This document shows, one piece after another, positions 1 through 64,000 of a stretch of 64,000 nucleotides of DNA. Within the stretch, counting starts at the first letter, position 1, and each line of letters opens with the position of its first letter. The translations under genes were made by a program, and so were the position numbers. Where the stretch lies: contig OZ004587.1 of assembly GCA_963924555.1 (NCBI GenBank), forward strand, positions 1,860,001 through 1,924,000, read 5' to 3'. Below the pieces are notes generated by a model, which worked only from the letters and a program-made list of their open reading frames with translations, made no database searches and had not been told where the DNA came from. The stretch is from Crambe crambe (lineage: Eukaryota > Porifera > Demospongiae > Poecilosclerida > Crambeidae).

Positions 1-237
1 AATTTGATATCAATTACCGATCAGACACCGCGGCTACTAATTATTTCATTCTGCCAGAGAGGGAGGCTACAATTCGAGAGGCCACTAAATCAATTTAATG
101 GGGGCGGCAATTATTATTATTAATGATTAAATTATTGTTGAATTATTATAGCTAGTTACTAGTCATCCTCTTTTTTTAAGGTCTTAGCAACTTCACAAGT
201 CATTGATGGCTTTTGGCTTTCTAGAAAGCATGTAAAC

Positions 238-492
238 TCATGGAACTTCCAAGCCAACGCCAAACTTTCTGTGTCCAGTTTGTACATTCAATGGAGCCAC
301 CATGTCTGAGGAAGTAGTAAAAGGTCCTGGAAGTTCTCGAGTGTAAAGAATATGGCCTACTATGATTCCTCCCTTTCTGACGGCAACTGCATAATGGTTG
401 TGTTCATTTTCTTCTTCCACTCCAGCAGCTAAAGTCTCTCCAATTAACAGAGTCCAGATGAACATGTGTATACACGTGATGACCACGAACAA
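238..492 (-). pseudogene. Fragment with HIRAN-like motif inside the pogo element
   Basis: This 84-codon minus-strand frame contains HYAVAVRKGGIIVGHILYT and, about 30 residues later, TGHRKFGVGLEVP. The order (AVAV, VVGH-like turn, TG-R, GLEVP) resembles a small HIRAN-like domain recurring in repeat-encoded invertebrate proteins. I have no alignment, so the family name is tentative. It lies inside the pogo inverted repeats, downstream of the transposase acidic tail, so it may be a second cargo frame or a captured fragment. The reported start is only the first Met of an open frame, in a hydrophobic stretch that is probably not coding. Confidence 0.3.
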
Positions 493-659
493 TGCTGTCT
501 ACCATGATTTCTCATCAATCATACTTTTACAGCTAACTAGGTAGCTGGCACATGTGCTATATGCGCGTGCATCCATGTATGGATTCATCATGTGCATGCA
601 TTTTTTTATGGTGAAATCAAATTCTACAACAGCATACAACATGATCATGTAGATGGGGC

Positions 660-1391
660 TATATTTCATCATCTTCATCTTCATCATCTCCATCATTATT
701 GAAGATGACTTCATTCTCTTCCAACTCTTCCTCATCTACTGAAATATCTGCAAATGGAACTTCTTTTTCTCCACTGCCAACTGATTGTGGTGCCAAGAGG
801 GTATCCTGATCTCAGCTTTTACTGCTGCAGCAATTCCATCCTCTTTGATGCAGTGGATTTCATTATCTTCACTGCCATCAATGTTTACTGAAATCCCACA
901 AGATCTAAAAGAATTCTGCTTTCTTCACTCACTCCAGGCAGAGAAGTTTGTTGGGAGTACGAACATTTCTTACTTTCGTGTATGTTTTCTGGCCATTCAG
1001 CATCCAATCCCTATGCAGAGCTTTGTAAGCAGCCTTGAATGGTTTATTCCAACTCATGTCAGCAGCCTGGATGTGACCAGTAAGACCACCAGGGATTATA
1101 GCTGTGTCCGAGTTAGTCTGCTTCCTCACCACATTCTTTATACTGTCCATAATATGACACTTGTATGCATCCCAAATAAGAAGTCGCTGTCCAAAGTTCA
1201 GTGTTCCCCAACCACGTTTCAACGAGTCTTTTATCAGTTCTTTTCATTCATTCCTGCTATATGCCACGACCACTCCAGAGACACCTACGTATTTTTCTTC
1301 CTACGATTCTATTTGTCTCCTTCTCGGAAAACTCAACCGCTTTAAACTTGAAAGCTGCATTGAACGATCGCTTTTTGGGAGCTTCAGCCAT
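660..1391 (-). pseudogene. Pogo-like transposase relic (DDE domain, internally deleted)
   Basis: The start codon is at 1391. The first 28 residues (MAEAPKKRSFNAAFKFKAVE...) look like the basic N-terminal helix-turn-helix segment of pogo/Tigger transposases, and the frame stops near 1256. The C-terminal half of the DDE_1 catalytic domain follows at 929-1222: LLIWDAYKCHI carries a catalytic Asp, and IPGGLTGHIQAADMSWNKPF is the conserved block around the third acidic position. The middle of the protein, including the first catalytic Asp, is missing, so there is a large internal deletion. Further downstream an open frame ends in an acidic tail (DGDDEDEDDEI then stop, about 660-735), typical of this family. 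The protein is not functional as read. Confidence 0.65.
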
Positions 1392-1533
1392 AAAAAATCT
1401 AAGCTTGCAGCTATGCTAGCAGGCCACATGTTTGCACACGTCATACAGGAGGAGGCTCTTAATTCGAGTTTAGCCAAGAAGTACGTACTATTTGAGAGAG
1501 GCTACTAAACGGGGCGGCATCTGATCACGGAAA

Positions 1534-1770
1534 TTCGGTATATGTGCATGCGCATTATCAAAATATGTGGTTTCCAATAATTAACTTAGTATATTACTTT
1601 GCCCTGTAGTGTCTCCTTTCTTTCAAGTAGAAGTATCGTTGTTGATAGAATTTGGATTGGATTTATCAAGAAATCTGCTTGCCATATTTCTGATATGGTA
1701 AACTCCCTGGTCATGAAACTTGTTCTGCACTTTGTAGTGGGCTCTAGTAGGATTAACTAACTGGAATTTG
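1534..1770 (-). repeat. Diverged copy of the composite repeat family
   Basis: The sequence matches, in the minus orientation, the repeat unit amplified at 4.5-8.4 kb. Shared words include GTAGTGTCTCCTTTCTTTC, ATTTGGATTGGATTTATC, GGTAAACTCCCTGGTC and the GGCTCTAGTAGG end. It abuts the pogo element directly, so the transposon probably inserted into or beside an older copy. Confidence 0.6.
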
Positions 1771-2607
1771 GCTAGCTACTTTGAATGAGCTAGCTAGCTA
1801 AGCCATAGCTATTAATAGCCTTGCTTTTGCTCACAGTAGTGGATCCAAGTAGGGGCATGTGCCAAGTGCGGTCAAGCAAGCACAAATTTTTGAATGCCAG
1901 CTGCATTTCCAAAGTTTTTTTCTCTTCATAAAAAGCATATAGAGCTTTTAAAACACCTTTTTCCCAATATGCCTCATGCAAATAGCATAAGCATGCAAGC
2001 ATGCATAGCTAGCTAGCTGATGCAGCACATGCACGCTGTCAAGTGTTATTATGTAAGCTTAAGTGCATGCCACACACATGTACAATATGAGATGAGCGCA
2101 TTAGATGGCTAAGAGGAAAGATCAGCTTAGCCATCCCTACTTTTTTTGGTTTGTTTCAAGGGCCAACTGTATACCAAGTAGAATTTGCTAGAATATTTCG
2201 TCACATGTATAAGCTGTGCAAGAGGTGAGGTTTCCATCTATCCGGCTAGCCAGCTACATAGCTAGCTGCTAGTTCATGTTCGAAGAACGGCAACTAAAGC
2301 CTAGTCTGGTGAGCTCGAAGCATGAGGGTCTGTAATACTTTGAGTTGTTCCTTTAGCAGAAAATCTCATTAAATTATGTACCGGTATTATGAGACATTAT
2401 GATGTCATGGCATTGAATGACCCATTGATATTTCTCGATGGTTACAGCTACAACTAAGTGGAAGAAGCAGCTAACCATGCTACTGGAAGCTGGGTTATCA
2501 AGATTGAAGGAAGCGATTCTGACAGCATTCCTGTCTGGTTTTTGTCGTTTTTTTCCACAGGATATGGGAAAGGCTTATGCATTGATGTTTTCAATAAATT
2601 TTTGACG
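1771..2607. other. Unassigned AT-rich stretch
   Basis: No gene is supported here. It contains several TAGCTAGCTA runs (for example near 1785-1800 and 2005-2020) and short open frames without domain content. A 70-codon minus-strand frame at 1790-2002 has no recognisable motif and was not accepted. Confidence 0.5.
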
Positions 2608-2861
2608 TAGTCTCACGGGCCAGACTCGATTCTTTCCTTTTTCTTGATGTACCATGACGAAACATAAACAGCTGGCCAATAAAAAATCAACCGCTACTGT
2701 GACGTATAGTGATGTTTAAAAATTCCCACGCTGTTTCTGCGCATGTCCGCCACGATTTTTGTGGCATAGTACAAACGAAAAGTCCAATGCAGTTTGGCCA
2801 GACTCTTTCTTTCCCCCGCCCCCAAGAAAAAGGAAAGAATCGAGTCTGGCCCACGAGACTA
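2608..2861. mobile_element. Foldback MITE with 9-bp target duplication
   Basis: The element begins TAGTCTCACGGGCCAGACTC and ends with the complementary GAGTCTGGCCCACGAGACTA. The same 9 bases, TTTTTGACG, lie immediately outside both ends (2599-2607 and 2862-2870), a clean target-site duplication. The right end contains its own small foldback: a GGCCAGACTC-type stem, a C-rich core CCCCCGCCCCC, and the returning stem. The same architecture is seen at 19359-20838 and 38821-39459. A 9-bp duplication with long terminal repeats would fit a Mutator-like origin, but no transposase is present to prove it. Confidence 0.75.
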
Positions 2862-4459
2862 TTTTTGACGCATGTGCGTTGGGGAACAATTCGAAGTATT
2901 ATAATTATGATACCAGACCCTCGCGCTTTGCTCTCAGGGCTGCGGCCAGGCTAATTAAAACCTATGGAAGAGCAACAAGGTATGAGCAACAAGGTACTGA
3001 AGATAGCACAGATAATAGCTTTGTTGGAAAGTCCATCTTAGTTGTTGGTGATTTTTCCACGACTCTCTACTGTTGGACTCTCTGCGCATGAAGCTTTTAT
3101 GGCTGACTAGCTAGTTTTAGTGCTATATTCGTAAGCTCTAGAACTATCTCCTGGCATGTGTGAATTGGGAAAGGGTCGCCGATATAACACGTTGGTATGT
3201 GACGTCTAATTACATAGCTACGTACGTACTAAGAAAAAAATGGCGTTCCATTCCACTGGCCTTACTGAACTACAATCGTTTGCTGAGCAATGGCTAAGAA
3301 ACGTGATTTCCGACTCTTTTATGACAGTAGTAAGTACTGAGATGGGAAGAATGAAGCTCTAGAGTGCATATAAGAGCAGAAACATTACACTATTTATTTA
3401 GTTTCATATTTGTATGTAATTTTTGTTTTTTTGTTTTGTTTTTCAAGTGTTGACCACATACCAAGTAGAAAAAAGCAGGTAATAAGAGTTTACTTCATAT
3501 TTACAATGTCTGCTTTTTTTTACATTACAGATGTGTCAAGCTGTCAAGGCAATAATTATTTTAATCATTAAAAATATTATTTTGCTAGTAAGTAAACAGG
3601 TGAAAGGTCAGGAAGCACAACTCTACTCTCTCACTAGTGTCCCAAGTCACAGATTATTGAAGCTGGAAGGCCATAACCTGATAAAAGATAGGAAACATTT
3701 CCATATGAAGCTGAAGGCCATAACCTGATAAAAGATAGGAAATATTTCCATAATACAAGCAGCTGATTATGACCTAGCTGCTTTTTGTCAGCTATTAATA
3801 CGGATGATAGTTAAAGCTGACTAGATACTCACATAATGCCTGTACACAAGAGTCTCATCTCTGTCTGCAATCAAGGCTAGCCGCTACAGGAGAAAGCTAA
3901 AGAACTCTGCTAGAGTTAGGTGCTCTAAGTTAATAGCATGAAGAAGGACAAAGTTGGTTTAGAGATCTGTGATGGCAGCGAAGCACTGAGGTACTCAGGG
4001 AAGAAACGCACTTTGATATTTATTTAGATTACATTACATACGTATTTCTTCTACTTGGTATGTAATTTTTGGAGCGAATATTTTTCCGAAGTACCAGCAC
4101 ACCAGACACCAAGTCACCAGATATCACTAATAAGGTAGACTCGATCGAAATATGCTATCATCAAGAAGCTTTCCCTGCAAGTAAAAATTACTAGTAGATC
4201 ATTATAATGATTCTTCAAGAAGTCATGGGACTTAACAAAGATAATGCAACCATGAATGGTTTGATGTTCCTTTTTTGGCTACTCAGAGGCTAGCATGTAT
4301 CCTCTTTCGTACTAGTTGTGAAAATAAAAGAGCCTCTAGACCCCACTACCTAATCTAATATCAAAACCATACACCAACTGGAAAGATTGAAAGTTATACA
4401 CTTTGAAGCATAAGCACATCTTCATTATCATCTCTGGCCTCTAAGATATAATTCCTTGC
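2862..4459. other. Intergenic stretch with a short tandem duplication
   Basis: No gene is supported. At about 3656-3755 a 49-bp unit (GAAGGCCATAACCTGATAAA...) occurs twice in tandem with few differences. A 65-codon frame at 3531-3728 overlaps this duplication and follows a pyrimidine-rich AG, but it shows no domain and is not called. The rest is AT-rich with scattered homopolymer runs. Confidence 0.4.
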
Positions 4460-4912
4460 CTACAATAATATTCCATGCATTTGATGATACGTAGAAGTAC
4501 AGACAGTGTGATTTCTTGTTACTAGTTGCAGACTTTCAGTAATTGTTGAGCTATACTTGGAGGTCGATGCTGAAATAGAGTCTACCGGTAGATGGATTGG
4601 TGAATCTAAAATCCCCGAGTTGATACAGTAGTCTATGATCATTATCTAGAGCTAGCTAGCTGAGTATTATTATAATTTCGAATAATTGGATATCAAATAA
4701 AATACATGCGCATGTGTACATATTATAGAAAAGATGGCTTCCAATAATTAAATTAGTCGAGTGCTGTGCTCCGTAGTGTCTCCTTTTTAATCGACTCTTT
4801 CGAGGATCAACGAGTGGAAAAGATCGTAGTTGGTAGAATTTGGAGTAGATTTATCCAGAAATCATAGCTGTAGCTTGAGTGATTCGAGAGATATGGTTGT
4901 CTAAGAAGAATA
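4460..4912 (-). repeat. Left arm of a long inverted composite repeat
   Basis: Read on the minus strand this segment runs through the same ordered words as 5671-6070 on the plus strand: ACCATATCTCTCGAA, GATCCTCGAAAGAGTCGAT, AGGAGACACTA, GGAAGCCATCTTTTCTATAAT, GATATCCAATTATTCGAA and CTACTGTATC. The two arms form a long inverted repeat around the tandem triplet at 4914-5630. No coding function is seen. Confidence 0.75.
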
Positions 4913-4913
4913 A

Positions 4914-5630
4914 TCAGAGAGTGCGGTAGCACTATGTAAGGATGACTCAGACGGCCGCGCGCGCCGCCTATAGACTAATACAAAAGTGAAATTCTAGTTC
5001 CCCCACTTAGACCTAACAAAAGCTACTGTGAATGATTATCCAGCCTACTAGAGCCTACTACAATGTGCAGACCAAGTTTCAGGACCAGGGAGCTTACCGT
5101 TTCAGAAATACGGCAAGCAGGTAAATCGCTGGATTCTTCTTCTTCTCTATCAGAGAGTGCGGTAGCACTCTCTATGTAGGGATGACTCGGACGGCCGCGC
5201 GCGCCACCTATGGACTAATACAAAAGTGAAATTCCAGTTCCCCCACTTAGACTTAATAATAACTACTGTGAATGATTATCCAGCCTACTAGAGCCTACTA
5301 CAATGTGCAGACCAAGTTTCAGGACCAGGGAGCTTACCGTTTCAGAAATACGGCAAGCAGGTAAATCGCTATATTCTTCTTCTTCTCTATCAGAGAGTGC
5401 GGTAGCACTCTCTATGTAGGGATGACTCGGACGGCCGCGCGCGCCGCCTATAGACTAATACAAAAGTGAAATTCCAGTTCCCCCACTTAGACCTAACAAA
5501 AGCTACTGTGAATGATTATCCAGCCTACTAGAGCCTACTACAATGTGCAGACCAAGTTTCAGGACCAGGGAGCTTACCGTTTCAGAAATACGGCAAGCAG
5601 GTAAATCGCTATATTCTTCTTCTTCTCTAT
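4914..5630 (+). repeat. Three tandem copies of a ~240-bp unit
   Basis: Copies start at 4914, 5150 and 5390 with TCAGAGAGTGCGGTAGCAC and run through a CpG-rich block (GGACGGCCGCGCGCGCC), CCCCCACTTAGAC, the GATTATCCAGCCTACTAGAG region and AAATACGGCAAGCAGG. Units differ at only a few positions, implying recent tandem amplification. Single diverged copies lie at 17500-17730 (plus) and, inverted, at 8395-8503 continuing at 9132-9225, at 23575-23650 and at 27150-27262. Confidence 0.85.
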
Positions 5631-6176
5631 TATTATTATTATTATTCTTCTTCTTATTATTATTCTTCTTAGACAACCATATCTCTCGAACCACTCAAGC
5701 TACAGCTATGATTTCTGGACAAATCCACTCCAAATTCTACGAACTACGATCTTTTCTACTCGTTGATCCTCGAAAGAGTCGATGAAAAAGGAGACACTAA
5801 GGAGCACAGCACTCGACTAATTCAATTAGGAAGCCATCTTTTCTATAATACGCATGCGCATGTATTTGATATCCAATTATTCGAAATTATAATATTATTC
5901 AGCTGCCTCTAGCTAGCTAGCTAGCTAGGTATAGGTATATGTAGCTAGAATAATGATGATGATGATGATAGACTACTGTATCGACTCGGGGATTTAGATT
6001 CAACAAGATAGACTCTATTTCAGCATCTTCTACCTCCACCTTGACTCGTTGATAGTGATTGGGCTGGTATGCTATTGGAGAACTATTCTTCTTTCATCTG
6101 TCCCTGCATACACATAGAAGAATGAACTCTATACATAGCTAAAACCATAAAAGAGAGGAAAAAAAGACCAGGAACA

Positions 6177-6460
6177 AGTAAGGGAAAAAGCATTTCGTGA
6201 AATGAAAAAAGATGTAGGGATGACCACTGCACAAAAAAGTAAGGAAACAAGAAGGATGGAATCTTTGTTCTGTATATCCAGCCAACAATCCCTACATGTA
6301 CGTACATTACTACACTATAATCTGAAGCTACCCGACGTATATGTAGGGATTGTTGGCTGGATATACAGAACAAAGATTCCATCCTTCTTGTTTCCTTACT
6401 TTTTTGTGCAGTGGTCATCCCTACATCTTTTTTCATTTCACGAAATGCTTTTTCCCTTAT
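6177..6460. mobile_element. Long-hairpin MITE, family A copy 1
   Basis: Two arms of about 120 bp are near-perfect inverted repeats around a ~40-bp loop with ATAATCTGAAGCTACC. Arms read TAAGGGAAAAAGCATTTC, TGTAGGGATGACCACTGC, CAAGAAGGATGGAATC and CCAGCCAACAATCCCTACA. Single-stranded DNA or RNA from this locus would fold almost completely. No coding capacity was accepted. Confidence 0.85.
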
Positions 6461-6758
6461 TATTATTCTTCTTATTATTATTCTTCTTCTTAGACAACCA
6501 TATCTCTTGAACCACTCAAGCTACAGCTATGATTTCTGGACAAATCCACTCCAAATTCTACGAACTACGATCTTTTCTACTCGTTGATCCTCGAAAGAGT
6601 CGATGAAAAAGGAGACACTAAGGAGCACAGCACTCGACTAATTCAATTAGGAAGCCATCTTTTCTATAATACGCATGCGCATGTATTTGATATCCAATTA
6701 TTCGAAATTATAATATTATTCAGCTGCCTCTAGCTAGCTAGCTAGCTAGGTATAGGTA

Positions 6759-7014
6759 CACAGCGAAAAATCTACAACTTGTAAGCGTTCTGTAACAGGT
6801 ATGTAACAGAACAAAAATCCGTAGACCCTAGGCACCGGAAGTACTAATTTTTGATCTGTAGGCAGTTGGTGGGGCAGCAGGTCTGATACAGTCCAAAAAT
6901 ACGGACCTGTTACAGACTTGTAGATTTTACTGACCCGTTACAGACCTGTGTACAGGTCATAACTGGTATGTGGGGCAGTCCAGACCTGTTACAAGTTGTA
7001 GATTTTTCACTGTG
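6759..7014. mobile_element. TA-flanked MITE with empty site in the neighbouring unit
   Basis: The ends are a 26-bp inverted repeat with one mismatch (CACAGCGAAAAATCTACAAC on the left, complement of GTTGTAGATTTTTCACTGTG on the right). The flanking dinucleotide is TA on both sides (6757-6758 and 7015-7016). The homologous unit at 5.67-6.49 kb has the uninterrupted sequence GGTATAGGTATATGTAGC at the same place (about 5930-5945). The unit length difference (1079 versus 821 bp) equals the element plus one TA. It therefore inserted after the tandem duplication, and the TA target suggests mobilisation by a Tc1/mariner/pogo-type transposase. Confidence 0.9.
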
Positions 7015-7255
7015 TATATGTAGCTGGAATAATGATGATGATGATGATAGACTACTGTATCGACTCGGGGATTTAGATTCAACAAGGTAGACTCTATTTC
7101 AGCATCTTCTACCTCCACCTTGACTCGTTGATAGTGATTGGGCTGGTATGCTATTGGAGAACTATTCTTCTTTCATCTGTCCCTGCATACACATAGAAGA
7201 ATGAACTCTATACATAGCTAAAACCATAAAAGAGAGGAAAAAAAGACCAGGAACA

Positions 7256-7535
7256 AGTAAGGGAAAAAGCATTTCGTGAAATGAAAAAAGATGTAGGGAT
7301 GACCACTGCACAAAAAAGTAAGGAAACAAGAAGGATGGAATCTTTGTTCTGTATATCCAGCCAACAATCCCTACATATACGTACATTACTACACTATAAT
7401 CTGAAGCTACCCGACGTATATGTAGGGATTGTTGGCTGGATATACAGAACAAAGATTCCATCCTTCTTGTTTCCTTACTTTTTTGTGCAGTGGTCATCCC
7501 TACATCTTTTTTCATTTCACGAAATGCTTTTTCCC

Positions 7536-7539
<4 letters not shown>
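7256..7539. mobile_element. Long-hairpin MITE, family A copy 2
   Basis: Nearly identical to the copy at 6177-6460, differing in the loop (ACATATACG instead of ACATGTACG). It was copied with the tandem unit rather than inserted separately. It is followed by an ATT microsatellite of about 30 bp. Confidence 0.85.
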
Positions 7540-7568
<29 letters not shown>

Positions 7569-8055
7569 TTAGATAACCATATCTCTCGAACCACTCAAGC
7601 TACAGCTATGATTTCTGGATAAATCCACTCCAAATTCTATGAACTATGATCTTTTCTACTCTTTGATCCTCGAAAGAGTCGATGAAAAAGGAGACACTAC
7701 GGAGCACAGCACTCGACTAATTCAATTAGGAAGCCATCTTTTATCCAATTATTTGAAATTATAATATTACTCAGCTGTAGCTCTAGCTAGCTAGCTAGCT
7801 CTAGATAATGATGATAGACTACTGTATCGACTTGGGATTTAGATTCACCACAGTAGACTCTATTTCAGCATCTTCAACCTCCAAGTATAGCTCAACAATA
7901 ACACAACACCTTGACTCATTGATAATGATTGGGCTGGTATGCTGGAGAACTATTGGAGAACTATTCTTCTTTCATCTGTCCCTGCATACACATAGAAGAA
8001 TGAACTCTATACATAGCTAAAACCATAAAAGAGAGGAAAAAAGACCAGGAACAAG

Positions 8056-8356
8056 TAAGGGAAAAGCATTTCATGAAATGAAAAAAGATGTAGGGATGAC
8101 CACTGCTCAAAAAAGTAAGGAAACAAGAAGGATGGAAATGGGATCAATCTTTGTTCTGTATATCCAGCCAATAATCCCTACATATACGTCGGGTAGCTTC
8201 AGATTATAGTGTAGTAATGTACGTATATGTAGCGATTGTTGGCTGGATATACAGAATAAAGATTGATCCCATTTCCATCCTTCTTGTTTCCTTACTTTTT
8301 TGAGCAGTGGTCATCCCTATATCTTTTTTCATTTCATGAAATGCTTTTTCCCTTAT
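8056..8356. mobile_element. Long-hairpin MITE, family A copy 3
   Basis: Same arms as copies 1 and 2 but with an extra GGGATCAATC block (about 8128-8140) mirrored in the right arm at 8262-8275. That version is also found at 18781-19077 and 21501-21787. The loop is inverted relative to copies 1 and 2 (GTCGGGTAGCTTCAGATTAT), as expected for a hairpin whose centre can flip. Confidence 0.8.
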
Positions 8357-8507
8357 AAGAATAATAATAATAGAGAAGAAGAAGAATCCAGCGATTTACC
8401 TACTTGCCATATTTCTGAAATGGTAAGCTCCCTGGTCCTGAAACTTGGTCTGCACATTGTAGTAGGCTCTAGTAGGCTGGATAATCATTCACAGTAGCTT
8501 TTATTAA

Positions 8508-9127
8508 GGTGGTGGCACATAGCAACGCACGTGCTAACTATTAAATATTAATAACTCTAAAATTACTATAGCTATGGACTTCAAATTGTACAGAGTTATA
8601 AGGTAGTATTATCACTGATACACACACTAAAATGAAGAAAAAAGGTTAATTCTTACAGGTGATATGAGTCTTTTTACTCTTTAGAGATAGAAAGTATTGT
8701 TTCTCACCGACCGCTGAAATTAAGTGGCTGATTTTTGGCCTAAAGCTTCTTAGTAGCCCTCTCTACAAAATTACAGAAGGATTTGTTCATATCTATTTTA
8801 CTTTTTGACTTCCCAAAAGTGAGTATTTTAAGTTCCTGGGATAAATCAAGAAGTAAAATAGATATCAACAAACCCTTCTGTAATTTTTTAGCTAAAAGCT
8901 ACAAACAAAAAATCAGCCAGTGAAGTTTGGTGGTTGGTGAGAAGTAATGCTTGAATTCGAAAACTGTTCATAACACCTGCAGGACTTGACCTTTCTTCTT
9001 CTTTTTTTTGTGTGTGTAGTATCACTAAGCTGCTTTATGGCCATGTGCAGTTTAAAGTCTATGGTGCCAGTAGTTTTGGAGATATGACCCCTTAGCAACC
9101 ATGTGTGGGCGGGATGTACCACCACCC
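8508..9127. mobile_element. TTAA-flanked piggyBac-like MITE
   Basis: TTAA lies at 8504-8507 and 9128-9131. The element starts GGTGGTGGCACAT and ends in the complement of GGGTGGTGGTACAT. It interrupts a composite-repeat copy: sequence before it (GATAATCATTCACAGTAGC) and after it (GTCTAAGAGAATTTCACTTT) is continuous in uninterrupted copies such as 17590-17630. An internal hairpin at about 8771-8892 has arms containing TTACAGAAGGATTTGTTCAT. TTAA targets are diagnostic of piggyBac-type transposases, but none is encoded in the window. Confidence 0.8.
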
Positions 9128-9255
9128 TTAAGTCTAAGAGAATTTCACTTTTGTATTAGTCTATAGGCGGCACGGCACACACAGCCGTCTGTGTCATCAG
9201 AGCTACTGCTCTCTCTGATAAAGGAAAAAATATTTATTCTAAATAAAAGGAGAAG

Positions 9256-9640
9256 TAGGGATGGCTGTGTACAGTTCAAAAAAGTTCAGCAACAAGGGAG
9301 TGAAAATTCAGTCAAGTAATCCCTTACCCATCACCAATATATGAGCTAACTATTCCTACTTCATTCCCTTTATATCATTATTATTATTATCATAATTATA
9401 TCATCTTGGCCTACCATGGGAGTGAAGTAGGAATAGTTAGCTCGTAGCTTGGTACTTATTATAGTGGTAGGTAGTTTCAGATTATACGTGTATGTAGGGA
9501 TTGTTGGCTGGATATACAGAACAAAGGTAAATTCCATTTCCATCCTTCATCCCTACCCTTGTTTCCTTACTTTTTTGAGCAATGGTCATTTTTTTCATTT
9601 CTAGGAAATGTTTTTTCCCTCACTTGTAGCTACCAAACTC
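9256..9640. mobile_element. Chimera of hairpin MITE families B and A
   Basis: The left half (TAGGGATGGCTGTGTAC, then TTCAGCAACAAGGGAGTG) is family B. From about 9470 (GGTAGTTTCAGATTATACG) it becomes the loop and right arm of family A (TGTAGGGATTGTTGGCTGG, CAATGGTCATTTTTTTC, CCCTCACTTG). The join lies at or near the loops of both hairpins, suggesting recombination or template switching between two foldback elements. Confidence 0.65.
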
Positions 9641-11306
9641 AATATTCATGTTTCTCATCATCAGGTCATCAGTAGAACCACTGAGTGTGCGATCATCAAA
9701 GAAACTTGAAGCTTTTGGATCCACTAGCATAATGCTGAATAGCTACTAGGAACTGCACAAGCTTTGAAAGTGCCAAGTTCAGCTGATGACTGCTGCAATT
9801 GTAATATGAGTCTTTAGGAGGGAATATGATATTACTCTGTAAGTAGAATAGCATGGAAACCTGGCCTTCTAACTTTGAAAGTAGCTACTACATTAAATTT
9901 AAGAAAGAGTATAGCTACTATCGCAGTTTTTCAAATAAAAACAAGAAGGCATTCTATAATAACTGGTAGTTATTCAAACAGGTTCTATCATTTTACTATA
10001 CCTATAATTATTGTGATCTTTCCCATACAATAAGTAGAGATTGGTATTTTTAGCAGCTTCTTATTTAGTGACTAAGTCTGAATATGTTACAGGGTAGGAA
10101 TGCATTGTGTCAATATTGTACGTTAATTTTAATTTCTAATCACTCATAATAATATGCATCAACTTTCTAGACCTGCTAAATCATTTTGAAAATGTAAAGC
10201 ACTTAAGTGCTACGTAACCCTCAGTGCAGTGCAACAATCAGTTTGTGTACGTATTACATCATGGTTTTTCTCTGTGATGATCATCTGGTAACATTACATT
10301 GTACATGTGCAAACTTTTAAAAACAAATAAAGCTCCCACTGATCATCATAAACTGCTTCACAATTAATTTTCTGTCGAATTTGCTCCTTAATGAGGACTG
10401 TATGGATGAGTAAGACTAGATTCTTTAAAAATATGAAACACTGAACAATGAAGACTGTATCTGAGAATTATTGCTAGCAATCTTCCGGAGCCATGGGGAT
10501 GGATAATATGAGCAAGTGGCTTACTTTCATATACATACATACTTGCTCTTGAAGGTATATTTTAATGCAGCCATTTTCTTAGACTCTGTTTATGTTCATT
10601 TACTACCATAGACTTTCCGTGTCCTACCATAAACTTTCCGTGTCAATAATACGGTCGATTTTAGATGCAGTCCAAAAAAATTGATGCCTTACGCTGTACA
10701 CGACTGAATACTATAATCCTGTTTGTTTCATATGGAGGCTTCATAGGTCCTATGGAAATTTTATTGTCATAACCCCGATACTTACGTAACAAGTTTATCT
10801 TTTAAAAGACTTGATGCCTCGACACATAGCAGTTAGTAGACTTGATTATGATGCATTGTCATTAATTTTGGGGTTACCTTGTCACTGATTTATTTTTTGC
10901 AGTTAGAGGACTGAAAAATTGCATACATGTGGTTAGTTTTATTAGCTCTCTGGATTTAGTGACTTTGTAGCTTCTGTTCTTGCTATTTAGGGTTTTCTTG
11001 TAGGCTCTCTTGCTGCTGAATATAAATCTTGAGCATTCTCTGCTCTTGCTTTCATGTTGTTGTTGTTGTTGTTTTTTTCATGTTGGCTCCCAGGACGGTT
11101 GTTAACTTACCTGCTGCCTCTGCTCTCGCTGCTTCAATATCTTTCTGCTTTCTTACAACTATAAACTTGCCTACTTATCACTTTGTAGCTATTTAAGTCT
11201 CTTGTAGGTTCCCTTGCTGCCTTTTCAGATGATCTTTGTACCCTCTGCTCTCATTGTTTACCTAAGGCTTTCATGTTGGTTTTCTTGATCCAGTACTTTT
11301 TAAAAT
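9641..11306. other. Intergenic DNA, no gene seen
   Basis: About 1.7 kb of AT-rich sequence without a convincing reading frame, splice-bounded exon, inverted repeat or tandem array. A pyrimidine-rich stretch with TTGTTGTTGTTG occurs near 11057-11075. If the Ig exon at 11864-12190 belongs to a live minus-strand gene, its downstream exons should lie here, but none was recognised. Confidence 0.4.
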
Positions 11307-11930
11307 GATCGTTAACTTCTTATCTCATACATTCACTGCTTGGCCCCTGCTAGCTAGCTAAGCTGCATGGCCGAGCTGAACTGTCATGCCAAGGTCAAGG
11401 TCATGTACATGTGTATAACCATTTTGCAGATGGTATACATACCATAGATCATTATCGCCTCCAGCACTGTGTGCCAAGGCAAAAAATTTAAACCTCCGAA
11501 ATAATAAGGTATATGCAAGTTAAACATGCATGGCAACAATCTACTTACTTAACACCATGATATTTACAGTTTGTTCTCGCATTCCAATGAGTTGCATATC
11601 AGATTTCTTTAACTTCTTGTCTCATAATAAATTAACTGCTAGCTAGCTAAGCTGCATGGCTGAGCCGAACTGCCATGCCAAGGTCAAGGTCATGCACATG
11701 CATATAACAATTTGCATGCGCTACTAATAAGACAGACACCATAGATTATAGTTGCCTCCAGCACTGTACCTCGGTACTTCTGTGCCGAGGCAAAAAATTT
11801 AAAGTTCCAAAATAATAAGGTATATGTAAGTTACGTAAACATGCATGGCAACAATGTACTTACTTAACACCATGATATTCTCGGTTTGTTCTTGCATTCC
11901 AATGAGTTGCATATCAGATATGGACACGAT
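11307..11930. repeat. ~300-bp tandem duplication covering the 3' end of the Ig exon
   Basis: Two adjacent copies (about 11307-11606 and 11607-11930) share TTAACTTCTT, GCTAGCTAAGCTGCATGGC, CATGCCAAGGTCAAGGTCAT, GCCTCCAGCACTGT, GAGGCAAAAAATTTAAA and CATGCATGGCAACAAT, and then the last codons and splice donor of the Ig exon. The proximal copy therefore holds a duplicated exon tail (minus-strand frame ...SDMQLIGMREQTVNIMVLS) with an intact donor but no complete Ig domain. Confidence 0.75.
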
Positions 11931-12190
11931 TGTACCATTGCAGTGGTAACTGCCTTCATCTTGTGCACTTATGGGGTTAAACTCCAAAATACGTTGAAAT
12001 CTGTTACCACTCCTTCTGACTTCACTAAGCTGTACATTGTTTGAGTTGTTTTGGATGCCAGGCCCTGAGAATGAGATATCTACTTCAACTTCATTAATGC
12101 TGGGTGTGGTTCCCTGGTACGTCAAAGTACAACTGTATTGGATATTTAATCCAATATAGTTTACTCTTGGAGCATTTATTTGTCGCTGGA
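11864..12190 (-). CDS. Orphan Ig-domain exon related to the receptor genes
   Basis: An open 327-bp exon (109 codons) is bounded by an AG acceptor (TTCTATTATCAG, exon from 12190) and a GTAAGT donor (after 11864), both in phase 1. It encodes an Ig-like domain with CTLTYQG (first Cys region), DISFSGPGIQNNSNNV and RILEFNPISAQDEGSYHCN (the D-x-G-x-Y-x-C second-Cys motif). It is clearly related to the second Ig exon of the two receptor genes (DISISGPGIDQNSD... LEFNPIS...DTGSYRCN). Signal peptide, other Ig, FN3 and membrane exons were not found beside it. It is therefore an orphan exon, or part of a third receptor gene whose remainder is lost or not recognised. Confidence 0.7.
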
Positions 12191-13001
12191 CTGATAATAG
12201 AATATCTGTGGAAAGTAAGAAAAATGGAAATGGTGTTGCAGCAACTCCCTAAAATACAAAACTGCTTAGTACCTGCAAATAGTTATGTGTTCATGTGTAT
12301 GCGGCAAAGCTCACCTTACTATTGCACATGGAATAATGATCTATGAACTCTGGTTAAACCATTAATTTTAAAAAATTAACCATTAAAATTATGTTATACT
12401 TGTTAGACTCCATACTGATTTTTTGGTGAACTTATTGAATGATTTATTTGTAGGGGTACTAAATAATACCACAATTATATGAGTTCTGCTTATTATTCTC
12501 AGCTAACATGATAAAAATTCAATAGAATTGGTGGTTTGTTTCATAAGCTAATTTTATGAGAACTAATTCTATTGAATTATATGAGTTATTTGGCAGGAGT
12601 TTTATTCGGCAGTTGTACCAAGGAAGGTTTTTGGCAGACATTATTATTGGCAGTGGTGCGTTAATCACGCACTCACAAACACGGCTTCCCTCTCTTTTTT
12701 GGCTGCAGTCCTCTTCACTTCACAATCTATCTCTTTTAACTTTTAACTGAGCTTCTGTCCAGGAAACACTCCCTTTCCTCCTTCTTCAAGAACTTTAGAA
12801 GAGCCATCACGATCACAAAATAGCTGGAAACGGAACTAGTTAGCTAATCATATAATCTTGATCTTGTGCACGTACGTAGCTTATTGCTCACTGCACATGC
12901 GAGATACACTCGAGCCCCACCCTTGGCAGACTTATTATTGGCGGTTCCAAGACAGACTGCCAAACCATCAAATTTAATACATCGCAAATTTAACTCATAT
13001 A
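12191..13001. other. Intergenic stretch with a small hairpin element
   Basis: At about 12497-12590 AATTCAATAGAATTGG and CTAATTCTATTGAATT form an inverted repeat. A related sequence occurs inverted at 55230-55325 (shared GGTTTGTTTCATAAGC-type words), so this is a small dispersed MITE. Around 12590-12660 and 12920-12960 short words containing TTGGCAG recur. No gene is supported. Confidence 0.45.
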
Positions 13002-13564
13002 AGGTAGGCGGGGGTAACTCCGGACGAACTTTCAATTGGGAAGGATAACTTTGGAATGGAAGCAGCTATGATCGAGCAGCAAAGTTCAAAAAGAAGCTGA
13101 ACTCTCCATCTATCAAGGCCCCAAAAAGTTATTATTTTAGCACTTACTCTTATGAAGTTATCGGGCAAAATTCATAGCTAGCATAAAATCGCGGTTTGGG
13201 GTAACTCCGGACACTACTGGTAGAAATCTCTGATAGAGCTAGCTAGCAACCCAACATGAAAATTTTAAAGAGAGGTGACCTTGGTTTATCTGATACACAT
13301 GCACTTTTTTCCTGTGCTCTCTTGATGTTCAACCAGGCCTGCTTGAAATGCACGAGATCGTGCCGTAAAGTTTCAGTTCAACGATTATAGATTTCAGGGC
13401 ACGATGCAGTCTAGAACGGTGGAAGAAGAGTTTAGCTAACCATGCATTTAAACAAGTAGCAGTTATAGTTACTGCAGGTATAAAGACTGCCTCTCAATCT
13501 TTGTAGTTTCTGAAAAAAAGTCGAAAGTCCGAAGTTACCCCATGTCTGGAGATGCCGCCTACCT
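13002..13564. mobile_element. MITE with TA flanks and repeated GGGGTAACTCCGGAC
   Basis: The left end AGGTAGGCGG is mirrored by CCGCCTACCT on the right, each flanked by TA (13000-13001 and 13565-13566). GGGGTAACTCCGGAC occurs at about 13011 and 13199, and its diverged complement (GTCCGAAGTTACCCC) at about 13527, giving an inverted subterminal repeat. No coding frame. Confidence 0.65.
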
Positions 13565-13919
13565 TACGGTAGTTAGATACCAAGACCAGGAATGTACGCT
13601 ATTTAGAGGGTTTCTAAATACTGTAGATTCCATTGATCGAGGTGTCTAACTAATTTAAAACATAGCCATATGTAGCAATATACTGCTTCCAAGAAACTCA
13701 AGCTACAAGTTGTCATGCTAGTGCCTTGTTGATGATGGGAGGAGCATGCAACATGTGACTCCAGCTTGGGCAGCTGGTAAACAACAAGCTTGCTTCTTGT
13801 ACAGACTGTACAGTAGTCTTACATGGAATTTGTTTACTAAAATGGGAGTGACCAATCACATTAAAATAATCATTGTATGCTGCCTTGGCACTAAGTCTAT
13901 GCCCTGAGAACAAGTAACA

Positions 13920-14053
13920 ATGAGAGCACTAAGTGACATGAAAGCAGTTTCTGATGAGAGCACTAAGTGACATATAGCAGTTTCTGATGAGAGCACTAAG
14001 TGACATGAAAGCAGTTTCTGATGAGAGCACTAAGTGACATGAAAGCAGTTTCT
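13920..14053 (+). repeat. 34-bp minisatellite, four copies
   Basis: ATGAGAGCACTAAGTGACAT followed by a GCAGTTTCTG segment repeats four times; one copy is slightly shorter (ACATATAGCAG instead of ACATGAAAGCAG). It lies 100 bp upstream of the pogo element at 14152. The minus-strand open frame over it is a repeat translation, not a gene. Confidence 0.85.
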
Positions 14054-14151
14054 GTGAATAAACATTAAAAATTATGCTGCCTTTGATAATAATCCCTACA
14101 TCACTGCCTCCCACCAAGCTACTAAAAAAATAGAAGTACAGACTAACACTA

Positions 14152-17100
14152 GTGTAAGCCACCGATTATCGACCGGCATCTATTATCAACCAATACGACG
14201 TCTATTATCAACCAGTATAGTATATGGTAGTACATGATAGATTACGGATAATAAACGATAAGCATGCTAGAGGTAGAAGTACAAGTAGTGTGGCTTTCAG
14301 TTACTTCTTTGTTTCTACTTACCCTGCTTGCCATCAATATCTATGACGATAAGTAGCTATTTGTCTTGCTATTTTGTGGCCTTCTTTTTGTTGTGTAGTG
14401 GCTTTTACTCATTTAAAATCTTTCTTTCTAGGTATTTATCAGTCACGAATGTATGTGACAGGTAAGCTTCAGAACTGTAGTTCCTTTGTATCTAGAAATG
14501 TTTAGCTACCTATTTCTATCATGAAAATAGCTTGCAAGGATGTTAATTTTGTTTTAATACATAAAACTGTAGATAGCAATGACTATGCCTCGTTGCCAGA
14601 GCCAGAGAAAATGTCTAACGAAAAGGAAGAAGAGATCAAAGTCAGCTCCTGCGATATTACGATCTCTAAGCAAGCCAACTGTAAAAAGAAAGCAGTGGAC
14701 TGATAATCAGATGAAATCGGCAATGGAGGCTGTTAGCTCAGGGATAAGTGGTGTAAATCAAGAGCATTGGATCATGGAGTTCCCAAGACATCACTCAAAG
14801 ATAGGCTAAGTGGACAAGTCACCCATGGCCAGAGACCTGGTCCTGTCCCATATTTGACCAATGAAGAGGAGAAGGAACTTGCTAGCTTTTTGAAAGAGAG
14901 TGCTGCCATAGGATATGGCAAGACAAGGCAGGATATGATGAACATTGTTCAATCTGTTGCAAGGGATTCTTAGAAGCAACCAAATCACCCATGGCTGGTG
15001 GCAGCAGTTCATCCAACGGCAAAAAGATTTATCACTTAGATGTGGTGATAACACTGCCCATATTCGTATGGATGCGATCAACAAAGACACTATGAAGCAA
15101 TACTTTAACCTCCTTGAGAATACACTCAAAGAGCATAACCTGCTGGATTCTCCCTCTCAATTGTACAATGTTGATGAAACTGGGATGCCTCTGGATCCTA
15201 AGGCTCCTAATATTGTTACAAAGAGAGGAGTTAAGAAAGTTCGTTATCGATCGTCTGGGAAGAAGGGGCAAGTAACGATTGTAGCATGTGGAAATGCCGC
15301 TGGCCAAGTGATTCCTCCATTGGTGATATTTGATACAAAAAACTTCAATCATGCTTGGACAGTTAATGAAGTTTCAGGTACGAAATATGGTTTGAGTGAA
15401 AAGGGATGGATAACTACTGAACTTTTTCAATCATGGTTGACTGAATATTTCTTGGAATATGCTGTGTCCAAGCGACCACTCTTTCTTCTGCTTGATGGTC
15501 ACAGTACTCACTACCAACCGGATCTTATTCGGTATGCAAGGATCAATGATGTGGTAATGCTGTGTTTACCACCCCACGCCACCCATGAGACTCAACCTTT
15601 AGACACTGGTGTTTTTAAACCGCTTAAAACTCAGTGGAGCAAGGTGTGTCACAACTTCACACAGAAGAATCCAGGTCAGGTAATAACAAAATTCACTTTC
15701 AACTCCCTCTTTCACAAGCTTGCCTGCTTGCTGTTACTCCTGCCAATGTCATGGCTGGATTCAAAACATCTGGTGTGTACCCACTTAATCGTTCTGCAGT
15801 CAAAATTCCCCCATCTACTGCTTCCAGCTCAGCAAAAGACAGCACTGAAGAAGATGAAAACCAAAAATCTGGAGAGTCATCTGATAGTGAAGCCAATTTC
15901 AGCACAGAGCAAGAAGAACTATTCCAGAAACGTTTTGCTGAAGGTTATGATATTTATACCGATGATGATTACGTTCATTGGCTTCATATCAATCATCCAG
16001 AGTCGTTACATTCCAGTGATAACCCAGAAAATTCATCTGATGTTAGTGCTTTAATATCAGATCATTTCTCATCAGTTACTGTGGAAACACCTATTTCTGT
16101 ATCTAAAGATGCTAGCTACTACTTCTCACCATTTTAGCAAGGAGCAGGAAGATCTGTTTCAGAAGCGTATTGATGAGGGATACGATATCTTTGTTAATGA
16201 AGACTATTTTAGCTGGCTTGAGATTAATCATCCTGAAATTCTACAGAAATCTACTGATAGCTCCAGTTTACCTCCCTCAAGGCCATCTGATGTGAAGAAA
16301 CTGGAAACTTCCCAGGCTTCTTCAACCCCATCTGTGAACACAACCACATCTGTTACTCCTTCAACACCAACTAGAGTGACCCCAGGTTCAGCATCCAGTA
16401 ATAGTTTTACTTCCTCATTATCCAAATTCATCACACCACCTCAGAGTTCCACTCCTAGTGTGCATAAAAACCTTCCACGAGCAAGACTCTTAACAAGTAT
16501 GTCGTCTTTAGCTATTTTGGAGGAGAAGGAGAAAAAGAAAAAGCAAGAGTTGGAAGAAAGAGAGAGGAAGAAGAAAGAAAGGGAAGAGAAGAGGCAGTTG
16601 AAAAAAACAGGAAGCAGCTAAGAAAGCAGAAGAAAGAGAGAGGAAGAAGAAATTGAGGGAAGAAGAGCAGCCCATGAAAAAGAACAAAAAAAGAAAATAG
16701 AAGGAAGAAGATTCCCAACAAAAAAAAGCAAAAAAGAACTCGGAGGGTAGAGACTGGACAGAAGCGCAAGTCCTTGCAGACTGAGGTGCCACCACCAAAG
16801 AAGAATTGTATTGTAGTGATCATGAGGAGGGAGAAGAAATAGATCCGAATGTGTGTTGTATGTGCTTTCAGAACTACAATGACGATGTCATCAGTGGTGC
16901 TGGTACAGACGAGAATATAGCTTATTTCATGAGCAATGGCATGATAGTAGTTGGTAAGGGATAGAGTTTTATGGGCGTGGAGTAAGCAAATCTGAAGTGA
17001 GTTGGTCGATAATTGTGCATACTGAATAGTACTACGGTCGTTTATTGATGACGGTAGTCAATGATTGATTTTCAAGGGCCTAGTTTTATCAGTTTCTATG

Positions 17101-17254
17101 AAATCGGTAGGACCACTGGTGGGAACTGGACTTGGACAAGTTTACTCCATAAGAATATACCTTCGTCTTGGTGCAAGTTTGAAATTTTAGTCCCATTGCA
17201 TTCAAGAGTTACACTTACAGGTACCAAAGTAGGTTGATAATGGGTGGCTTACGC
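14152..17254 (+). mobile_element. Full-length pogo/Tigger-like DNA transposon (3.1 kb)
   Basis: Both termini can be read. The left end is GTGTAAGCCACCGATTATCG and the right end is the complement of CGATAATGGGTGGCTTACGC-type sequence, giving a 23-bp inverted repeat with three mismatches. TA lies at 14150-14151 and 17255-17256. Subterminal TTATCGACC/TTATCAACC motifs are repeated in the left end (14165-14215) and inverted in the right end (about 16997-17050), as expected for transposase-binding sites. The interior holds one damaged transposase gene. The ends look intact enough to be mobilised in trans. Confidence 0.85.
14579..16967 (+). pseudogene. Tigger-like transposase with HTH-psq and DDE domains, frameshifted
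   Basis: The frame opens MTMPRCQSQRKC, then gives a pipsqueak-type helix-turn-helix (KRKQWTDNQMKSAMEAVSSG, then VPKTSLKDRLSG) and TNEEEKELASFLKE...GYGKTRQD. The DDE_1 catalytic core follows, with Asp in YNVDETGM (about 15170), LLLDGHSTH (about 15495) and ETQPLDTGVFKPLK (about 15590-15630), and then SQACLLAVTPANVMAGFKTSGVYP. The C-terminal part has two EGYDI...DY..WL.INHPE motifs, a Ser/Thr-rich linker, a Lys/Glu coiled coil and a Cys-containing end (PNVCCMCFQNYNDDV) stopping at 16967. Frame breaks occur near 14762, 14968, 15685, 16125 and 16605, with a further stop near 16700. All catalytic residues survive, so the damage looks recent, or some breaks are sequencing errors. Confidence 0.8.
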
Positions 17255-17499
17255 TACATGGCCTTTTTTATTTAGCATAATTTTTTTCCTTTCATAGTAG
17301 TATAAAATGATACTTACTTTGAGCTGACATGAGAGGAAAATATGCCATAATCAGAATAGCAACTCCCATTACCAGGGCCTGGTGATTGCTCCTAGACTTC
17401 ATTATGATGTTCACAATAATAGCTGAAATTAATAATAATGATAATAATAATAAGAGCACAATAGCTATAGTTAAATTATACAAGTAGCTGACTTTTATA
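17255..17499. repeat. Short spacer with AAT/GAT microsatellite
   Basis: Between the transposon and the next composite repeat. AATAATAATGATAATAATAA lies at about 17430-17452. No gene. Confidence 0.5.
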
Positions 17500-18210
17500 G
17501 TCAGAGAGAGCAGTAGCTCTCTCTATGTAGGAATGATGTGGACAGATGCGTGCGTTGCCTATAGACTAATACAAAAGTGAAACTCTAGTTCCCCCACTTA
17601 GAATTAACAAAAGCTACTGTGAATGATTATCCAGCCTACTAGAGCCTACTACAATGTGCAGACCAAGTTTCAGGACCAGGGAGCTACACGTTCAGAACAG
17701 GTAAGTCGCTAGATTCTTCTTCTCTATTCTTCTTCTTCTTCTTAGATAACCATATCTCTTGAATCACTCAAGCTACAGCTACGATTTCTGGATAAATCCG
17801 CTCTAAATTCTGCCATCTACGATCTTTTGTACTCATCAACCCTCGAAAGAGTCGATGTAAAAAGGAGATACTGCGGAACACAGTACTCAACTAACTTAAT
17901 TATTGGAAGCCATTTTTTATAATATGCATGCACATGTATTTGATATCCAATTATTCGAAGTTATATTATTACTCAGCTAGATTTGATATCCAATTATTCG
18001 AAGTTATAATATTACTCAGCAAGATTTGATATCCAATTATTTGAAGTTATAATATTACTTAGCTAGCTAAGCTCTAGATCATATGGACTACTCGAACTCT
18101 ACGATTTTAGTCCATCTACCAGTAGACTCTATTTCAGATTCATCTGCATCCTTTCTACAAGTATAGCTCAACATTTCAAGCCTTGACTTGCTGATAAATC
18201 ATTGGGCTGC
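17500..18210 (+). repeat. Composite repeat copy with triplicated AT-rich unit
   Basis: It carries the order of the 4.9-8.4 kb unit: GTAGCTCTCTCTATGTAGG, CCCCCACTTAGA, GATTATCCAGCCTACTAGAG, AACCATATCTCTTGAAT and AGGAGATACT. At about 17938-18066 a 45-bp segment (TTTGATATCCAATTATTCGA, then AGTTATAATATTACT) is repeated three times in tandem. The copy is interrupted at 18211 by a MITE and resumes after 18672. Confidence 0.75.
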
Positions 18211-18666
18211 CAGTGGCGCATCTAGAATTTGAGCTAGGAGGGTGCTGTGGTAATATCAATACTGCGCGCGAAATTTTCTCGAACCACGCCCACTTTTGAT
18301 TAACCACACCCTCTTTATTATGCCCAGATGATGGCCTAAGTACTAGCTACCCTACTTTACCAGCGTACAGGACAGAAGTGAGAGAAGGCATCACTGGTGC
18401 AGACTGAATAAAGAAGCACAGATTTTTGATCGAGATGTGCATTATTTAGGATAAAAACGTGCCGGGCGCATGCGCCTCGTCGATGTGATTATTGAACTCT
18501 GACCCAATGCTGCACTCAGGCTCTCTTTCTGTAAGTGTAATAACTGCTGTGCTAGACGATCAGCTTAATTGGATAGATAACTATAGAAGCGAGCCTACTG
18601 AAAAAGCTAGCTAGCAGCTGAGGGGGGTGCTCGAACACCCTGAGCACCTCGCTAGATACGCCACTG
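18211..18666. mobile_element. CAGTGGCG-ended MITE with 6-bp target duplication
   Basis: The ends are CAGTGGCGCATCTAG and the complement CTAGATACGCCACTG. GGCTGC lies directly outside both ends (18205-18210 and 18667-18672). Uninterrupted copies of the same host repeat read ATTGGGCTGCTATGCT (about 21420), with a single GGCTGC, which confirms the duplication. Single-ended relatives occur near 26436 (CAGTGGCGTAGCCAGG) and 38754 (CAGTGGCGTATCTAGCG). The superfamily cannot be assigned from the ends alone. Confidence 0.85.
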
Positions 18667-18672
18667 GGCTGC

Positions 18673-19130
18673 TAAGCTATGTATCTCAAGAAACTTCTGT
18701 CCCTGCATACACATAAAAGAATGAACTCTTGCATTTATGTGTACATACATAAAGAGAGAAAGAAGAAAAAGACCAGGAACAAAAACATTTCATGAAATGA
18801 AAAAAATGTAGGGACGACCATTGCTCAAAAAAGTAAGGAAACAAGGGTATGGAGTGGAAATGGGATCAATCTTTGTTCTGTATTATTATCCAGCCAACAA
18901 TCCCTACATATACATACACTATAATCTGAAGCTACCCAATGTATGTATATGTAGGGATTGTTGGCTGGATATACAGAATAAAGATTGATCCCATTTCCAT
19001 CTTTCTTGTTTCCTTACTTTTTGAGCAATGGTCATCCCTACATTTTTTTCATTTCACGGAAATGTTTTTTCCCTTATTATTGTTATTCTTCTTCTTAGAC
19101 AATAATACCACTCAAGCTACACTAGATTAA
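18673..19130 (+). repeat. Continuation of composite repeat with hairpin MITE A copy 4
   Basis: The host repeat resumes (TCTGTCCCTGCATACACA). The family A hairpin lies at about 18781-19077, with arms CAAGGGTATGG...GGGATCAATCTTTG and CCAGCCAACAATCCCTACA around an ATAATCTGAAGCTACC loop. No coding content. Confidence 0.75.
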
Positions 19131-19358
19131 TCATAATAATGGTTAATATTTATAGTACATTTACGCTCATTAGTTCGAGTGAAATTAATCCTTAATTTCA
19201 CTCATAGTTCATAATTTCACTCCTACCTACTGCGCATGTGCAGACTAACCTAGTAACGACATTTCTGAAGATTGTAGGCAAGCTTGATTGGTTTTTTCAG
19301 GGTGAATTGTAGGCGCTAGGCTCATCTAAGTGGATTGTCAGCCTAGTAGGCCACCACT

Positions 19359-20838
19359 TAGTCTCGAACCCAGCCTCTTTTTTTCCTTTTTTTTTTTGGG
19401 GGGGGGGGGGGGGGGGGATGGGGAAAAAGAGAGCCTGGTATCTACTGTTTGCGCATGCGCCAATTTTTGAATTATATAATTAATAAACGCGCATGCGATG
19501 ACAAGTTTTGACGTCCAGCTAGTGCTATGATCTCATGCATGATGTCGTACTATTCCAAGTAGTCTCATATTCCGAGAATGTTTAGATCCTCCAGGGCATC
19601 AGAAGTAACAAGGGTTTCAGGGGCACAGAAGAGAAGGCTATCTGATCTAAGACTGGCAGATGTAACGAGGTAGTACTGGCCAAAACATCGTTGGTCGATC
19701 ATCAGAGCATATATCTACATCTATGATCAGAGCAACTAGAGGAGAGGCAACCAGTACTGCACTACGCTTCACCAGCATCATTATGAAGGGGAGAGTCTGG
19801 TAGAACTGATCTTTCTATAACCAGTTTGGTAGAAGTATCCTTCCCATCATAGACTGCCTTGACAGCAGTGTGTATAGTTCCTTCTTTGCAAATGCCAAGT
19901 TTCTCCAAGGAGAAACGAAGAGCAGCAGCAAAGGAGCACGAGTAAAACTATAGCAGGGGGAGGTCACTCCTATTCACTCTGTATATACGTTCGCGACCGG
20001 GGTCAAGGTTTTTGACCACCCAAAAATCTATGTTGACCTCTTGACCGTGCACAGAAATTTTCTTTGACCTGTTGACCGTACCTAATACCTTTTCTTGACC
20101 GGTACCTTACGTATTACGCATGCGCAATTATTGGGAATAAGATTTTATTCCATCATTCAAGTGAGTAGCACCATAATTCAACAGGATATCATGAATCTTA
20201 TGTAAGACTACCAAGATGTAGCTATCTACACAAGAAGCAACAGTAAAATTTTCCGCACAGATCAGAACTTCTACAAGCATGCGCATGCGCAGAGCAGAAC
20301 TTATTATGATTACGTCATATTATGACGTCATAATATTTTGATATATCGATATATCGCGATCGATCGCTCGATATCAGCAGTTTGGTTATTACTAAGCTAT
20401 TATAATAAGCTATTAGTATTATAGAGACGACTAAATGTAAGCAAATGTATCTAGCTACTTTAGTTGTTTGATAACAGCATTGGGAAGACTTCAGTCCTGA
20501 ATCATATCTTGACCCTTGACCGAAACTCCGAAGAGCCGTTGACCGTCTGACCGGAACAGAAAATTGATCTTGACCCCTTGACCTCATTTTGACCCCGGTC
20601 GCGAACGTATGTACAGAGTGAATGGGAGTGACCTCCCCCTGCTATAGCTAGCATGCAGCATTGTACTAGTTGTGCAACCGCGCCCATTAATTATGACCAT
20701 CGTGTAGCGGAAATATCCAAGTGATATCCTAATTCCCAGATTTCTGGGGGGAAACTGGCGCATGCGCAAACAGTGGATACCAGGCTCTCTTTTTCCCCCG
20801 CCCCCAAAAAAGGAAAAGAGAGGCTGGGTTCGAGGTTA
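19359..20838. mobile_element. Foldback-ended transposon with 9-bp target duplication and poly-G core
   Basis: The left end TAGTCTCGAACCCAGCCTC is matched by the complement of GAGGCTGGGTTCGAGGTTA on the right, and GCCACCACT lies outside both ends (19350-19358 and 20839-20847). Each terminal repeat is itself a hairpin: GCCTCTTTTTTTCC pairs with GGAAAAAGAGAGCC around a G-rich core. At the left end the core is an uninterrupted run of about 20 G (around 19398-19418). At the right end it is CCCCCGCCCCC. CGCATGCGC follows on the inner side. No transposase remains, and a second element (19948-20647) is nested inside. Same architecture as 2608-2861. Confidence 0.8.
19948..20647. mobile_element. Nested MITE with arrays of TTGACC half-sites
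   Basis: The inverted ends share about 58 bp with two mismatches: CTATAGCAGGGGGAGGTCAC, then ACGTTCGCGACCGGGGTCAA. Inside each arm the hexamer TTGACC recurs, about six or seven times in 20010-20105 and five or six times, same top-strand orientation, in 20505-20600. The centre has a TGACGTCA palindrome (about 20324), TATCGATATATCG and CGATCGATCG. No open frame is credible; short minus-strand frames at 20315-20769 are shadows of the repeats. Confidence 0.75.
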
Positions 20839-20950
20839 GCCACCACTAGGCTGAAGTAAGTGTTTTGTGGCAAGCATTACAGGTTCACATAAACAGCTTC
20901 CTACATGCAGCTGCCTGGCTGATACAAGTAATTTACCATAATAATGATTA

Positions 20951-21083
20951 ATAGGCAATCACATGCTTTTTCTTGCAATTTGGGTATAATTGCATTCGGA
21001 ACTATATTGCACTCGGCTTCACCTCGTGCAATTACCTAGCCAGTTCCTCATGCAATTATACCCAAATTACACTCAAAAGCCTA
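20951..21083. mobile_element. Small hairpin MITE
   Basis: AATTTGGGTATAATTGCA (about 20977) is mirrored by TGCAATTATACCCAAATT (about 21050), with outer AGGC...GCTTTT and AAAAGCCT arms. No coding content. Confidence 0.6.
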
Positions 21084-21800
21084 TACAAATCCACTCCAAT
21101 TCTACCAGCTATGATCTTTTGTACTCGTCAATCCTCAAAAGAGTCAATGTAAAAGGAGACACTACAGAACACAGTACTCGACTAACTTAATTATTGGAAG
21201 TCATTTTTCAATAATACACATGCGCATGCATTACATATCCAACTATTCAAAATTACTCAGCTAGCTCTACTCTGAACTCTAGCTCTATCAACTCGGGGAT
21301 TTTAGATCACCAATCCATCTACCGGTAGACCAGGCTGGGTAGACTATTTCTGCATCTTCAACCTCCAAATATAAGAGCTCAATACTAACACTTTAAGTCT
21401 CGACTCGCTGATAAATAATCATTGGGCTGCTATGCTATTTCTGTCCCTGCATACACATATTATTAGAATGAACTCTATACATAAAAGAGAGAAAAAGGAC
21501 CAGGAACAAGGAAAAAAATATTCTGTGAAATGAAATAAAATGTAGGGATGACCATTGCTCAAGAAAGTAAGGAAACAAGGGTGGAAATGGGATCAATCTT
21601 TGTTCTGTATATCCAGCCAACAATCCCTACATATATGCACTATTATCTGAAGCTACCCAACAACGTATATGTAGGTGGATATACAGAACTAAGATTGATC
21701 CCATTTCCACCTTACTTTTTTGAGCAATGGTCATCCCTACATTTTTTTTTCATTTCATAGAAATATTTTTCCCTTACTTGTTCCTGTTTTGTTTTTTTTT
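21084..21800 (+). repeat. Composite repeat copy with hairpin MITE A copy 5
   Basis: The same ordered words as at 5.7-8.4 kb recur (AATCCACTCC, AGGAGACACTAC, ATTATTGGAAG, GTCTCGACTCGC, CATTGGGCTGCTATGC). The family A hairpin at 21501-21787 is bounded by CAGGAACAAG and CTTGTTCCTG. This copy supplies the empty target site for the MITE at 18211-18666. Confidence 0.75.
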
Positions 21801-22500
21801 TTAATGTATGTATGCTTAAATACCAATTTAAGTGCATAGCCATCTAAATGATAACTATTATATAAACTGCCAGGCAGCTGGTGACTATAAAGAAGCTGTA
21901 GCTACATCAACTGTTTTATGCACTAACAGAATTCGATGACTGGCGGATTTTGCAGATACTGAGATTTGGGATGTGGCCAGAAAATAGTGGGAGTGATCAT
22001 GAAATTTTCCATGCACATAAACACGCTTCCCCTTCCACCTATGTGTATAGTGAGAGACTTCTGTGTTAATAAGGATGATCATTGCTCGAAAAAATAAGTG
22101 AGTAAGGATAGGATGAAGGAATCCCTAAGTATGTTACTGCATTATTATCTGAAGCTATACCTCATTATTAGTTGAGCAATGGTTATCCCTACACTTTGTT
22201 TCATTCACAGAAGTTTTTTTCCCTCACTTGTTCCTGGTCTTTTTTCTCTCCCAATGGTTTTATGTATGTAGCTATGCATTATACATAAGGCCAGTGCAAC
22301 TGCCCATATTGGAAAATTGGCACTGCTCCAATTGCTTTTGTGGCTTGAAAATGGACATTTTGAAATGAATGGTATAATTAATACTTATTGCACACTACTA
22401 CTTGAATACCTGTGGAGGGATGGCCTCCACGTGAGGTTACTCATGGCAGTGCCATGTAGGGGAATGTACATGTGTATGTGTATAATTTTGTATCACCATG
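21801..22500. other. Intergenic stretch with eroded hairpin MITE
   Basis: A decayed family A element is visible at about 22075-22246 (ATGATCATTGCTCG..., TTATTATCTGAAGCTA, GAGCAATGGTTATCCCTACA, CACTTGTTCCTGGTC). Nothing else was recognised. Confidence 0.45.
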
Positions 22501-22877
22501 TGTAACGAATAATATATGTATGTATGTAATGCCCTTTATGCTAGCTAGCTTATATAATTCTGTATCATTTTGTGTATGTGCTAATCCTTGTTCCCGCATG
22601 TTCTAATCATTATTATGTGTCACCTGTCGTCAATGTCTTATGTGTGTGTGAATATGTTGTATGTGTTGACGAACTCAGGTTCCAGAAACTTCCATGGCTG
22701 TTCTATTTATAGTGTGTGTGTTACTATGTTTAGTTTGACAAGGTGAAGGATATAAAAGTATCTACCTCATTTTTGTCTGTTGACTTACTCAAGTGAATAA
22801 TAATTTAATAGTTATCTATTCCTGATCTTGTGCTGGGTAAAACTAGCTGGGGCCATAGACAGAACCCTGGTGTTACA
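22501..22877 (+). mobile_element. LTR-like segment of a retrotransposon
   Basis: It begins TGTAACG and ends GGTGTTACA, giving a TG...CA structure with a 6-bp terminal inverted repeat TGTAAC/GTTACA. A TATA-like GATATAAAAG lies at about 22749 and an AATAATAA stretch at about 22797. Directly after the end, TGGAGGCAACTGACGG could act as a tRNA primer-binding site. A second LTR and pol genes were not found, so only a 5' LTR with a short leader (to about 23020) would remain. This is inference from structure only. Confidence 0.45.
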
Positions 22878-24493
22878 TGGAGGCAACTGACGGAGCTTAA
22901 CCCCTCCAGCTCATCCCTCCACACTACCCAAGGTGGAAATTTTCACGAGGCCTTAGTTGATTCCAGTCAGGCTGCTGTATATGCTGTAAAGCTAACCTGT
23001 TATGAAGCACTTATAGCCTAGCCCACCAGACCTATAAACAACTAAGATAATCCAATGCACTTTGACAAACCACTGTAGAATTCAGAGGCCTATCATCTTC
23101 AGAATTGTCTGTTACAAAACATTACTAGGAATGACAAGGTGTAGCCTCATACCCAGTCTCTAAAATTTTGCAGAGGCAAGAAATAGAGCCTGGTATCCAC
23201 CTGTGCTCTTCTTCCTTCAGTGAGGCTTTTCCTATGCAGTTTTCTGGCATCTTGCTTGCTATCTGGGCTTGCCACAGCCCTGCATTCTTTGCTGGCACTG
23301 CAGTCTCCAACCCCTTGCTTGTTTCTATTATCATCAAACTGGCTAGGCTTGCTGCAGTTGTAGCTAGTAGCTATACGTAGCTACCGTATTTCTCTTTTTT
23401 CTTTCTTTCTCCCCTCACCTCTTTGTAACGTTGGACTCTTAAACTTGAGTGCTTGGGCATCTTGATCTGCCCTTCCTTCCTTGCTTTGAATTTGCATGTT
23501 ACCACGAGTGACACGCATGCATGTTATTGATTGACTTTTGACTCATGACGGATGTACAATATGTAGAAATCCAGCAACTTACCTGCTTGCTGTATTTCTG
23601 AAATGATAAGCTCCCTGGTCCTGAAACTTGTTCTGCGATTTGTATAGTTAAATTTATCCATGCACCCACTTCGGTAAGTGAATTAGCAAATTCTCTAAAT
23701 TGTATTAGCTACACAGAGAATTATAACAGAAACCATAGGCATTCGTACTTCTAGCTAGCTACATCAGAAATCCAGGTAGATTTTGAGCCATTCCTACATG
23801 ATAATTTTATATTATTTTAGAAGAAATTTTTGGCGCTCACTTTTTTTATCCCTGTTGCAGGTGGGATAATGCACACTTGAACCTAATTTCAGGGACATCC
23901 CTACTATAAAAAGAACTGTCTTCATTGCTAAAGAAGAATTAACATTTTATGAATTCATCCTCTTTCTGTTATTTGGTTATAAGGCTTATTTTAAATTTCT
24001 TATCAATTCATCATTTTTAGCAGAATAATCAAATTTACTGCTCCTGTGCAAAAAATGGGGCTAGTGACCTATAATGGTCTACTATCAAAGGTCTCAAAAG
24101 GCCATAGAAAATTTGTTCGGTGGACCCACCAAGCCTTACTTTCCATGTGTTCTTTGAAAAAAGTTCAGGGGTGGATCCAGGAATTTTGAAAGGGGTTGTA
24201 CACGGAAAAAAAAAATTCAATCACGCCCACTTTTAATTAGAAATGTCCACTTTGGGAAGTGATGTGCTTTATTTTGAATAAGCCTAAGAGTGCAGTGCCT
24301 GGGTGTTTCTATTTCAGGAGTGAACTACCGTAACTAGCTACTGTATAGCTACCCGGAAATATTGTACCAATGACAGAATCTGAAAGTGCACAAAATTAAT
24401 AATGCACGTGTGTTGTACTTGCATGCTGTGTACAGTTAGCTAGCTGCATGTACATATCATCATTTAGCATGAGTTCTCCATGTAGCGGTGTGC
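22878..24493. other. Possible retroelement leader and unassigned sequence
   Basis: 22878-23020 continues from the LTR-like end with an open frame (TWRQLTELNPSSSS...) of unknown identity. A relic CCCAGTCTCTAAAA / TAGAGCCTGGTATCCAC pair (23150-23200) resembles the foldback ends at 19.4 and 54.1 kb. 23575-23650 is an inverted piece of the 240-bp repeat. 24170-24235 (GGGGTGGATCCAGGAATTTT) resembles one end of the CAGTGGCG family. No host gene is supported. Confidence 0.35.
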
Positions 24494-24783
24494 AATATTT
24501 AAAAAAGAAAAAGTAGGGATGGCTGTGTGCAGTTCAAAAAATTTCAGCAACAAGAGAGTGAACTTCAGTCAAGTAACCCCTTTTAAGCTATGAGCTGACT
24601 ATTCTTACTTCATTCCCATGACAGGCCAAGATGAGATAGCTATAAAGGGAGTGAAGTAGGAATAGTTAGCTCTTAGTTTGGTAATATCGGTGATGGGTAA
24701 GGGGTTACTTGCCAATGACTGAAGTTCACTCTCCTTTTGCTGAACTTTTTTGAACCACACACAGCCATCCCTACTTAAATATT
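24494..24783. mobile_element. Long-hairpin MITE, family B copy
   Basis: The arms read GTAGGGATGGCTGTGTGCAG, TTTCAGCAACAAGAGAGTG, CAAGTAACCCC and GAGCTGACTATTCTTACTTC, mirrored with minor changes up to CACACAGCCATCCCTACTT. Other copies lie at 9256, 34160 and 38150. No coding frame. Confidence 0.85.
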
Positions 24784-25089
24784 TTTTCCTTTACTTGTTC
24801 ATCGCCTTTTTTGATGTAGCTAATGTCAACTGGATGCTGTGGTGGTCTTTCACACTTGACCACATGTTGATACAGCTGATTTCCCTCATATGATATATAG
24901 TGATCTTGCAACACAAATCCAGAATAGCAAAACCAAAATTTGCATAGCCTCCTTTCAAGTAGCCCAACTCCAAAGCCATTTGAAAGGAGGCTATGTAAAT
25001 TTTGATTTTGCTGTCTTGGATTTCATATCGTAAAATCAGCTTGGCATGTATTAAACACATAATAAGTACTGTATATGAAGTGTACTGTA
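24784..25089. other. Short gap with a hairpin
   Basis: TGCATAGCCTCCTTTCAA and TTGAAAGGAGGCTATGTA (about 24939-25000) form a 65-bp hairpin. A 152-codon minus-strand frame (24791-25249) runs through this hairpin and into the pogo derivative, so it is not a gene. Confidence 0.5.
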
Positions 25090-25545
25090 TTTCTGTGATC
25101 TGTTGCCACCCCCATTTAGTAGCCTCTCTCGAATAGTAGCCTCCCACAATTTGGTATAATGACCACATTCTAATAAGAACCTCCTGTGTCATGTGTGCAA
25201 ATAAGTAGCCTGCTATAATTATGGCGAAGCTCATGTTATGTGTGGCCATTCGATGTTACCGTTAGATAGATAGCGGTATACGTAGATAGTGTTGTTCGTT
25301 GTAGATAGTTTTGTTCATGGCGTCATTCGTGGCCATCATGTGTACAAGTCCATTGGAGTTGGTTTGGAACTAAAGCCAAAAGCCATCGATAGACTCGTGA
25401 AGCTGCTAAGACCTAAAAAATGAAATGAAGATGACTGTTCAACTATAACTATTAGTCGCTGCCCCTGCTTAGGGGCCCTCTAAATTGTAGCCTCCAACTC
25501 CGGTGGAATGAAATAATTAGTAGCCGTGGCATCTGATCGCAGAAA
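25090..25545 (+). mobile_element. Internally deleted pogo derivative (MITE)
   Basis: The ends are TTTCTGTGATCTGTTGCCAC and the complement of GTGGCATCTGATCGCAGAAA, flanked by TA (25088-25089 and 25546-25547). The left portion matches the 5' end of the element at 13-1533: TTTAGTAGCCTCTCTC, CTCCTGTGTCATGTGTGCAA and the ATGGCGAAGCT start region. The right portion matches its 3' end: AAAGCCAAAAGCCATCGAT, GCTGCTAAGACC and GAATGAAATAATTAGTAGCC. The transposase body is gone. Confidence 0.85.
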
Positions 25546-25557
25546 TATGATATAATA

Positions 25558-26310
25558 TAGTAAGAGAAAAAAACAACATTTCCATGAAATGAAAAAGAAT
25601 GTGAGGATGCATTGCTCAAAAAAAAAAAGAGTAGGGATGAAGGGTGGAAATGGGATCAATGTATATCCAGCCAAAAATCCCTACATATACTATGATCTGA
25701 ATTAACATAATTATAATGTAGGGATACAGATCCATTTCCATCATTCATCCGTACCCTTGTTTCCATACTTTTTTCAGCAATGATCATTAATTCCTTTTTT
25801 TATTTCACACAATTTTTTTCACTCTTTTTTTCTCCCATAAATGCAAGAGTTCATTCTTCTATGTGTAGCTATGCAGGGAGAGATGAAAGAATTTCTTGAC
25901 ATAGTTCTCCAATAGCATAGCAGCCCAATGATTATTTATCAGCGAGTCAAGGGGTAGACAGGAATTAAGATAAAGAGGTGCTCTATCCGGGTACAAAGCG
26001 CCTGGAAAATTTTTTGGGTCCCACGTCCCCCAATTAAGGTCACGTGAGTATAATGTGAGCATAGAAAACCATATGCAGAGCTATGTGGCCACACCCACTA
26101 ATGTTGACCTTAGACCTGAATGCTGCATCGTGCTACAAGTTGTGAGGTTAGTCCCAATTATGCAAATTGATCACATGATACCTACGTCACATTAATACAC
26201 GTCCATAAGTTTGTTTGACTTGAAGTACAAATAGCATTTGACAACTGCTTCACACGCCAAATGGACGAACATACCATAGTTACTCAGCTACATAGCATAT
26301 ACGTAAATGC
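25558..26310 (-). repeat. Eroded composite repeat with hairpin remnant
   Basis: A degraded family A hairpin at about 25565-25815 (ACATTTCCATGAAATG, GGGATCAATG, CCAGCCAAAAATCCCTACAT) is followed by minus-oriented composite-repeat sequence (AGCATAGCAGCCCAATGATT, AGCGAGTCAAGG). From about 26063 to 26310 nothing is recognised. Confidence 0.55.
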
Positions 26311-26770
26311 ATGCTAGATCATATAGACTATATCAATGCAGGGATTTTAGTTTCACCAATCCATCTACCGGTAGACTCTATTTCAGATTCATCTGCATCC
26401 TTGACCTCAAGTATAGCTCAACACTTCAAGCAGTGGCGTAGCCAGGCTGGGTGCTCTGTGTATTCAAGTACCCCCTTTGTTCTTTGTTTGAACTTTCACT
26501 ACGTGTATCTAATCCAGCAAGACTAGGCTAGATTGAGATGGGGGGAGGGGGGGGGGTCGCTTTGCTCACCAATAATATCGAAATGTGCATGCATACTATC
26601 AAAAAATGGCTTCCGATACTTTAGCTATTCGAGTCCATAGTGTCTCCTTTTTCTTCGACTCATAAAAGTAGAAAAGATCGTAACTGGTAGAATTTGGAGA
26701 TATGGTTGTCTAAGCCGACAATAGAGAAGAAGAATCCATCGACTTTACCTGCTTGCTTTAGCGGCCCTGA
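26311..26770. repeat. Composite repeat fragments around a CAGTGGCG end
   Basis: Plus-oriented repeat (ATCATATAGACTATATCAA, CCATCTACCGGTAGACTC) runs to about 26430 and is followed by CAGTGGCGTAGCCAGG, a single MITE end. After a GGGGGGTCGCTTTGCTCACC block (26548-26575, also at 33240), minus-oriented repeat sequence resumes (ATAGTGTCTCCTTTTTC, GAGATATGGTTGTCTAAG). Confidence 0.55.
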
Positions 26771-27498
26771 TCCCGGACTCGGGAGAATCTGGCTCTCTCT
26801 CTCTCAACGCTGCACTTCAGACTCGTCTGGATCTCAACACCTCTTTGTATCGGAGGTCTGCTAGCCCAGACTAGCTCTGGAGTTAGTCTCGCTCAGGCCA
26901 GACTTTTCTGGTGACACTGGCTCTGGAATAGGCTTTTGAATCTGGCGCTGGAAATAATTATAGATTGCCTACATTATTTTTCTTCAGGAGTGCTACCTAG
27001 CTACATTAGCTATTGTAGCTACATGCAATTTATTACTTTTCCTGCTTGTATGGCTCATGTACTACCTGCACAAAGTTGCATTCCTAACCTTTTTGTGGTT
27101 TTTCAGCTCGTTTTCCACAATAATGATCCTATTATTAGTTCTTATCCTTACTTGCGCACATGTCGGAGCCCCCTTAAGTCTAAGTGAGGGAGCTAGAATT
27201 TCACTTTTGAATATGCGGCACATGCCAGCATCCACGTCATCCCTACATAGAGCTCTCTCTGGATATCAGTTATACTAGGGCAATGTTCAACATTCAGTTG
27301 GCAGCGAGCGAGCAAGCAAGTATTTTTTATTGCTACAACTCTTTAGAAGATTTTGCTGTTTAGTTTATATGTATTAGATAAGCTACAACTACTACTTTAG
27401 ACAGTGAGCAAGTGAGCATGATAGGCTCCAGTGGTTGATATTGTGTCAGAGATAAGAGTCATGTAAGTGGTGGTTCCAACCAGAAAGCTCCACGCATC
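26771..27498. other. Unassigned stretch with inverted repeat fragment
   Basis: 27150-27262 matches the 240-bp unit in inverse orientation (CCCCCTTAAGTCTAAGTG... GTCATCCCTACATAGAGC). 26771-26950 is comparatively GC-rich (TGATCCCGGACTCGGG) without a convincing frame. No gene. Confidence 0.4.
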
Positions 27499-27690
27499 AA
27501 AAGCTGTAAATACTTACCACAAGCACTTAGATAAGCCAAGCGCCTACAATTCACTTTGAAAAGCTGTAAATACTTACCACAAGCACTTAGATAAAGCCAA
27601 GTGCCTACAATTCACTTTGAAAAGCTGTAAATACTTACCACAAGCACTTAGATAAGCCAAGCGCCTACAATTCACTTTGATAAGCCTAGC
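27499..27690 (+). repeat. 59-60-bp minisatellite, three copies
   Basis: AAAAGCTGTAAATACTTACC, CACAAGCACTTAGATAAGCC and AAGCGCCTACAATTCACTTTG repeat at 27499, 27558 and 27618. Single diverged copies occur near 31540, 33045 and 47618 and inverted near 47290, so the unit is also dispersed. Confidence 0.85.
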
Positions 27691-28077
27691 GCCTCTATGA
27701 CAAAAGGCTGTAGAAACAATCTTGATTACAATTATTGGAGCACGCGCAGGCGCTACTATACACGACACGTACCGTACCATACGTACGCATGGGGCATTTT
27801 GGAGTGTAGACCTAGATATAATATATATTTAAAATTTCAATGAGTCATGACCTGAGAGTCAGCTCGCTCGCTGCAATAATTATCTCAGTCAAGGTTGGAC
27901 TTAGATGGTTTTGAATAGACTATTGGAAAGCTCTTTTTAAAAAGTGGTTAAAGGTATGTAGTATGAAGGCAGCATAGAAATTTGATGAAATATAATCTGT
28001 GGATACCAATATCCCTAAATCACTAATAAACTGTTTGATAATAATTATGTAAATTCCAACATTATTCAACCTATAGA
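27691..28077. other. No gene seen
   Basis: AT-rich intergenic DNA with ATATATTTAAAA near 27820 and no recognised repeat or exon. Confidence 0.4.
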
Positions 28078-28378
28078 TAGGGACTGGCACATTATGCTTT
28101 TTTGCTTCCCTATTATTCTATTCTTTAATTCCAGCTGTATAAAGTCATTATTCTTTTTTTACTGACCTATTATTCTTTAATTATGCTCATAGCTGATGTC
28201 ATATGTATTGAAGACTATGTAAATAGCTATTGGTCAAACTAGGCTAGCTAGTATAGGCACACATGATAAAAACATCCATGGAGTTCACTTTCCATAGCCT
28301 ATTATGCCAGCATTATGCTTCCTGCTTTGATAGACCTATTATTCCCAAAACTATGCTGGCAGAATGTGCCAGTCCCTA
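28078..28378. mobile_element. hAT-type MITE copy 1 with 8-bp target duplication
   Basis: Terminal inverted repeat TAGGGACTGGCACATT. CCTATAGA is duplicated exactly at 28070-28077 and 28379-28386. An 8-bp duplication and a TAGGG terminus fit the hAT superfamily. A second, inverted copy lies at 46856-47110. No coding content. Confidence 0.9.
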
Positions 28379-29386
28379 CCTATAGATCTGTAACTTTGCT
28401 GTTAATTGCCTTAATCTTATAGAGATGTAAAAAAAGTTACATGTATCACTGTAAAAACAAATGTGTAAAAACAACCTCAGACAACCTAAAAATGGTTTTT
28501 ACAGTGTAAAGTGTTGTTTTCTAAGAAAAATTAGTACCGCCAAATCTTTTGGTTTTGGAACAGCTAAAATTAGTACCCGTTAAAAATACCAGCCTTAAGG
28601 TATGTCAATTTTGTATTTGGGATTTCAGAGTATTGAACTAAAGCAAGTGGAAATGGAGCATAATCACTAAGTGCAACAGCTTATCAGTTATGGCAGGCAA
28701 CTCAAACAAATTCAGCAAGTTCATGATAGCATTGAACCCACAAAACTTCTCTTATAGAAATCATCCCATTTGAAACTCACTGATGAAGAAATAAAGGCCT
28801 TGTGGGATAATCCTTGATCCTACTTTGAGCTTTGATGAAAAGGTGGTTGTTTCTACAGTCACACCCTATAACATCAAGCATTGCTGTCAGTTGAGGCATT
28901 ACTCTTTTTGTATTTAAAAAATTAATGTGGTGTGCCAAGTTGTAATACGTGATTACTTTCTGATGTATATGTTCCAATGGGAGACAGTCATTACAAAAGC
29001 CTTTAATTCTTGGTACTCCCATTACTGAAGATCATCGCCTGTCAGCTAAGAAGTCCAGTAAGTGTTCTAAAACACAGTATACTTTAGGCCACTAGCTAGT
29101 TGTTGATTTTGTTTCTCATGGGGATTTCCTCCAATCTTAATGTTGGTGGGTGGGCCATTACCATTATTCATTACTGTTACTAAAGACCAAGACCATTATT
29201 CATTTTACTACAGATCAGAGTACAACAGGAAATGAGAAAACATGAATTATATTACAATAATTTTTTTTTTTAACTCTCTTTCTTAATTATGGAGGGTTTT
29301 TTTTTTTTTTTTTTTTTTTTTCCAACAGTGAGGGTCTATGTCTGCAGCAATAAATACAGATCAATACATACTTCATTGCAAGTATA
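28379..29386. other. Intergenic stretch, no accepted gene
   Basis: An 81-codon minus-strand frame at 28777-29022 (MGVPRIKGFCNDCLPLEH...) has no recognised domain or clear splice borders. A T run of about 25 lies near 29297-29322. Nothing else was recognised. Confidence 0.35.
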
Positions 29387-29551
29387 AGCCATGTTTACAC
29401 GCGTGTCCAACCCAGGTTGAGATTCAATCTGGATTCCAATCCACCTAATTGATGTGGGTTAGGCTACCCGGATTGGAATCCGGGTTGGTACCGTTCACAC
29501 ACGAAGCAAATCTGGGTCGAATCCGGGCTAGAACCCCCGTATAAACGGGGC
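29387..29551. mobile_element. Small MITE with GTTTAYACG ends
   Basis: AGCCATGTTTACACG on the left is mirrored by CGTATAAACGGGGC on the right, with TATA on both sides (29383-29386 and 29552-29555). Internal palindromic GGATTCCAATCC / GGATTGGAATCC. Confidence 0.65.
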
Positions 29552-29658
29552 TATACAGATTCTCCATTGGGTACCAGCAGCTACTGTCCTCCAAGACTAC
29601 CATGTATGCTCTCCGCCTCCCTCTAGACAATAGCTAGCTACCTTAGCAGCCATTTTAT

Positions 29659-29711
29659 GTTCAAGGATCATAGTTTCAATCTGTACAGATCGAAACTATG
29701 ATCCTTGAACA
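29659..29711. repeat. Near-perfect 53-bp hairpin
   Basis: TGTTCAAGGATCATAGTTTC is followed, after a ~10-bp loop, by GAAACTATGATCCTTGAACA. Function unknown. Confidence 0.8.
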
Positions 29712-30589
29712 AACTTCTGACCACATTTTAGAGCTTAGACTAGAGAGCTATGATTAGAATAATTATAGATGAGTAATTAGTGACGCTAAGACACATTTTT
29801 AGATTATGAGTTCCAATTTGCAACTCAGATATTAAATCTTATATTTTATAGGTACAGCTCCACGCACAAACTGTTTCAGATGTCCATGAGGCAATATTCA
29901 ATATTCAATATCAGTTTTTTTTGTAGCTACTTTGGATACCAAGCCTACATGAATTTCAAGCGTAAAAAATCAATGCTGAAGCCTTTAATATTTTTGGGGT
30001 TATTTTTGTCCGAAATGGCTTGATGACAAAATTAGATGAGGGAGGTGACGGTATTAAGTTTGCTCAGCCTTAGCGGTATTTCTTATTGTTGCACTTCCAT
30101 CCCCCCCAACAAATAATCCTAGCTAAATCTATCTTAGCTACCACGATAATTCTCACCTATGTAATACTTTTGCTGATATCTGGCCTTCTATTTCACTCGG
30201 CTCGCACACTGCAGAATGAAAACTCTCGCCCGATCAGGACGAAAAGGGGGCGGAACTCCAAAAGCGTGTTGCGCATGCGGTCGTTCAAAATTTCAAATTA
30301 ATAATTATGTCACATGATTGATTATGCATGTGCGCATGCGCATATTTTATTATGCAGACTATAGCTTGAGGTGCAGATGCAGAAGACCCCTTTGCTTCGG
30401 AATTTCTTCGTGACACGGTAACATAATGTTAGTACGCTATTAGCACTCGACTGAGGGCCTTAGTGGAAGCTGTGCTTTTAGCCAGCTAATAATTATAATA
30501 GGTAGCTAACCCATTGTAATCATACGGTATGGTCTCTTATCATAATGGAGGACAGTAGGAAAATTAATATAGCTACAGCACCTCTTTTA
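29712..30589. other. Intergenic, no gene seen
   Basis: AT-rich sequence with a CpG-containing patch at 30230-30345 (AAAGGGGGCGGAACTCC, TTGCGCATGCGG, GTGCGCATGCGCA). No exon was recognised. Confidence 0.35.
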
Positions 30590-31165
30590 AATTCGCATCG
30601 CAGCAGGGCTACCATGCATACGTACATGCATGTGAGGTTGATTACTGACTTATACCATGGACATAGGCATAGCTACTAGACTGCTTCAATTTAATGCCTT
30701 GAGTGGGGAAATTTTAGCAGATTAACTAGTTTAATGAGAAAAGCTAGCTAGTTAATCAGCAAAATGAGCCAATTGGCTAGCTACCCTGTAGCTTCTTGGA
30801 ATGAATTTACTTCACTACAAAAAACCAGTAAACATTATGTTTGTGTAAACACTAGCTATATTATACTGCAATCTGTTCCAATCACTTATTATAACTTGAG
30901 CATTTATCATTTCATGGTTATCGATAGTATAGTTATTTGATAAGAGAGATAACAAAGCAAAAATAACAAACTATGTTAGTTTACTTATATTTATAATACG
31001 TAGCTACAAAAAACTTGAGCCAATAGCCCATACCAGATCCACTACTATTGTCAGCTATATAATCTATTGTTGGCATGCATGCAGCATACTGTATATAGCT
31101 ATCATTTTATGAGTAGCTACCATATGCCCGCCGGATAGTGCAGCTGTTCTGTTCTTATTCAGTTT
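30590..31165 (+). promoter_or_regulatory. Conserved upstream block of receptor gene 1
   Basis: This non-coding block is shared, in order, with 42420-42935 upstream of receptor gene 2: CAGCAGGGCTA, CATGTGAGGTTGATTA, CAAAAAACCAGTA, GTTTGTGTAAACACT, GAGCCAATAGCC and CAGCTGTTCTGTTCTTATT. It lies 0.8-1.3 kb before the coding start. It may include promoter and a non-coding first exon (inference): a pyrimidine-rich acceptor at 31893-31894 just before the ATG shows that the 5' untranslated region is probably spliced. Confidence 0.5.
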
Positions 31166-31648
31166 GTAGCTCGTGTGGTTTCTAGTTCAGAAGTGATGTC
31201 AGATGCTGCATTCAAGGCTGAGTCAGCCTGGCAAATGAAAAAACAAAAACAAAAAAAAAACAAAAAAAAAAAAAATAAACCACAACAAAACCATTATATT
31301 CCAAAGTTTTTTAAGAAGTCGAAGACATGGTCTGATAAGTTGCTAGTTCTAACCTTAGTGTTTTTCAGATAGAAATTTATAGTACTCTTGTCACATCTTT
31401 CAATTGATATGAAATTAAGCTAATTTATAGCTTATAATATTATTAATGATTCTGTGGCAATTTTATTAGCTATTCCTACTTTGATATATTAATGAGTGAA
31501 CAAGTATTCCTAAGGCTTTTAGCTAGAGCTGATCATAGAAAGCTGTAATGCTTACCACAAAGCATGCACTTTATGATAATTATGGAGAGAAATCGCTGAA
31601 TCACTTTGACGTTTAAAATTCCAGCCTTAAAGAAACCTATTAGCTCTA

Positions 31649-31801
31649 CAGTGAAACCTGAGCCCCCACAGCGACCACCTCTGGGCTACATACGTAAAGT
31701 GGTCTTTATAGGTCAAAATCAATTGAAATAGCACTTTTGGTACACATCTTTACAGAAGAGTGGTCTCTGGATACAGGTGGTCTTTAAGGTAGGTTTCACT
31801 G
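31649..31801. mobile_element. TA-flanked MITE with CAGTGAAACCT ends
   Basis: Perfect 11-bp inverted ends CAGTGAAACCT / AGGTTTCACTG, flanked by TA at 31647-31648 and 31802-31803. GACCACCT and AGGTGGTC are inner inverted motifs. It sits about 120 bp upstream of the receptor gene 1 start codon and has no counterpart in gene 2. Confidence 0.8.
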
Positions 31802-31921
31802 TATTAGCAAAGCAATGCATGCACCTTTTATAGCAGTAAGCTAGCTTTTTTTTTTCTTTTTTTTTTGTTTTCTTTTTTTTTTCTTTGTGTGCAGTACAGC
31901 ACTTCATATAAACCCTTGAAA

Positions 31922-32003
31922 ATGAAGAGAAATGATCTTCCATTGCTTCTAGCCGGAGTTATATATCTACTGATGATATACTTCTCCCTAGTTTCTGCTC
32001 AAA
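31922..32003 (+). CDS. Receptor gene 1 exon 1: signal peptide
   Basis: MKRNDLPLLLAGVIYLLMIY then FSLVSAQ: basic N-terminus, hydrophobic core and a small-residue cleavage region (VSA). The start is supported by the matching MKRND start of the paralogue at 45409. Donor GTGAGT at 32004, phase 1. Confidence 0.8.
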
Positions 32004-35000
32004 GTGAGTGAAGTAAATATTGAATTTTCTCTGCCTCTCAACACCATCCAAGCTGCAGTAAGCTTACAGTACATGCAGAGAATGACAAAGTCTAAGCACT
32101 ATTCTAACCTTCAATATAATTATATTGCTGGGCTTGTACTTAAAATTTAAGGGGCATGGCATGGGTGGGTTGAGTTTTATTGTGGGTGTGGAATTATCTC
32201 AGCAGGTAAAACTGGCAGCTAGTTTAGAGCTAAAATCCAGCTATCAAAATTTTTGTTGCCTCTTATGCTAGTGCCTGTCTCAAGAGTTGAAGATTCGCCA
32301 TCTCCTAGATCAGGTGCATGACACACTGATAAATGACTACTAGACTGTGTAGCCCTTTATAGTGCATGCGTGGAGGGTTAATAAGTCTTTGAGCCTTTGG
32401 ATGCTGCATTTCACCTAACACAGATACATATTATCAGGATAGCTTTTATTATTGTAGGAGCAGTCATTGTGAATACTACAGCAGTGGCTGGCACTCATCA
32501 TACTTTGACATGTACACTAGAGAACTTTGACTCCACTGGTATTCCTCTCTTGTACACATGGTCCATAGCAAATCAGAATATATCCACTTGTACCAGTGAA
32601 CAGTGTGTAATACACACTGTACAGTTAACTGATGCCCGCACTGACTATCGTTGTGAGGTCCGCAGACGTGATGGCAATACTGTGATTGCAATTTCAGATG
32701 ATACCAGCCTTGAAGTCTCCAGTAAGTCATAATATGTCTAGATAATATGTAGAAACATTATTAGTTTTTGATGTCCCTTGAATGCCTATTGTGAATTCAT
32801 AATATTCTTATCACACTTGTTACCAACTTGTTTTGAAGTAGGACTTGAGACAGAACTGAGGCCAAGGGTTGTCTAGGGTTAGTAGTGCCTTCATGAATTC
32901 AATCTTTTGAGTCTGCCCCTGCATGCAGGCTCCCCCATTTCTAGTGGGGAACTATAAGCTCTTGTGGGTTATAGTAGCCCTCCAGGAAAGGCTCGCTTTT
33001 CAAATCACATCTCTAAGTACAGCTATTTTATTGAGCAATTGGAATGCTTACCACAAGCACTTAGAGAGATAAGCACCTTAGATAAGTCTAGTGCCTCTAT
33101 GACAAAATGCTGTAGAAAGTAATAAGCTCAGCTGTTTATTGTAAGTGTTGTGGGCATGTTTTATTTGTGGGAAACGAACATATGCACATGTGTATTAAAT
33201 GTGACATACCTATTGAAATCTCAATTTGCATGAATAGGGGGGTCGCTTTGCTCACCAGTTTGATTACAGCATATTTTTAATTTTCAAATGCTTCGCTCAC
33301 CAATTGAATATGTTACAAGAACATACCCTAGTGATATTCATTAATGAGTAGTAGTGCACATGCATACATACAGTCTAGTTGGGAGATGAAAAAGGTCCTT
33401 ACAGTACGGACTTAATTGCATTGGCGAACTTTATGGTTTAGAATAACTAAAGAGCTTTGTTCTTTACCTTTGAAAAAAAGGATAGTCTGGAGGATTTTGT
33501 GCTTCTTAATTCATCTGGATTAGCTGTGCTCAGGCAAGTAATTCCTCTTTTTTATAGCTATTATTTTCTCATGCTTCATTTACTTACTGGCTCATCTGTA
33601 GACTTTCTGGATTTTCTTATGGGATTATCCTTATTTGGAAGGTAACAACAGAATATACCTTCATATCCTCATTACTATTTATCCATTGCAGTCTCTTCTT
33701 CACCACAATTTGGTCTGATGACAAAGACATTACTGAACTAATGTGGCACTAGATTTCATCATAATATTATAGACTATGCAGCTAGTTAGACAGCTATTTA
33801 GAGAGATGGTAGCTAGCTACTGGTCTGATAGTTATAGCTCACTACACTAATTGAGCACAATGATGAAGTCGGAAACCAAATCACCATAAAAAAATCAGTG
33901 TTGGTTGTTGATATTATGTATGTTGTAATTATTGGGTAGCTAATGGCAACAGTATGGTACTGTGCAAAGTGCAATACTAACTATTCTTTGGATGCTCAAT
34001 AAAACCACTGTACATGAAAACAGAGGTTGGCTTGAAGGAGCACGAGTAAGATGTTGGGAATGATTCTTGTTTGGTGAGTGCTGAAAAGCTCCCTTTCTCA
34101 AAATCATCACTCTGATAGCTATAGATCTTAAGGAGCAATAATGAATAAAAAAGGTTAAGTATAGGGATGGCTGTATGCAGTTCAAAAAAGTTCAGCAACA
34201 AGAGCCTCAGCCTTACCCATCACCACTATTCCTACTCTTCATTCCCCCCATGACAGGCCAAGATGAGATATAAAGGGAGTAAAGTAGGAATAGTTAGCTC
34301 GTAGTTGGTAATAATATTATTGGTAAGGCTGAAGTTCACTGAATGTCTTGTTGCTGAACCTTTTTTGAGCTGCACATAGCTAGCCATCCCTACTTTCTTT
34401 TTTTTTATATTTAGAATGAATTTACTTGTTCATCACTAATTTTTTGATGTAATGCTCTATTAATAATTTTTTTAGGCAACTGGATGCTGTGATCCTGCTA
34501 TCCAAGTTCATGACATTGTAGCTATGTAGTTCATTGGATATTGTATGAGCCAAAATGAATCTGATCTGGAAGGGCTAATGCTGATGGAGCTCGTACATAT
34601 CTATACAAGTTATAAAAATAAAATTGCCATTGACTTATATGGTCAAGGACGTATCGAGTCACGAAGCGACGAGAGGGCATGCAACTTCCAATGCTCTGTA
34701 TATAGACAGCATAATGTAAAATATTACTATAAATAGCTTAGCACGTGGTAGGCTCCATCCGCATATGTCTGGATACTGCAGTAAACTGTGGTTAACAATT
34801 TACAATTTTGCGATCTATACTAGTTGCATGCCCTCTCGCCGCTTCGCGGCTCGATATGCCCTTGATATGGTATTATGCATGTACCTGATATACTTGATTA
34901 GTATTGCATCAAGGCTTGATTCATAACCAGACTAGTGCCTAGGGTTTATGCTCTGAGCATCGAGAGACCAACATCAAGAGAGAAAGCTAATGACAGACTC

Positions 35001-37786
35001 ACTAGTTAGTTGTGAGGTCAAGGTCCAAGAATCACGTGTATGGTAGCTGGGCATAAAAAATGTCTGCCACATAGTCATTGTAGGTTGAAAGCTAGCAAGT
35101 TGGAGCATGTCAAATTAAAGGTAAAGGATTATAGCGCAATCAATTTTGAGTAGTGTGGTATAAAAATTATAGCATTTGAATAAACCATTTTTGAAATAAG
35201 TTATTTGATGATGATGATGATGATGAGCAATCTGTGCCATCCCTACTTAGAAAGTACTATCATACTCTCTGATGAAAGCAAGCATTTTACCAAGCATATA
35301 CTTATTTTTTCATTGTGCAGTTCCTCAATTCCGACTGTTTCAAGAAATAACTTCCATGCAAGACTTCTATGTTGGTTCAAATGTGACTTATAGGTGTCAT
35401 TTTGGCTACCCTCCTACTATAAGAAATATTACAGCTGATATATCAATCTCTGGACCTGGAATTGATCAAAACTCTGACCGTGTGTTTCTTGGAGAAGTTA
35501 ACCAAAGGACTGATCATTTTGGTAATATTGACTTTGAGCGTAGGTTGGAGTTCAACCCTATAAGTTCATCGGATACTGGAAGTTATCGTTGCAATGTAAC
35601 AGTCACATCTGCTGAGCCTAATCCTCTGGTCATGAGTAGAATGGAAGAAACAACTCAAAATATTCAAGTATTCAGTATGTAAACATGCGTAGTCATTCAG
35701 CTACATGTATTATACCTGTATCAGCATGCACTACTTAATTAAAAGAGCATTGCATCTTTGAATGCTTAAATCCAGCACTTCTAATCATGGTAGGATTTCA
35801 TATTTTAAATTAAAGGAGGGGGATGGGTTAGATGTAGAATCATCTAATAATACATTAATTTTGTAGGACCAACAATTAATATTTCTCTGAATGCCACCAT
35901 GTTTGATCGTCGCTTGGATGTTGCTCCTTATAACAGTCTCTCTTTCATCTGCTCAGCTGTCATAACCGTTAGAGGCACTCCAGTTAATCTTGACAGGGTT
36001 TTTAACTGGCAGCGTACCATAGGGGGATCTTCATCTAGCATCTCAGCTGAGTTCTTTACTGGCAGTTATTCAAGTACCAGTGGAAGTAGTGTACTTTTCA
36101 TCAATGCCACTGAAGCAGGAATCCACACTTACACCTGCACAGTGACTCTGGACGTCTCTCCAGCCCCTGATATCATCATTAATTCTTCTTCACAAGATGT
36201 CACCATTGGTGGTAAAGACTTGAGCTAAGAATAAGTTGGTCTCTATTTGTTTCATGATGCTCTACATCAATGATAATATATAATGGCACAAACAAACCCA
36301 AAACCATAATTTCAGGCCAGTCTGAGTCTGCTAAAATTGCAGTGGAGTTCACTGTGCACTGTCCAGATCTGGAATCAGAGGAGAGTCATCTAATTTATTG
36401 ATTGATTAATTTTATTCATTATTAATTTTCATAATTATTATATTTATTTATTTATTTATTATTTAAAGTACAGTTAATGGAATAGGTGATGATTTTCCTT
36501 AATTATCAATTTAGTTGCTACTGTTTACATATAGTTTTGTATAAATTACAGGTCCTTTCAATCCAGCTATGGCTACTGAACTCAGTACAAGTTTCATCAG
36601 CAATAAGACCAGATTAGTACTGTGGATAGTCCCCTCGATAACATATGACCCTGAGACATACATCGTACAGTATGGACCATCTGAATCCAATTTGAACCTA
36701 AACAGTTCTACAGTCTCCATTGACTCAAGTATAACACAAACCAATTTATTAGGCACAGTGGAGCTAACAGATCTCATAGTGAACACAATGTACTTCTATC
36801 GTGTGATAGCCAGAAACTCTGCAGGAACTACTAGCAGTGCCATAGCTTCTTTCACCACAGGCAATGTGGGTGAGTTATTATGCTTTAATTTCAATTTCAT
36901 AAAACAAGGAGGATAAAACATCATTCTTCATACTCTCAGTAGTTTTATTTGGTTTGGTTTGGTTTTTTCATTGCTTGATACTTTGTTTATTTACATACAT
37001 TCTCTGCTGCATGGAAGTTCTTTTAACAGGATGAATCACCTAGAAAGATAGCAGTAGCTATGTAAGACACTCATGCATAGAGCAGCTCTGCTAAGGCTGT
37101 GAAGGATCTCCAAATTGCGGGGCAGTATAGTTGAAGCTAGTAGAATAGATTTGAAAAAGTTTTCCTGTAATAGAGAAGCATACTACCTGCATTAATTTCA
37201 AAATAAGACGTTGAGTGATTGGTTGTGTCCTTCACAATACATAATAATTATAATAGAAGTTGCTCCTGAACTTGAAAACTTCATTGTATTTTTTTTCTGG
37301 AAGCTTTATTAATCAAATATTAGCTAATAAGGATCAAGAGAATCACATAGGTATATGTGCAAATTGGGGTACGTATACATGGTATAAAATTTGCTATTTC
37401 TCTTGTTATTGTAGTCTTCATAACCATGATAACAACCAAGACAACAGCCATGACGACAACTATAACAACACCCCCTTTGGCAATCATCATCATTGGTGTA
37501 TCAGTGCCTGTCATTCTCATGGTCCTTGTAGGGATAAGTGTTTGTATAATTGTGACAGTAATTTGCTGTAAAACAAAGTAAGTGCATCATAATTAGCTAC
37601 TATAAATGAGCCAAACTATTATTGTATTTTGCTACAATTGACTCAATCATACATAGCTATTGCAGGAAAAAAACGCAGTCACCAATGAACATTGCCAGTC
37701 GTAACCTCACTGAAAATCAAGCTTATGGTGTAATGCCTAATAAATTGAATGATGACATTAATGTAGTGTATGAAGAGATAATGTAG
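31922..37786 (+). CDS. Receptor gene 1: Ig-Ig-Ig-FN3-TM with tyrosine tail
   Basis: The deduced coding exons are 31922-32003, 32458-32721, 35321-35674, 35867-36211, 36552-36869, 37415-37577 and 37666-37786. Together they give 1647 bp, 548 residues plus stop, with every junction in frame at GT-AG sites. The product is a type I membrane protein: a 27-residue signal peptide, three Ig-like domains, one FN3 domain, a Thr-rich stalk, one hydrophobic helix and a 42-residue cytoplasmic tail. The tail ends ENQAYGVM...NVVYEEIM. VVYEEI fits the ITIM pattern, YEEI is the classical Src-family SH2 ligand, and YGVM fits the PI3K-type YxxM. YxxM and YxxI are 11 residues apart, close to an ITAM. All domain exons are phase 1-1. 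Cell-surface recognition with tyrosine-based signalling is inferred; no ligand is known. It is tandem to and paralogous with 45409-51641. Confidence 0.8.
32458..32721 (+). CDS. Receptor gene 1 exon 2: Ig domain 1
   Basis: 88 codons between TTATTATTGTAG and GTAAGT. Ig hallmarks: HTLTCTLENF (first Cys), LLYTWS (core Trp) and TDYRCEVRR (second Cys). Two extra Cys (STCTSEQC) could form an additional disulphide. It differs from the gene 2 counterpart at 13 of 88 residues by eye. Confidence 0.85.
34160..34395. mobile_element. Hairpin MITE family B in receptor gene 1 intron 2
   Basis: TAGGGATGGCTGTATGCAG and AAAGTTCAGCAACAAGAG, mirrored by TTGTTGCTGAACC and TAGCCATCCCTACT. It is absent from the homologous intron of gene 2, so it was inserted after duplication or lost there. 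Confidence 0.8.
34637..34866. mobile_element. MITE with GCCGCGAAGCGGC ends, copy 1
   Basis: The left end GGACGTATCGAGTCACGAAG, then CGACGAGAGGGCATGCAACT, is mirrored by AGTTGCATGCCCTCTCGCCG and CTTCGCGGCTCGATATGCCC. The terminal repeat contains a GC-rich palindrome (GCCGC-TTC-GCGGC). The interior (TAATGTAAAATATTACTA, CGCATATGTC, TACTGCAGTAAACTGTGG) matches the inverted copy at 39555-39770. Confidence 0.8.
35321..35674 (+). CDS. Receptor gene 1 exon 3: Ig domain 2
   Basis: 118 codons between CATTGTGCAG and GTATGT. VGSNVTYRCHFG gives the first Cys, DISISGPGIDQNSD the middle, and RLEFNPISSSDTGSYRCNV the D-x-G-x-Y-x-C second Cys. No obvious core Trp. Three N-glycosylation sequons (NVT, NIT, NVT). 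It is homologous to the orphan minus-strand exon at 11864-12190. Confidence 0.85.
35867..36211 (+). CDS. Receptor gene 1 exon 4: Ig domain 3
   Basis: 115 codons, acceptor TTTTGTAG, donor GTAAAG. SLSFICSAVIT (first Cys), RVFNWQRT (core Trp) and AGIHTYTCTVTL (second Cys). Sequons include NIS, NAT and NSS. Without splicing the frame would stop shortly after the donor at 36226. Confidence 0.85.
36552..36869 (+). CDS. Receptor gene 1 exon 5: FN3 domain
   Basis: 106 codons, acceptor ATAAATTACAG, donor GTGAGT, phase 1-1. FN3 features: RLVLWIVP (strand with Trp), YIVQYGPSES (Tyr strand), LTDLIVNTMYFYRVIARNSAG (the L-x-P/N-x-x-x-Y-x-x-x-V-x-A-x-N signature). The gene 2 counterpart is mostly lost. Confidence 0.8.
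37415..37786 (+). CDS. Receptor gene 1 exons 6-7: transmembrane helix and signalling tail
   Basis: Exon 6 (37415-37577) gives a Thr-rich stalk (TTKTTAMTTTITTPP) and a ~30-residue helix (LAIIIIGVSVPVILMVLVGI...CC) with no charged residue. That argues against pairing with a charged adaptor. Exon 7 (37666-37786; TTGCAG acceptor, phase 2) gives the tail to a TAG stop, with Tyr in QAYGVM and VVYEEIM. Neither exon has a recognisable counterpart in gene 2. Confidence 0.75.
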
Positions 37787-38149
37787 TAGCTACATAATAA
37801 CAGTAGATACTGCAACATAACATGTAGCTATCAGTATTTGTAATTAGCCCAAGTAAATTTTTAGAAACTATAGCTTTTAGCTATCAATTTCTATTTTGAT
37901 TATTGTATAGCTAATATTGCTATTTCTGTCATCAGTGATCATAATGTGTACAAGTAAGTGCAAAAATTTTTTTAAAAAGTTTATGTAGGGATGGCTCTAA
38001 AATCTAGGCTGGGCTGATATGAACTGCATTCAGCCTTGTATCAAAACAATCCCTACATTCACATCCACTGCCTAAATAGCAAGCAAATGGCATGCAGTTT
38101 TAAATGTAGGGATTTTTTCTATACGAGGCTGCAGTCCATATACATAAAG
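37787..38149. other. 3' flank of receptor gene 1, shared with 54.4 kb
   Basis: At 37915-38030 the words ATTGCTATTTCTGTCATCAG, TGATCATAATGTGTACAAGTAAG and GATGGCTCTAAAATCTAGGC match 54440-54545 downstream of gene 2. This is the right-hand end of the duplicated segment; it may be 3' untranslated sequence. Confidence 0.5.
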
Positions 38150-38347
38150 GAAAAATATTTAAAAAGAAAAGTAGGGATGGCTGTGTGTGGTCAAAAAATT
38201 TCAGCAACAAGAGAGTGAACTTCAATTTAGAAACCCCTTACCCATCACCAATATTACCAATTATGAGCTATTATAAACTACTCCTACTTCACTCCCATGA
38301 CAGATATAAAGGGAGTGAAGTATGAATAGTTAGCTCATAGTTTGGTA
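38150..38347. mobile_element. Hairpin MITE family B, interrupted copy
   Basis: GTAGGGATGGCTGTGTGTGG to TAGTTAGCTCATAGTTTGGTA. The right arm is displaced by the MITE inserted at 38348; TATAGTGGTGGGTTTAGGG after 38665 may be its continuation. Confidence 0.7.
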
Positions 38348-38664
38348 TGAAGCAGAATTAGTGTCAAAAAAAAGTGGAGTGAGAGGAGTGCAGTGACTGC
38401 AGTATGGTGCAGTGAATTCACTGAATTAAGTGCAGTGAATTGAGTGCAGTGAGCTGAGTGCAGTGAATTGAAGCAGTGAAATGAATTGAGGGTTGGAAGA
38501 TCGGTCAGAATCTCTTCCAGTGCTCAGCATTTCCAGAAGTTGCATCTGGAACAGAGCAAAAACATTTTATAAGCAAAGTCTGCATGGGAGATCCCACTCT
38601 TTTAAGGAAGAATTTTACTGTTTTACTGTCTCACTCCACTTTTTTTGACACTAATTCTGCTCCA
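38348..38664. mobile_element. TA-flanked MITE with CAGTGA-rich interior
   Basis: A ~34-bp inverted repeat with one or two differences: TGAAGCAGAATTAGTGTC on the left, complement of GACACTAATTCTGCTCCA on the right, with TA on both sides. The interior holds a degenerate array of CAGTGAATTGAGTG-type units (38385-38480). Confidence 0.8.
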
Positions 38665-38753
38665 TATAGTGGTGGGTTTAGGGAGTTTCTTATTAAGAAG
38701 TACCCATCTTAATTCACATCTTAAGCACAGCATTTACAAAAAAATCATGCAGT

Positions 38754-38820
38754 GGCGTATCTAGCGAGGTGCTAAGGGTGCTCGAGCACCCCCCCTCGCA
38801 GAGTAGGGAAGCTACTACTT
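38754..38820 (+). mobile_element. Single end of a CAGTGGCG MITE
   Basis: CAGTGGCGTATCTAGCGAGG and GGTGCTCGAGCACCCC match the right end of 18211-18666 inverted. No partner end was found, so it is truncated. Confidence 0.55.
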
Positions 38821-39459
38821 GTAGTCTCACGTAGCCAGACCCACTTTTTCTCGGGGGTGGGGGTCTGGTCAAACTCGCATAAACGTTTCAGGTCCTGCAT
38901 TTGACCGACCAGAAGGGGTGTGGTTACGTGAATTTAAGTCTTGCAAAAGAAAAGTGTGTATGGTCACAGCTAGCTCAGTGCTCCTTTTTCATTTTGACGG
39001 CTGGTCACTAGCACTATAGCAGCAGGATGGCTGCAAGCAATTCTTCTGTGGGTACCCGTATTGAAATAACAAGCTAAGTCTGTGCAGTTAGTTAGCTACG
39101 TAATAATGATCATCTTGTCAAATTCACCAGACAAAAGTGAAGACTTTCCATAGCCAGTAGGTGAAAACGCGAATGTATCATGACCCTGCACAAAAAAGAA
39201 TATGGCCTCGGCTTGCTTGGCCTTCAACTCCAATCCACAAATTAAACTCTGGATTATTTACTACCATCTCTATTAATTTTGATGCGCATTAATAGTACTA
39301 ATGCGTGCGCAAAATATTACTTGATATTATTGCCTGCATTAAAAAAAATAATTGCTGACTGTGCAAAACAAAATGTTCATGTGAGTTTGACCAGACCCTT
39401 TCTTTCCCCCACCCCCAAGAAAAAGGGTCTGGCTAGAATGGTCGGCTGTGTGAGACTAC
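38821..39459. mobile_element. Foldback MITE with C/G-rich cores
   Basis: GTAGTCTCACGTAGCCAGAC and GGGGGTGGGGGTCTGGTCAA on the left are mirrored on the right by TTGACCAGACCC, CCCCCACCCCC, AAAGGGTCTGGCT and TGTGAGACTAC. Same architecture as 2608-2861 and 19359-20838. No clean target duplication is visible. The 106-codon frame over its right end is not a gene. Confidence 0.7.
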
Positions 39460-39554
39460 ACAGCAGCTACTGTGCCTTTGGGAAGCTGAAATCCATGGCA
39501 TCAGGGCCTGATCAAGCTCAGAAGGTGGAAGAGAAGCTCTTTAACTTGCATAGA

Positions 39555-39770
39555 TATATTCAAGGGTGTATCAAGCCGCGAAGCGGCGAGAGGGCATAAT
39601 GTAAATTGTTACTATTATTATTAAGCTACAGTTTACTGCAGTAAACGGACATATGCGGGCAGAGTCTACCATGTGCTAGGCTATTTTTAGTAACATTTTA
39701 CACTATGCCGTCTTGGGAGTTGCATGCCCTCTCGCCGCTTCGCGGCTCGATACGCCCTTGATATAATTCC
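39555..39770. mobile_element. MITE with GCCGCGAAGCGGC ends, copy 2 (inverted)
   Basis: AAGCCGCGAAGCGGCGAGAG to CTCTCGCCGCTTCGCGGCTC. The interior matches 34637-34866 in opposite orientation (TACTGCAGTAAACGGACATA, ACCATGTGCTAGGC). Confidence 0.8.
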
Positions 39771-40639
39771 ATGCACGCAATAATGTGACGCACTGTGACG
39801 CACGCAAATCATTAGCACATTCTATTTTGCTGAGTGTGCAGAACGAAAAGACCCTTTCCCTTCCCTTGGGTTTGTAAAGGGTCATCCCGCGAGACTAATG
39901 GATCATTCACTGTCCGAATATCAAGTTGCTGACGTGTTCATTTAAAATTCTATTAGCTCCACCTATCTTTCCATCGTGGAATTTTATTTTATTAATGTCC
40001 TGCAGTGTCCGTTCATATATGGCGGTCGATAATTGAAAATCTACTGAAAATGTGCCAGACAAAGTTGCTGACAAGATAGAAAATATCTGGGGGACAATAT
40101 TCCCTGGTGAAAAAGTCTGGGGGACTGTATTCCCTGGGGAAAATGTCTAGGGGACACTATTCCCTGGGGGGGTGGAGGACATTATTTACTGCTTTCACCT
40201 GTGATCACTGCATTATGATCACTGCATGCCTCCACAGAATGTGGTCTTTGCCTTCACTGTGAACACTCTTCACTGCTTTTATGAATGAATGAGCTGTTTT
40301 CAGCTGAAATTCCCATATTGTTCCAAATTAAGGGTAAACTATCAACAGTTCATATCGACCATTCATAACATAAACAAATGAATTGTGTTCAGCTGAAATT
40401 CCCCTGTTTACATTGTTCCAAAAGGTAAACTATCAACAGTTAATGTTGACCATTAATTTTGCTGTGCACCCGTCTTGCCATTAGGAAGAGGAACTGACAA
40501 AAAATGGGAATGGAAACTGGAAATTTAGGGTCATCAATAGATAACGCTGCGCATGCATGGTTGATATAATTTTCATTAGCTGTAGCTAATTAAACTGTCC
40601 CACCAACACCAGATCACCACATCACACTCCTTCATGAAA
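39771..40639. repeat. Repeat-rich stretch with two tandem duplications
   Basis: 39849-39895 is a single foldback-family end (AAAGGGTCATCCCGCGAGACTA). 40088-40180 has three copies of a ~30-bp unit (GGGGGACWRTATTCCCTGG). 40296-40460 has an ~86-bp unit (TTCAGCTGAAATTCCC, GGTAAACTATCAACAGTT) twice. No gene. Confidence 0.55.
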
Positions 40640-40770
40640 CTCACTGCCTCTCGGAAATGCCATGTCATCAACCGGGTGACACATTAGAATGCCATCTTCT
40701 CACCTTGTCCATAGATTGTCTATCGTCTTGCAGCCGGACCATGCATGCACATGCATTTACGTATGCAGAT
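40640..40770. repeat. Block shared with 54.6-54.7 kb
   Basis: TGCCTCTCGGAAATGCCAT, ATCGTCTTGCAGCCGG and CATGCACATGCATTTACG match 54640-54720 downstream of receptor gene 2. It supports the right boundary of the segmental duplication. Confidence 0.6.
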
Positions 40771-41149
40771 AGCGCCAAGCGTGGCTGATCAGGTCATAGA
40801 TATACTAGACTACATACACAGGATTGGAAACAGGTCACGTGCACCCATAACAACAATATAAACAATCCGTGTACATGCTAAAGTGCCCCAAACAAACAAG
40901 GGAGGAGAAGTAGTGTGCCAAAATTCTGCTAAACTATAGCCAATTGGTAAGTTTAAAGAATGCAAAGAGTGGGGTAGTACAGTGCTAAACAAGCATAGTT
41001 CTTAAAAAGGCTGGTTTCTCAAGTGTTACAGGGCATAATTACGAGTAACAATGGTAGTTCGACTTTGTGGACCTCTGGAGCTTGCATGGGTTTTAAAAGT
41101 ATAGTCTCTTTTTTTCCACTTAGGTAGTGATCATTCATATTATGTACAA

Positions 41150-41262
41150 ATGTACTTCTTGCCTGAAGTAGTTTTTGGTGTAGATCTCCTCAGTGAGACC
41201 AAAATCACCTACTTTGATGATGAACTGATTGTCTATCCTAAAGTCCATGCATGTCGAATGTT
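41150..41262 (-). pseudogene. Relic tyrosine-kinase exon with DFG motif
   Basis: On the minus strand one frame gives RIDNQFIIKVGDFGLTEEIY then TKNYFRQ: the catalytic-loop end, the Mg-binding DFG motif and the start of the activation loop with its Tyr, as in receptor tyrosine kinases. The frame ends soon after (stop near 41138), and upstream toward 41290 the expected HRDLAARN is not intact. A weak continuation (PMQAPE, about 41075) resembles the APE region. It is a fragment without the rest of a kinase domain, so it is called a pseudogene. It lies between the two receptor genes, on the opposite strand. Confidence 0.55.
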
Positions 41263-41263
41263 A

Positions 41264-42419
41264 ACAGTTAATGCATTTTATCTACAGTATACTTGAGAAG
41301 AGGGATCATAATTATGTAACTATAAACAGAGTTAATTGGTATTAATGTAAACTTAACTTTTGGGCAATACTATCACAAATGGATTCAAGAAATAATAGAG
41401 TAGCTAATAGCTAAGATTGTACTAAAGTACAAGGTGAGGGTACCACACCCATTTAGGAGGCCTAGGAGTGAAGTAGGGATAGTAGTTTTGTAATATTGCT
41501 GTGGGTACGGGTAAGGGGTTAGCTACTTTATACTCATTTAGGGGAAGAGAAGTAGGATATAAGTGTGGTTATTGAAATTAGGAGGGCTAGGAGTATTTTG
41601 TGGAACAGAATACCAAGTCATGATCTCTTCGTAAACTGGATTGCAATTGTTTGCAAATTATCATGGTAAAAATATCTATTAGCTAAAGGGTAACTGAAAT
41701 GAAAAAATTATTTCTACATTCTTGGGTTGTTTTATAATTATGCCTTCATTACTGGGAAGAAATATGAGAAGCCCCAAACAACTTTTACTGCTATTTTCTC
41801 AGTGAGACTTCAACCAATGCTTCTCATCGTGATTATAACATAATATTAAACAAAAGCCACCATCTCTGTACCTCTCCGCTGAGTTCGCTAGAAGCAACTG
41901 CTAGATGAGAAGAAGAAGCATAGGTACAGGAAGCAGCACTGAAATTCACCCTATGCCCACGCGCGCAACGCGGATTGTGACGACAATTAACTCAATGGGC
42001 GTTTCCTATCCACCTATACGGTTTCTATGATTTATGTATCCACGTACGATTTCTATTATCTATGGTGGGTCGCAAAAGAGTGCTTGGGCCTGTTTCTTCG
42101 AATCTTTCATTACAGAAAGGATTAAACTTCTTTGTAACGGTATAACAGGTATAAATAGCTAATCTATGGTATAAATAGCTACCTATATTATTGCTATCAT
42201 ACGGCCCCTAGCTAGCTACGAGTTGAATTGGAGTATTAGCTATAGCATTCGAATAAGAGCCTAGTGCTATTTTAATATCTGTGTCTAGAAAGCATTAGCT
42301 ATTTAGCGTGATGCGTAGCTACGTAGCTCGCTATCATACTGTCTCTTGCCACCTTTTCTCTAGTGTTGGCTAAAAGCTGGGCTGGCGACGCCAGACTAAG
42401 TGTTGGCATGAACCAGGTC
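41264..42419. other. Intergenic with a decayed family B MITE and a CpG patch
   Basis: 41425-41545 is a decayed family B hairpin arm (GAAGTAGGGATAGTAG, GGGTAAGGGGTTA). 41950-41985 contains CCCACGCGCGCAACGCGG, unusually CpG-rich for the area and possibly promoter-associated. No exon. Confidence 0.4.
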
Positions 42420-42935
42420 TTTAAATTCACAGCAGGGCTAGAGACCATGCATACATGTGAGGTTGATTAATGACTTGTACCATGGCCATAATTTTAACAG
42501 ATTAGCTACAGCTAGTTCAGTGTTAATGAACAAAATTGAGAAATGTTTAGCTAGTTAATTGATCAATCTTTGGAGAAAAAATGAGTTCAGCTATATCCTG
42601 TAGCCAGATTTTTTGTATAATTAGTTAAAAATATGGTGTGTGACTCCTTGGTACAAAAAACCAGTATAAACATGGCCCATGTTTGTGTAAACACTGTAGC
42701 TATTAGCTATACTTGCAATCACTCATTGTTATTATCAGTATTTGATAAGGAAACAAAAATAAAAACTAATTTTGTAGCTAGCCATGACAAACTAGAGCCA
42801 ATAGCCAAGGTTCTCCATACCAGCTTCAATTTTGTTGCATGCATGCAGGCATATCCCAGTGTATGAGTATCGCATGCTTGCTGGGTATTATAGTGCAGCT
42901 CTAGCTGTTCTGTTCTTATTGCTGAGTGCAGGTAA
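42420..42935 (+). promoter_or_regulatory. Conserved upstream block of receptor gene 2
   Basis: Paralogous to 30590-31165. It ends in GTTCTTATTGCTGAGTGCAG followed by GTAAGC, a plausible donor for a non-coding first exon, with the matching acceptor at about 45385-45386 just upstream of the ATG. It is about 2.5 kb from the coding start, with the SINE array lying between. The promoter role is inferred from conservation alone. Confidence 0.45.
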
Positions 42936-43639
42936 GCCCTTTCGGATTCCTCCATCTCCATATACACTAAGAAGAGAGCAAAGAGGTTTTTAGCATGTTT
43001 TTTAAAATCCGCTAAATCTAAAGTACTCTAGTCATAATCTTTCATGAATTCAGCTTATTTCATTCTTATAGTATCAAACTGTGACAATAATAACGCCAAT
43101 AATGGGTAGAGATCACCAATTATAGCAAACTATGATATGACTTCATGTCCACAAGGCCTGTGGAAATGATAATACATTACTACCGAGATAACTAGGAAAT
43201 TAATTTATCAGGCTCGTAACAGTTAGTGAATTAATATGGAATGGAATTGGCCCACTATTAATGAATGATGTAATGAGTGAATGATGCTAGAAAGTCTCAC
43301 TTTATATATTCAGATGAAATCACAGGCTTTGGCGGGGGGAAGTAGCTAAGCCAGTAGCTAAGCCAGTAGCTACCCTCATTCAACTTTTTCCTTCTTCTGA
43401 GCTCAGTATATTCCATTAAATCTTGATCTGTAGTAGCTATGAGGGAGTCATAGCTAATACTCTGTACTCCATTAATTATGTTTTTTCCTCCTTTAATAGT
43501 CTCTCTTCTTTCTCCATTATTGCTAGCTTGTGTGTACCCAGCAACTATAGGATAAAATGAGTTCTGAGCTGCTTCTAAATGCACATAGCTACATGTATAC
43601 ATACATGTACACTAGAGAGTATATGTACGTACATAAATT
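42936..43639. other. Intergenic or intronic, no exon seen
   Basis: AT-rich. Minus-strand frames of up to 101 codons (43297-43602) lack domain content. AGCTAAGCCAGTAGCTAAGC shows a short tandem at 43343-43372. Confidence 0.35.
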
Positions 43640-44594
43640 TATTTAAAGGTGTTATCATGTAATGAGATGGTGAAGGAGGATTGAAGAAAAACTGGCAACC
43701 CAAGTGACCCCGCAACCCACCAGCTGAGTTTGAACCCGCAGCATCTGACTTTAGCCGTCATAGCCACAGGACCCAACCGAATGAGCCACCAGGCACCCAG
43801 GAACCAGCTCTCTCCAATCCACCTTATATACTGCATTGATGGTACTGCAATACTGCAGTCTCAGATGCTGCGGGTTCAAACTCAGCTGGTGGGTTGCGGG
43901 GTCACTTGGGTTGCCAGTTTTTCTTCAATCCTCCTTCACCATCTCATTACATGATAACACCTTTAAACATGCCTAGATGAGAGATAACCATCGTTTGTGA
44001 ATTTTCAGAGGGTCTACTAGTATGGCTTCTCTCTTGACAGAGAGATGTTTCCAGTCGGGATTCTGACGGCACATACTAAGTGGCTTGCACTGGTGTGGGA
44101 TTGGAGAGAGCTGGTTCCTGGGTGCCTGGTGGCTCATTCGGTTGGGTCCTGTGGCTATGACGGCTAAAGTCAGATGCTGTGGGTTCAAACTCAGCTGGTG
44201 GGTTGCGGGGTCACTTGGGTTGCCAGTTTTTCTTCAATCCTCCTTCACCATCTCATTACATGATAACACCTTTAAACATGCCTAGATGAGAGATAACCAT
44301 CGTTTGTGAATTTTCAGAGGGTCTACTAGTATGGCTTCTCTCTTGACAGAGAGATGTTTCCAGTCGGGATTCTGACGGCACATACTAAGTGGCTTGCACT
44401 GGTGTGGGATTGGAGAGAGCTGGTTCCTGGGTCCCTGGTGGCTCATTCGGTTGGGTCCTGTGGCTATGACGGCTAAAGTCAGATGCTGTGGGTTCAAACT
44501 CAGCTGGTGGGTTGCGGGGTCACTTGGGTTGCCAGTTTTTCTTCAATCCTCCTTCACCATCTCATTACATGATAACACCTTTAAACATGCCCAG
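43640..44594. repeat. tRNA-derived SINE: inverted copies plus a 309-bp tandem array
   Basis: The plus-strand unit carries TGGCTCATTCGG (close to pol III box A) and, about 50 bp on, GGTTCAAACTC (close to box B), the layout of a tRNA-derived SINE head. A minus copy occupies about 43640-43815. A plus partial follows at 43858-43970, making an inverted pair. Two 309-bp tandem units then begin at CATGCCTAGATGAGAG (43968 and 44277), with a third start at 44586. Units are nearly identical, so amplification is recent. Open frames here recur in every copy and are not genes. Confidence 0.75.
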
Positions 44595-45408
44595 ATGAGA
44601 GATAACCATCGTTTGTTTATACATAAATTAATTCTAGCTCTACAATAATATGTACATATGTCACGGCTGCTTTCCAAGGAAATTTATCTATAGCTAATTG
44701 GATACATGATGGTATTCATTTTTACACAGCAATGCCTAAGAACACTTTGTATAGCTAGTGGTGTCTATGGTTCCCTTTCTCTTCTGTGCCTGAATCAGAG
44801 AATATAATTACGTATAGGTACATTAGTACTCTCTAGGTAGAGATGGCACAGATGCCTCCCATAGGAGTTCATAATTCTAGAGTACTTATCTCCTTTGAGA
44901 GAAATACTCTAGATTTATGCCAACTGATGACGATGATAGCAGTAAGAGGTGTTCACAAATAAGTTTTCTGACATTGGCTATATGACACTAAGGGAGAGGG
45001 GTCTGAGGGTGTGACTAACATTCTATTCCATCCAACTATGTTAGATTCAGTCTTTTATTGTCATATGTGTCTTCAATAGTTCATCATTGCCATGATGCTA
45101 AGGGAGTATCATATAAAATCATTTGTGAAAGCCCCTAACTCGCTCTTCTCCAGCAACAATAGATAAATGTATTTAGCTATTCCCAATTTTTTTCATGGAA
45201 TTTTATAGCTAGAGAGAAATCATATCGAATCACGAACCTTTTTGACCTCGGAAAGTTTCGGTCATAATGGTAGCTTAGGAACAAAAGTAGACAAAAGTGA
45301 AACTTTTATTCACAGCAATAATATCCTTTTATTGTATGCACTAACTCGTCATCTGCCATCTTATCATCTTATTCGTGTGCATGCAGCACTTCATGCAAAT
45401 CAAGGAAA
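44595..45408. other. Upstream region of receptor gene 2
   Basis: No repeat or exon is recognised apart from the splice acceptor at 45385-45386 and a short 5' untranslated stretch leading to the ATG. Confidence 0.4.
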
Positions 45409-45481
45409 ATGAAGAGAAATGATCCATCATTGCTTATGGTGGGAGTTATTATTATATATTTCTCCTTAGCTTCTGCTCAGA
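45409..45481 (+). CDS. Receptor gene 2 exon 1: signal peptide
   Basis: MKRNDPSLLMVGVIIIYFSL then ASAQ, 24 codons plus one base. Donor GTGAGT. Three codons shorter than in gene 1. Confidence 0.8.
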
Positions 45482-48400
45482 GTGAGTAAATATTTTATGA
45501 TAAAAAATTATTATAAATACCTTAACAACTCTCGATTAATTTATTTCCTATCTTTCTATTGTAGGAGCAGTTATTATGAACACTAGAGCAGTAGCTGGCA
45601 CTCAACATACTTTGACCTGTACACTAGAGAACTTTAATTCCTCTGGTATTCCTCTCTTGTACATATGGTCAAAAGCAAATCAGAATATATCCACTTGTAC
45701 CAGTGAACAGTGTGTAATACTTGATGTACAGTTTACAAGTGCCCGTACTGACTATCGTTGTGAGGTCCGCAGACATGATGGCAATACTGTGATTGCAATT
45801 TCAGATAATACCAGCCTTGAAGTCTCCCGTAAGTCATAATTATTATGTCTAGATACGTACGTAGTAGAAAGAGAAGTGTAGATTTTGATATCCCATCATA
45901 TTATCTTGAATGTCTATTAGCTATAATTCATAATACCAGCATACACAATATCCAGCTTGTTTTGGAGTAGGAATGAGACAGACCTAAGGCCAAGGATGTT
46001 TGAAATCAATCATTTGAGCCAGGTCCCTCCCCCATTTTTGTGGTTACATGGTGGGAAACTATAAGCACTTGTGGGTTGTAGTAACCCTCCAAGAAAGGCT
46101 CGCTGTTCAAATCACATCTCTAAGTACAGAGATTTTATTGAGTATTCGAAAATTAAAAATATGCATCCCATAATGAGTGTGCATGCATGCACATGTGGCA
46201 ACCATAGTTTGAGCTAATAATGTCTATGAAAGAGCTCGATCCTTAGAGTACAGACTTGCCTTGGCGAATTATATGGCTTAGAATAACTACGTATATAGCT
46301 ACATAAAGAACTTACTTTTTTTAGAAATTGCCTGAGATCATTATTTGCACAATTATGGAAACAAGTGAGAAGGAATCCAGGGGGAATATAGGACCAAAAA
46401 TATACCTGGATAATCATGTAGAGATGTTTATTATAGACTTGATATATTAGAGACACCTTTGAAAGAGCTATGTTCGAAAGGAGTGGTGTTAATATATGCG
46501 AGTCAACTATTTGCAAGCTGTTGCATAGACATAGATTTACTTGAAAGAAAATTAGACAATTAGCTAAGTTGCTCTACAATACTCAGTATCTTTATGGGGA
46601 GAATTCATAGCCATGTGTTGGTTATTTTTGCATCTTATAATACTGCAGACAGAATATAGAGATAGCTAATGGCAACGGTATGGTAGCTACTAACTGCACA
46701 ATGCGCAATAGCTACTGAATATAAAAACCACTGTACACAAAAGTAGAGAGGGTGAGTAGTTGATTTGAAGGAGCACGAATGAGATGCTGGGAATGATTCT
46801 TGCTTTGTCCCTTTCTCAAATCATTTCTCATTTGAATCTTACATGTAGGGACTGGCACATTCTGCCAGCATAGTTTTTGGGAATAATGGTCTATCAAAGC
46901 AGGAAGCATAATGGTGTATCAGAAGTGAACTCCATGGTTGATTTTGAATGTATTTATCATGTGTGCCTATACTAGCTAGCCTAGCTTACGTAGTCTTTCA
47001 AATACAGCTACGAGCATAATTAAAGAATAGGTCAGTAAAACAAGAATAATGACTTTATACAGCTGGAATTAATAACAGGGAAGCAAAAAAGCATAATGTG
47101 CCAGTCCCTACTTACATGATAGCAATTATTAGTTGGCGAGCGAAGCGAGCGAGCACACACTTGTGAGATTCACGATATAATAATGACTAAAAATAGCTAG
47201 CGGGCCTGGTTTAATACGCATGTGCATACGTTCGTTTGACCTTTGACCCCACAAATGAAACCTGCCCATAGCACTTAGAACAAACAGCTAGAGCTTATTG
47301 CTTTCTACAACATTTTGTCATAGAGGCACTAAGTGGATTGTAGGCGCCACAATATCTTACTTAGCCCAATAAGTCAAAGTACAAATGACTTTACCAACTC
47401 CTTCACTTACACAAACATACCCTAGTTTAATATTGCACCTTTCAGTATGGAATACCATGCCCACCGAGGGTGTAATAAATCATGGTATTCCACATACTGA
47501 AGGATGCAATAACTTATTTATTCTATAGCTATCTAAAATGAGACAAACAACTTGTTAAGGTTATCTAAAAGGAGAATATATATAGTGCTTCAACTCTTTG
47601 CTTCTGAGTTTATATGTAACAAAGCACTTAGATAAGCCAAGCGCCTACAATACACTTTGATAAGCCTATATGACAAGAACTAAAATCATTTATGTGCATG
47701 CACAGGCATGTAGCTAATACGAGTATTTATTCCATGTCACATGGACCAACCAAATTGTCTCATTTTAGAGAGCTATAGAATAATGATACATAAGAAGCAC
47801 TAATGAAATGAAAACAAGCATACAAGCATGCTTATTTTTTCATTGTACAGTTCCTCAATTCCTGCTGATTGAAGAAATAGTTCCCATGCAAGACCTCTAT
47901 GTTGGTTCAAATGTGACTTATAGGTGTTATTTCAACAACTACATTAATATAAGAAATATTTCAGCTGATATATCAATCTCTGGACCTGGAATTGATCAAA
48001 ACTCTGACCATGTGTTTCTTGGAGAAATTAACCAAATGATAGATACATTTGGTAATATTGACTTTGAGCGTAGGTTGGAGTTCAACCCTATAAGTACACA
48101 GGATACTGGAAGTTATCGTTGCAATGCAACAGCCACATCTGCTGAACCTAATCCTCTGGTCATGAGTAGAATGGAAGAAACAACTCAAAATATTCAAGTA
48201 TTCAGTATGTAAAGATAGCCATTCAGCTCTGTTAATACACATGTGCCAGCATGATGCACTACTGAATTGAATGTTTAAATCCAGTACTTGTTGATTCACA
48301 TAAATTATTCGGCTTGGGCAACAAAAATTGGCCTCATAGGAAATAGTGCACAAGCTAATTACTAGTAAGCTTGAACAATAAATTAATTATAAACTTAATT

Positions 48401-51400
48401 ATTATGAATTTTATTTACAGCAAGTGTTATGACCCAGTATAGTTTGTGACTAGGAAATTTTTTTTTGAAGGGTGCATGGAGGACTTCATTAATTTTGTGG
48501 TATCATGCTTTTCTTCTATAGGACCAATGATTGATATTTCTCTGAATGCCTGTTTGAGTGAACATTACTTTGATGTCTCTCCTTATAACAATCTCTCTTT
48601 CATCTGCTCAGCTAACATAACTGTTAATGGCACTCCAGTAAACCTTCACAGGGTTTTTGGCTGGCAGCATACCATGGAGGGGTCCTCATCTAACATTCCT
48701 TCAGAGTTTTTTACTGGCAGTCAGTCAAGTATCAGTGGAAGTAGTATACTTTCCATCAATGCCACTGAAGCAGGAATCCACACTTACACCTGCACAGTGA
48801 CTCTGGATGTCTCCCCAGCCCCTGATATCATCACTAATACTTCTTCACTAAATATCACCATTAATGGTAACGACTCCAGCTAAAAATAAGTTCAACATTT
48901 TTGTTATATGATGCCATAAAAGGGAATAGCAAGCTTGGGTGATTTCTAATTGAGTCAGCTAAATCCTTGCATTAGCTATTATGGAGTCAACTATATGCAC
49001 TGTTCAGTTTTGGAACCAGGGGAGAGTCATTTAATAATTAGCTCTATTTTATTTATCAAATTATTTTACAAAGTACATATTTTACATAGCTAGTGATTTG
49101 CAGTATACATGTAGTCAATGGAATAAGTGGAGCATGATCATTTGAGTGTGCTAACTTTTTTCTCCATTTCTTCAATTCAATAAGAGATTGTAGGACAGGT
49201 CCATCCACATTATTAGCTATGCCATCTCAATGCCTGATGCATGAGGGGCCCTTTGGACCTGGTTACTTCCTAGTGTAATTAGCTATATCCATTCCATCGG
49301 CATTAAATTTTAAACGAATATTCACCTACAATTATTATTATGTGCAGCCAAAAACTCTGCAGGAACTACCAGCAGTGCTACAGCTTCCTTCACCACTGGC
49401 AGTTCAAGTGAGTAGCTGTAATGATTACAGGAGTACTAAAAGAGAGTATAAATTTGATTGAATGGAGAAGAGATTATCTGCTAGCTAGATAATTTTTCAG
49501 TTGTTGTTTAAAAGAGCTTAGTGCTAAGATCAAATAAGTATACGTAGGCAAGCTGATTCAAGTAATCTTTAAGGTAGATAGAAATCCTTGGGAGCGGATA
49601 TTGGCATACATAGGTAACATAGCATGTTTATTTTAAATTTTATACCAAAAAAATTTACCTAAAAGCTAGTGCATTCTGTGTATCCAGCTTTGAGTCAGCT
49701 CCTTGTACCCAAAAGCTATAGATTAGCTACTGCATGTAATCAGACCTATTACAATGAATGGGGAAAGGCAGGGTCACCAATATTAAAGTCAAGCTATGTA
49801 TAATTACGTAAGTGTTATGGTTTCCATCTCACTGAACTTAGCCGACCCTTTATTCTAAGCACAGGGGAAGAAATGATCTTGGCACACTGATGTATTTGTT
49901 AGTTTTTGTGAAATGCATTACTTAGTCAAAAACCGCCAGCGCCAAATTTTTAATTACAACCGGAAGTGATATTTTGGGCACAATATTTATAGCAGGGGTT
50001 GGTGTGCTCCAGTTATGGTTATCAGGACTTCTAAAAACATTTTATATGAAATGTTAACAACTTCTTTGACCTCATACTTTATTAGAACTTACTTTTTTTT
50101 AAATATCAGTGCGTAAAAACATGGCTGATTAAATACTAATTTAAAAAGTTAGTTCCCACCAATAAAATCTGTCACAATAATTATAGCTAACAAGGGGTAT
50201 TGATTAATCTTACCTAACAGGTATGTCTATCAAACTATCAAAATAACAATTTTGTTTTTGCAGTGAAGACATGCATTGACTCAATAAAATGTTCATCACT
50301 ATAATTAGCTATGTACATCAAAAATCAAACTTGTTCCTGGACCAGTAATGCATGACCATTACAAATTAATTCTCCAGTGACTTCTTTGCTGCCATAGCAT
50401 GTGTTAGTATGCTTCAGCTATTCACCAAATACATAGTTGAGAGATCAACTGTTGTAGTAGCTACTTTGCTACTTCATTAGTATGATGCACCATTACCTTC
50501 TTGAATACACCTTCCCTATGTTTGAATATCTTCCAATACATGTTTAGCTAGCTACTGTCTTCTTAAGAATAGAATGAAGCTACGAACTCACACTATGAAA
50601 ATACATTAAATCCTGTGTCATTTGGCATAGCCAACCCTTTATAAACTGCAAAGGAAGACAGAGTGACCTTGAAGTTCACTGACTGTAAGACTACGTTAAT
50701 TATACAAAGAGCATCCTCAAGATTACTGCAAACTCAGCATAAAATGCCATATTGAATGGCAGCTGTTAGTGTCTGACTAATGGCTGAGAAATAGAAGATG
50801 CATGATATTTTTTATGTAACTCTATACAGTGCTATTATAGCTATTTAATGAGATGAGAAGCTAGAGTGCCTGTAAGAACAGAAACATTATACTTAGTATC
50901 ATTATAGGTAGCTATACTTTCTTTTCCTTTTCCCTTTTTCATGCAGGTACGACAATTAGTAATGATGCAGGTACAACTATTACCTGGTACATTTTGGCAC
51001 CAACTTTGAGTGTATTATTACTACTATTCATATCAGTAGTCGTACTAAGCTGTTTTTATTACCATGTCTACCAAAAAAAGTCCACAGTTCATAGAGATCA
51101 AGATACTGTAGAAAATGCTACCAGTGCAAACCAAGATACTATAGAGAATGCTACCAGTGCAAACCAAGATACTATAGAGAATGCTACCAGTGCAAACCAA
51201 GATACTATAGAGAATGCTAACAGTGCAAACCAAGGTACTATAGAGAATACTACCAGTGCAGACACACCAACTGAAGGAATTTATTCACTAATTTCCCAAG
51301 AAAATATCCATACCATCTATGGCACAGGCACAGAGTATGAAGAGTATCAAAATAATGACACGAGTGCTATGAATGAACCCAATAACGCTGACTATTCCAG

Positions 51401-51641
51401 GATTACTTTTGTCACAAATGATAAGAAACGTCGAGATATACAGCATGCTCCTGACAACTATTCCAGGATTACTTTTGTCACAAATGATAAGAAACGTCGA
51501 GATATACAGCATGCTCCTGAACCTCTAGACATTCCAGACTGGGGTGAAGGTGATATGATGGTATACCAAAATGTCACGACTTTAATGAAGAATATGGATA
51601 CATCAAAAGCTCTTCCCGATTTTTATGAATCATCCTTATAG
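45409..51641 (+). CDS. Receptor gene 2: Ig-Ig-Ig-(FN3 remnant)-TM with long tyrosine tail
   Basis: The deduced coding exons are 45409-45481, 45565-45828, 47851-48204, 48522-48866, 49348-49407 and 50947-51641. They sum to 1791 bp, 596 residues plus stop, all phase-compatible. Signal peptide and three Ig exons are paralogous to gene 1 with identical Ig exon lengths (264, 354 and 345 bp). The FN3 exon is cut to its last 20 codons, behind a new in-phase acceptor. The last exon encodes TM and tail and is unrelated to gene 1: five 11-residue QDTIENATSAN repeats, GIYSLI, HTIYGT, EYEEYQNN, two copies of YSRITFVTNDKKRRDIQHAP and MVYQNV. YQN motifs fit Grb2-type SH2 ligands. No strict ITIM is present. 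The skipped-FN3 model is inferred; transcript data could change exon 5. Confidence 0.75.
45565..45828 (+). CDS. Receptor gene 2 exon 2: Ig domain 1
   Basis: Acceptor TTTCTATTGTAG, donor GTAAGT. HTLTCTLENF, LLYIWS and TDYRCEVRR, plus the extra STCTSEQC pair. Differences from gene 1 are spread, with a cluster at ILDVQFTSA versus IHTVQLTDA. Confidence 0.85.
46856..47110. mobile_element. hAT-type MITE copy 2 in receptor gene 2 intron 2
   Basis: TAGGGACTGGCACATT inverted ends, with CTTACATG duplicated exactly at 46848-46855 and 47111-47118. Opposite orientation to 28078-28378 and not present in the gene 1 intron. Confidence 0.9.
47851..48204 (+). CDS. Receptor gene 2 exon 3: Ig domain 2
   Basis: Acceptor TTTTTCATTGTACAG, donor GTATGT. 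Divergence from gene 1 is focal: YRCYFNNYINIRN replaces YRCHFGYPPTIRN just after the first Cys, and LLIEEIVPM replaces RLFQEITSM at the N-terminus. DISISGPGIDQNSD and the last ~25 residues are unchanged. Confidence 0.85.
48522..48866 (+). CDS. Receptor gene 2 exon 4: Ig domain 3
   Basis: Acceptor TTTTCTTCTATAG, donor GTAACG (non-optimal, but at the same position as GTAAAG in gene 1). LSFICSANIT, RVFGWQHT and AGIHTYTCTVTL mark Cys, Trp and Cys. Confidence 0.85.
49197..49407 (+). pseudogene. Eroded FN3 exon; last 20 codons retained as exon 5
   Basis: GTCCATCCACATT...AGCTATGCC after a GACAG (49197) looks like the decayed start of the FN3 exon (gene 1: GTCCTTTCAATCCAGC at 36552), but the next ~120 bp no longer match. 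From 49348, after TTATGTGCAG, the final codons AKNSAGTTSSATASFTTGSS match gene 1 exactly in phase and end in GTGAGT. Use of this new acceptor keeps the whole gene in frame while removing nearly the entire domain. Confidence 0.65.
50947..51641 (+). CDS. Receptor gene 2 exon 6: transmembrane helix and repeat-bearing tail
   Basis: The acceptor is CCCTTTTTCATGCAG; a second in-frame acceptor AATGATGCAG lies 24 bp on (exon from 50971). The helix WYILAPTLSVLLLLFISVVV is followed by LSCFYYHVYQKK, a stop-transfer. The 190-residue tail has five 33-bp repeats (51096-51260) and two identical 66-bp repeats (starting at the Tyr codons 51393 and 51459). Tyr motifs: GIYSLI, YEEYQNN, YSRI twice, VYQNV, FYESS. 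KKRR in the 66-bp repeat is basic. Stop TAG at 51639-51641. Confidence 0.75.
51096..51260 (+). repeat. 33-bp coding minisatellite, five units
   Basis: Units encode (D/N)Q(D/G)T(V/I)ENATSA-type repeats in the receptor gene 2 tail. The middle units are almost identical in DNA, so copy number is likely to vary between individuals. Confidence 0.9.
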
Positions 51642-52069
51642 AGAAATCAACTATAATGTAGCCATTAGTGTATTTTAGCTACTTTATTTACCACATGATA
51701 ATGACACTCTGTGGTAATAGCCACACCCTCTATATAAGTTCACCAAGATCACACTAGCTAGCCTTGTTTTTTAAGTCATCATTAATATCACTAATTATTA
51801 TTTCCCCTGTTGATCCTGGCATCATCTTAAGACACTTACATATCATAATAATCACATGGTAGCGAGTATCATTCATTTTACAGTTATATAGCTATTTGTT
51901 TTGGAATACAAAAAATAATCTTACAACTTTAATTCAGTGCTTTTACTGCTTTACCTATTAGCAAATTTTTTGCTCCATATAAAACCCAATCTACTCTGAA
52001 GTACCAGAGAGAGTGTAATCCACTAGGTATAAACTAATCCGTTAGGTAAACTTCCACACAGTGCAGCAT
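51642..52069. other. 3' flank of receptor gene 2
   Basis: AT-rich, no repeat recognised. No canonical AATAAA close to the stop was identified with confidence. Confidence 0.35.
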
Positions 52070-52272
52070 TTACTGGACAGCATTATATTCCTGGTTGGCC
52101 AGGAATTTAGATGACCACTCAATAGTGCTTATAACAAGAGGGTCACTGACATCCACCTCATCAAGAGACTCATAGAGAAACATGATCCCAATAGTCTGAA
52201 TGAAGATAATGTGTACATGGCAGCTAATTCTAAACAATGCATCATGCAATACTTCATCCATACAAATTAAGA
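52070..52272 (-). CDS. Possible terminal exon of an unknown minus-strand gene
   Basis: After a TTGCAG acceptor (exon from 52272) the frame reads LICMDEVLHDALFRISCHVH, then IIFIQTIGIMFLYESLDEVD and VSDPLVISTIEWSSKFLANQ to a stop at 52070. The composition looks like real protein, but I do not recognise a family and no upstream exon was confirmed. The minus-strand frame starting near 54797 (MEASFGTSCPEQVQVLRVSA) could be an upstream exon of the same gene; that is a guess. Confidence 0.25.
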
Positions 52273-53277
52273 CTGCAACAGTGTATGTATGAGGATACTA
52301 TCAGGGATTGAGAAAGAAGTATTTTCCGACTATTCTTAGTATCCAATCAGATAGGCCAAAATGGACTCAGATTCTTAGTATAAAATAGCTAGAGCAAGCC
52401 TGTGTCATTGTCTCTCTCTCACCTTGCAACTATTCGAAGGCTGATAACAGAAGTTGGAAATCCATAACAATACTTAGTTTATGAATATAGCTATTTTACA
52501 GTAAAATTTTCAAGCAATGAAAAAATAACTACTGAGAATAATTTTAAATTTTAATAATGTTTGGGATTTCCCATTACGGTATCCATTTTGTTAATAACCA
52601 AGTTAGAGTCTTTAGTAAATCTCTCTCTCTCTCTCTGTTTTATTGACAAGTGTAGTATATTTTATTTGTAATAGGGAGTGTTCTTGTTATCTTAGAACAA
52701 GGTCTCTTCAGGAGAGTGTTATAGGTGATACTCCCACCTGGCCACCAAACCCAATGTCATCTACGTGTATATGTTAATCTTTATAATTATTATATGTCTA
52801 GTATGTGTTATTTGTGCAATCTATTATGTCCCTTGATTGAACTCTTCATCTTTATGTCTTTACTCTTCTTTATATATAAAATCCTTACTCTATTGAATTG
52901 TCTGTCTAGTATGTGTGTTATTTTGCACTTGAACTCTATCTTTATCATGAATGTCTTTGCTCTTTATGTATCGATAGCAACTCTCTGGATTCCCATTTAC
53001 ACTTCAAACAACTTACATGACATCATTCACTCATCCACATCAACACCATTACGTAAGAGGATCAGATGAAGCTCACACCTTCCTCGCCATCTCATTGGAC
53101 AATTTTTGACCAATCGCAGACAAACTTTTTTTTAGTATAAAAGATTGTAGCTAATTTCATTTTTTTTGTGAAAGTCTGAGATTAGAAGTTCTAGCCTATG
53201 TCTTTAGACTAGGCAGTGCTACATCTCTAATTCTTATCACTGTATTTCTGCTGAACTAATTAATATTTTAATCCTAA
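52273..53277. other. Intergenic, no accepted gene
   Basis: Contains a CT microsatellite (52620-52637). A 114-codon plus-strand frame (52725-53069) is hydrophobic, AT-driven and without a motif; not called. Confidence 0.35.
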
Positions 53278-53841
53278 CCCGTATCGAACTTCGCACGATA
53301 TAGCGCGTAATAATGCGTTGATTCGCTGTCAAAATCGACGCGTAGTAACGTCATCTCACGTAAAAAGTTGTTGTTTTTTTTTATTTGTTTTTTTTTTTTT
53401 CAATCTCTACGAAAATAATGGGCAGGGCTAGCAAGCTAGCCTGTGTCCAGAACAATAAAAAACTGGTCACTGGTAAACATAGAGTTCAAAGTCGTGGATT
53501 ACGCGTTATTATGGCCACGTAAATTCGTGTAAGAGCGCCGTTTAGCGCACATTAATGCGCAGTGGACACTAAGCGCATTTTCGCGAAGTTTAGTCAAATA
53601 ATTTGGTGAAAGAAATATTTTGGCTCTCATGGTAAAGCGATTAGCCAAGGCCATATCAACAAAAATAAAATCCACCAAAAAAATGTAAAGCCACTGCGCA
53701 AATGTATACAGATTTCCGCGATTTCACACGTTTTTGCGTTGATGCATTGCACATATTCTGTAGCGCGATAAAAGGAGTTGATACGCATAATACGCGATTA
53801 TCGTTAGATTGTGCGCTATTTCGCGCTAAGTTCTACACGGG
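53278..53841. mobile_element. CpG-rich inverted-repeat element
   Basis: CCCGTATCGAACTTCGCACG with ATATAGCGCG on the left is mirrored by CGCGCTAAGTTCTACACGGG on the right. The 564-bp interior is packed with GCGC, TACGCG and TTACGCGTTATTA words in an otherwise AT-rich, CpG-poor area. No target duplication is evident and no open frame. Confidence 0.6.
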
Positions 53842-54439
53842 AAGTACCTAAAGGGGAAAGGGAGGGATTTTAGCTAGGCAGGAATTACACTACAGCCAGT
53901 AGTCTCCTAGTGAATAGATGAGTCATCCTATTATCGGGAACACTTTCCCAACACAATCTACAGATCAAGTTTCTGGCCATTACAAAACTGCTTCACTGTG
54001 CACAAATTCCACGCTGCTATAATGCTTACGTCAGCTGCTTATTTGTTGAACCGCATGCATCATGTGTAATAAATGTGAAAAGTGCAAATTATTGTTGGCG
54101 CATGTGCAAACACTGGGTACCAGGCTCCCTCGCATAATTTAGAGCCTGGGTACGAGGCTAATACGCAGCAGATTGTGTGTAGTTAGCTAGTCTGCTCATT
54201 TCACCATGCCAGTGTGTGCACCTCCAACCTGTGAACTTTGATTCCATTCACCATGAATTTCAGCCATTTTGTTAGTAATGCTCTGAATTTCTTGCAGTAT
54301 ACTGAACAAATTTCAGTAAAATACGGAGGCTCTGCCATGCCATGCACATGTCATTTAGCTACATTGCTGTCAATGTATTGAATGAGTATCAAACCTTTAT
54401 GTTGATTATTGTCTACTACCACTATAATACCTATTGCTA
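53842..54439. other. Intergenic with foldback-family relic
   Basis: 54100-54165 (GGCGCATGTGCAAACACTGG, ACCAGGCTCC, GAGCCTGGGTACGAGGCTAA) is an eroded end of the 19359-20838 family. Nothing else. Confidence 0.45.
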
Positions 54440-54740
54440 TTTCTTTCATCAGTGATCATAATGTGCACAAGTAAGCTCTTCTAAATGTAAGAGATGGCTC
54501 TAAAATTTAGGCTGGGCTGTATATAAACTATAGCCTTGTTTATATCCACTCAATTTTCACTTGAACATAGCTATCCCTCATTTCCTTTCTGCTTTCCATT
54601 TCTGCCAATGAATACTTAATTTCCTCTCCCTACACTTCTTTGCCTCTCGGAAATGCCATAATCTTCTCATCAATCGTCTTGCGGCCGGCCCATGCGCATG
54701 CATTTATACAGAAGCGCCGCACGTCCGTATAGGTAGTAAG
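54440..54740. repeat. Right-hand remnant of the receptor segmental duplication
   Basis: TATTGCTATTTCTTTCATCA, GTGATCATAATGTGCACAAG and GATGGCTCTAAAATTTAGGC match the 3' flank of gene 1 (37915-38030). 54640-54720 matches 40640-40770. The gene 2 tail exon therefore lies inside the duplicated unit, where the gene-1-type TM/tail exons would be expected. Confidence 0.65.
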
Positions 54741-56077
54741 TGCTGAAACACGTAATACTTGGACTTGTTCGGGACAGGAAGTGCCAAATGACGCTTCCAT
54801 GTCACTATGACGCATTACGCGTGCGCAGTGGGCAGAACCGCAGAAACATCTCTCCTAGGCATCCAACTGCTCACACTTCAACCCTAATCGTATGGATCGG
54901 TACCCCAAACAACAGCAACTCTGTCAGCAGCATCTTTCAGTGTGCGAGACGTTTCTTCCTGCTAATAAAGCCGTAACAGAAGTAGGCCAACAGTACAGTT
55001 CATTGAGAGTTCATCGAAGCAAACAAGCTACAGCAAGTTCACTTGAACGACAATGTGCCTCTTCTCTATGTTACATCCCATGGCTTCAGTAGAGGACAGT
55101 CAATCAGTCCATTGCTGGGGCAGGAAACTACAAGATCAGACTGTGGTTTATATGAATTCGAATATTTCTTTATAGAGTTGAGCCTACGAAAATTTTGACG
55201 AAAATTTTTCCTGCTATACTGTAATTGGCTGACTTCTCTCAGCTAACATAATAAAATTAATTTCAACAATAGAATTAGTTTTCATAAAATCAGCTTTATG
55301 AAACAAACCACCACTGTTCAACCACAAAATTGTGCAAATGATATAATTCTAAAAATATACAGAGCATACACATTCTACATCAAGCTATATAGCTAGCTAG
55401 CTCTGGACCTATCTATCAGAGAAAACAAATGGAAGAACCACCCTTCTCTGAACCAATTAAACTAAGCTTATTGCCAAAGATACTTTATCAAGTGGGTATG
55501 ATGCTCACCCTCTTCCCAGGACGATCCTTGGATGACTAGTTACTTTGTCAAGGGAGTGCATCCTCATCCTAATACTATCAAGTATGATTACTTAGCCAGA
55601 AGATTTCCCAAGACTATCCAGGGATAACTGTAGCTATAGATGTATTCACCCTCATCCCATACTTGTACCTCAGTTATCTATCTGGACATCCGTCTTTGTC
55701 CCAACTTTTTTTTCTGGATAAGTGAATTAGTCCAGATGTGGTTATGCTGTGTTGTATAGTTGGGCTAGTACTACTAACAACCTTGAACAGTGTACATAGA
55801 TACTTGTTATCCAGTTGTTATTATGTGCCTGTACTCTTCAAAAAATAGTTAAAATCCATTACCATTATAAATGCTTATAGTACATGTATTAAGAGGTAAA
55901 GATAACCTAGGCTACACCGTACCACATAAGTTTGCCCAGGTTGATACAGGGATGGAACACACAGTTATGTACATAAGAATACCCAAGTGATCTATAGCCT
56001 TCCCATGGCATTAAATTGCTTATTGTACGTAGAAAACGAATAATATTAAAGTGGCAATTAAAAAGGGATGTAATTCA

Positions 56078-56109
<32 letters not shown>

Positions 56110-56393
56110 AAGAATAAAAGAAGTGGTGCAAGTATACTGCTTTCTGAATAGAATGGGACTCTTTGCAGTAAAGGGTGTGCATATCACTATGGAGTAAAGG
56201 AACACATTAGCTTTCACTCAAATTGATCAGACCGATTCTGACTGATAGGTATGGCTTTATAGCTGGCATTCGTTCATGAAATTAGATATTCCATGAAAAG
56301 AAAATTATGAATCCCTCAAATTTAAGTGCTATATGGTGTGTTCTCTATGGCCCTTTGGCTTGCAGGCATATGCTCACATGACCTGTCTTGCAA
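54741..56393. other. Intergenic with TA microsatellite and small MITE
   Basis: 55230-55325 is an inverted relative of the small hairpin at 12497-12590. A (TA) run lies at 56083-56103. Frames at 54740-55092 (78 and 66 codons) sit in a CpG-containing stretch but show no motif. No gene is called. Confidence 0.35.
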
Positions 56394-56411
56394 AAACCCT
56401 ACACTGTAGCA

Positions 56412-56474
56412 AAAAATATGGGAAAAATTGTTTATGTTATCTATGGCCCTATGATTCACTCTATGATTTGCTAC
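56412..56474. mobile_element. 63-bp mini-insertion in the left terminal repeat
   Basis: GCAAAAAATATGGG...CTCTATGATTTGC interrupts CACTGTA/CAGAGTTTTGC, which is contiguous in the right repeat. TA is present on both sides, as for a Tc1/mariner-type micro-MITE. Coordinates are approximate within 2 bp. Confidence 0.5.
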
Positions 56475-56641
56475 AGAGTTTTGCAAGTTGCTTGTCACAT
56501 TACAAAATGCTAATACACAACTAAATCAACAATGTAGTAAAGCTGAATAGAAACATGTAAATTTACCATCATGTGACTGTCATGCATCAGCCAGATTTGA
56601 AAAAATAGCCAGGTACTGTGTACAAGTCTGTGTAGCTAACT

Positions 56642-57559
56642 ATGTCCTACTACCAGCATTCTAATTACTTCTTTGGTAATGGCCAGATGACTCCCCATTA
56701 CTACCCTTGGTCACAGCCTCCTTATCAACAAGAATGGGCAGGTGTAAGTCAGCAAGACCGTGATAACAGCCCTATTCTCATTAGTCCATCAAAGAGTACA
56801 GTTGAAGATTCTGATCATGACTCAAGTGTAACTGAGCCTAATTTCAGTTAGTGTGAAAATAATATTTGTCCCAATGAAAAAAAGGACTGAACACAAGACA
56901 TTCATGTTGCGTGACCTTGATATGGGGGAAGTGAGCTCAATATTGGCATTTAGAAAAGAGATACTTACCCAATTTGGTGATGGACTTATTGACGCGATTT
57001 TGATTTCGGATTCTACAAAGGAACTAAGCGAATAATATTATGGGTTACAAATGATCACGATTTTGATGAACTGATCCAATCACTTCAAACAAAATCTAGT
57101 ACGGTGTGAAAGGTGCAGCAAGAAATGAAAGAAGGACTCCTCAGGCTCTGAAGATGAATCTAACAGAACAAAAAACCAAAAAAAGGAAAGGATCTAGTGA
57201 TGACAGAATGTCAAGAGTTGATGATATAACAGACAACTTGAGATGGGCATATGTACAGTAACCTACAGTATTGTGTATGGGCTGAAACAATTGTTGGAGG
57301 CAGGCATGCATCTATGGAAAATCCTCCAAGAGGGTCATATTTCAAGAAATCCAAAATTCTACCATCACGCAATCTTTCACCAGTACATTTAGAGAGAGAA
57401 AACCCTACTGTGATTACCCCAGTTAAAGCTGCTGAATTGAAGACAATTTATATATCTCAAATTAAAGAACTCTATTCGTTGCTCAAGGTTTGGGCTATAA
57501 CAGATGGTGACTTTCAAAAACAAAAGAGTAGTATTTTAGAACTGATGGATAAATTGTAA
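56642..57559 (+). pseudogene. Transposon-borne accessory gene, possible PB1-like fold, frameshifted
   Basis: It starts MSYYQHSNYFFGNGQMTPHY and has an acidic/Ser linker (STVEDSDHDSSVTEPNFS). After a break near 56850 come KTFMLRDLDMGEVSSILAFR and KEILTQFGDGLID, then after a further shift near 57000 FDFGFYKGTKRIILWVTNDH and DFDELIQSLQTK. That shape (Lys-containing first strand, late acidic D-x-D block) recalls PB1/ubiquitin-like folds. A basic linker (KKRKGSSDDR) leads to MYSNLQYCVWAETIVGGRHA, SMENPPRGSYFKK and a helical C-terminus ending at 57559. At least three frame breaks (56850, 57000, 57115-57245). The function is unknown and the fold is a suggestion. Confidence 0.5.
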
Positions 57560-57830
57560 GGCTATATAGCTTTTGATATTACCATACATTCTAATCTTAG
57601 CACCCACTAATGGAGCAAGCAATTGCTTAAATGGAAAGAATAAATTAGGGGTCTTAATTGTTATCCACTATTCTATTTAAGAACTGCTTTCTCGTGGTGG
57701 GTTTTACCCAAAACTGGCAAGATCTAGACTAGCTGTAATTTGAAATGATCCTGCAACTTCAGTCTGGTCATAATGCTACGCCTAAAACTTTCTCAGAATA
57801 TCAGTCTCTAAAAATATATTATATGAAAAA

Positions 57831-58845
57831 TTACATATAACCTGCATGTTTAATATAATTTACACAATCTAGTGGAGTAATTGAAGCAAATGCTTCAGCG
57901 AATATGATTCTAGGTGTGTTTGTGGATTGATAACTTAGTTCATTATCTCTAAGATATGACTTCACTTGACTAAATGCTTCCTCAGTGGGGTTCAAGTCAG
58001 GGGAATAAGGTGGTAAAAATCGTACTAAAGCACCAGTGGCTGAAATCAATTGAGTTACTGCTTCTACATGGTGGATAGATGCATTATCAAGTATGACTAC
58101 AGAACAGGGATTATCGCCACCATCGAATGGAAGTAGTATAGGAAGTAAGCACCGTTGTACAAATTATGAAAACATCCGAGTTCACATTTCCCTCTGCAAT
58201 ATAAACATCTTCTATTCCCCGAAAAGTCAGTATCCCTATGGCCGACAACCTCTTACCATATAAAGTAAATTTGTGGGAAACAGGTGTCATGCCTTGAAGA
58301 CCATATCTATATTTACGTATTGTATTACGGTGGTTTGATCCTGTTTCATCAATGAAAATGAAAGTTTTGGGGTTAAATTCCATTATTTCAGAGATATATT
58401 TTGCTCTCTGAACATCACACCTTTGTCTTGCTACTAGACGCATTTTCTGTCTAGTCATACACAGTCTTTTGATGTTACGGCAAATAGTAGCACAATCATA
58501 CCGGGATCCTGTTATATGTAACAGCTTTTGTTGTATCTCACGAAGATACATGCTGGATGTACTCAGCAGCGTCTCTAAAATGGTGATTTCCTCAAACTCA
58601 CTCAATGGACCATGCCTTTGGCATTTAGGTGATACATCCTCAGTTGTATAAAAAAGATAGATGTATCTCTCAATTGACCTGATGTTTACATACAGTTCCC
58701 TAGAAATCTCTTTTATTGTCTTCTTTTGTAGAAGATACTTCCAAATTATCCGCCATCTAAGGTCTTTTGAGTACCCCTTTGGGATTTTGACTGCTTCTTG
58801 TACTGTACAGTAGTTATTTTGAATTTGAATTCTGAGCATGCTCAC
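57831..58845 (-). pseudogene. IS630/Tc1-like DDE transposase with one frameshift
   Basis: Starts MSMLRIQIQNNYCTVQEAVK (58845). A helix-turn-helix region (KKTIKEISRELYVNIRSIER, residues 41-60) binds the ends. The catalytic core has FIFIDETGSN (first Asp, residue 166), VVILDNASIHH (second Asp, about 58090) and PPYSPDLNPTEEAFSQVKSY (Glu, about 57980), a complete DDE triad of the IS630-Tc1 group (DDE_3). The reading frame shifts once near 58115, between TSIRW and the DNPCSVVILDN segment, and otherwise runs to a stop at 57831. It is close to intact, so activity may have been lost only recently. Confidence 0.8.
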
Positions 58846-59447
58846 CTGTGTCTGCTAGCTAATTAAATTAGATAGTACATACAGTGTACACAAGGGCTAT
58901 AGTACTACTGAATTTCACTACACTATTATTGGTGTCTTAAAATTCATTCTTGTTTGCAGTTAAAATTTGCTACTGAATGGAATGGGAATTTCTGCAAAGT
59001 GCAGATTTTAGCTGCCGAAACCAAATCATGCACTACAAGTAGAAGTCCTGGGTTCCTGGGTTAGAAGTCCTGAGAACATAGTTTCTTACAATTATAATTA
59101 TGATGTAAATCTGGGCCATGGGGACCATGATAATTTTAGTAATTATTAAACAAGTTTAACATAAAATTATAACCCTGATTATGCATGAGATTCACAGATC
59201 TATTTCTATTCAGCTTACTACATTGTTGATTTAGTTGTCACAACTTTTGTATTAGCATTTTGCAATGTGACAAGCAACTTGCAAAACTCTGTACAGTGAG
59301 GGTTTCACAAATCATTTATAAAAGACATGTATTATGCATAAAATTATTTTTTCTACAATGTGGTTTACACAAGGGAAGTAGACTATAAAAAAATAATGCA
59401 AATGCTTACTTAGTTCCCATGACATTAATGATACAACAGGTACACTC

Positions 59448-60582
59448 GGTTCTCCCCAGTTAAACTGATCAGAGTGGTGCATGCTTGAATACCACATTAA
59501 AGAATTTTGACATTCTTGTGGCTATTAAAATACGTTTTAACCACATAAAAAAATGGGCCCATCAGAGTGGTATTGCACCTCTCTAAACACCCTTTGGGGA
59601 GAACCCTGCACTATAAAAATGAAAGTGTGTACTGGCACACAAAATTATCCCAATACACACACAAAACAGTGTGTGTATTGGTGTGCAGTAAATGCCTTCA
59701 TTTTTACTATGTAAGCTTTTTTACTATCATATAACTTTCATAAATTTGGGTTATAAACTATAATTAAAAAATATGAGAGTAAGTTATGCCGAATCAGGCG
59801 ATGCCATACTGCATTGGTTGGGATAAAATGCTACACATTGAATCAAATACATAGCCATACCACAGCCCAAATTTTTTCCAGCTTGTGCCATTATTATGAC
59901 TAACAAAGTGCATCTATAATCTTCCATGTTGAGTCTTTCCTACTCCCCTGGCTATGTACAGTTCTCCTTCAAGTCAGATCCACAGCATAGCACAGTGTTT
60001 CCGCTAGTATAGCTCAATCAGGGTGGTCCTGTTTGGCAATATATAGTAGTTCCAGGAATTAATCACTGTGGTTTGTAGTCTGGCTAATTAGCACAGCAGT
60101 AGATGCCACTTTAACCACATACATAAAGTTACATACCACAATCACTTAACACTACCACAACTATCAGAAACTAGCACTAGTAGCCCTACTACTAGTTCAG
60201 CTCTGACCCAGATTCTGGTCCACCACAGGGGAAGTGGATTCGATCCAGCCTGGCTAAATCAATTTCTAAATAAAAGAAGAAAAAGAAAGCTACAAATTTA
60301 ATACACTTGACTTGTTATTCACATCAAATGAGCTAACTGAGACCACAAAAGATTCATCTCTTTTCTTGCTTCTGCCGGGAGGGGGCACATCCCCCTCCCC
60401 CCTGCAGCTGCCATGCAGCTGATTGGCTTTGCCACCCTGTTTGAATTTGACCCTAGAGGAAACACTGATAGCAGTATTACTTTAATTTCTTTCATGTGGT
60501 TAAAACAATGTATTTTAATAACCACAAGAATATTTAATGTGGTATTCAAGCACTGCTCTGATCAGTTTAACTGGGGAGAACC
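59448..60582. mobile_element. 1.1-kb inverted-repeat element
   Basis: The left arm (59448-59552: GGTTCTCCCCAGTTAAACTG, ATCAGAGTGGTGCATGCTTG, AATACCACATTAAA, TTTTAACCACAT) is mirrored by 60478-60582. A third terminus-like sequence, GGGGAGAACCCTGCA, occurs at 59597, so a shorter derivative (59448-59605) may exist within it. No transposase was found. The 76-codon frame at 60319-60549 overlaps the right arm and is not a gene. Confidence 0.7.
59611..59711. mobile_element. Nested ~100-bp MITE
   Basis: CTATAAAAATGAA and TTCATTTTTACTAT are inverted ends around GTGTGTATTGG-type inner repeats (CCAATACACACAC / GTGTGTGTATTGG). Confidence 0.6.
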
Positions 60583-62599
60583 CTGCAGCAGCCCAGTAAT
60601 TATTTAAGTAATTACAGGAGGTTGAGGATGCAGACGAATATGTACTGGTAGATGGATAAGTGAGTCTATCTTCCCTGAGTTATAAGCTCAATATTGTTAT
60701 ATCAATACACACAACTTAAAAAAAAAAGAAGCTGTATTAAGGCAAAATATTCTCTATTGCAGTGCATCTATGGAATGCGCATGCATAATAATTATGGCTT
60801 TCAGTCTTGTAGATACTCCAGATACATGATTTGGTATCAAACCCGAAGTAGCTGTGTGTAGCAGTAGTAACACAGCTTTCATTAACTACATTTACAATAA
60901 CTGCATTTTGACATTAATTTTGTTGCCTAACAACTGTAGGGGTTTTCCCTGGGAAAGCACCAATAAGAAGTGGTTAGGGAAGTTGGCCTCATTAATAATT
61001 CATTAGCATGTGGCACGAATACATCCATTATTGTAATTCTTAGGGTTGGGCAATATGGGTTAGTTCTCAGCTTCTGTACTGTCCCTCCCCAGGGTTTCAT
61101 ACAGTGGAGGGGGAAAGGGGGAGATGATTGAAATTCCCCCTCCCCCTTAGTGTCTTAAAAAATCACATTTTTTCCTCACACAAACATGCCCACATGCATA
61201 GTCCCCACTCTATCCAAAATTCTTGTATGAAACCTACTCAGTACTGCCAGAATATTGCCCTCCAAGTCATGCAATATTATGTACACAGGCACAAGCAGTT
61301 GGGTTGGCTGACTAGGATTTAACAAGTTAGTCTTTTAAAAGACTAGGAATGCCTTGGCACTTCAATGCAATATTTTTTATTAAACATTCTAAATGATGTG
61401 CACCAAGCAACATAGCTTATTATATTGTAGTAGGTAAGGTTAGTATTTACACAGCTAGTATTCTTGCTGTTCAATGCTTTCAAACTGCCCTTTTGAATGG
61501 TTATTCTCACGCATAGCTTGATTGAAATATGTGTACTATTGTTTGGAAGCCTCAGTCTTCTGAGATTCTCCTTCACCATGGCTCTCTCTTTGGCACTTCG
61601 AACGATCACTAGTTCGTGTACACTGCAATCTTTGTTATTTTAGTTCACTGCTGCCTTTTAGTCAGTTCTCTGGAGGTCATATTAAATGGGCTTGATTTGT
61701 TGACTAAGACGGCCAAGAAGCATCGGCACTCCCTTCGCGGCAATTACTTCATGGCCAATGTATGAGGGTATAGCTTTCAGGGTTTCATCTAAGGGGGCAT
61801 AGGGGAAGCTTGCCCCCCAAACAGCTCGACTTCCCCCCCCCCCCAAACTGACTGAATTTCTCCCCCACATAGGCTACTCCCTGTGGTCACCAAAGGGAGT
61901 AATTAAGGGATACTTCAGAGTAGTAAACAATTTTAAAGAAGTTGTAGTTATGAGCCGACTTACAAACAGACAATTTGCCAATATGTAGTATGTGGAAATT
62001 CCCTTTCAGGATAACTTGGGACACTGCATGTCCATGCAATTTGATAAAGCTTAAACAGTGCGCTATGCATGTTTTGCTGACTGATCACAGAGATCATTAG
62101 TTTCTTGCAGTCTTGAAAAATCAGCAGTGTTCGGGGCTGCTTATTACCAACAGATTAACAAAAGCACTCTAGATTGGCTTCAAAGAGAGAGAAAGGTCAG
62201 TGGATATTTGGTCCAAATAATATTCATTATTATTGAAGAACAAAATATCACAGATAATTTGATTTTCAATTTTTTGAAAATTAAATTTTGAAAAATAACC
62301 AATTTTTTTTATGGATTTAATTTGTGAAAATCAACTGAAATCTTTTAAGGTCACATTTTTTTTCATTTTTAATATTGTAGCTTGATTCCACTAACGCCAC
62401 AGTACCATGTATTTTTAATTTTCTCGTCTTTTGATTACACTGATGCCGCAGTACATGTGATTCGGTACAGTATCACCAAAACTGTAGGCCTACATTATAT
62501 GCATACAATCTCTGTCACTAATACCCTTTACCACAAACTACATGGACCACACTAACTTCGAGTTCCAGTACCTGCCATCTTCTGATACATATCTTCTAT
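60583..62599. other. Intergenic with a small G-rich hairpin element
   Basis: 61091-61227 is bounded by AGGGTTTCATACAG and TTGTATGAAACCT inverted ends and holds G/C-rich runs. 61780-61870 has CCCC runs near a GGGTTTCATCTAAGG sequence. No gene is supported; frames of up to 88 codons lack motifs. Confidence 0.4.
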
Positions 62600-62744
62600 T
62601 TGAGTGAGGCATACCCTTTAGCTACATACTGTGATGAAGCAGCAACTATGGAGGAAGCGTCCCCAAGTACTTCACAGCTTTCTAGTGAACTGTTTTTAAT
62701 AGCAGTGTTGGCAAGTGAGCTACAGCTGACTGCATGTTTGAAGA

Positions 62745-63115
62745 TGGTCGAAAGAAAACAACCCAAGGTGATTGATCATACAGCCTGTGACGTTGCTGTT
62801 TCTTACAAGTGGTACTGTTTGGCAACACTAGCTGTATAGCTACCAGTCTAAGCACTTCCTCTAACTACCAGCAAACATTTCTCTTGCATACTAAACTTAA
62901 GTCAATTCTTATCACACCTTCTATAGCACTCATTGATCATAGAGCCTGTGATATTGCTGTTTTTTTATAAGTAGTACTATATTTGGCAACACTAGCCATA
63001 TATAGCTACCAGTCTAACCACCTCCTCCAACTACAAAAGCCCAGCAAACATTTCTCCTGTGTGAGATTACTGAACTTAATTCCTAGCACACTTTCTGTAG
63101 CACTCATTCAACCCT
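62745..63115 (+). repeat. ~175-bp tandem duplication
   Basis: GATTGATCATACAGCCTGTG, TTTGGCAACACTAGC, TAGCTACCAGTCTAA, AGCAAACATTTCTC and TAGCACTCATT recur in the same order at about 62770-62935 and 62940-63110. A 79-codon frame (62600-62839, MSEAYPLATYCDEAATMEEA...) ends inside the first unit and has no recognised domain. Confidence 0.7.
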
Positions 63116-64000
63116 TTACCCCAAAAAGTTACATAGCATCACAATTACTATTTTAAAAATTCATCATGATGTTAAAAAGTAAAGACATGTTCCAAATGAA
63201 ACTTCGATGCTGGCTTTCTGTCTTGCCACCTGAAAGAAACAAACAAATAATAGTTATCAAATTATCACTCTAGAGTATAGTAATTGAATCATCTAGGCAT
63301 GTGCATTCAATACTACTGAGTCCATGTTCTCATTTTGCATGTATGGAGAACTGCACAGATATGATTAAACATGCAGGTATAAAAACAGTACCACCTAGAC
63401 CTGTCACTTAAAAACACTCCGGCTGGGTATGCTGTTGCTCTACACTAGTCCACAGACACAATAAGGGGGGGGGGGGGTTCCCTGGCTGCACTAAAAAATA
63501 TTGGATTACTCATTAACCATAATGTGTATTCGCATGAAATTAAGTATGCTATTTCAATGATAGTTGGAGTACTTACGAACCAAAAAGTGGGTGTGGCTTA
63601 AGAATTGAGCCCCCAAACTATTGTGTTCAAGCAAAAAATGAAGACCACTGTTAGGGACAGTAATAACTCAGGATAAAATTTCATCACTTTACACATTATG
63701 TAGGACTACAAAATGCGGCTTTCCTTTTTCCGTAGCAACACACACAAAATTTTTAAATCATCTTTTAAGTGATTCACTAATGTTTTAAAGTACCTTTCAG
63801 TACTTTAAGTCATTTAACGTGGATTACAGTGCCTATATAGAGAGCCACATTTTGTAGAGCTTCTAAAGAATTAAGATTCAAATGATATCTTAAATTTTTT
63901 AATTAAGTTATCATTGTCCCAAGAAGCAAATTTTTAACTCTTTAGGGTATACAGCTACTCTCATAGTGCCTTCATAAGTGGTCATTAAAAAAATGAATTA
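63116..64000. other. No gene seen at the right edge
   Basis: AT-rich sequence with a run of about 14 G at 63465-63478. No exon, repeat pair or mobile element was recognised. Confidence 0.35.

Follow-up and report, generated by a model that had tools for sequence, protein, structure and literature searches.

What are two neighbouring genes for, if their recognition domains resemble each other and their signalling tails do not? The question arises in a 64,000-nucleotide stretch of the genome of the sponge Crambe crambe (the window), in which a sequence-only reading had proposed two immunoglobulin superfamily (IgSF) receptors with one recognition surface and opposing signals. We re-read the exons of the pair and followed its copies through the genome.

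Two adjacent receptor genes with unrelated tails

Gene 1 has seven exons and 548 codons and gene 2 has six exons and 596 codons; an exon-by-exon splice reading finds GT-AG at every internal boundary, bearing out the two adjacent products of 548 and 596 residues proposed earlier, with clean splice sites. Gene 1, like gene 2 on the + strand, opens with a signal-peptide exon of 82 nt (31922..32003; in-frame ATG, donor GTGAGT) that resembles the signal-peptide exons of other copies. There follow Ig1 (264 nt, 32458..32721; Pfam Ig_2, 1.3e-8), Ig2 (354 nt, 35321..35674; Pfam Ig_3, and a weak model with Ig-like matches), which contains two more variable patches, Ig3 (345 nt, 35867..36211; Pfam ig) and an FN3-like exon (318 nt, 36552..36869), all starting in phase 1. 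The FN3-like exon had been overlooked in an inventory whose Ig exons stand; it scores 27.6 bits against Pfam fn3 (cut-off 25), and the same stretch also scores 33.0 bits against Pur_ac_phosph_N (cut-off 30). The gene closes with a transmembrane exon, TM-A (37415..37577), which starts in phase 1, ends in phase 2 and has copies elsewhere in the genome, and with a tail-A exon (37666..37789; NQAYGVM...VVYEEIM, stop) that carries YxxM and the ITIM-consensus VVYEEI and has copies on contigs C10, C8 and C12.

Gene 2 consists of a signal-peptide exon of 73 nt (45409..45481), three Ig exons (Ig1, 45565..45828; Ig2, 47851..48204; Ig3, 48522..48866) with the same lengths of 264, 354 and 345 nt and the same phase 1 start, as first read, and two further exons. 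FN3 fills a whole exon in gene 1 and is reduced in gene 2 to its last 60 nt (49348..49407, phase 1-1), the frame being open with or without this remnant. The final exon (50947..51641) holds TM-B, 33-bp repeats (4.9 copies), a perfect 66-bp duplication with YSRITF, the motif YQNV and the stop codon. The putative signal peptide and single TM of each gene are hydrophobic stretches read by eye off the translation. Neither gene contains a kinase domain, and both end in stop codons.

The two proteins are 85% identical over Ig1, 81–83% over Ig2 (two alignments) and 73% over Ig3. When the genome was searched with Ig2 and Ig3 of gene 1, those of gene 2 were recovered at E 6.8e-59 and 2.8e-46, respectively; judged by these matches, the likeness is not due to chance. 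‘Near-identical’, the word used in the sequence-only reading, is too strong for the ectodomains of this pair and suits three other genes described below. Similarly, the signal peptide said to be shared is encoded by an exon in both genes, but these exons differ in length and are 65% identical. Pfam places Ig_2, Ig_3 and ig above the cut-off in gene 1, which gives it an IgSF ectodomain; in gene 2 the Ig matches fall below the cut-off, in exons 73–85% identical to those of gene 1. The TM and tail exons are indeed completely different, and DNA matches between the genes end within the FN3 exon. Both tails had been called tyrosine-rich, which holds for tail B (eight tyrosines in the scanned part) and not for the tail-A exon, which has two.

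A third, distant copy runs divergently from gene 1. Its Ig2-like exon (11865..12206, − strand, ends approximate) is 45% identical to that of gene 1, and its Ig3, FN3 and TM exons lie to the left of the window (locus L073); no Ig1 exon of this gene was found within the window.

A cluster of about 26 receptor genes

The window pair is a small part of a much larger cluster. A search of the genome finds at least 15 close copies and 11 distant loci in about 1.2 Mb of a single contig, for a total of about 26 receptor genes. The 15 close copies occupy C10 from 1.44 to 2.60 Mb, have largely conserved splice sites and are about 68–100% identical, exon by exon. The sequence-only reading had suggested a search for further copies with shared Ig exons and other tails, and these were found: 14 of the 15 have kinase exons, tail A or tail B. 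FN3 pieces at C10:2318451-2318695 (− strand) and a TM-D/tail-A module at 2311770-2312141 were counted as neither close nor distant.

Several copies look damaged or incomplete. Ig1 is frameshifted in g2533 and was matched nowhere in g2008, leaving 13 of the 15 genes for comparisons of this exon; Ig2 and Ig3 could be compared in all 15. FN3 was compared in 12, leaving out the remnant of g1907, g2545 (in which FN3 was not matched and the tail is shorter) and g1749, in which FN3 is incomplete in the sequence compared. No tail was found for g1749, which has a second, broken Ig3, and the FN3 donor of g1543 is CT. A protein homologue search scored 7993 candidates, none of them at E 0.001. Elsewhere in the genome there are Wnt matches at several places and two weak innexin matches (27.1 bits, cut-off 25); sponges are not known to have innexins, and taken by themselves these two matches would weigh slightly against placement among the sponges.

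Three recurring tail classes

The close copies comprise six genes with tail A, five with tail B, three with a kinase and one, g1749, with no tail found. Tail A ends g1895, g2342, g2533 and g2445 (the last by position, its tail being found 8 kb downstream), and the total of six includes two TM-B/tail-A hybrids, g2008 and g2297. Tail B ends g1907, g2323, g2504, g2545 and g2593. In g1452, g1543 and g2494 (class K), tyrosine-kinase exons follow the TM exon. Beyond C10 we found one TM-D/tail-A module on C8 and at least two on C12, while C5 has exons resembling tail B in two positions.

Tail A is short, with YxxM and VVYE[ED]I kept in all six copies; tail B is long, with several YSxI repeats and usually YxN sites. 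Pooled pN/pS is 0.47 for tail A and 0.62 for tail B. A motif scan matched the ITIM consensus in 6/6 tail-A exons and 0/5 tail-B exons, and found ITAM spacing in none of the 11 tails scanned (six A and five B, all from close copies). By eye, neither TM-A nor TM-B contains a charged residue. By these motifs, tail A fits an ITIM and tail B fits neither an ITIM nor an ITAM. YxxM is usually an activating PI3K site. The opposed signals proposed for the pair are thus not borne out by the tails, and a kinase class had not been foreseen. An ITAM-like tail on C12 (YxxI-x6-YxxI, locus L069) has an unclear gene model and was kept out of the evidence. A search for the p85 adaptor gave 31.3 bits, or 31.7 with neighbours, around a cut-off of 31.5, in a stretch with in-frame stops; a second place fell below the cut-off, and a control matched Methanocaldococcus jannaschii too, also below it. 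The p85 match is therefore borderline and the PI3K step unproven.

In the kinase class, g1452 keeps its frame from the TM through a pair of juxtamembrane exons and a pair of kinase exons, up to the limit of the sequence read. Its kinase matches Pfam PK_Tyr_Ser-Thr at 2e-13 over profile positions 42–103 of 258, and the PDB matches of the kinase exons include EGFR, Eph, MET and FGFR kinases. In g1452, ectodomain and kinase thus lie in one gene, as in a receptor tyrosine kinase (RTK), for the N-terminal part over which the class-K kinases were read; any kinase activity is putative. Among the matches listed in the kinase search (150 of 408 candidates scored), none lies between C10:1.548 and 2.498 Mb, and none of those listed in a PF07714 search (121 of 1944 scored) falls in the cluster. 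Other parts of the genome contain large kinase arrays.

Two further tail types were considered and set aside. What looked like a short class-K tail lacking tyrosine proved to be read-through past the tail-A donor, with the kinase exons coming next. Distant copies that seemed tail-less or GPI-anchored have a GT usable as a donor directly after the TM exon in 3/3 inspected (3 of the 11 loci, minus strand).

Tails are exchanged on a common ectodomain

The near-identity that the window pair lacks is found among g2297, g2323 and g2342, which are 98–99% identical in Ig1 and 98–100% in Ig3 and have unlike tails; one tail-A and one tail-B gene away from the window are 99% identical in Ig1 and 98% in Ig3. 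The divergent pair g2323 (tail B) and g2342 (tail A) shares 94–96% DNA identity across Ig2-Ig3 and FN3, with one intron block at 77%, and past FN3 does not match at all.

An ectodomain tree of 14 of the 15 genes (g1749 has no tail call) requires at least eight tail-class changes when hybrids are treated as a separate class, with 3 of its 11 inner branches well supported. The AU test, which assumes one history per ectodomain where exchange may mix several, rejects a single clade for A (p 5.5e-9), B (2.5e-4) and K (9.8e-5). On this evidence, tail class does not track ectodomain phylogeny.

Two genes are A/B mosaics. The first, g2297, is 96% identical to a B gene into TM-B and thereafter 96% identical to an A gene; we considered its two TM exons as designed alternative splicing, and the sequence is instead that of a recombination junction, although the two exons may also be used alternatively. 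In g2008, whose identity to the B and A genes in the comparison is 81–87%, TM-B coding sequence is fused to the tail-A splice donor with the frame intact. Because ectodomains are shared by genes with other tails, single clades are rejected and two mosaics exist, exchange of tails on a common ectodomain is shown at the level of DNA. The proposal of one recognition surface with different outputs is strongly supported, and the rest of the genome contributes more to that support than the two window genes do.

Variation in Ig2

Pooled pN/pS is 0.90 for Ig2 and 0.49–0.63 for Ig1, Ig3 and FN3, and in two patches of Ig2 pN exceeds pS. Column shuffles reached the best-window signal 42 times per 1000 in Ig2, 919 in Ig1, 104 in Ig3 and 396 in FN3. 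With 42/1000 shuffles and a pooled ratio of 0.90, we therefore report the variable-patch signal as weak, and we rejected a reading of Ig2 hypervariability as strong positive selection. The Ig-like matches of the Ig2 model (pLDDT 62) have E values no better than 1.2e-3; the Ig1 model (pLDDT 70) matched nothing at an E value under 1.7.

Explanations for the cluster

Our best explanation, to which we give about an even chance, is a clustered Ig-receptor family that recombines with RTK genes, in which exchange of FN3-TM-tail pairs ectodomains with K, A or B modules and signalling works through a common ligand. The cluster, shared ectodomains, recurring tails and mosaics can be read directly in the DNA; the common ligand and SH2 signalling we infer. 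Genes 1 and 2 would belong to a family of type I Ig receptors, large and clustered and built as SP-Ig1-Ig2-Ig3-FN3-TM-tail, with RTK genes both among its members and among its recombination partners, and exchange in or near FN3-TM-tail would repeatedly couple similar ectodomains to A, B and K, the last comprising juxtamembrane and tyrosine kinase. All three classes may read the same cell-surface ligands, or sets of ligands that overlap; clustering driven by ligand would then allow tails A and B to be phosphorylated, by class K or by a kinase of the Src type, and to recruit different SH2 proteins. How a cell responds would depend on which classes it displays together and not on the ectodomain alone: the logic of paired receptors, with a kinase added as the third output. 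Recognition of self and non-self, or of microbes, is a plausible role. The fuller picture, of a sponge-grade animal with an Ig/FN3 family rewired by recombination to a kinase, a PI3K/Src-type docking tail and a multi-tyrosine docking tail for such recognition, we advance tentatively.

It is possible, though we lean against it, that the cluster reflects plain birth and death of an RTK family, tails A and B being chance exon-captured ends of kinase-less adhesion or decoy by-products whose signalling is neither coordinated nor opposed. The kinase arrays elsewhere, the damaged look of several copies and the lower pN/pS of Ig1, Ig3 and FN3 suit such a history; it accords poorly with tyrosine motifs conserved in tails of pN/pS 0.47 and 0.62, with the same two tails recurring in 11 of 15 copies and with tail A staying in frame after recombination. 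An allorecognition complex of highly polymorphic alleles, like Hydractinia ARC or Botryllus fuhc, would explain a many-copy IgSF cluster of 1.2 Mb with mosaic exchange and Ig2 patches in which pN exceeds pS, but the patch test is marginal and microbe recognition fits equally well, and we consider this rather unlikely.

A strict inhibitory/activating pair like vertebrate KIR/LILR/PIR, in which tail A would inhibit through ITIM-SHP and tail B activate, has the ITIM consensus of all six tail-A exons in its favour. We think it improbable, given five tail-B exons without an ITAM, a YxxM site beside the ITIM, TM exons that appear uncharged by eye and a third class with a kinase. An assembly artefact, with collapsed or mis-joined haplotypes producing false mosaics, is more improbable still: mis-joins are usual among near-identical copies (96% DNA) and the assembly is the sole source of the mosaics, yet the hybrids differ in junction and in divergence (g2297 96%, g2008 81–87%), and g2008 is in frame.

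Comparison with known receptor systems

If the fuller picture given above is true, paired-receptor logic would exist near the base of the animals with receptor tyrosine kinases as its ancestral arm. The cluster itself hints that recognition was mixed with different signals very early. A sponge-grade cluster with visible tail exchange and kinase output would place ‘same recognition, different signal’ earlier in time and point to a path by which receptor kinases could have given rise to immune-type receptors that lack a kinase. The 1.2-Mb locus would be a defined target to set against fusion and rejection.

By analogy, the cluster works like paired receptors of the KIR/LILR/PIR/FcR-like type, and we do not claim membership. 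It shares with them clustered paralogues, highly similar ectodomains and different tails; for the inhibitory side, tail A matches the ITIM consensus, as a consensus match only, with YxxM beside it, and for the activating side, ITAMs (0/11 tails) and TM charges (TM-A and TM-B, by eye) are absent. Compared with Xenopus XFL/FcR-like paired receptors, as far as the excerpted text describes them (PMC2413239), one class here has tyrosine-kinase exons, the kinase-less tails bear tyrosine motifs of their own, and no FcR-gamma-type partner or charged TM was found.

The fester co-receptor (FcoR) of Botryllus fuhc consists of single-locus Ig receptors whose alleles and splice forms carry ITIM or hemITAM (PMC12065747, in the part available). 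As there, binding would be uncoupled from output; unlike there, the swap is recombination between paralogous genes, a kinase class is present, and 0/11 tails have an ITAM in a scan for ITAM rather than hemITAM. The excerpts on Hydractinia Alr report low identity (PMC11067881, PMC11999971), in contrast to about 68–100% among the close copies here. According to the section seen of a 2025 review, candidate allorecognition proteins are not conserved across sponges, cnidarians and ascidians, whereas ITIM/ITAM signalling is a point on which the systems of cnidarians, ascidians and mammals converge (PMC12065747).

Among sponges, the titles and abstract openings among the matches listed from the open-licence literature give no precedent for such a cluster. 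An Ig-domain receptor tyrosine kinase is described from Geodia cydonium (PMC12018476, excerpt) and a kinase-less Ig adhesion molecule from a sponge (PMC11999971, excerpt), and the family described here likewise combines an Ig-domain kinase with kinase-less Ig proteins, a likeness at the level of description. What goes beyond those descriptions, as excerpted (PMC12018476, PMC11999971), is the clustering in the genome, the recurrence of three tail classes and the mosaics.

Two Tandem Genes and Their Cluster

Within the window, placed at C10:1860001-1924000 of a 143 Mb assembly, gene 1 (g1895, at 31922-37789) comprises seven exons and 548 codons, and gene 2 (g1907, at 45409-51641) six exons and 596 codons. 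Every internal junction is GT-AG, and introns are in phase 1 as far as the transmembrane (TM) exon; in gene 1 the tail exon follows after an intron in phase 2. These gene sizes agree with the sequence-only reading, as does the equal length of the Ig exons in both genes (264, 354 and 345 nt). Its claim of near-identical ectodomains on unrelated tails stands in part: Ig exon lengths are equal and the DNA likeness, covering exons and parts of introns, stops within FN3, but the Ig domains are 85% (Ig1), 81% (Ig2) and 73% (Ig3) identical. The FN3-like exon of gene 1 matches Pfam fn3 above the cut-off, with Pur_ac_phosph_N scoring higher on the same stretch; in gene 2 the last 60 nt of FN3 are left, as a candidate small exon. 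The gene 2 tail also carries a 66-bp duplication (51391-51520) whose copies are 100% identical, unlike the corresponding units of the other four tail-B genes; judged from sequence, it is a recent duplication or conversion.

A search of the genome with Ig2 and Ig3 of gene 1 gave 64 matches, the majority at 1.407-2.594 Mb on C10 and the remainder on contigs C12, C20 and C16. With this search, which the sequence-only reading had proposed, the family comes to 15 close copies, genes 1 and 2 among them and with recurring tails, and 11 distant loci. The close copies (g-names give their kb position), defined by exon mapping, share one exon order and largely conserved splice sites; the distant loci were counted via the FN3 exon, which is 47-57% identical to gene 1 FN3. 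Strands differ between the groups, with every distant locus on minus and 13 of 15 close copies on plus (Fisher p 2e-5, on copies that are not independent). Distant minus-strand genes often lie directly left of close plus-strand genes, which may reflect duplication of a divergent unit. Four additional loci of lower similarity, on C12 and C20, have matches to Ig1, Ig2, Ig3 and FN3. One distant copy, gene 3, enters the window with an Ig2-like exon (about 11865-12206, minus) divergent from gene 1; its Ig3, FN3 and TM exons lie directly left of the window edge, and no Ig1 was found within the window.

The window also holds several repeats and mobile elements. A DDE_1 superfamily transposase ORF (14942-16054, plus; PF03184, 1.5e-25) lies between the gene 3 exon and gene 1, and two ORFs overlap at 57831-58854 (minus), one of which (58114-58854) resembles IS630/Tc1-type transposases (DDE_3 1.7e-5, below the cut-off). 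Two repeat units at 6083-7622, yielding almost one peptide from both strands, are palindromic (MITE-like), and three 240-bp direct repeats, 95% identical, occupy 4913-5630. A tandem array at 43861-44616 (2.4 copies of a 309-bp unit, 99%) contains GGTTCAAACTC, which we take to resemble a tRNA B box (SINE-like); ARAGORN with the bacterial code found no tRNA in it. In the genome at large we noted Wnt matches, very large kinase arrays and two weak innexin matches, barely above the cut-off, of which the innexin matches weigh slightly against a sponge; a sponge is nevertheless a plausible placement.

Tail Classes

Three recurring tail classes account for 14 of the 15 close copies, hybrids included. 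A small exon whose end reads NQAYGVM...VVYEEIM or VVYEDIQ makes up tail A and occurs in four genes and two hybrids; in g2445 and g2533 a different TM exon, TM-D, leads to it, the g2445 module being 8 kb downstream and assigned by position. Tail B, found in five genes, is a single long exon that encodes the TM, NQDTIENATSA-type repeats, GIYSLI and two YSxITF units, and with YQNV in four of the five. Class K (g1452, g1543 and g2494) has an A-type TM exon without the tail-A donor, and tyrosine-kinase exons start about 0.8-1.3 kb downstream of it. In g1452 the TM exon joins in frame to two juxtamembrane exons and two kinase exons, covering the N-terminal kinase part only; this fragment matches PK_Tyr_Ser-Thr (Pfam, N-terminal part of the domain) and, in the PDB, the EGFR, Eph, MET and FGFR kinases. 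Two more kinase matches inside the cluster (2528 and 2587 kb) have no ectodomain allotted, no tail was found for g1749, and a general PF07714 search gave no cluster kinases among the 121 of 1944 candidates scored.

TM-D/tail-A modules occur once on C8 and at least twice, in TM-tail order, on C12, and C5 has two sites with tail-B-like exons; the modules therefore extend beyond the C10 cluster. At C10:2453398-2456568 a TM-D exon leading into tail A carries a long extension, open over 179 aa, that matches nothing in Pfam at E 0.1, and similar TM-D exons are on C8 and C12. On C12 (440500-446500, minus), a provisional gene model includes a tail-A-like exon, NQAYG...YEEIDNHGDVYTEI, that fits an ITAM (YxxI-x6-YxxI). 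A TM-D/tail-A module with two FN3 pieces, one of them containing a stop, and without a matched Ig exon (C10:2311770-2318695, minus) is probably the remains of another copy. A tail-B exon at C10:2377780-2378308 (plus) sits beside a distant minus-strand Ig gene, with no plus-strand Ig match nearby in the gene 1 Ig2+Ig3 search. Large protein-kinase arrays are on C8 (3.92-6.14 Mb, at least 27 kinase-exon matches) and C16 (5.42-6.05 Mb, at least 24).

Similar Ectodomains on Different Tails

The tail-B gene g2323, on the minus strand, is divergent to the tail-A gene g2342, on the plus strand about 12 kb away; the two encode Ig domains 99% (Ig1), 90% (Ig2) and 98% (Ig3) identical. Their DNA agrees at 94-95% in blocks over Ig2-Ig3 and FN3 and at 96% in a block starting in Ig1, with one intron block at 77%; past FN3 no matching stretch reaches 60 bases. 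Likewise, g2008 is 95% (Ig3) and 90% (Ig2) identical to the kinase gene g1543. A tree of Ig1-3 from 14 genes requires at least eight tail-class changes, with hybrids as a separate class, and rejects a single clade for A (p 5.5e-9), B (p 2.5e-4) and K (p 9.8e-5); most inner branches have weak support, with 3 of 11 starred, which recombination of exons would lead one to expect.

Two genes are mosaics. From FN3 into TM-B, g2297 is 96% identical to g2323, before it switches to the FN3-TM-A intron of g2342 (96%). The Ig2-Ig3 stretch of g2008 is 97% identical in DNA to g1543, its FN3 is nearer to A and B genes, and its 3' part has TM-B followed by an A-gene splice donor, intron and tail exon, the frame staying open from FN3 through TM-B and tail A to the A stop codon. 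Both record exchange directly.

Selection, Motifs and Signaling

Pooled pN/pS is 0.63 in Ig1, 0.90 in Ig2, 0.55 in Ig3 and 0.49 in FN3, and 0.47 and 0.62 in tails A (six genes) and B (five genes). Outlier columns are 31-42 (pN 0.189, pS 0.041) and 61-72 (pN 0.208, pS 0.109) in Ig2 and 7-18 in Ig3 (pN 0.192, pS 0.127). On a low-confidence model of Ig2 its two patches fall mainly between strands and may correspond to the B-C and D-E loops; 42 of 1000 column shuffles matched the best 12-column Ig2 window, and the variable-patch signal is suggestive only.

We favor, as the best reading, a family in which recognition and output are separate modules: the ectodomain would read the ligand, and a kinase, tail A or tail B would give the output. 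Since kinase and kinase-less receptors have similar ectodomains, we propose that ligand-driven co-clustering of the two could result in phosphorylation of docking tails, or alternatively that kinase-less forms might compete with the kinase receptor. A strict inhibitory/activating scheme, as in the opposed-signal pair first envisaged for genes 1 and 2, is less likely on motif grounds. All six tail-A exons have an ITIM consensus and YxxM; scanned without TM and repeat parts, none of the five tail-B exons has an ITIM or ITAM, each has three to five Yxx[ILV] motifs, and four have YxN. As no activating member with an ITAM or charged TM was found among the tails examined, we do not claim paired-receptor membership. 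A search for the PI3K p85 adaptor was borderline. The ligand might be self, kin or microbe.

Set beside known systems, the family is like the Xenopus FcR-like paired receptors in its working, with ectodomains combined with differing ends (six Ig subtypes with two TM subtypes; PMC2413239), and like Botryllus FcoR, with its swaps of signaling motifs (ITIM/hemITAM; PMC12065747). Ectodomain shuffling is discussed for receptor tyrosine kinases (PMC8662651). As a cluster the genes recall the Hydractinia ARC (PMC11067881), and in composition the Geodia Ig-domain kinase (PMC12018476) and a sponge Ig adhesion molecule (PMC11999971).
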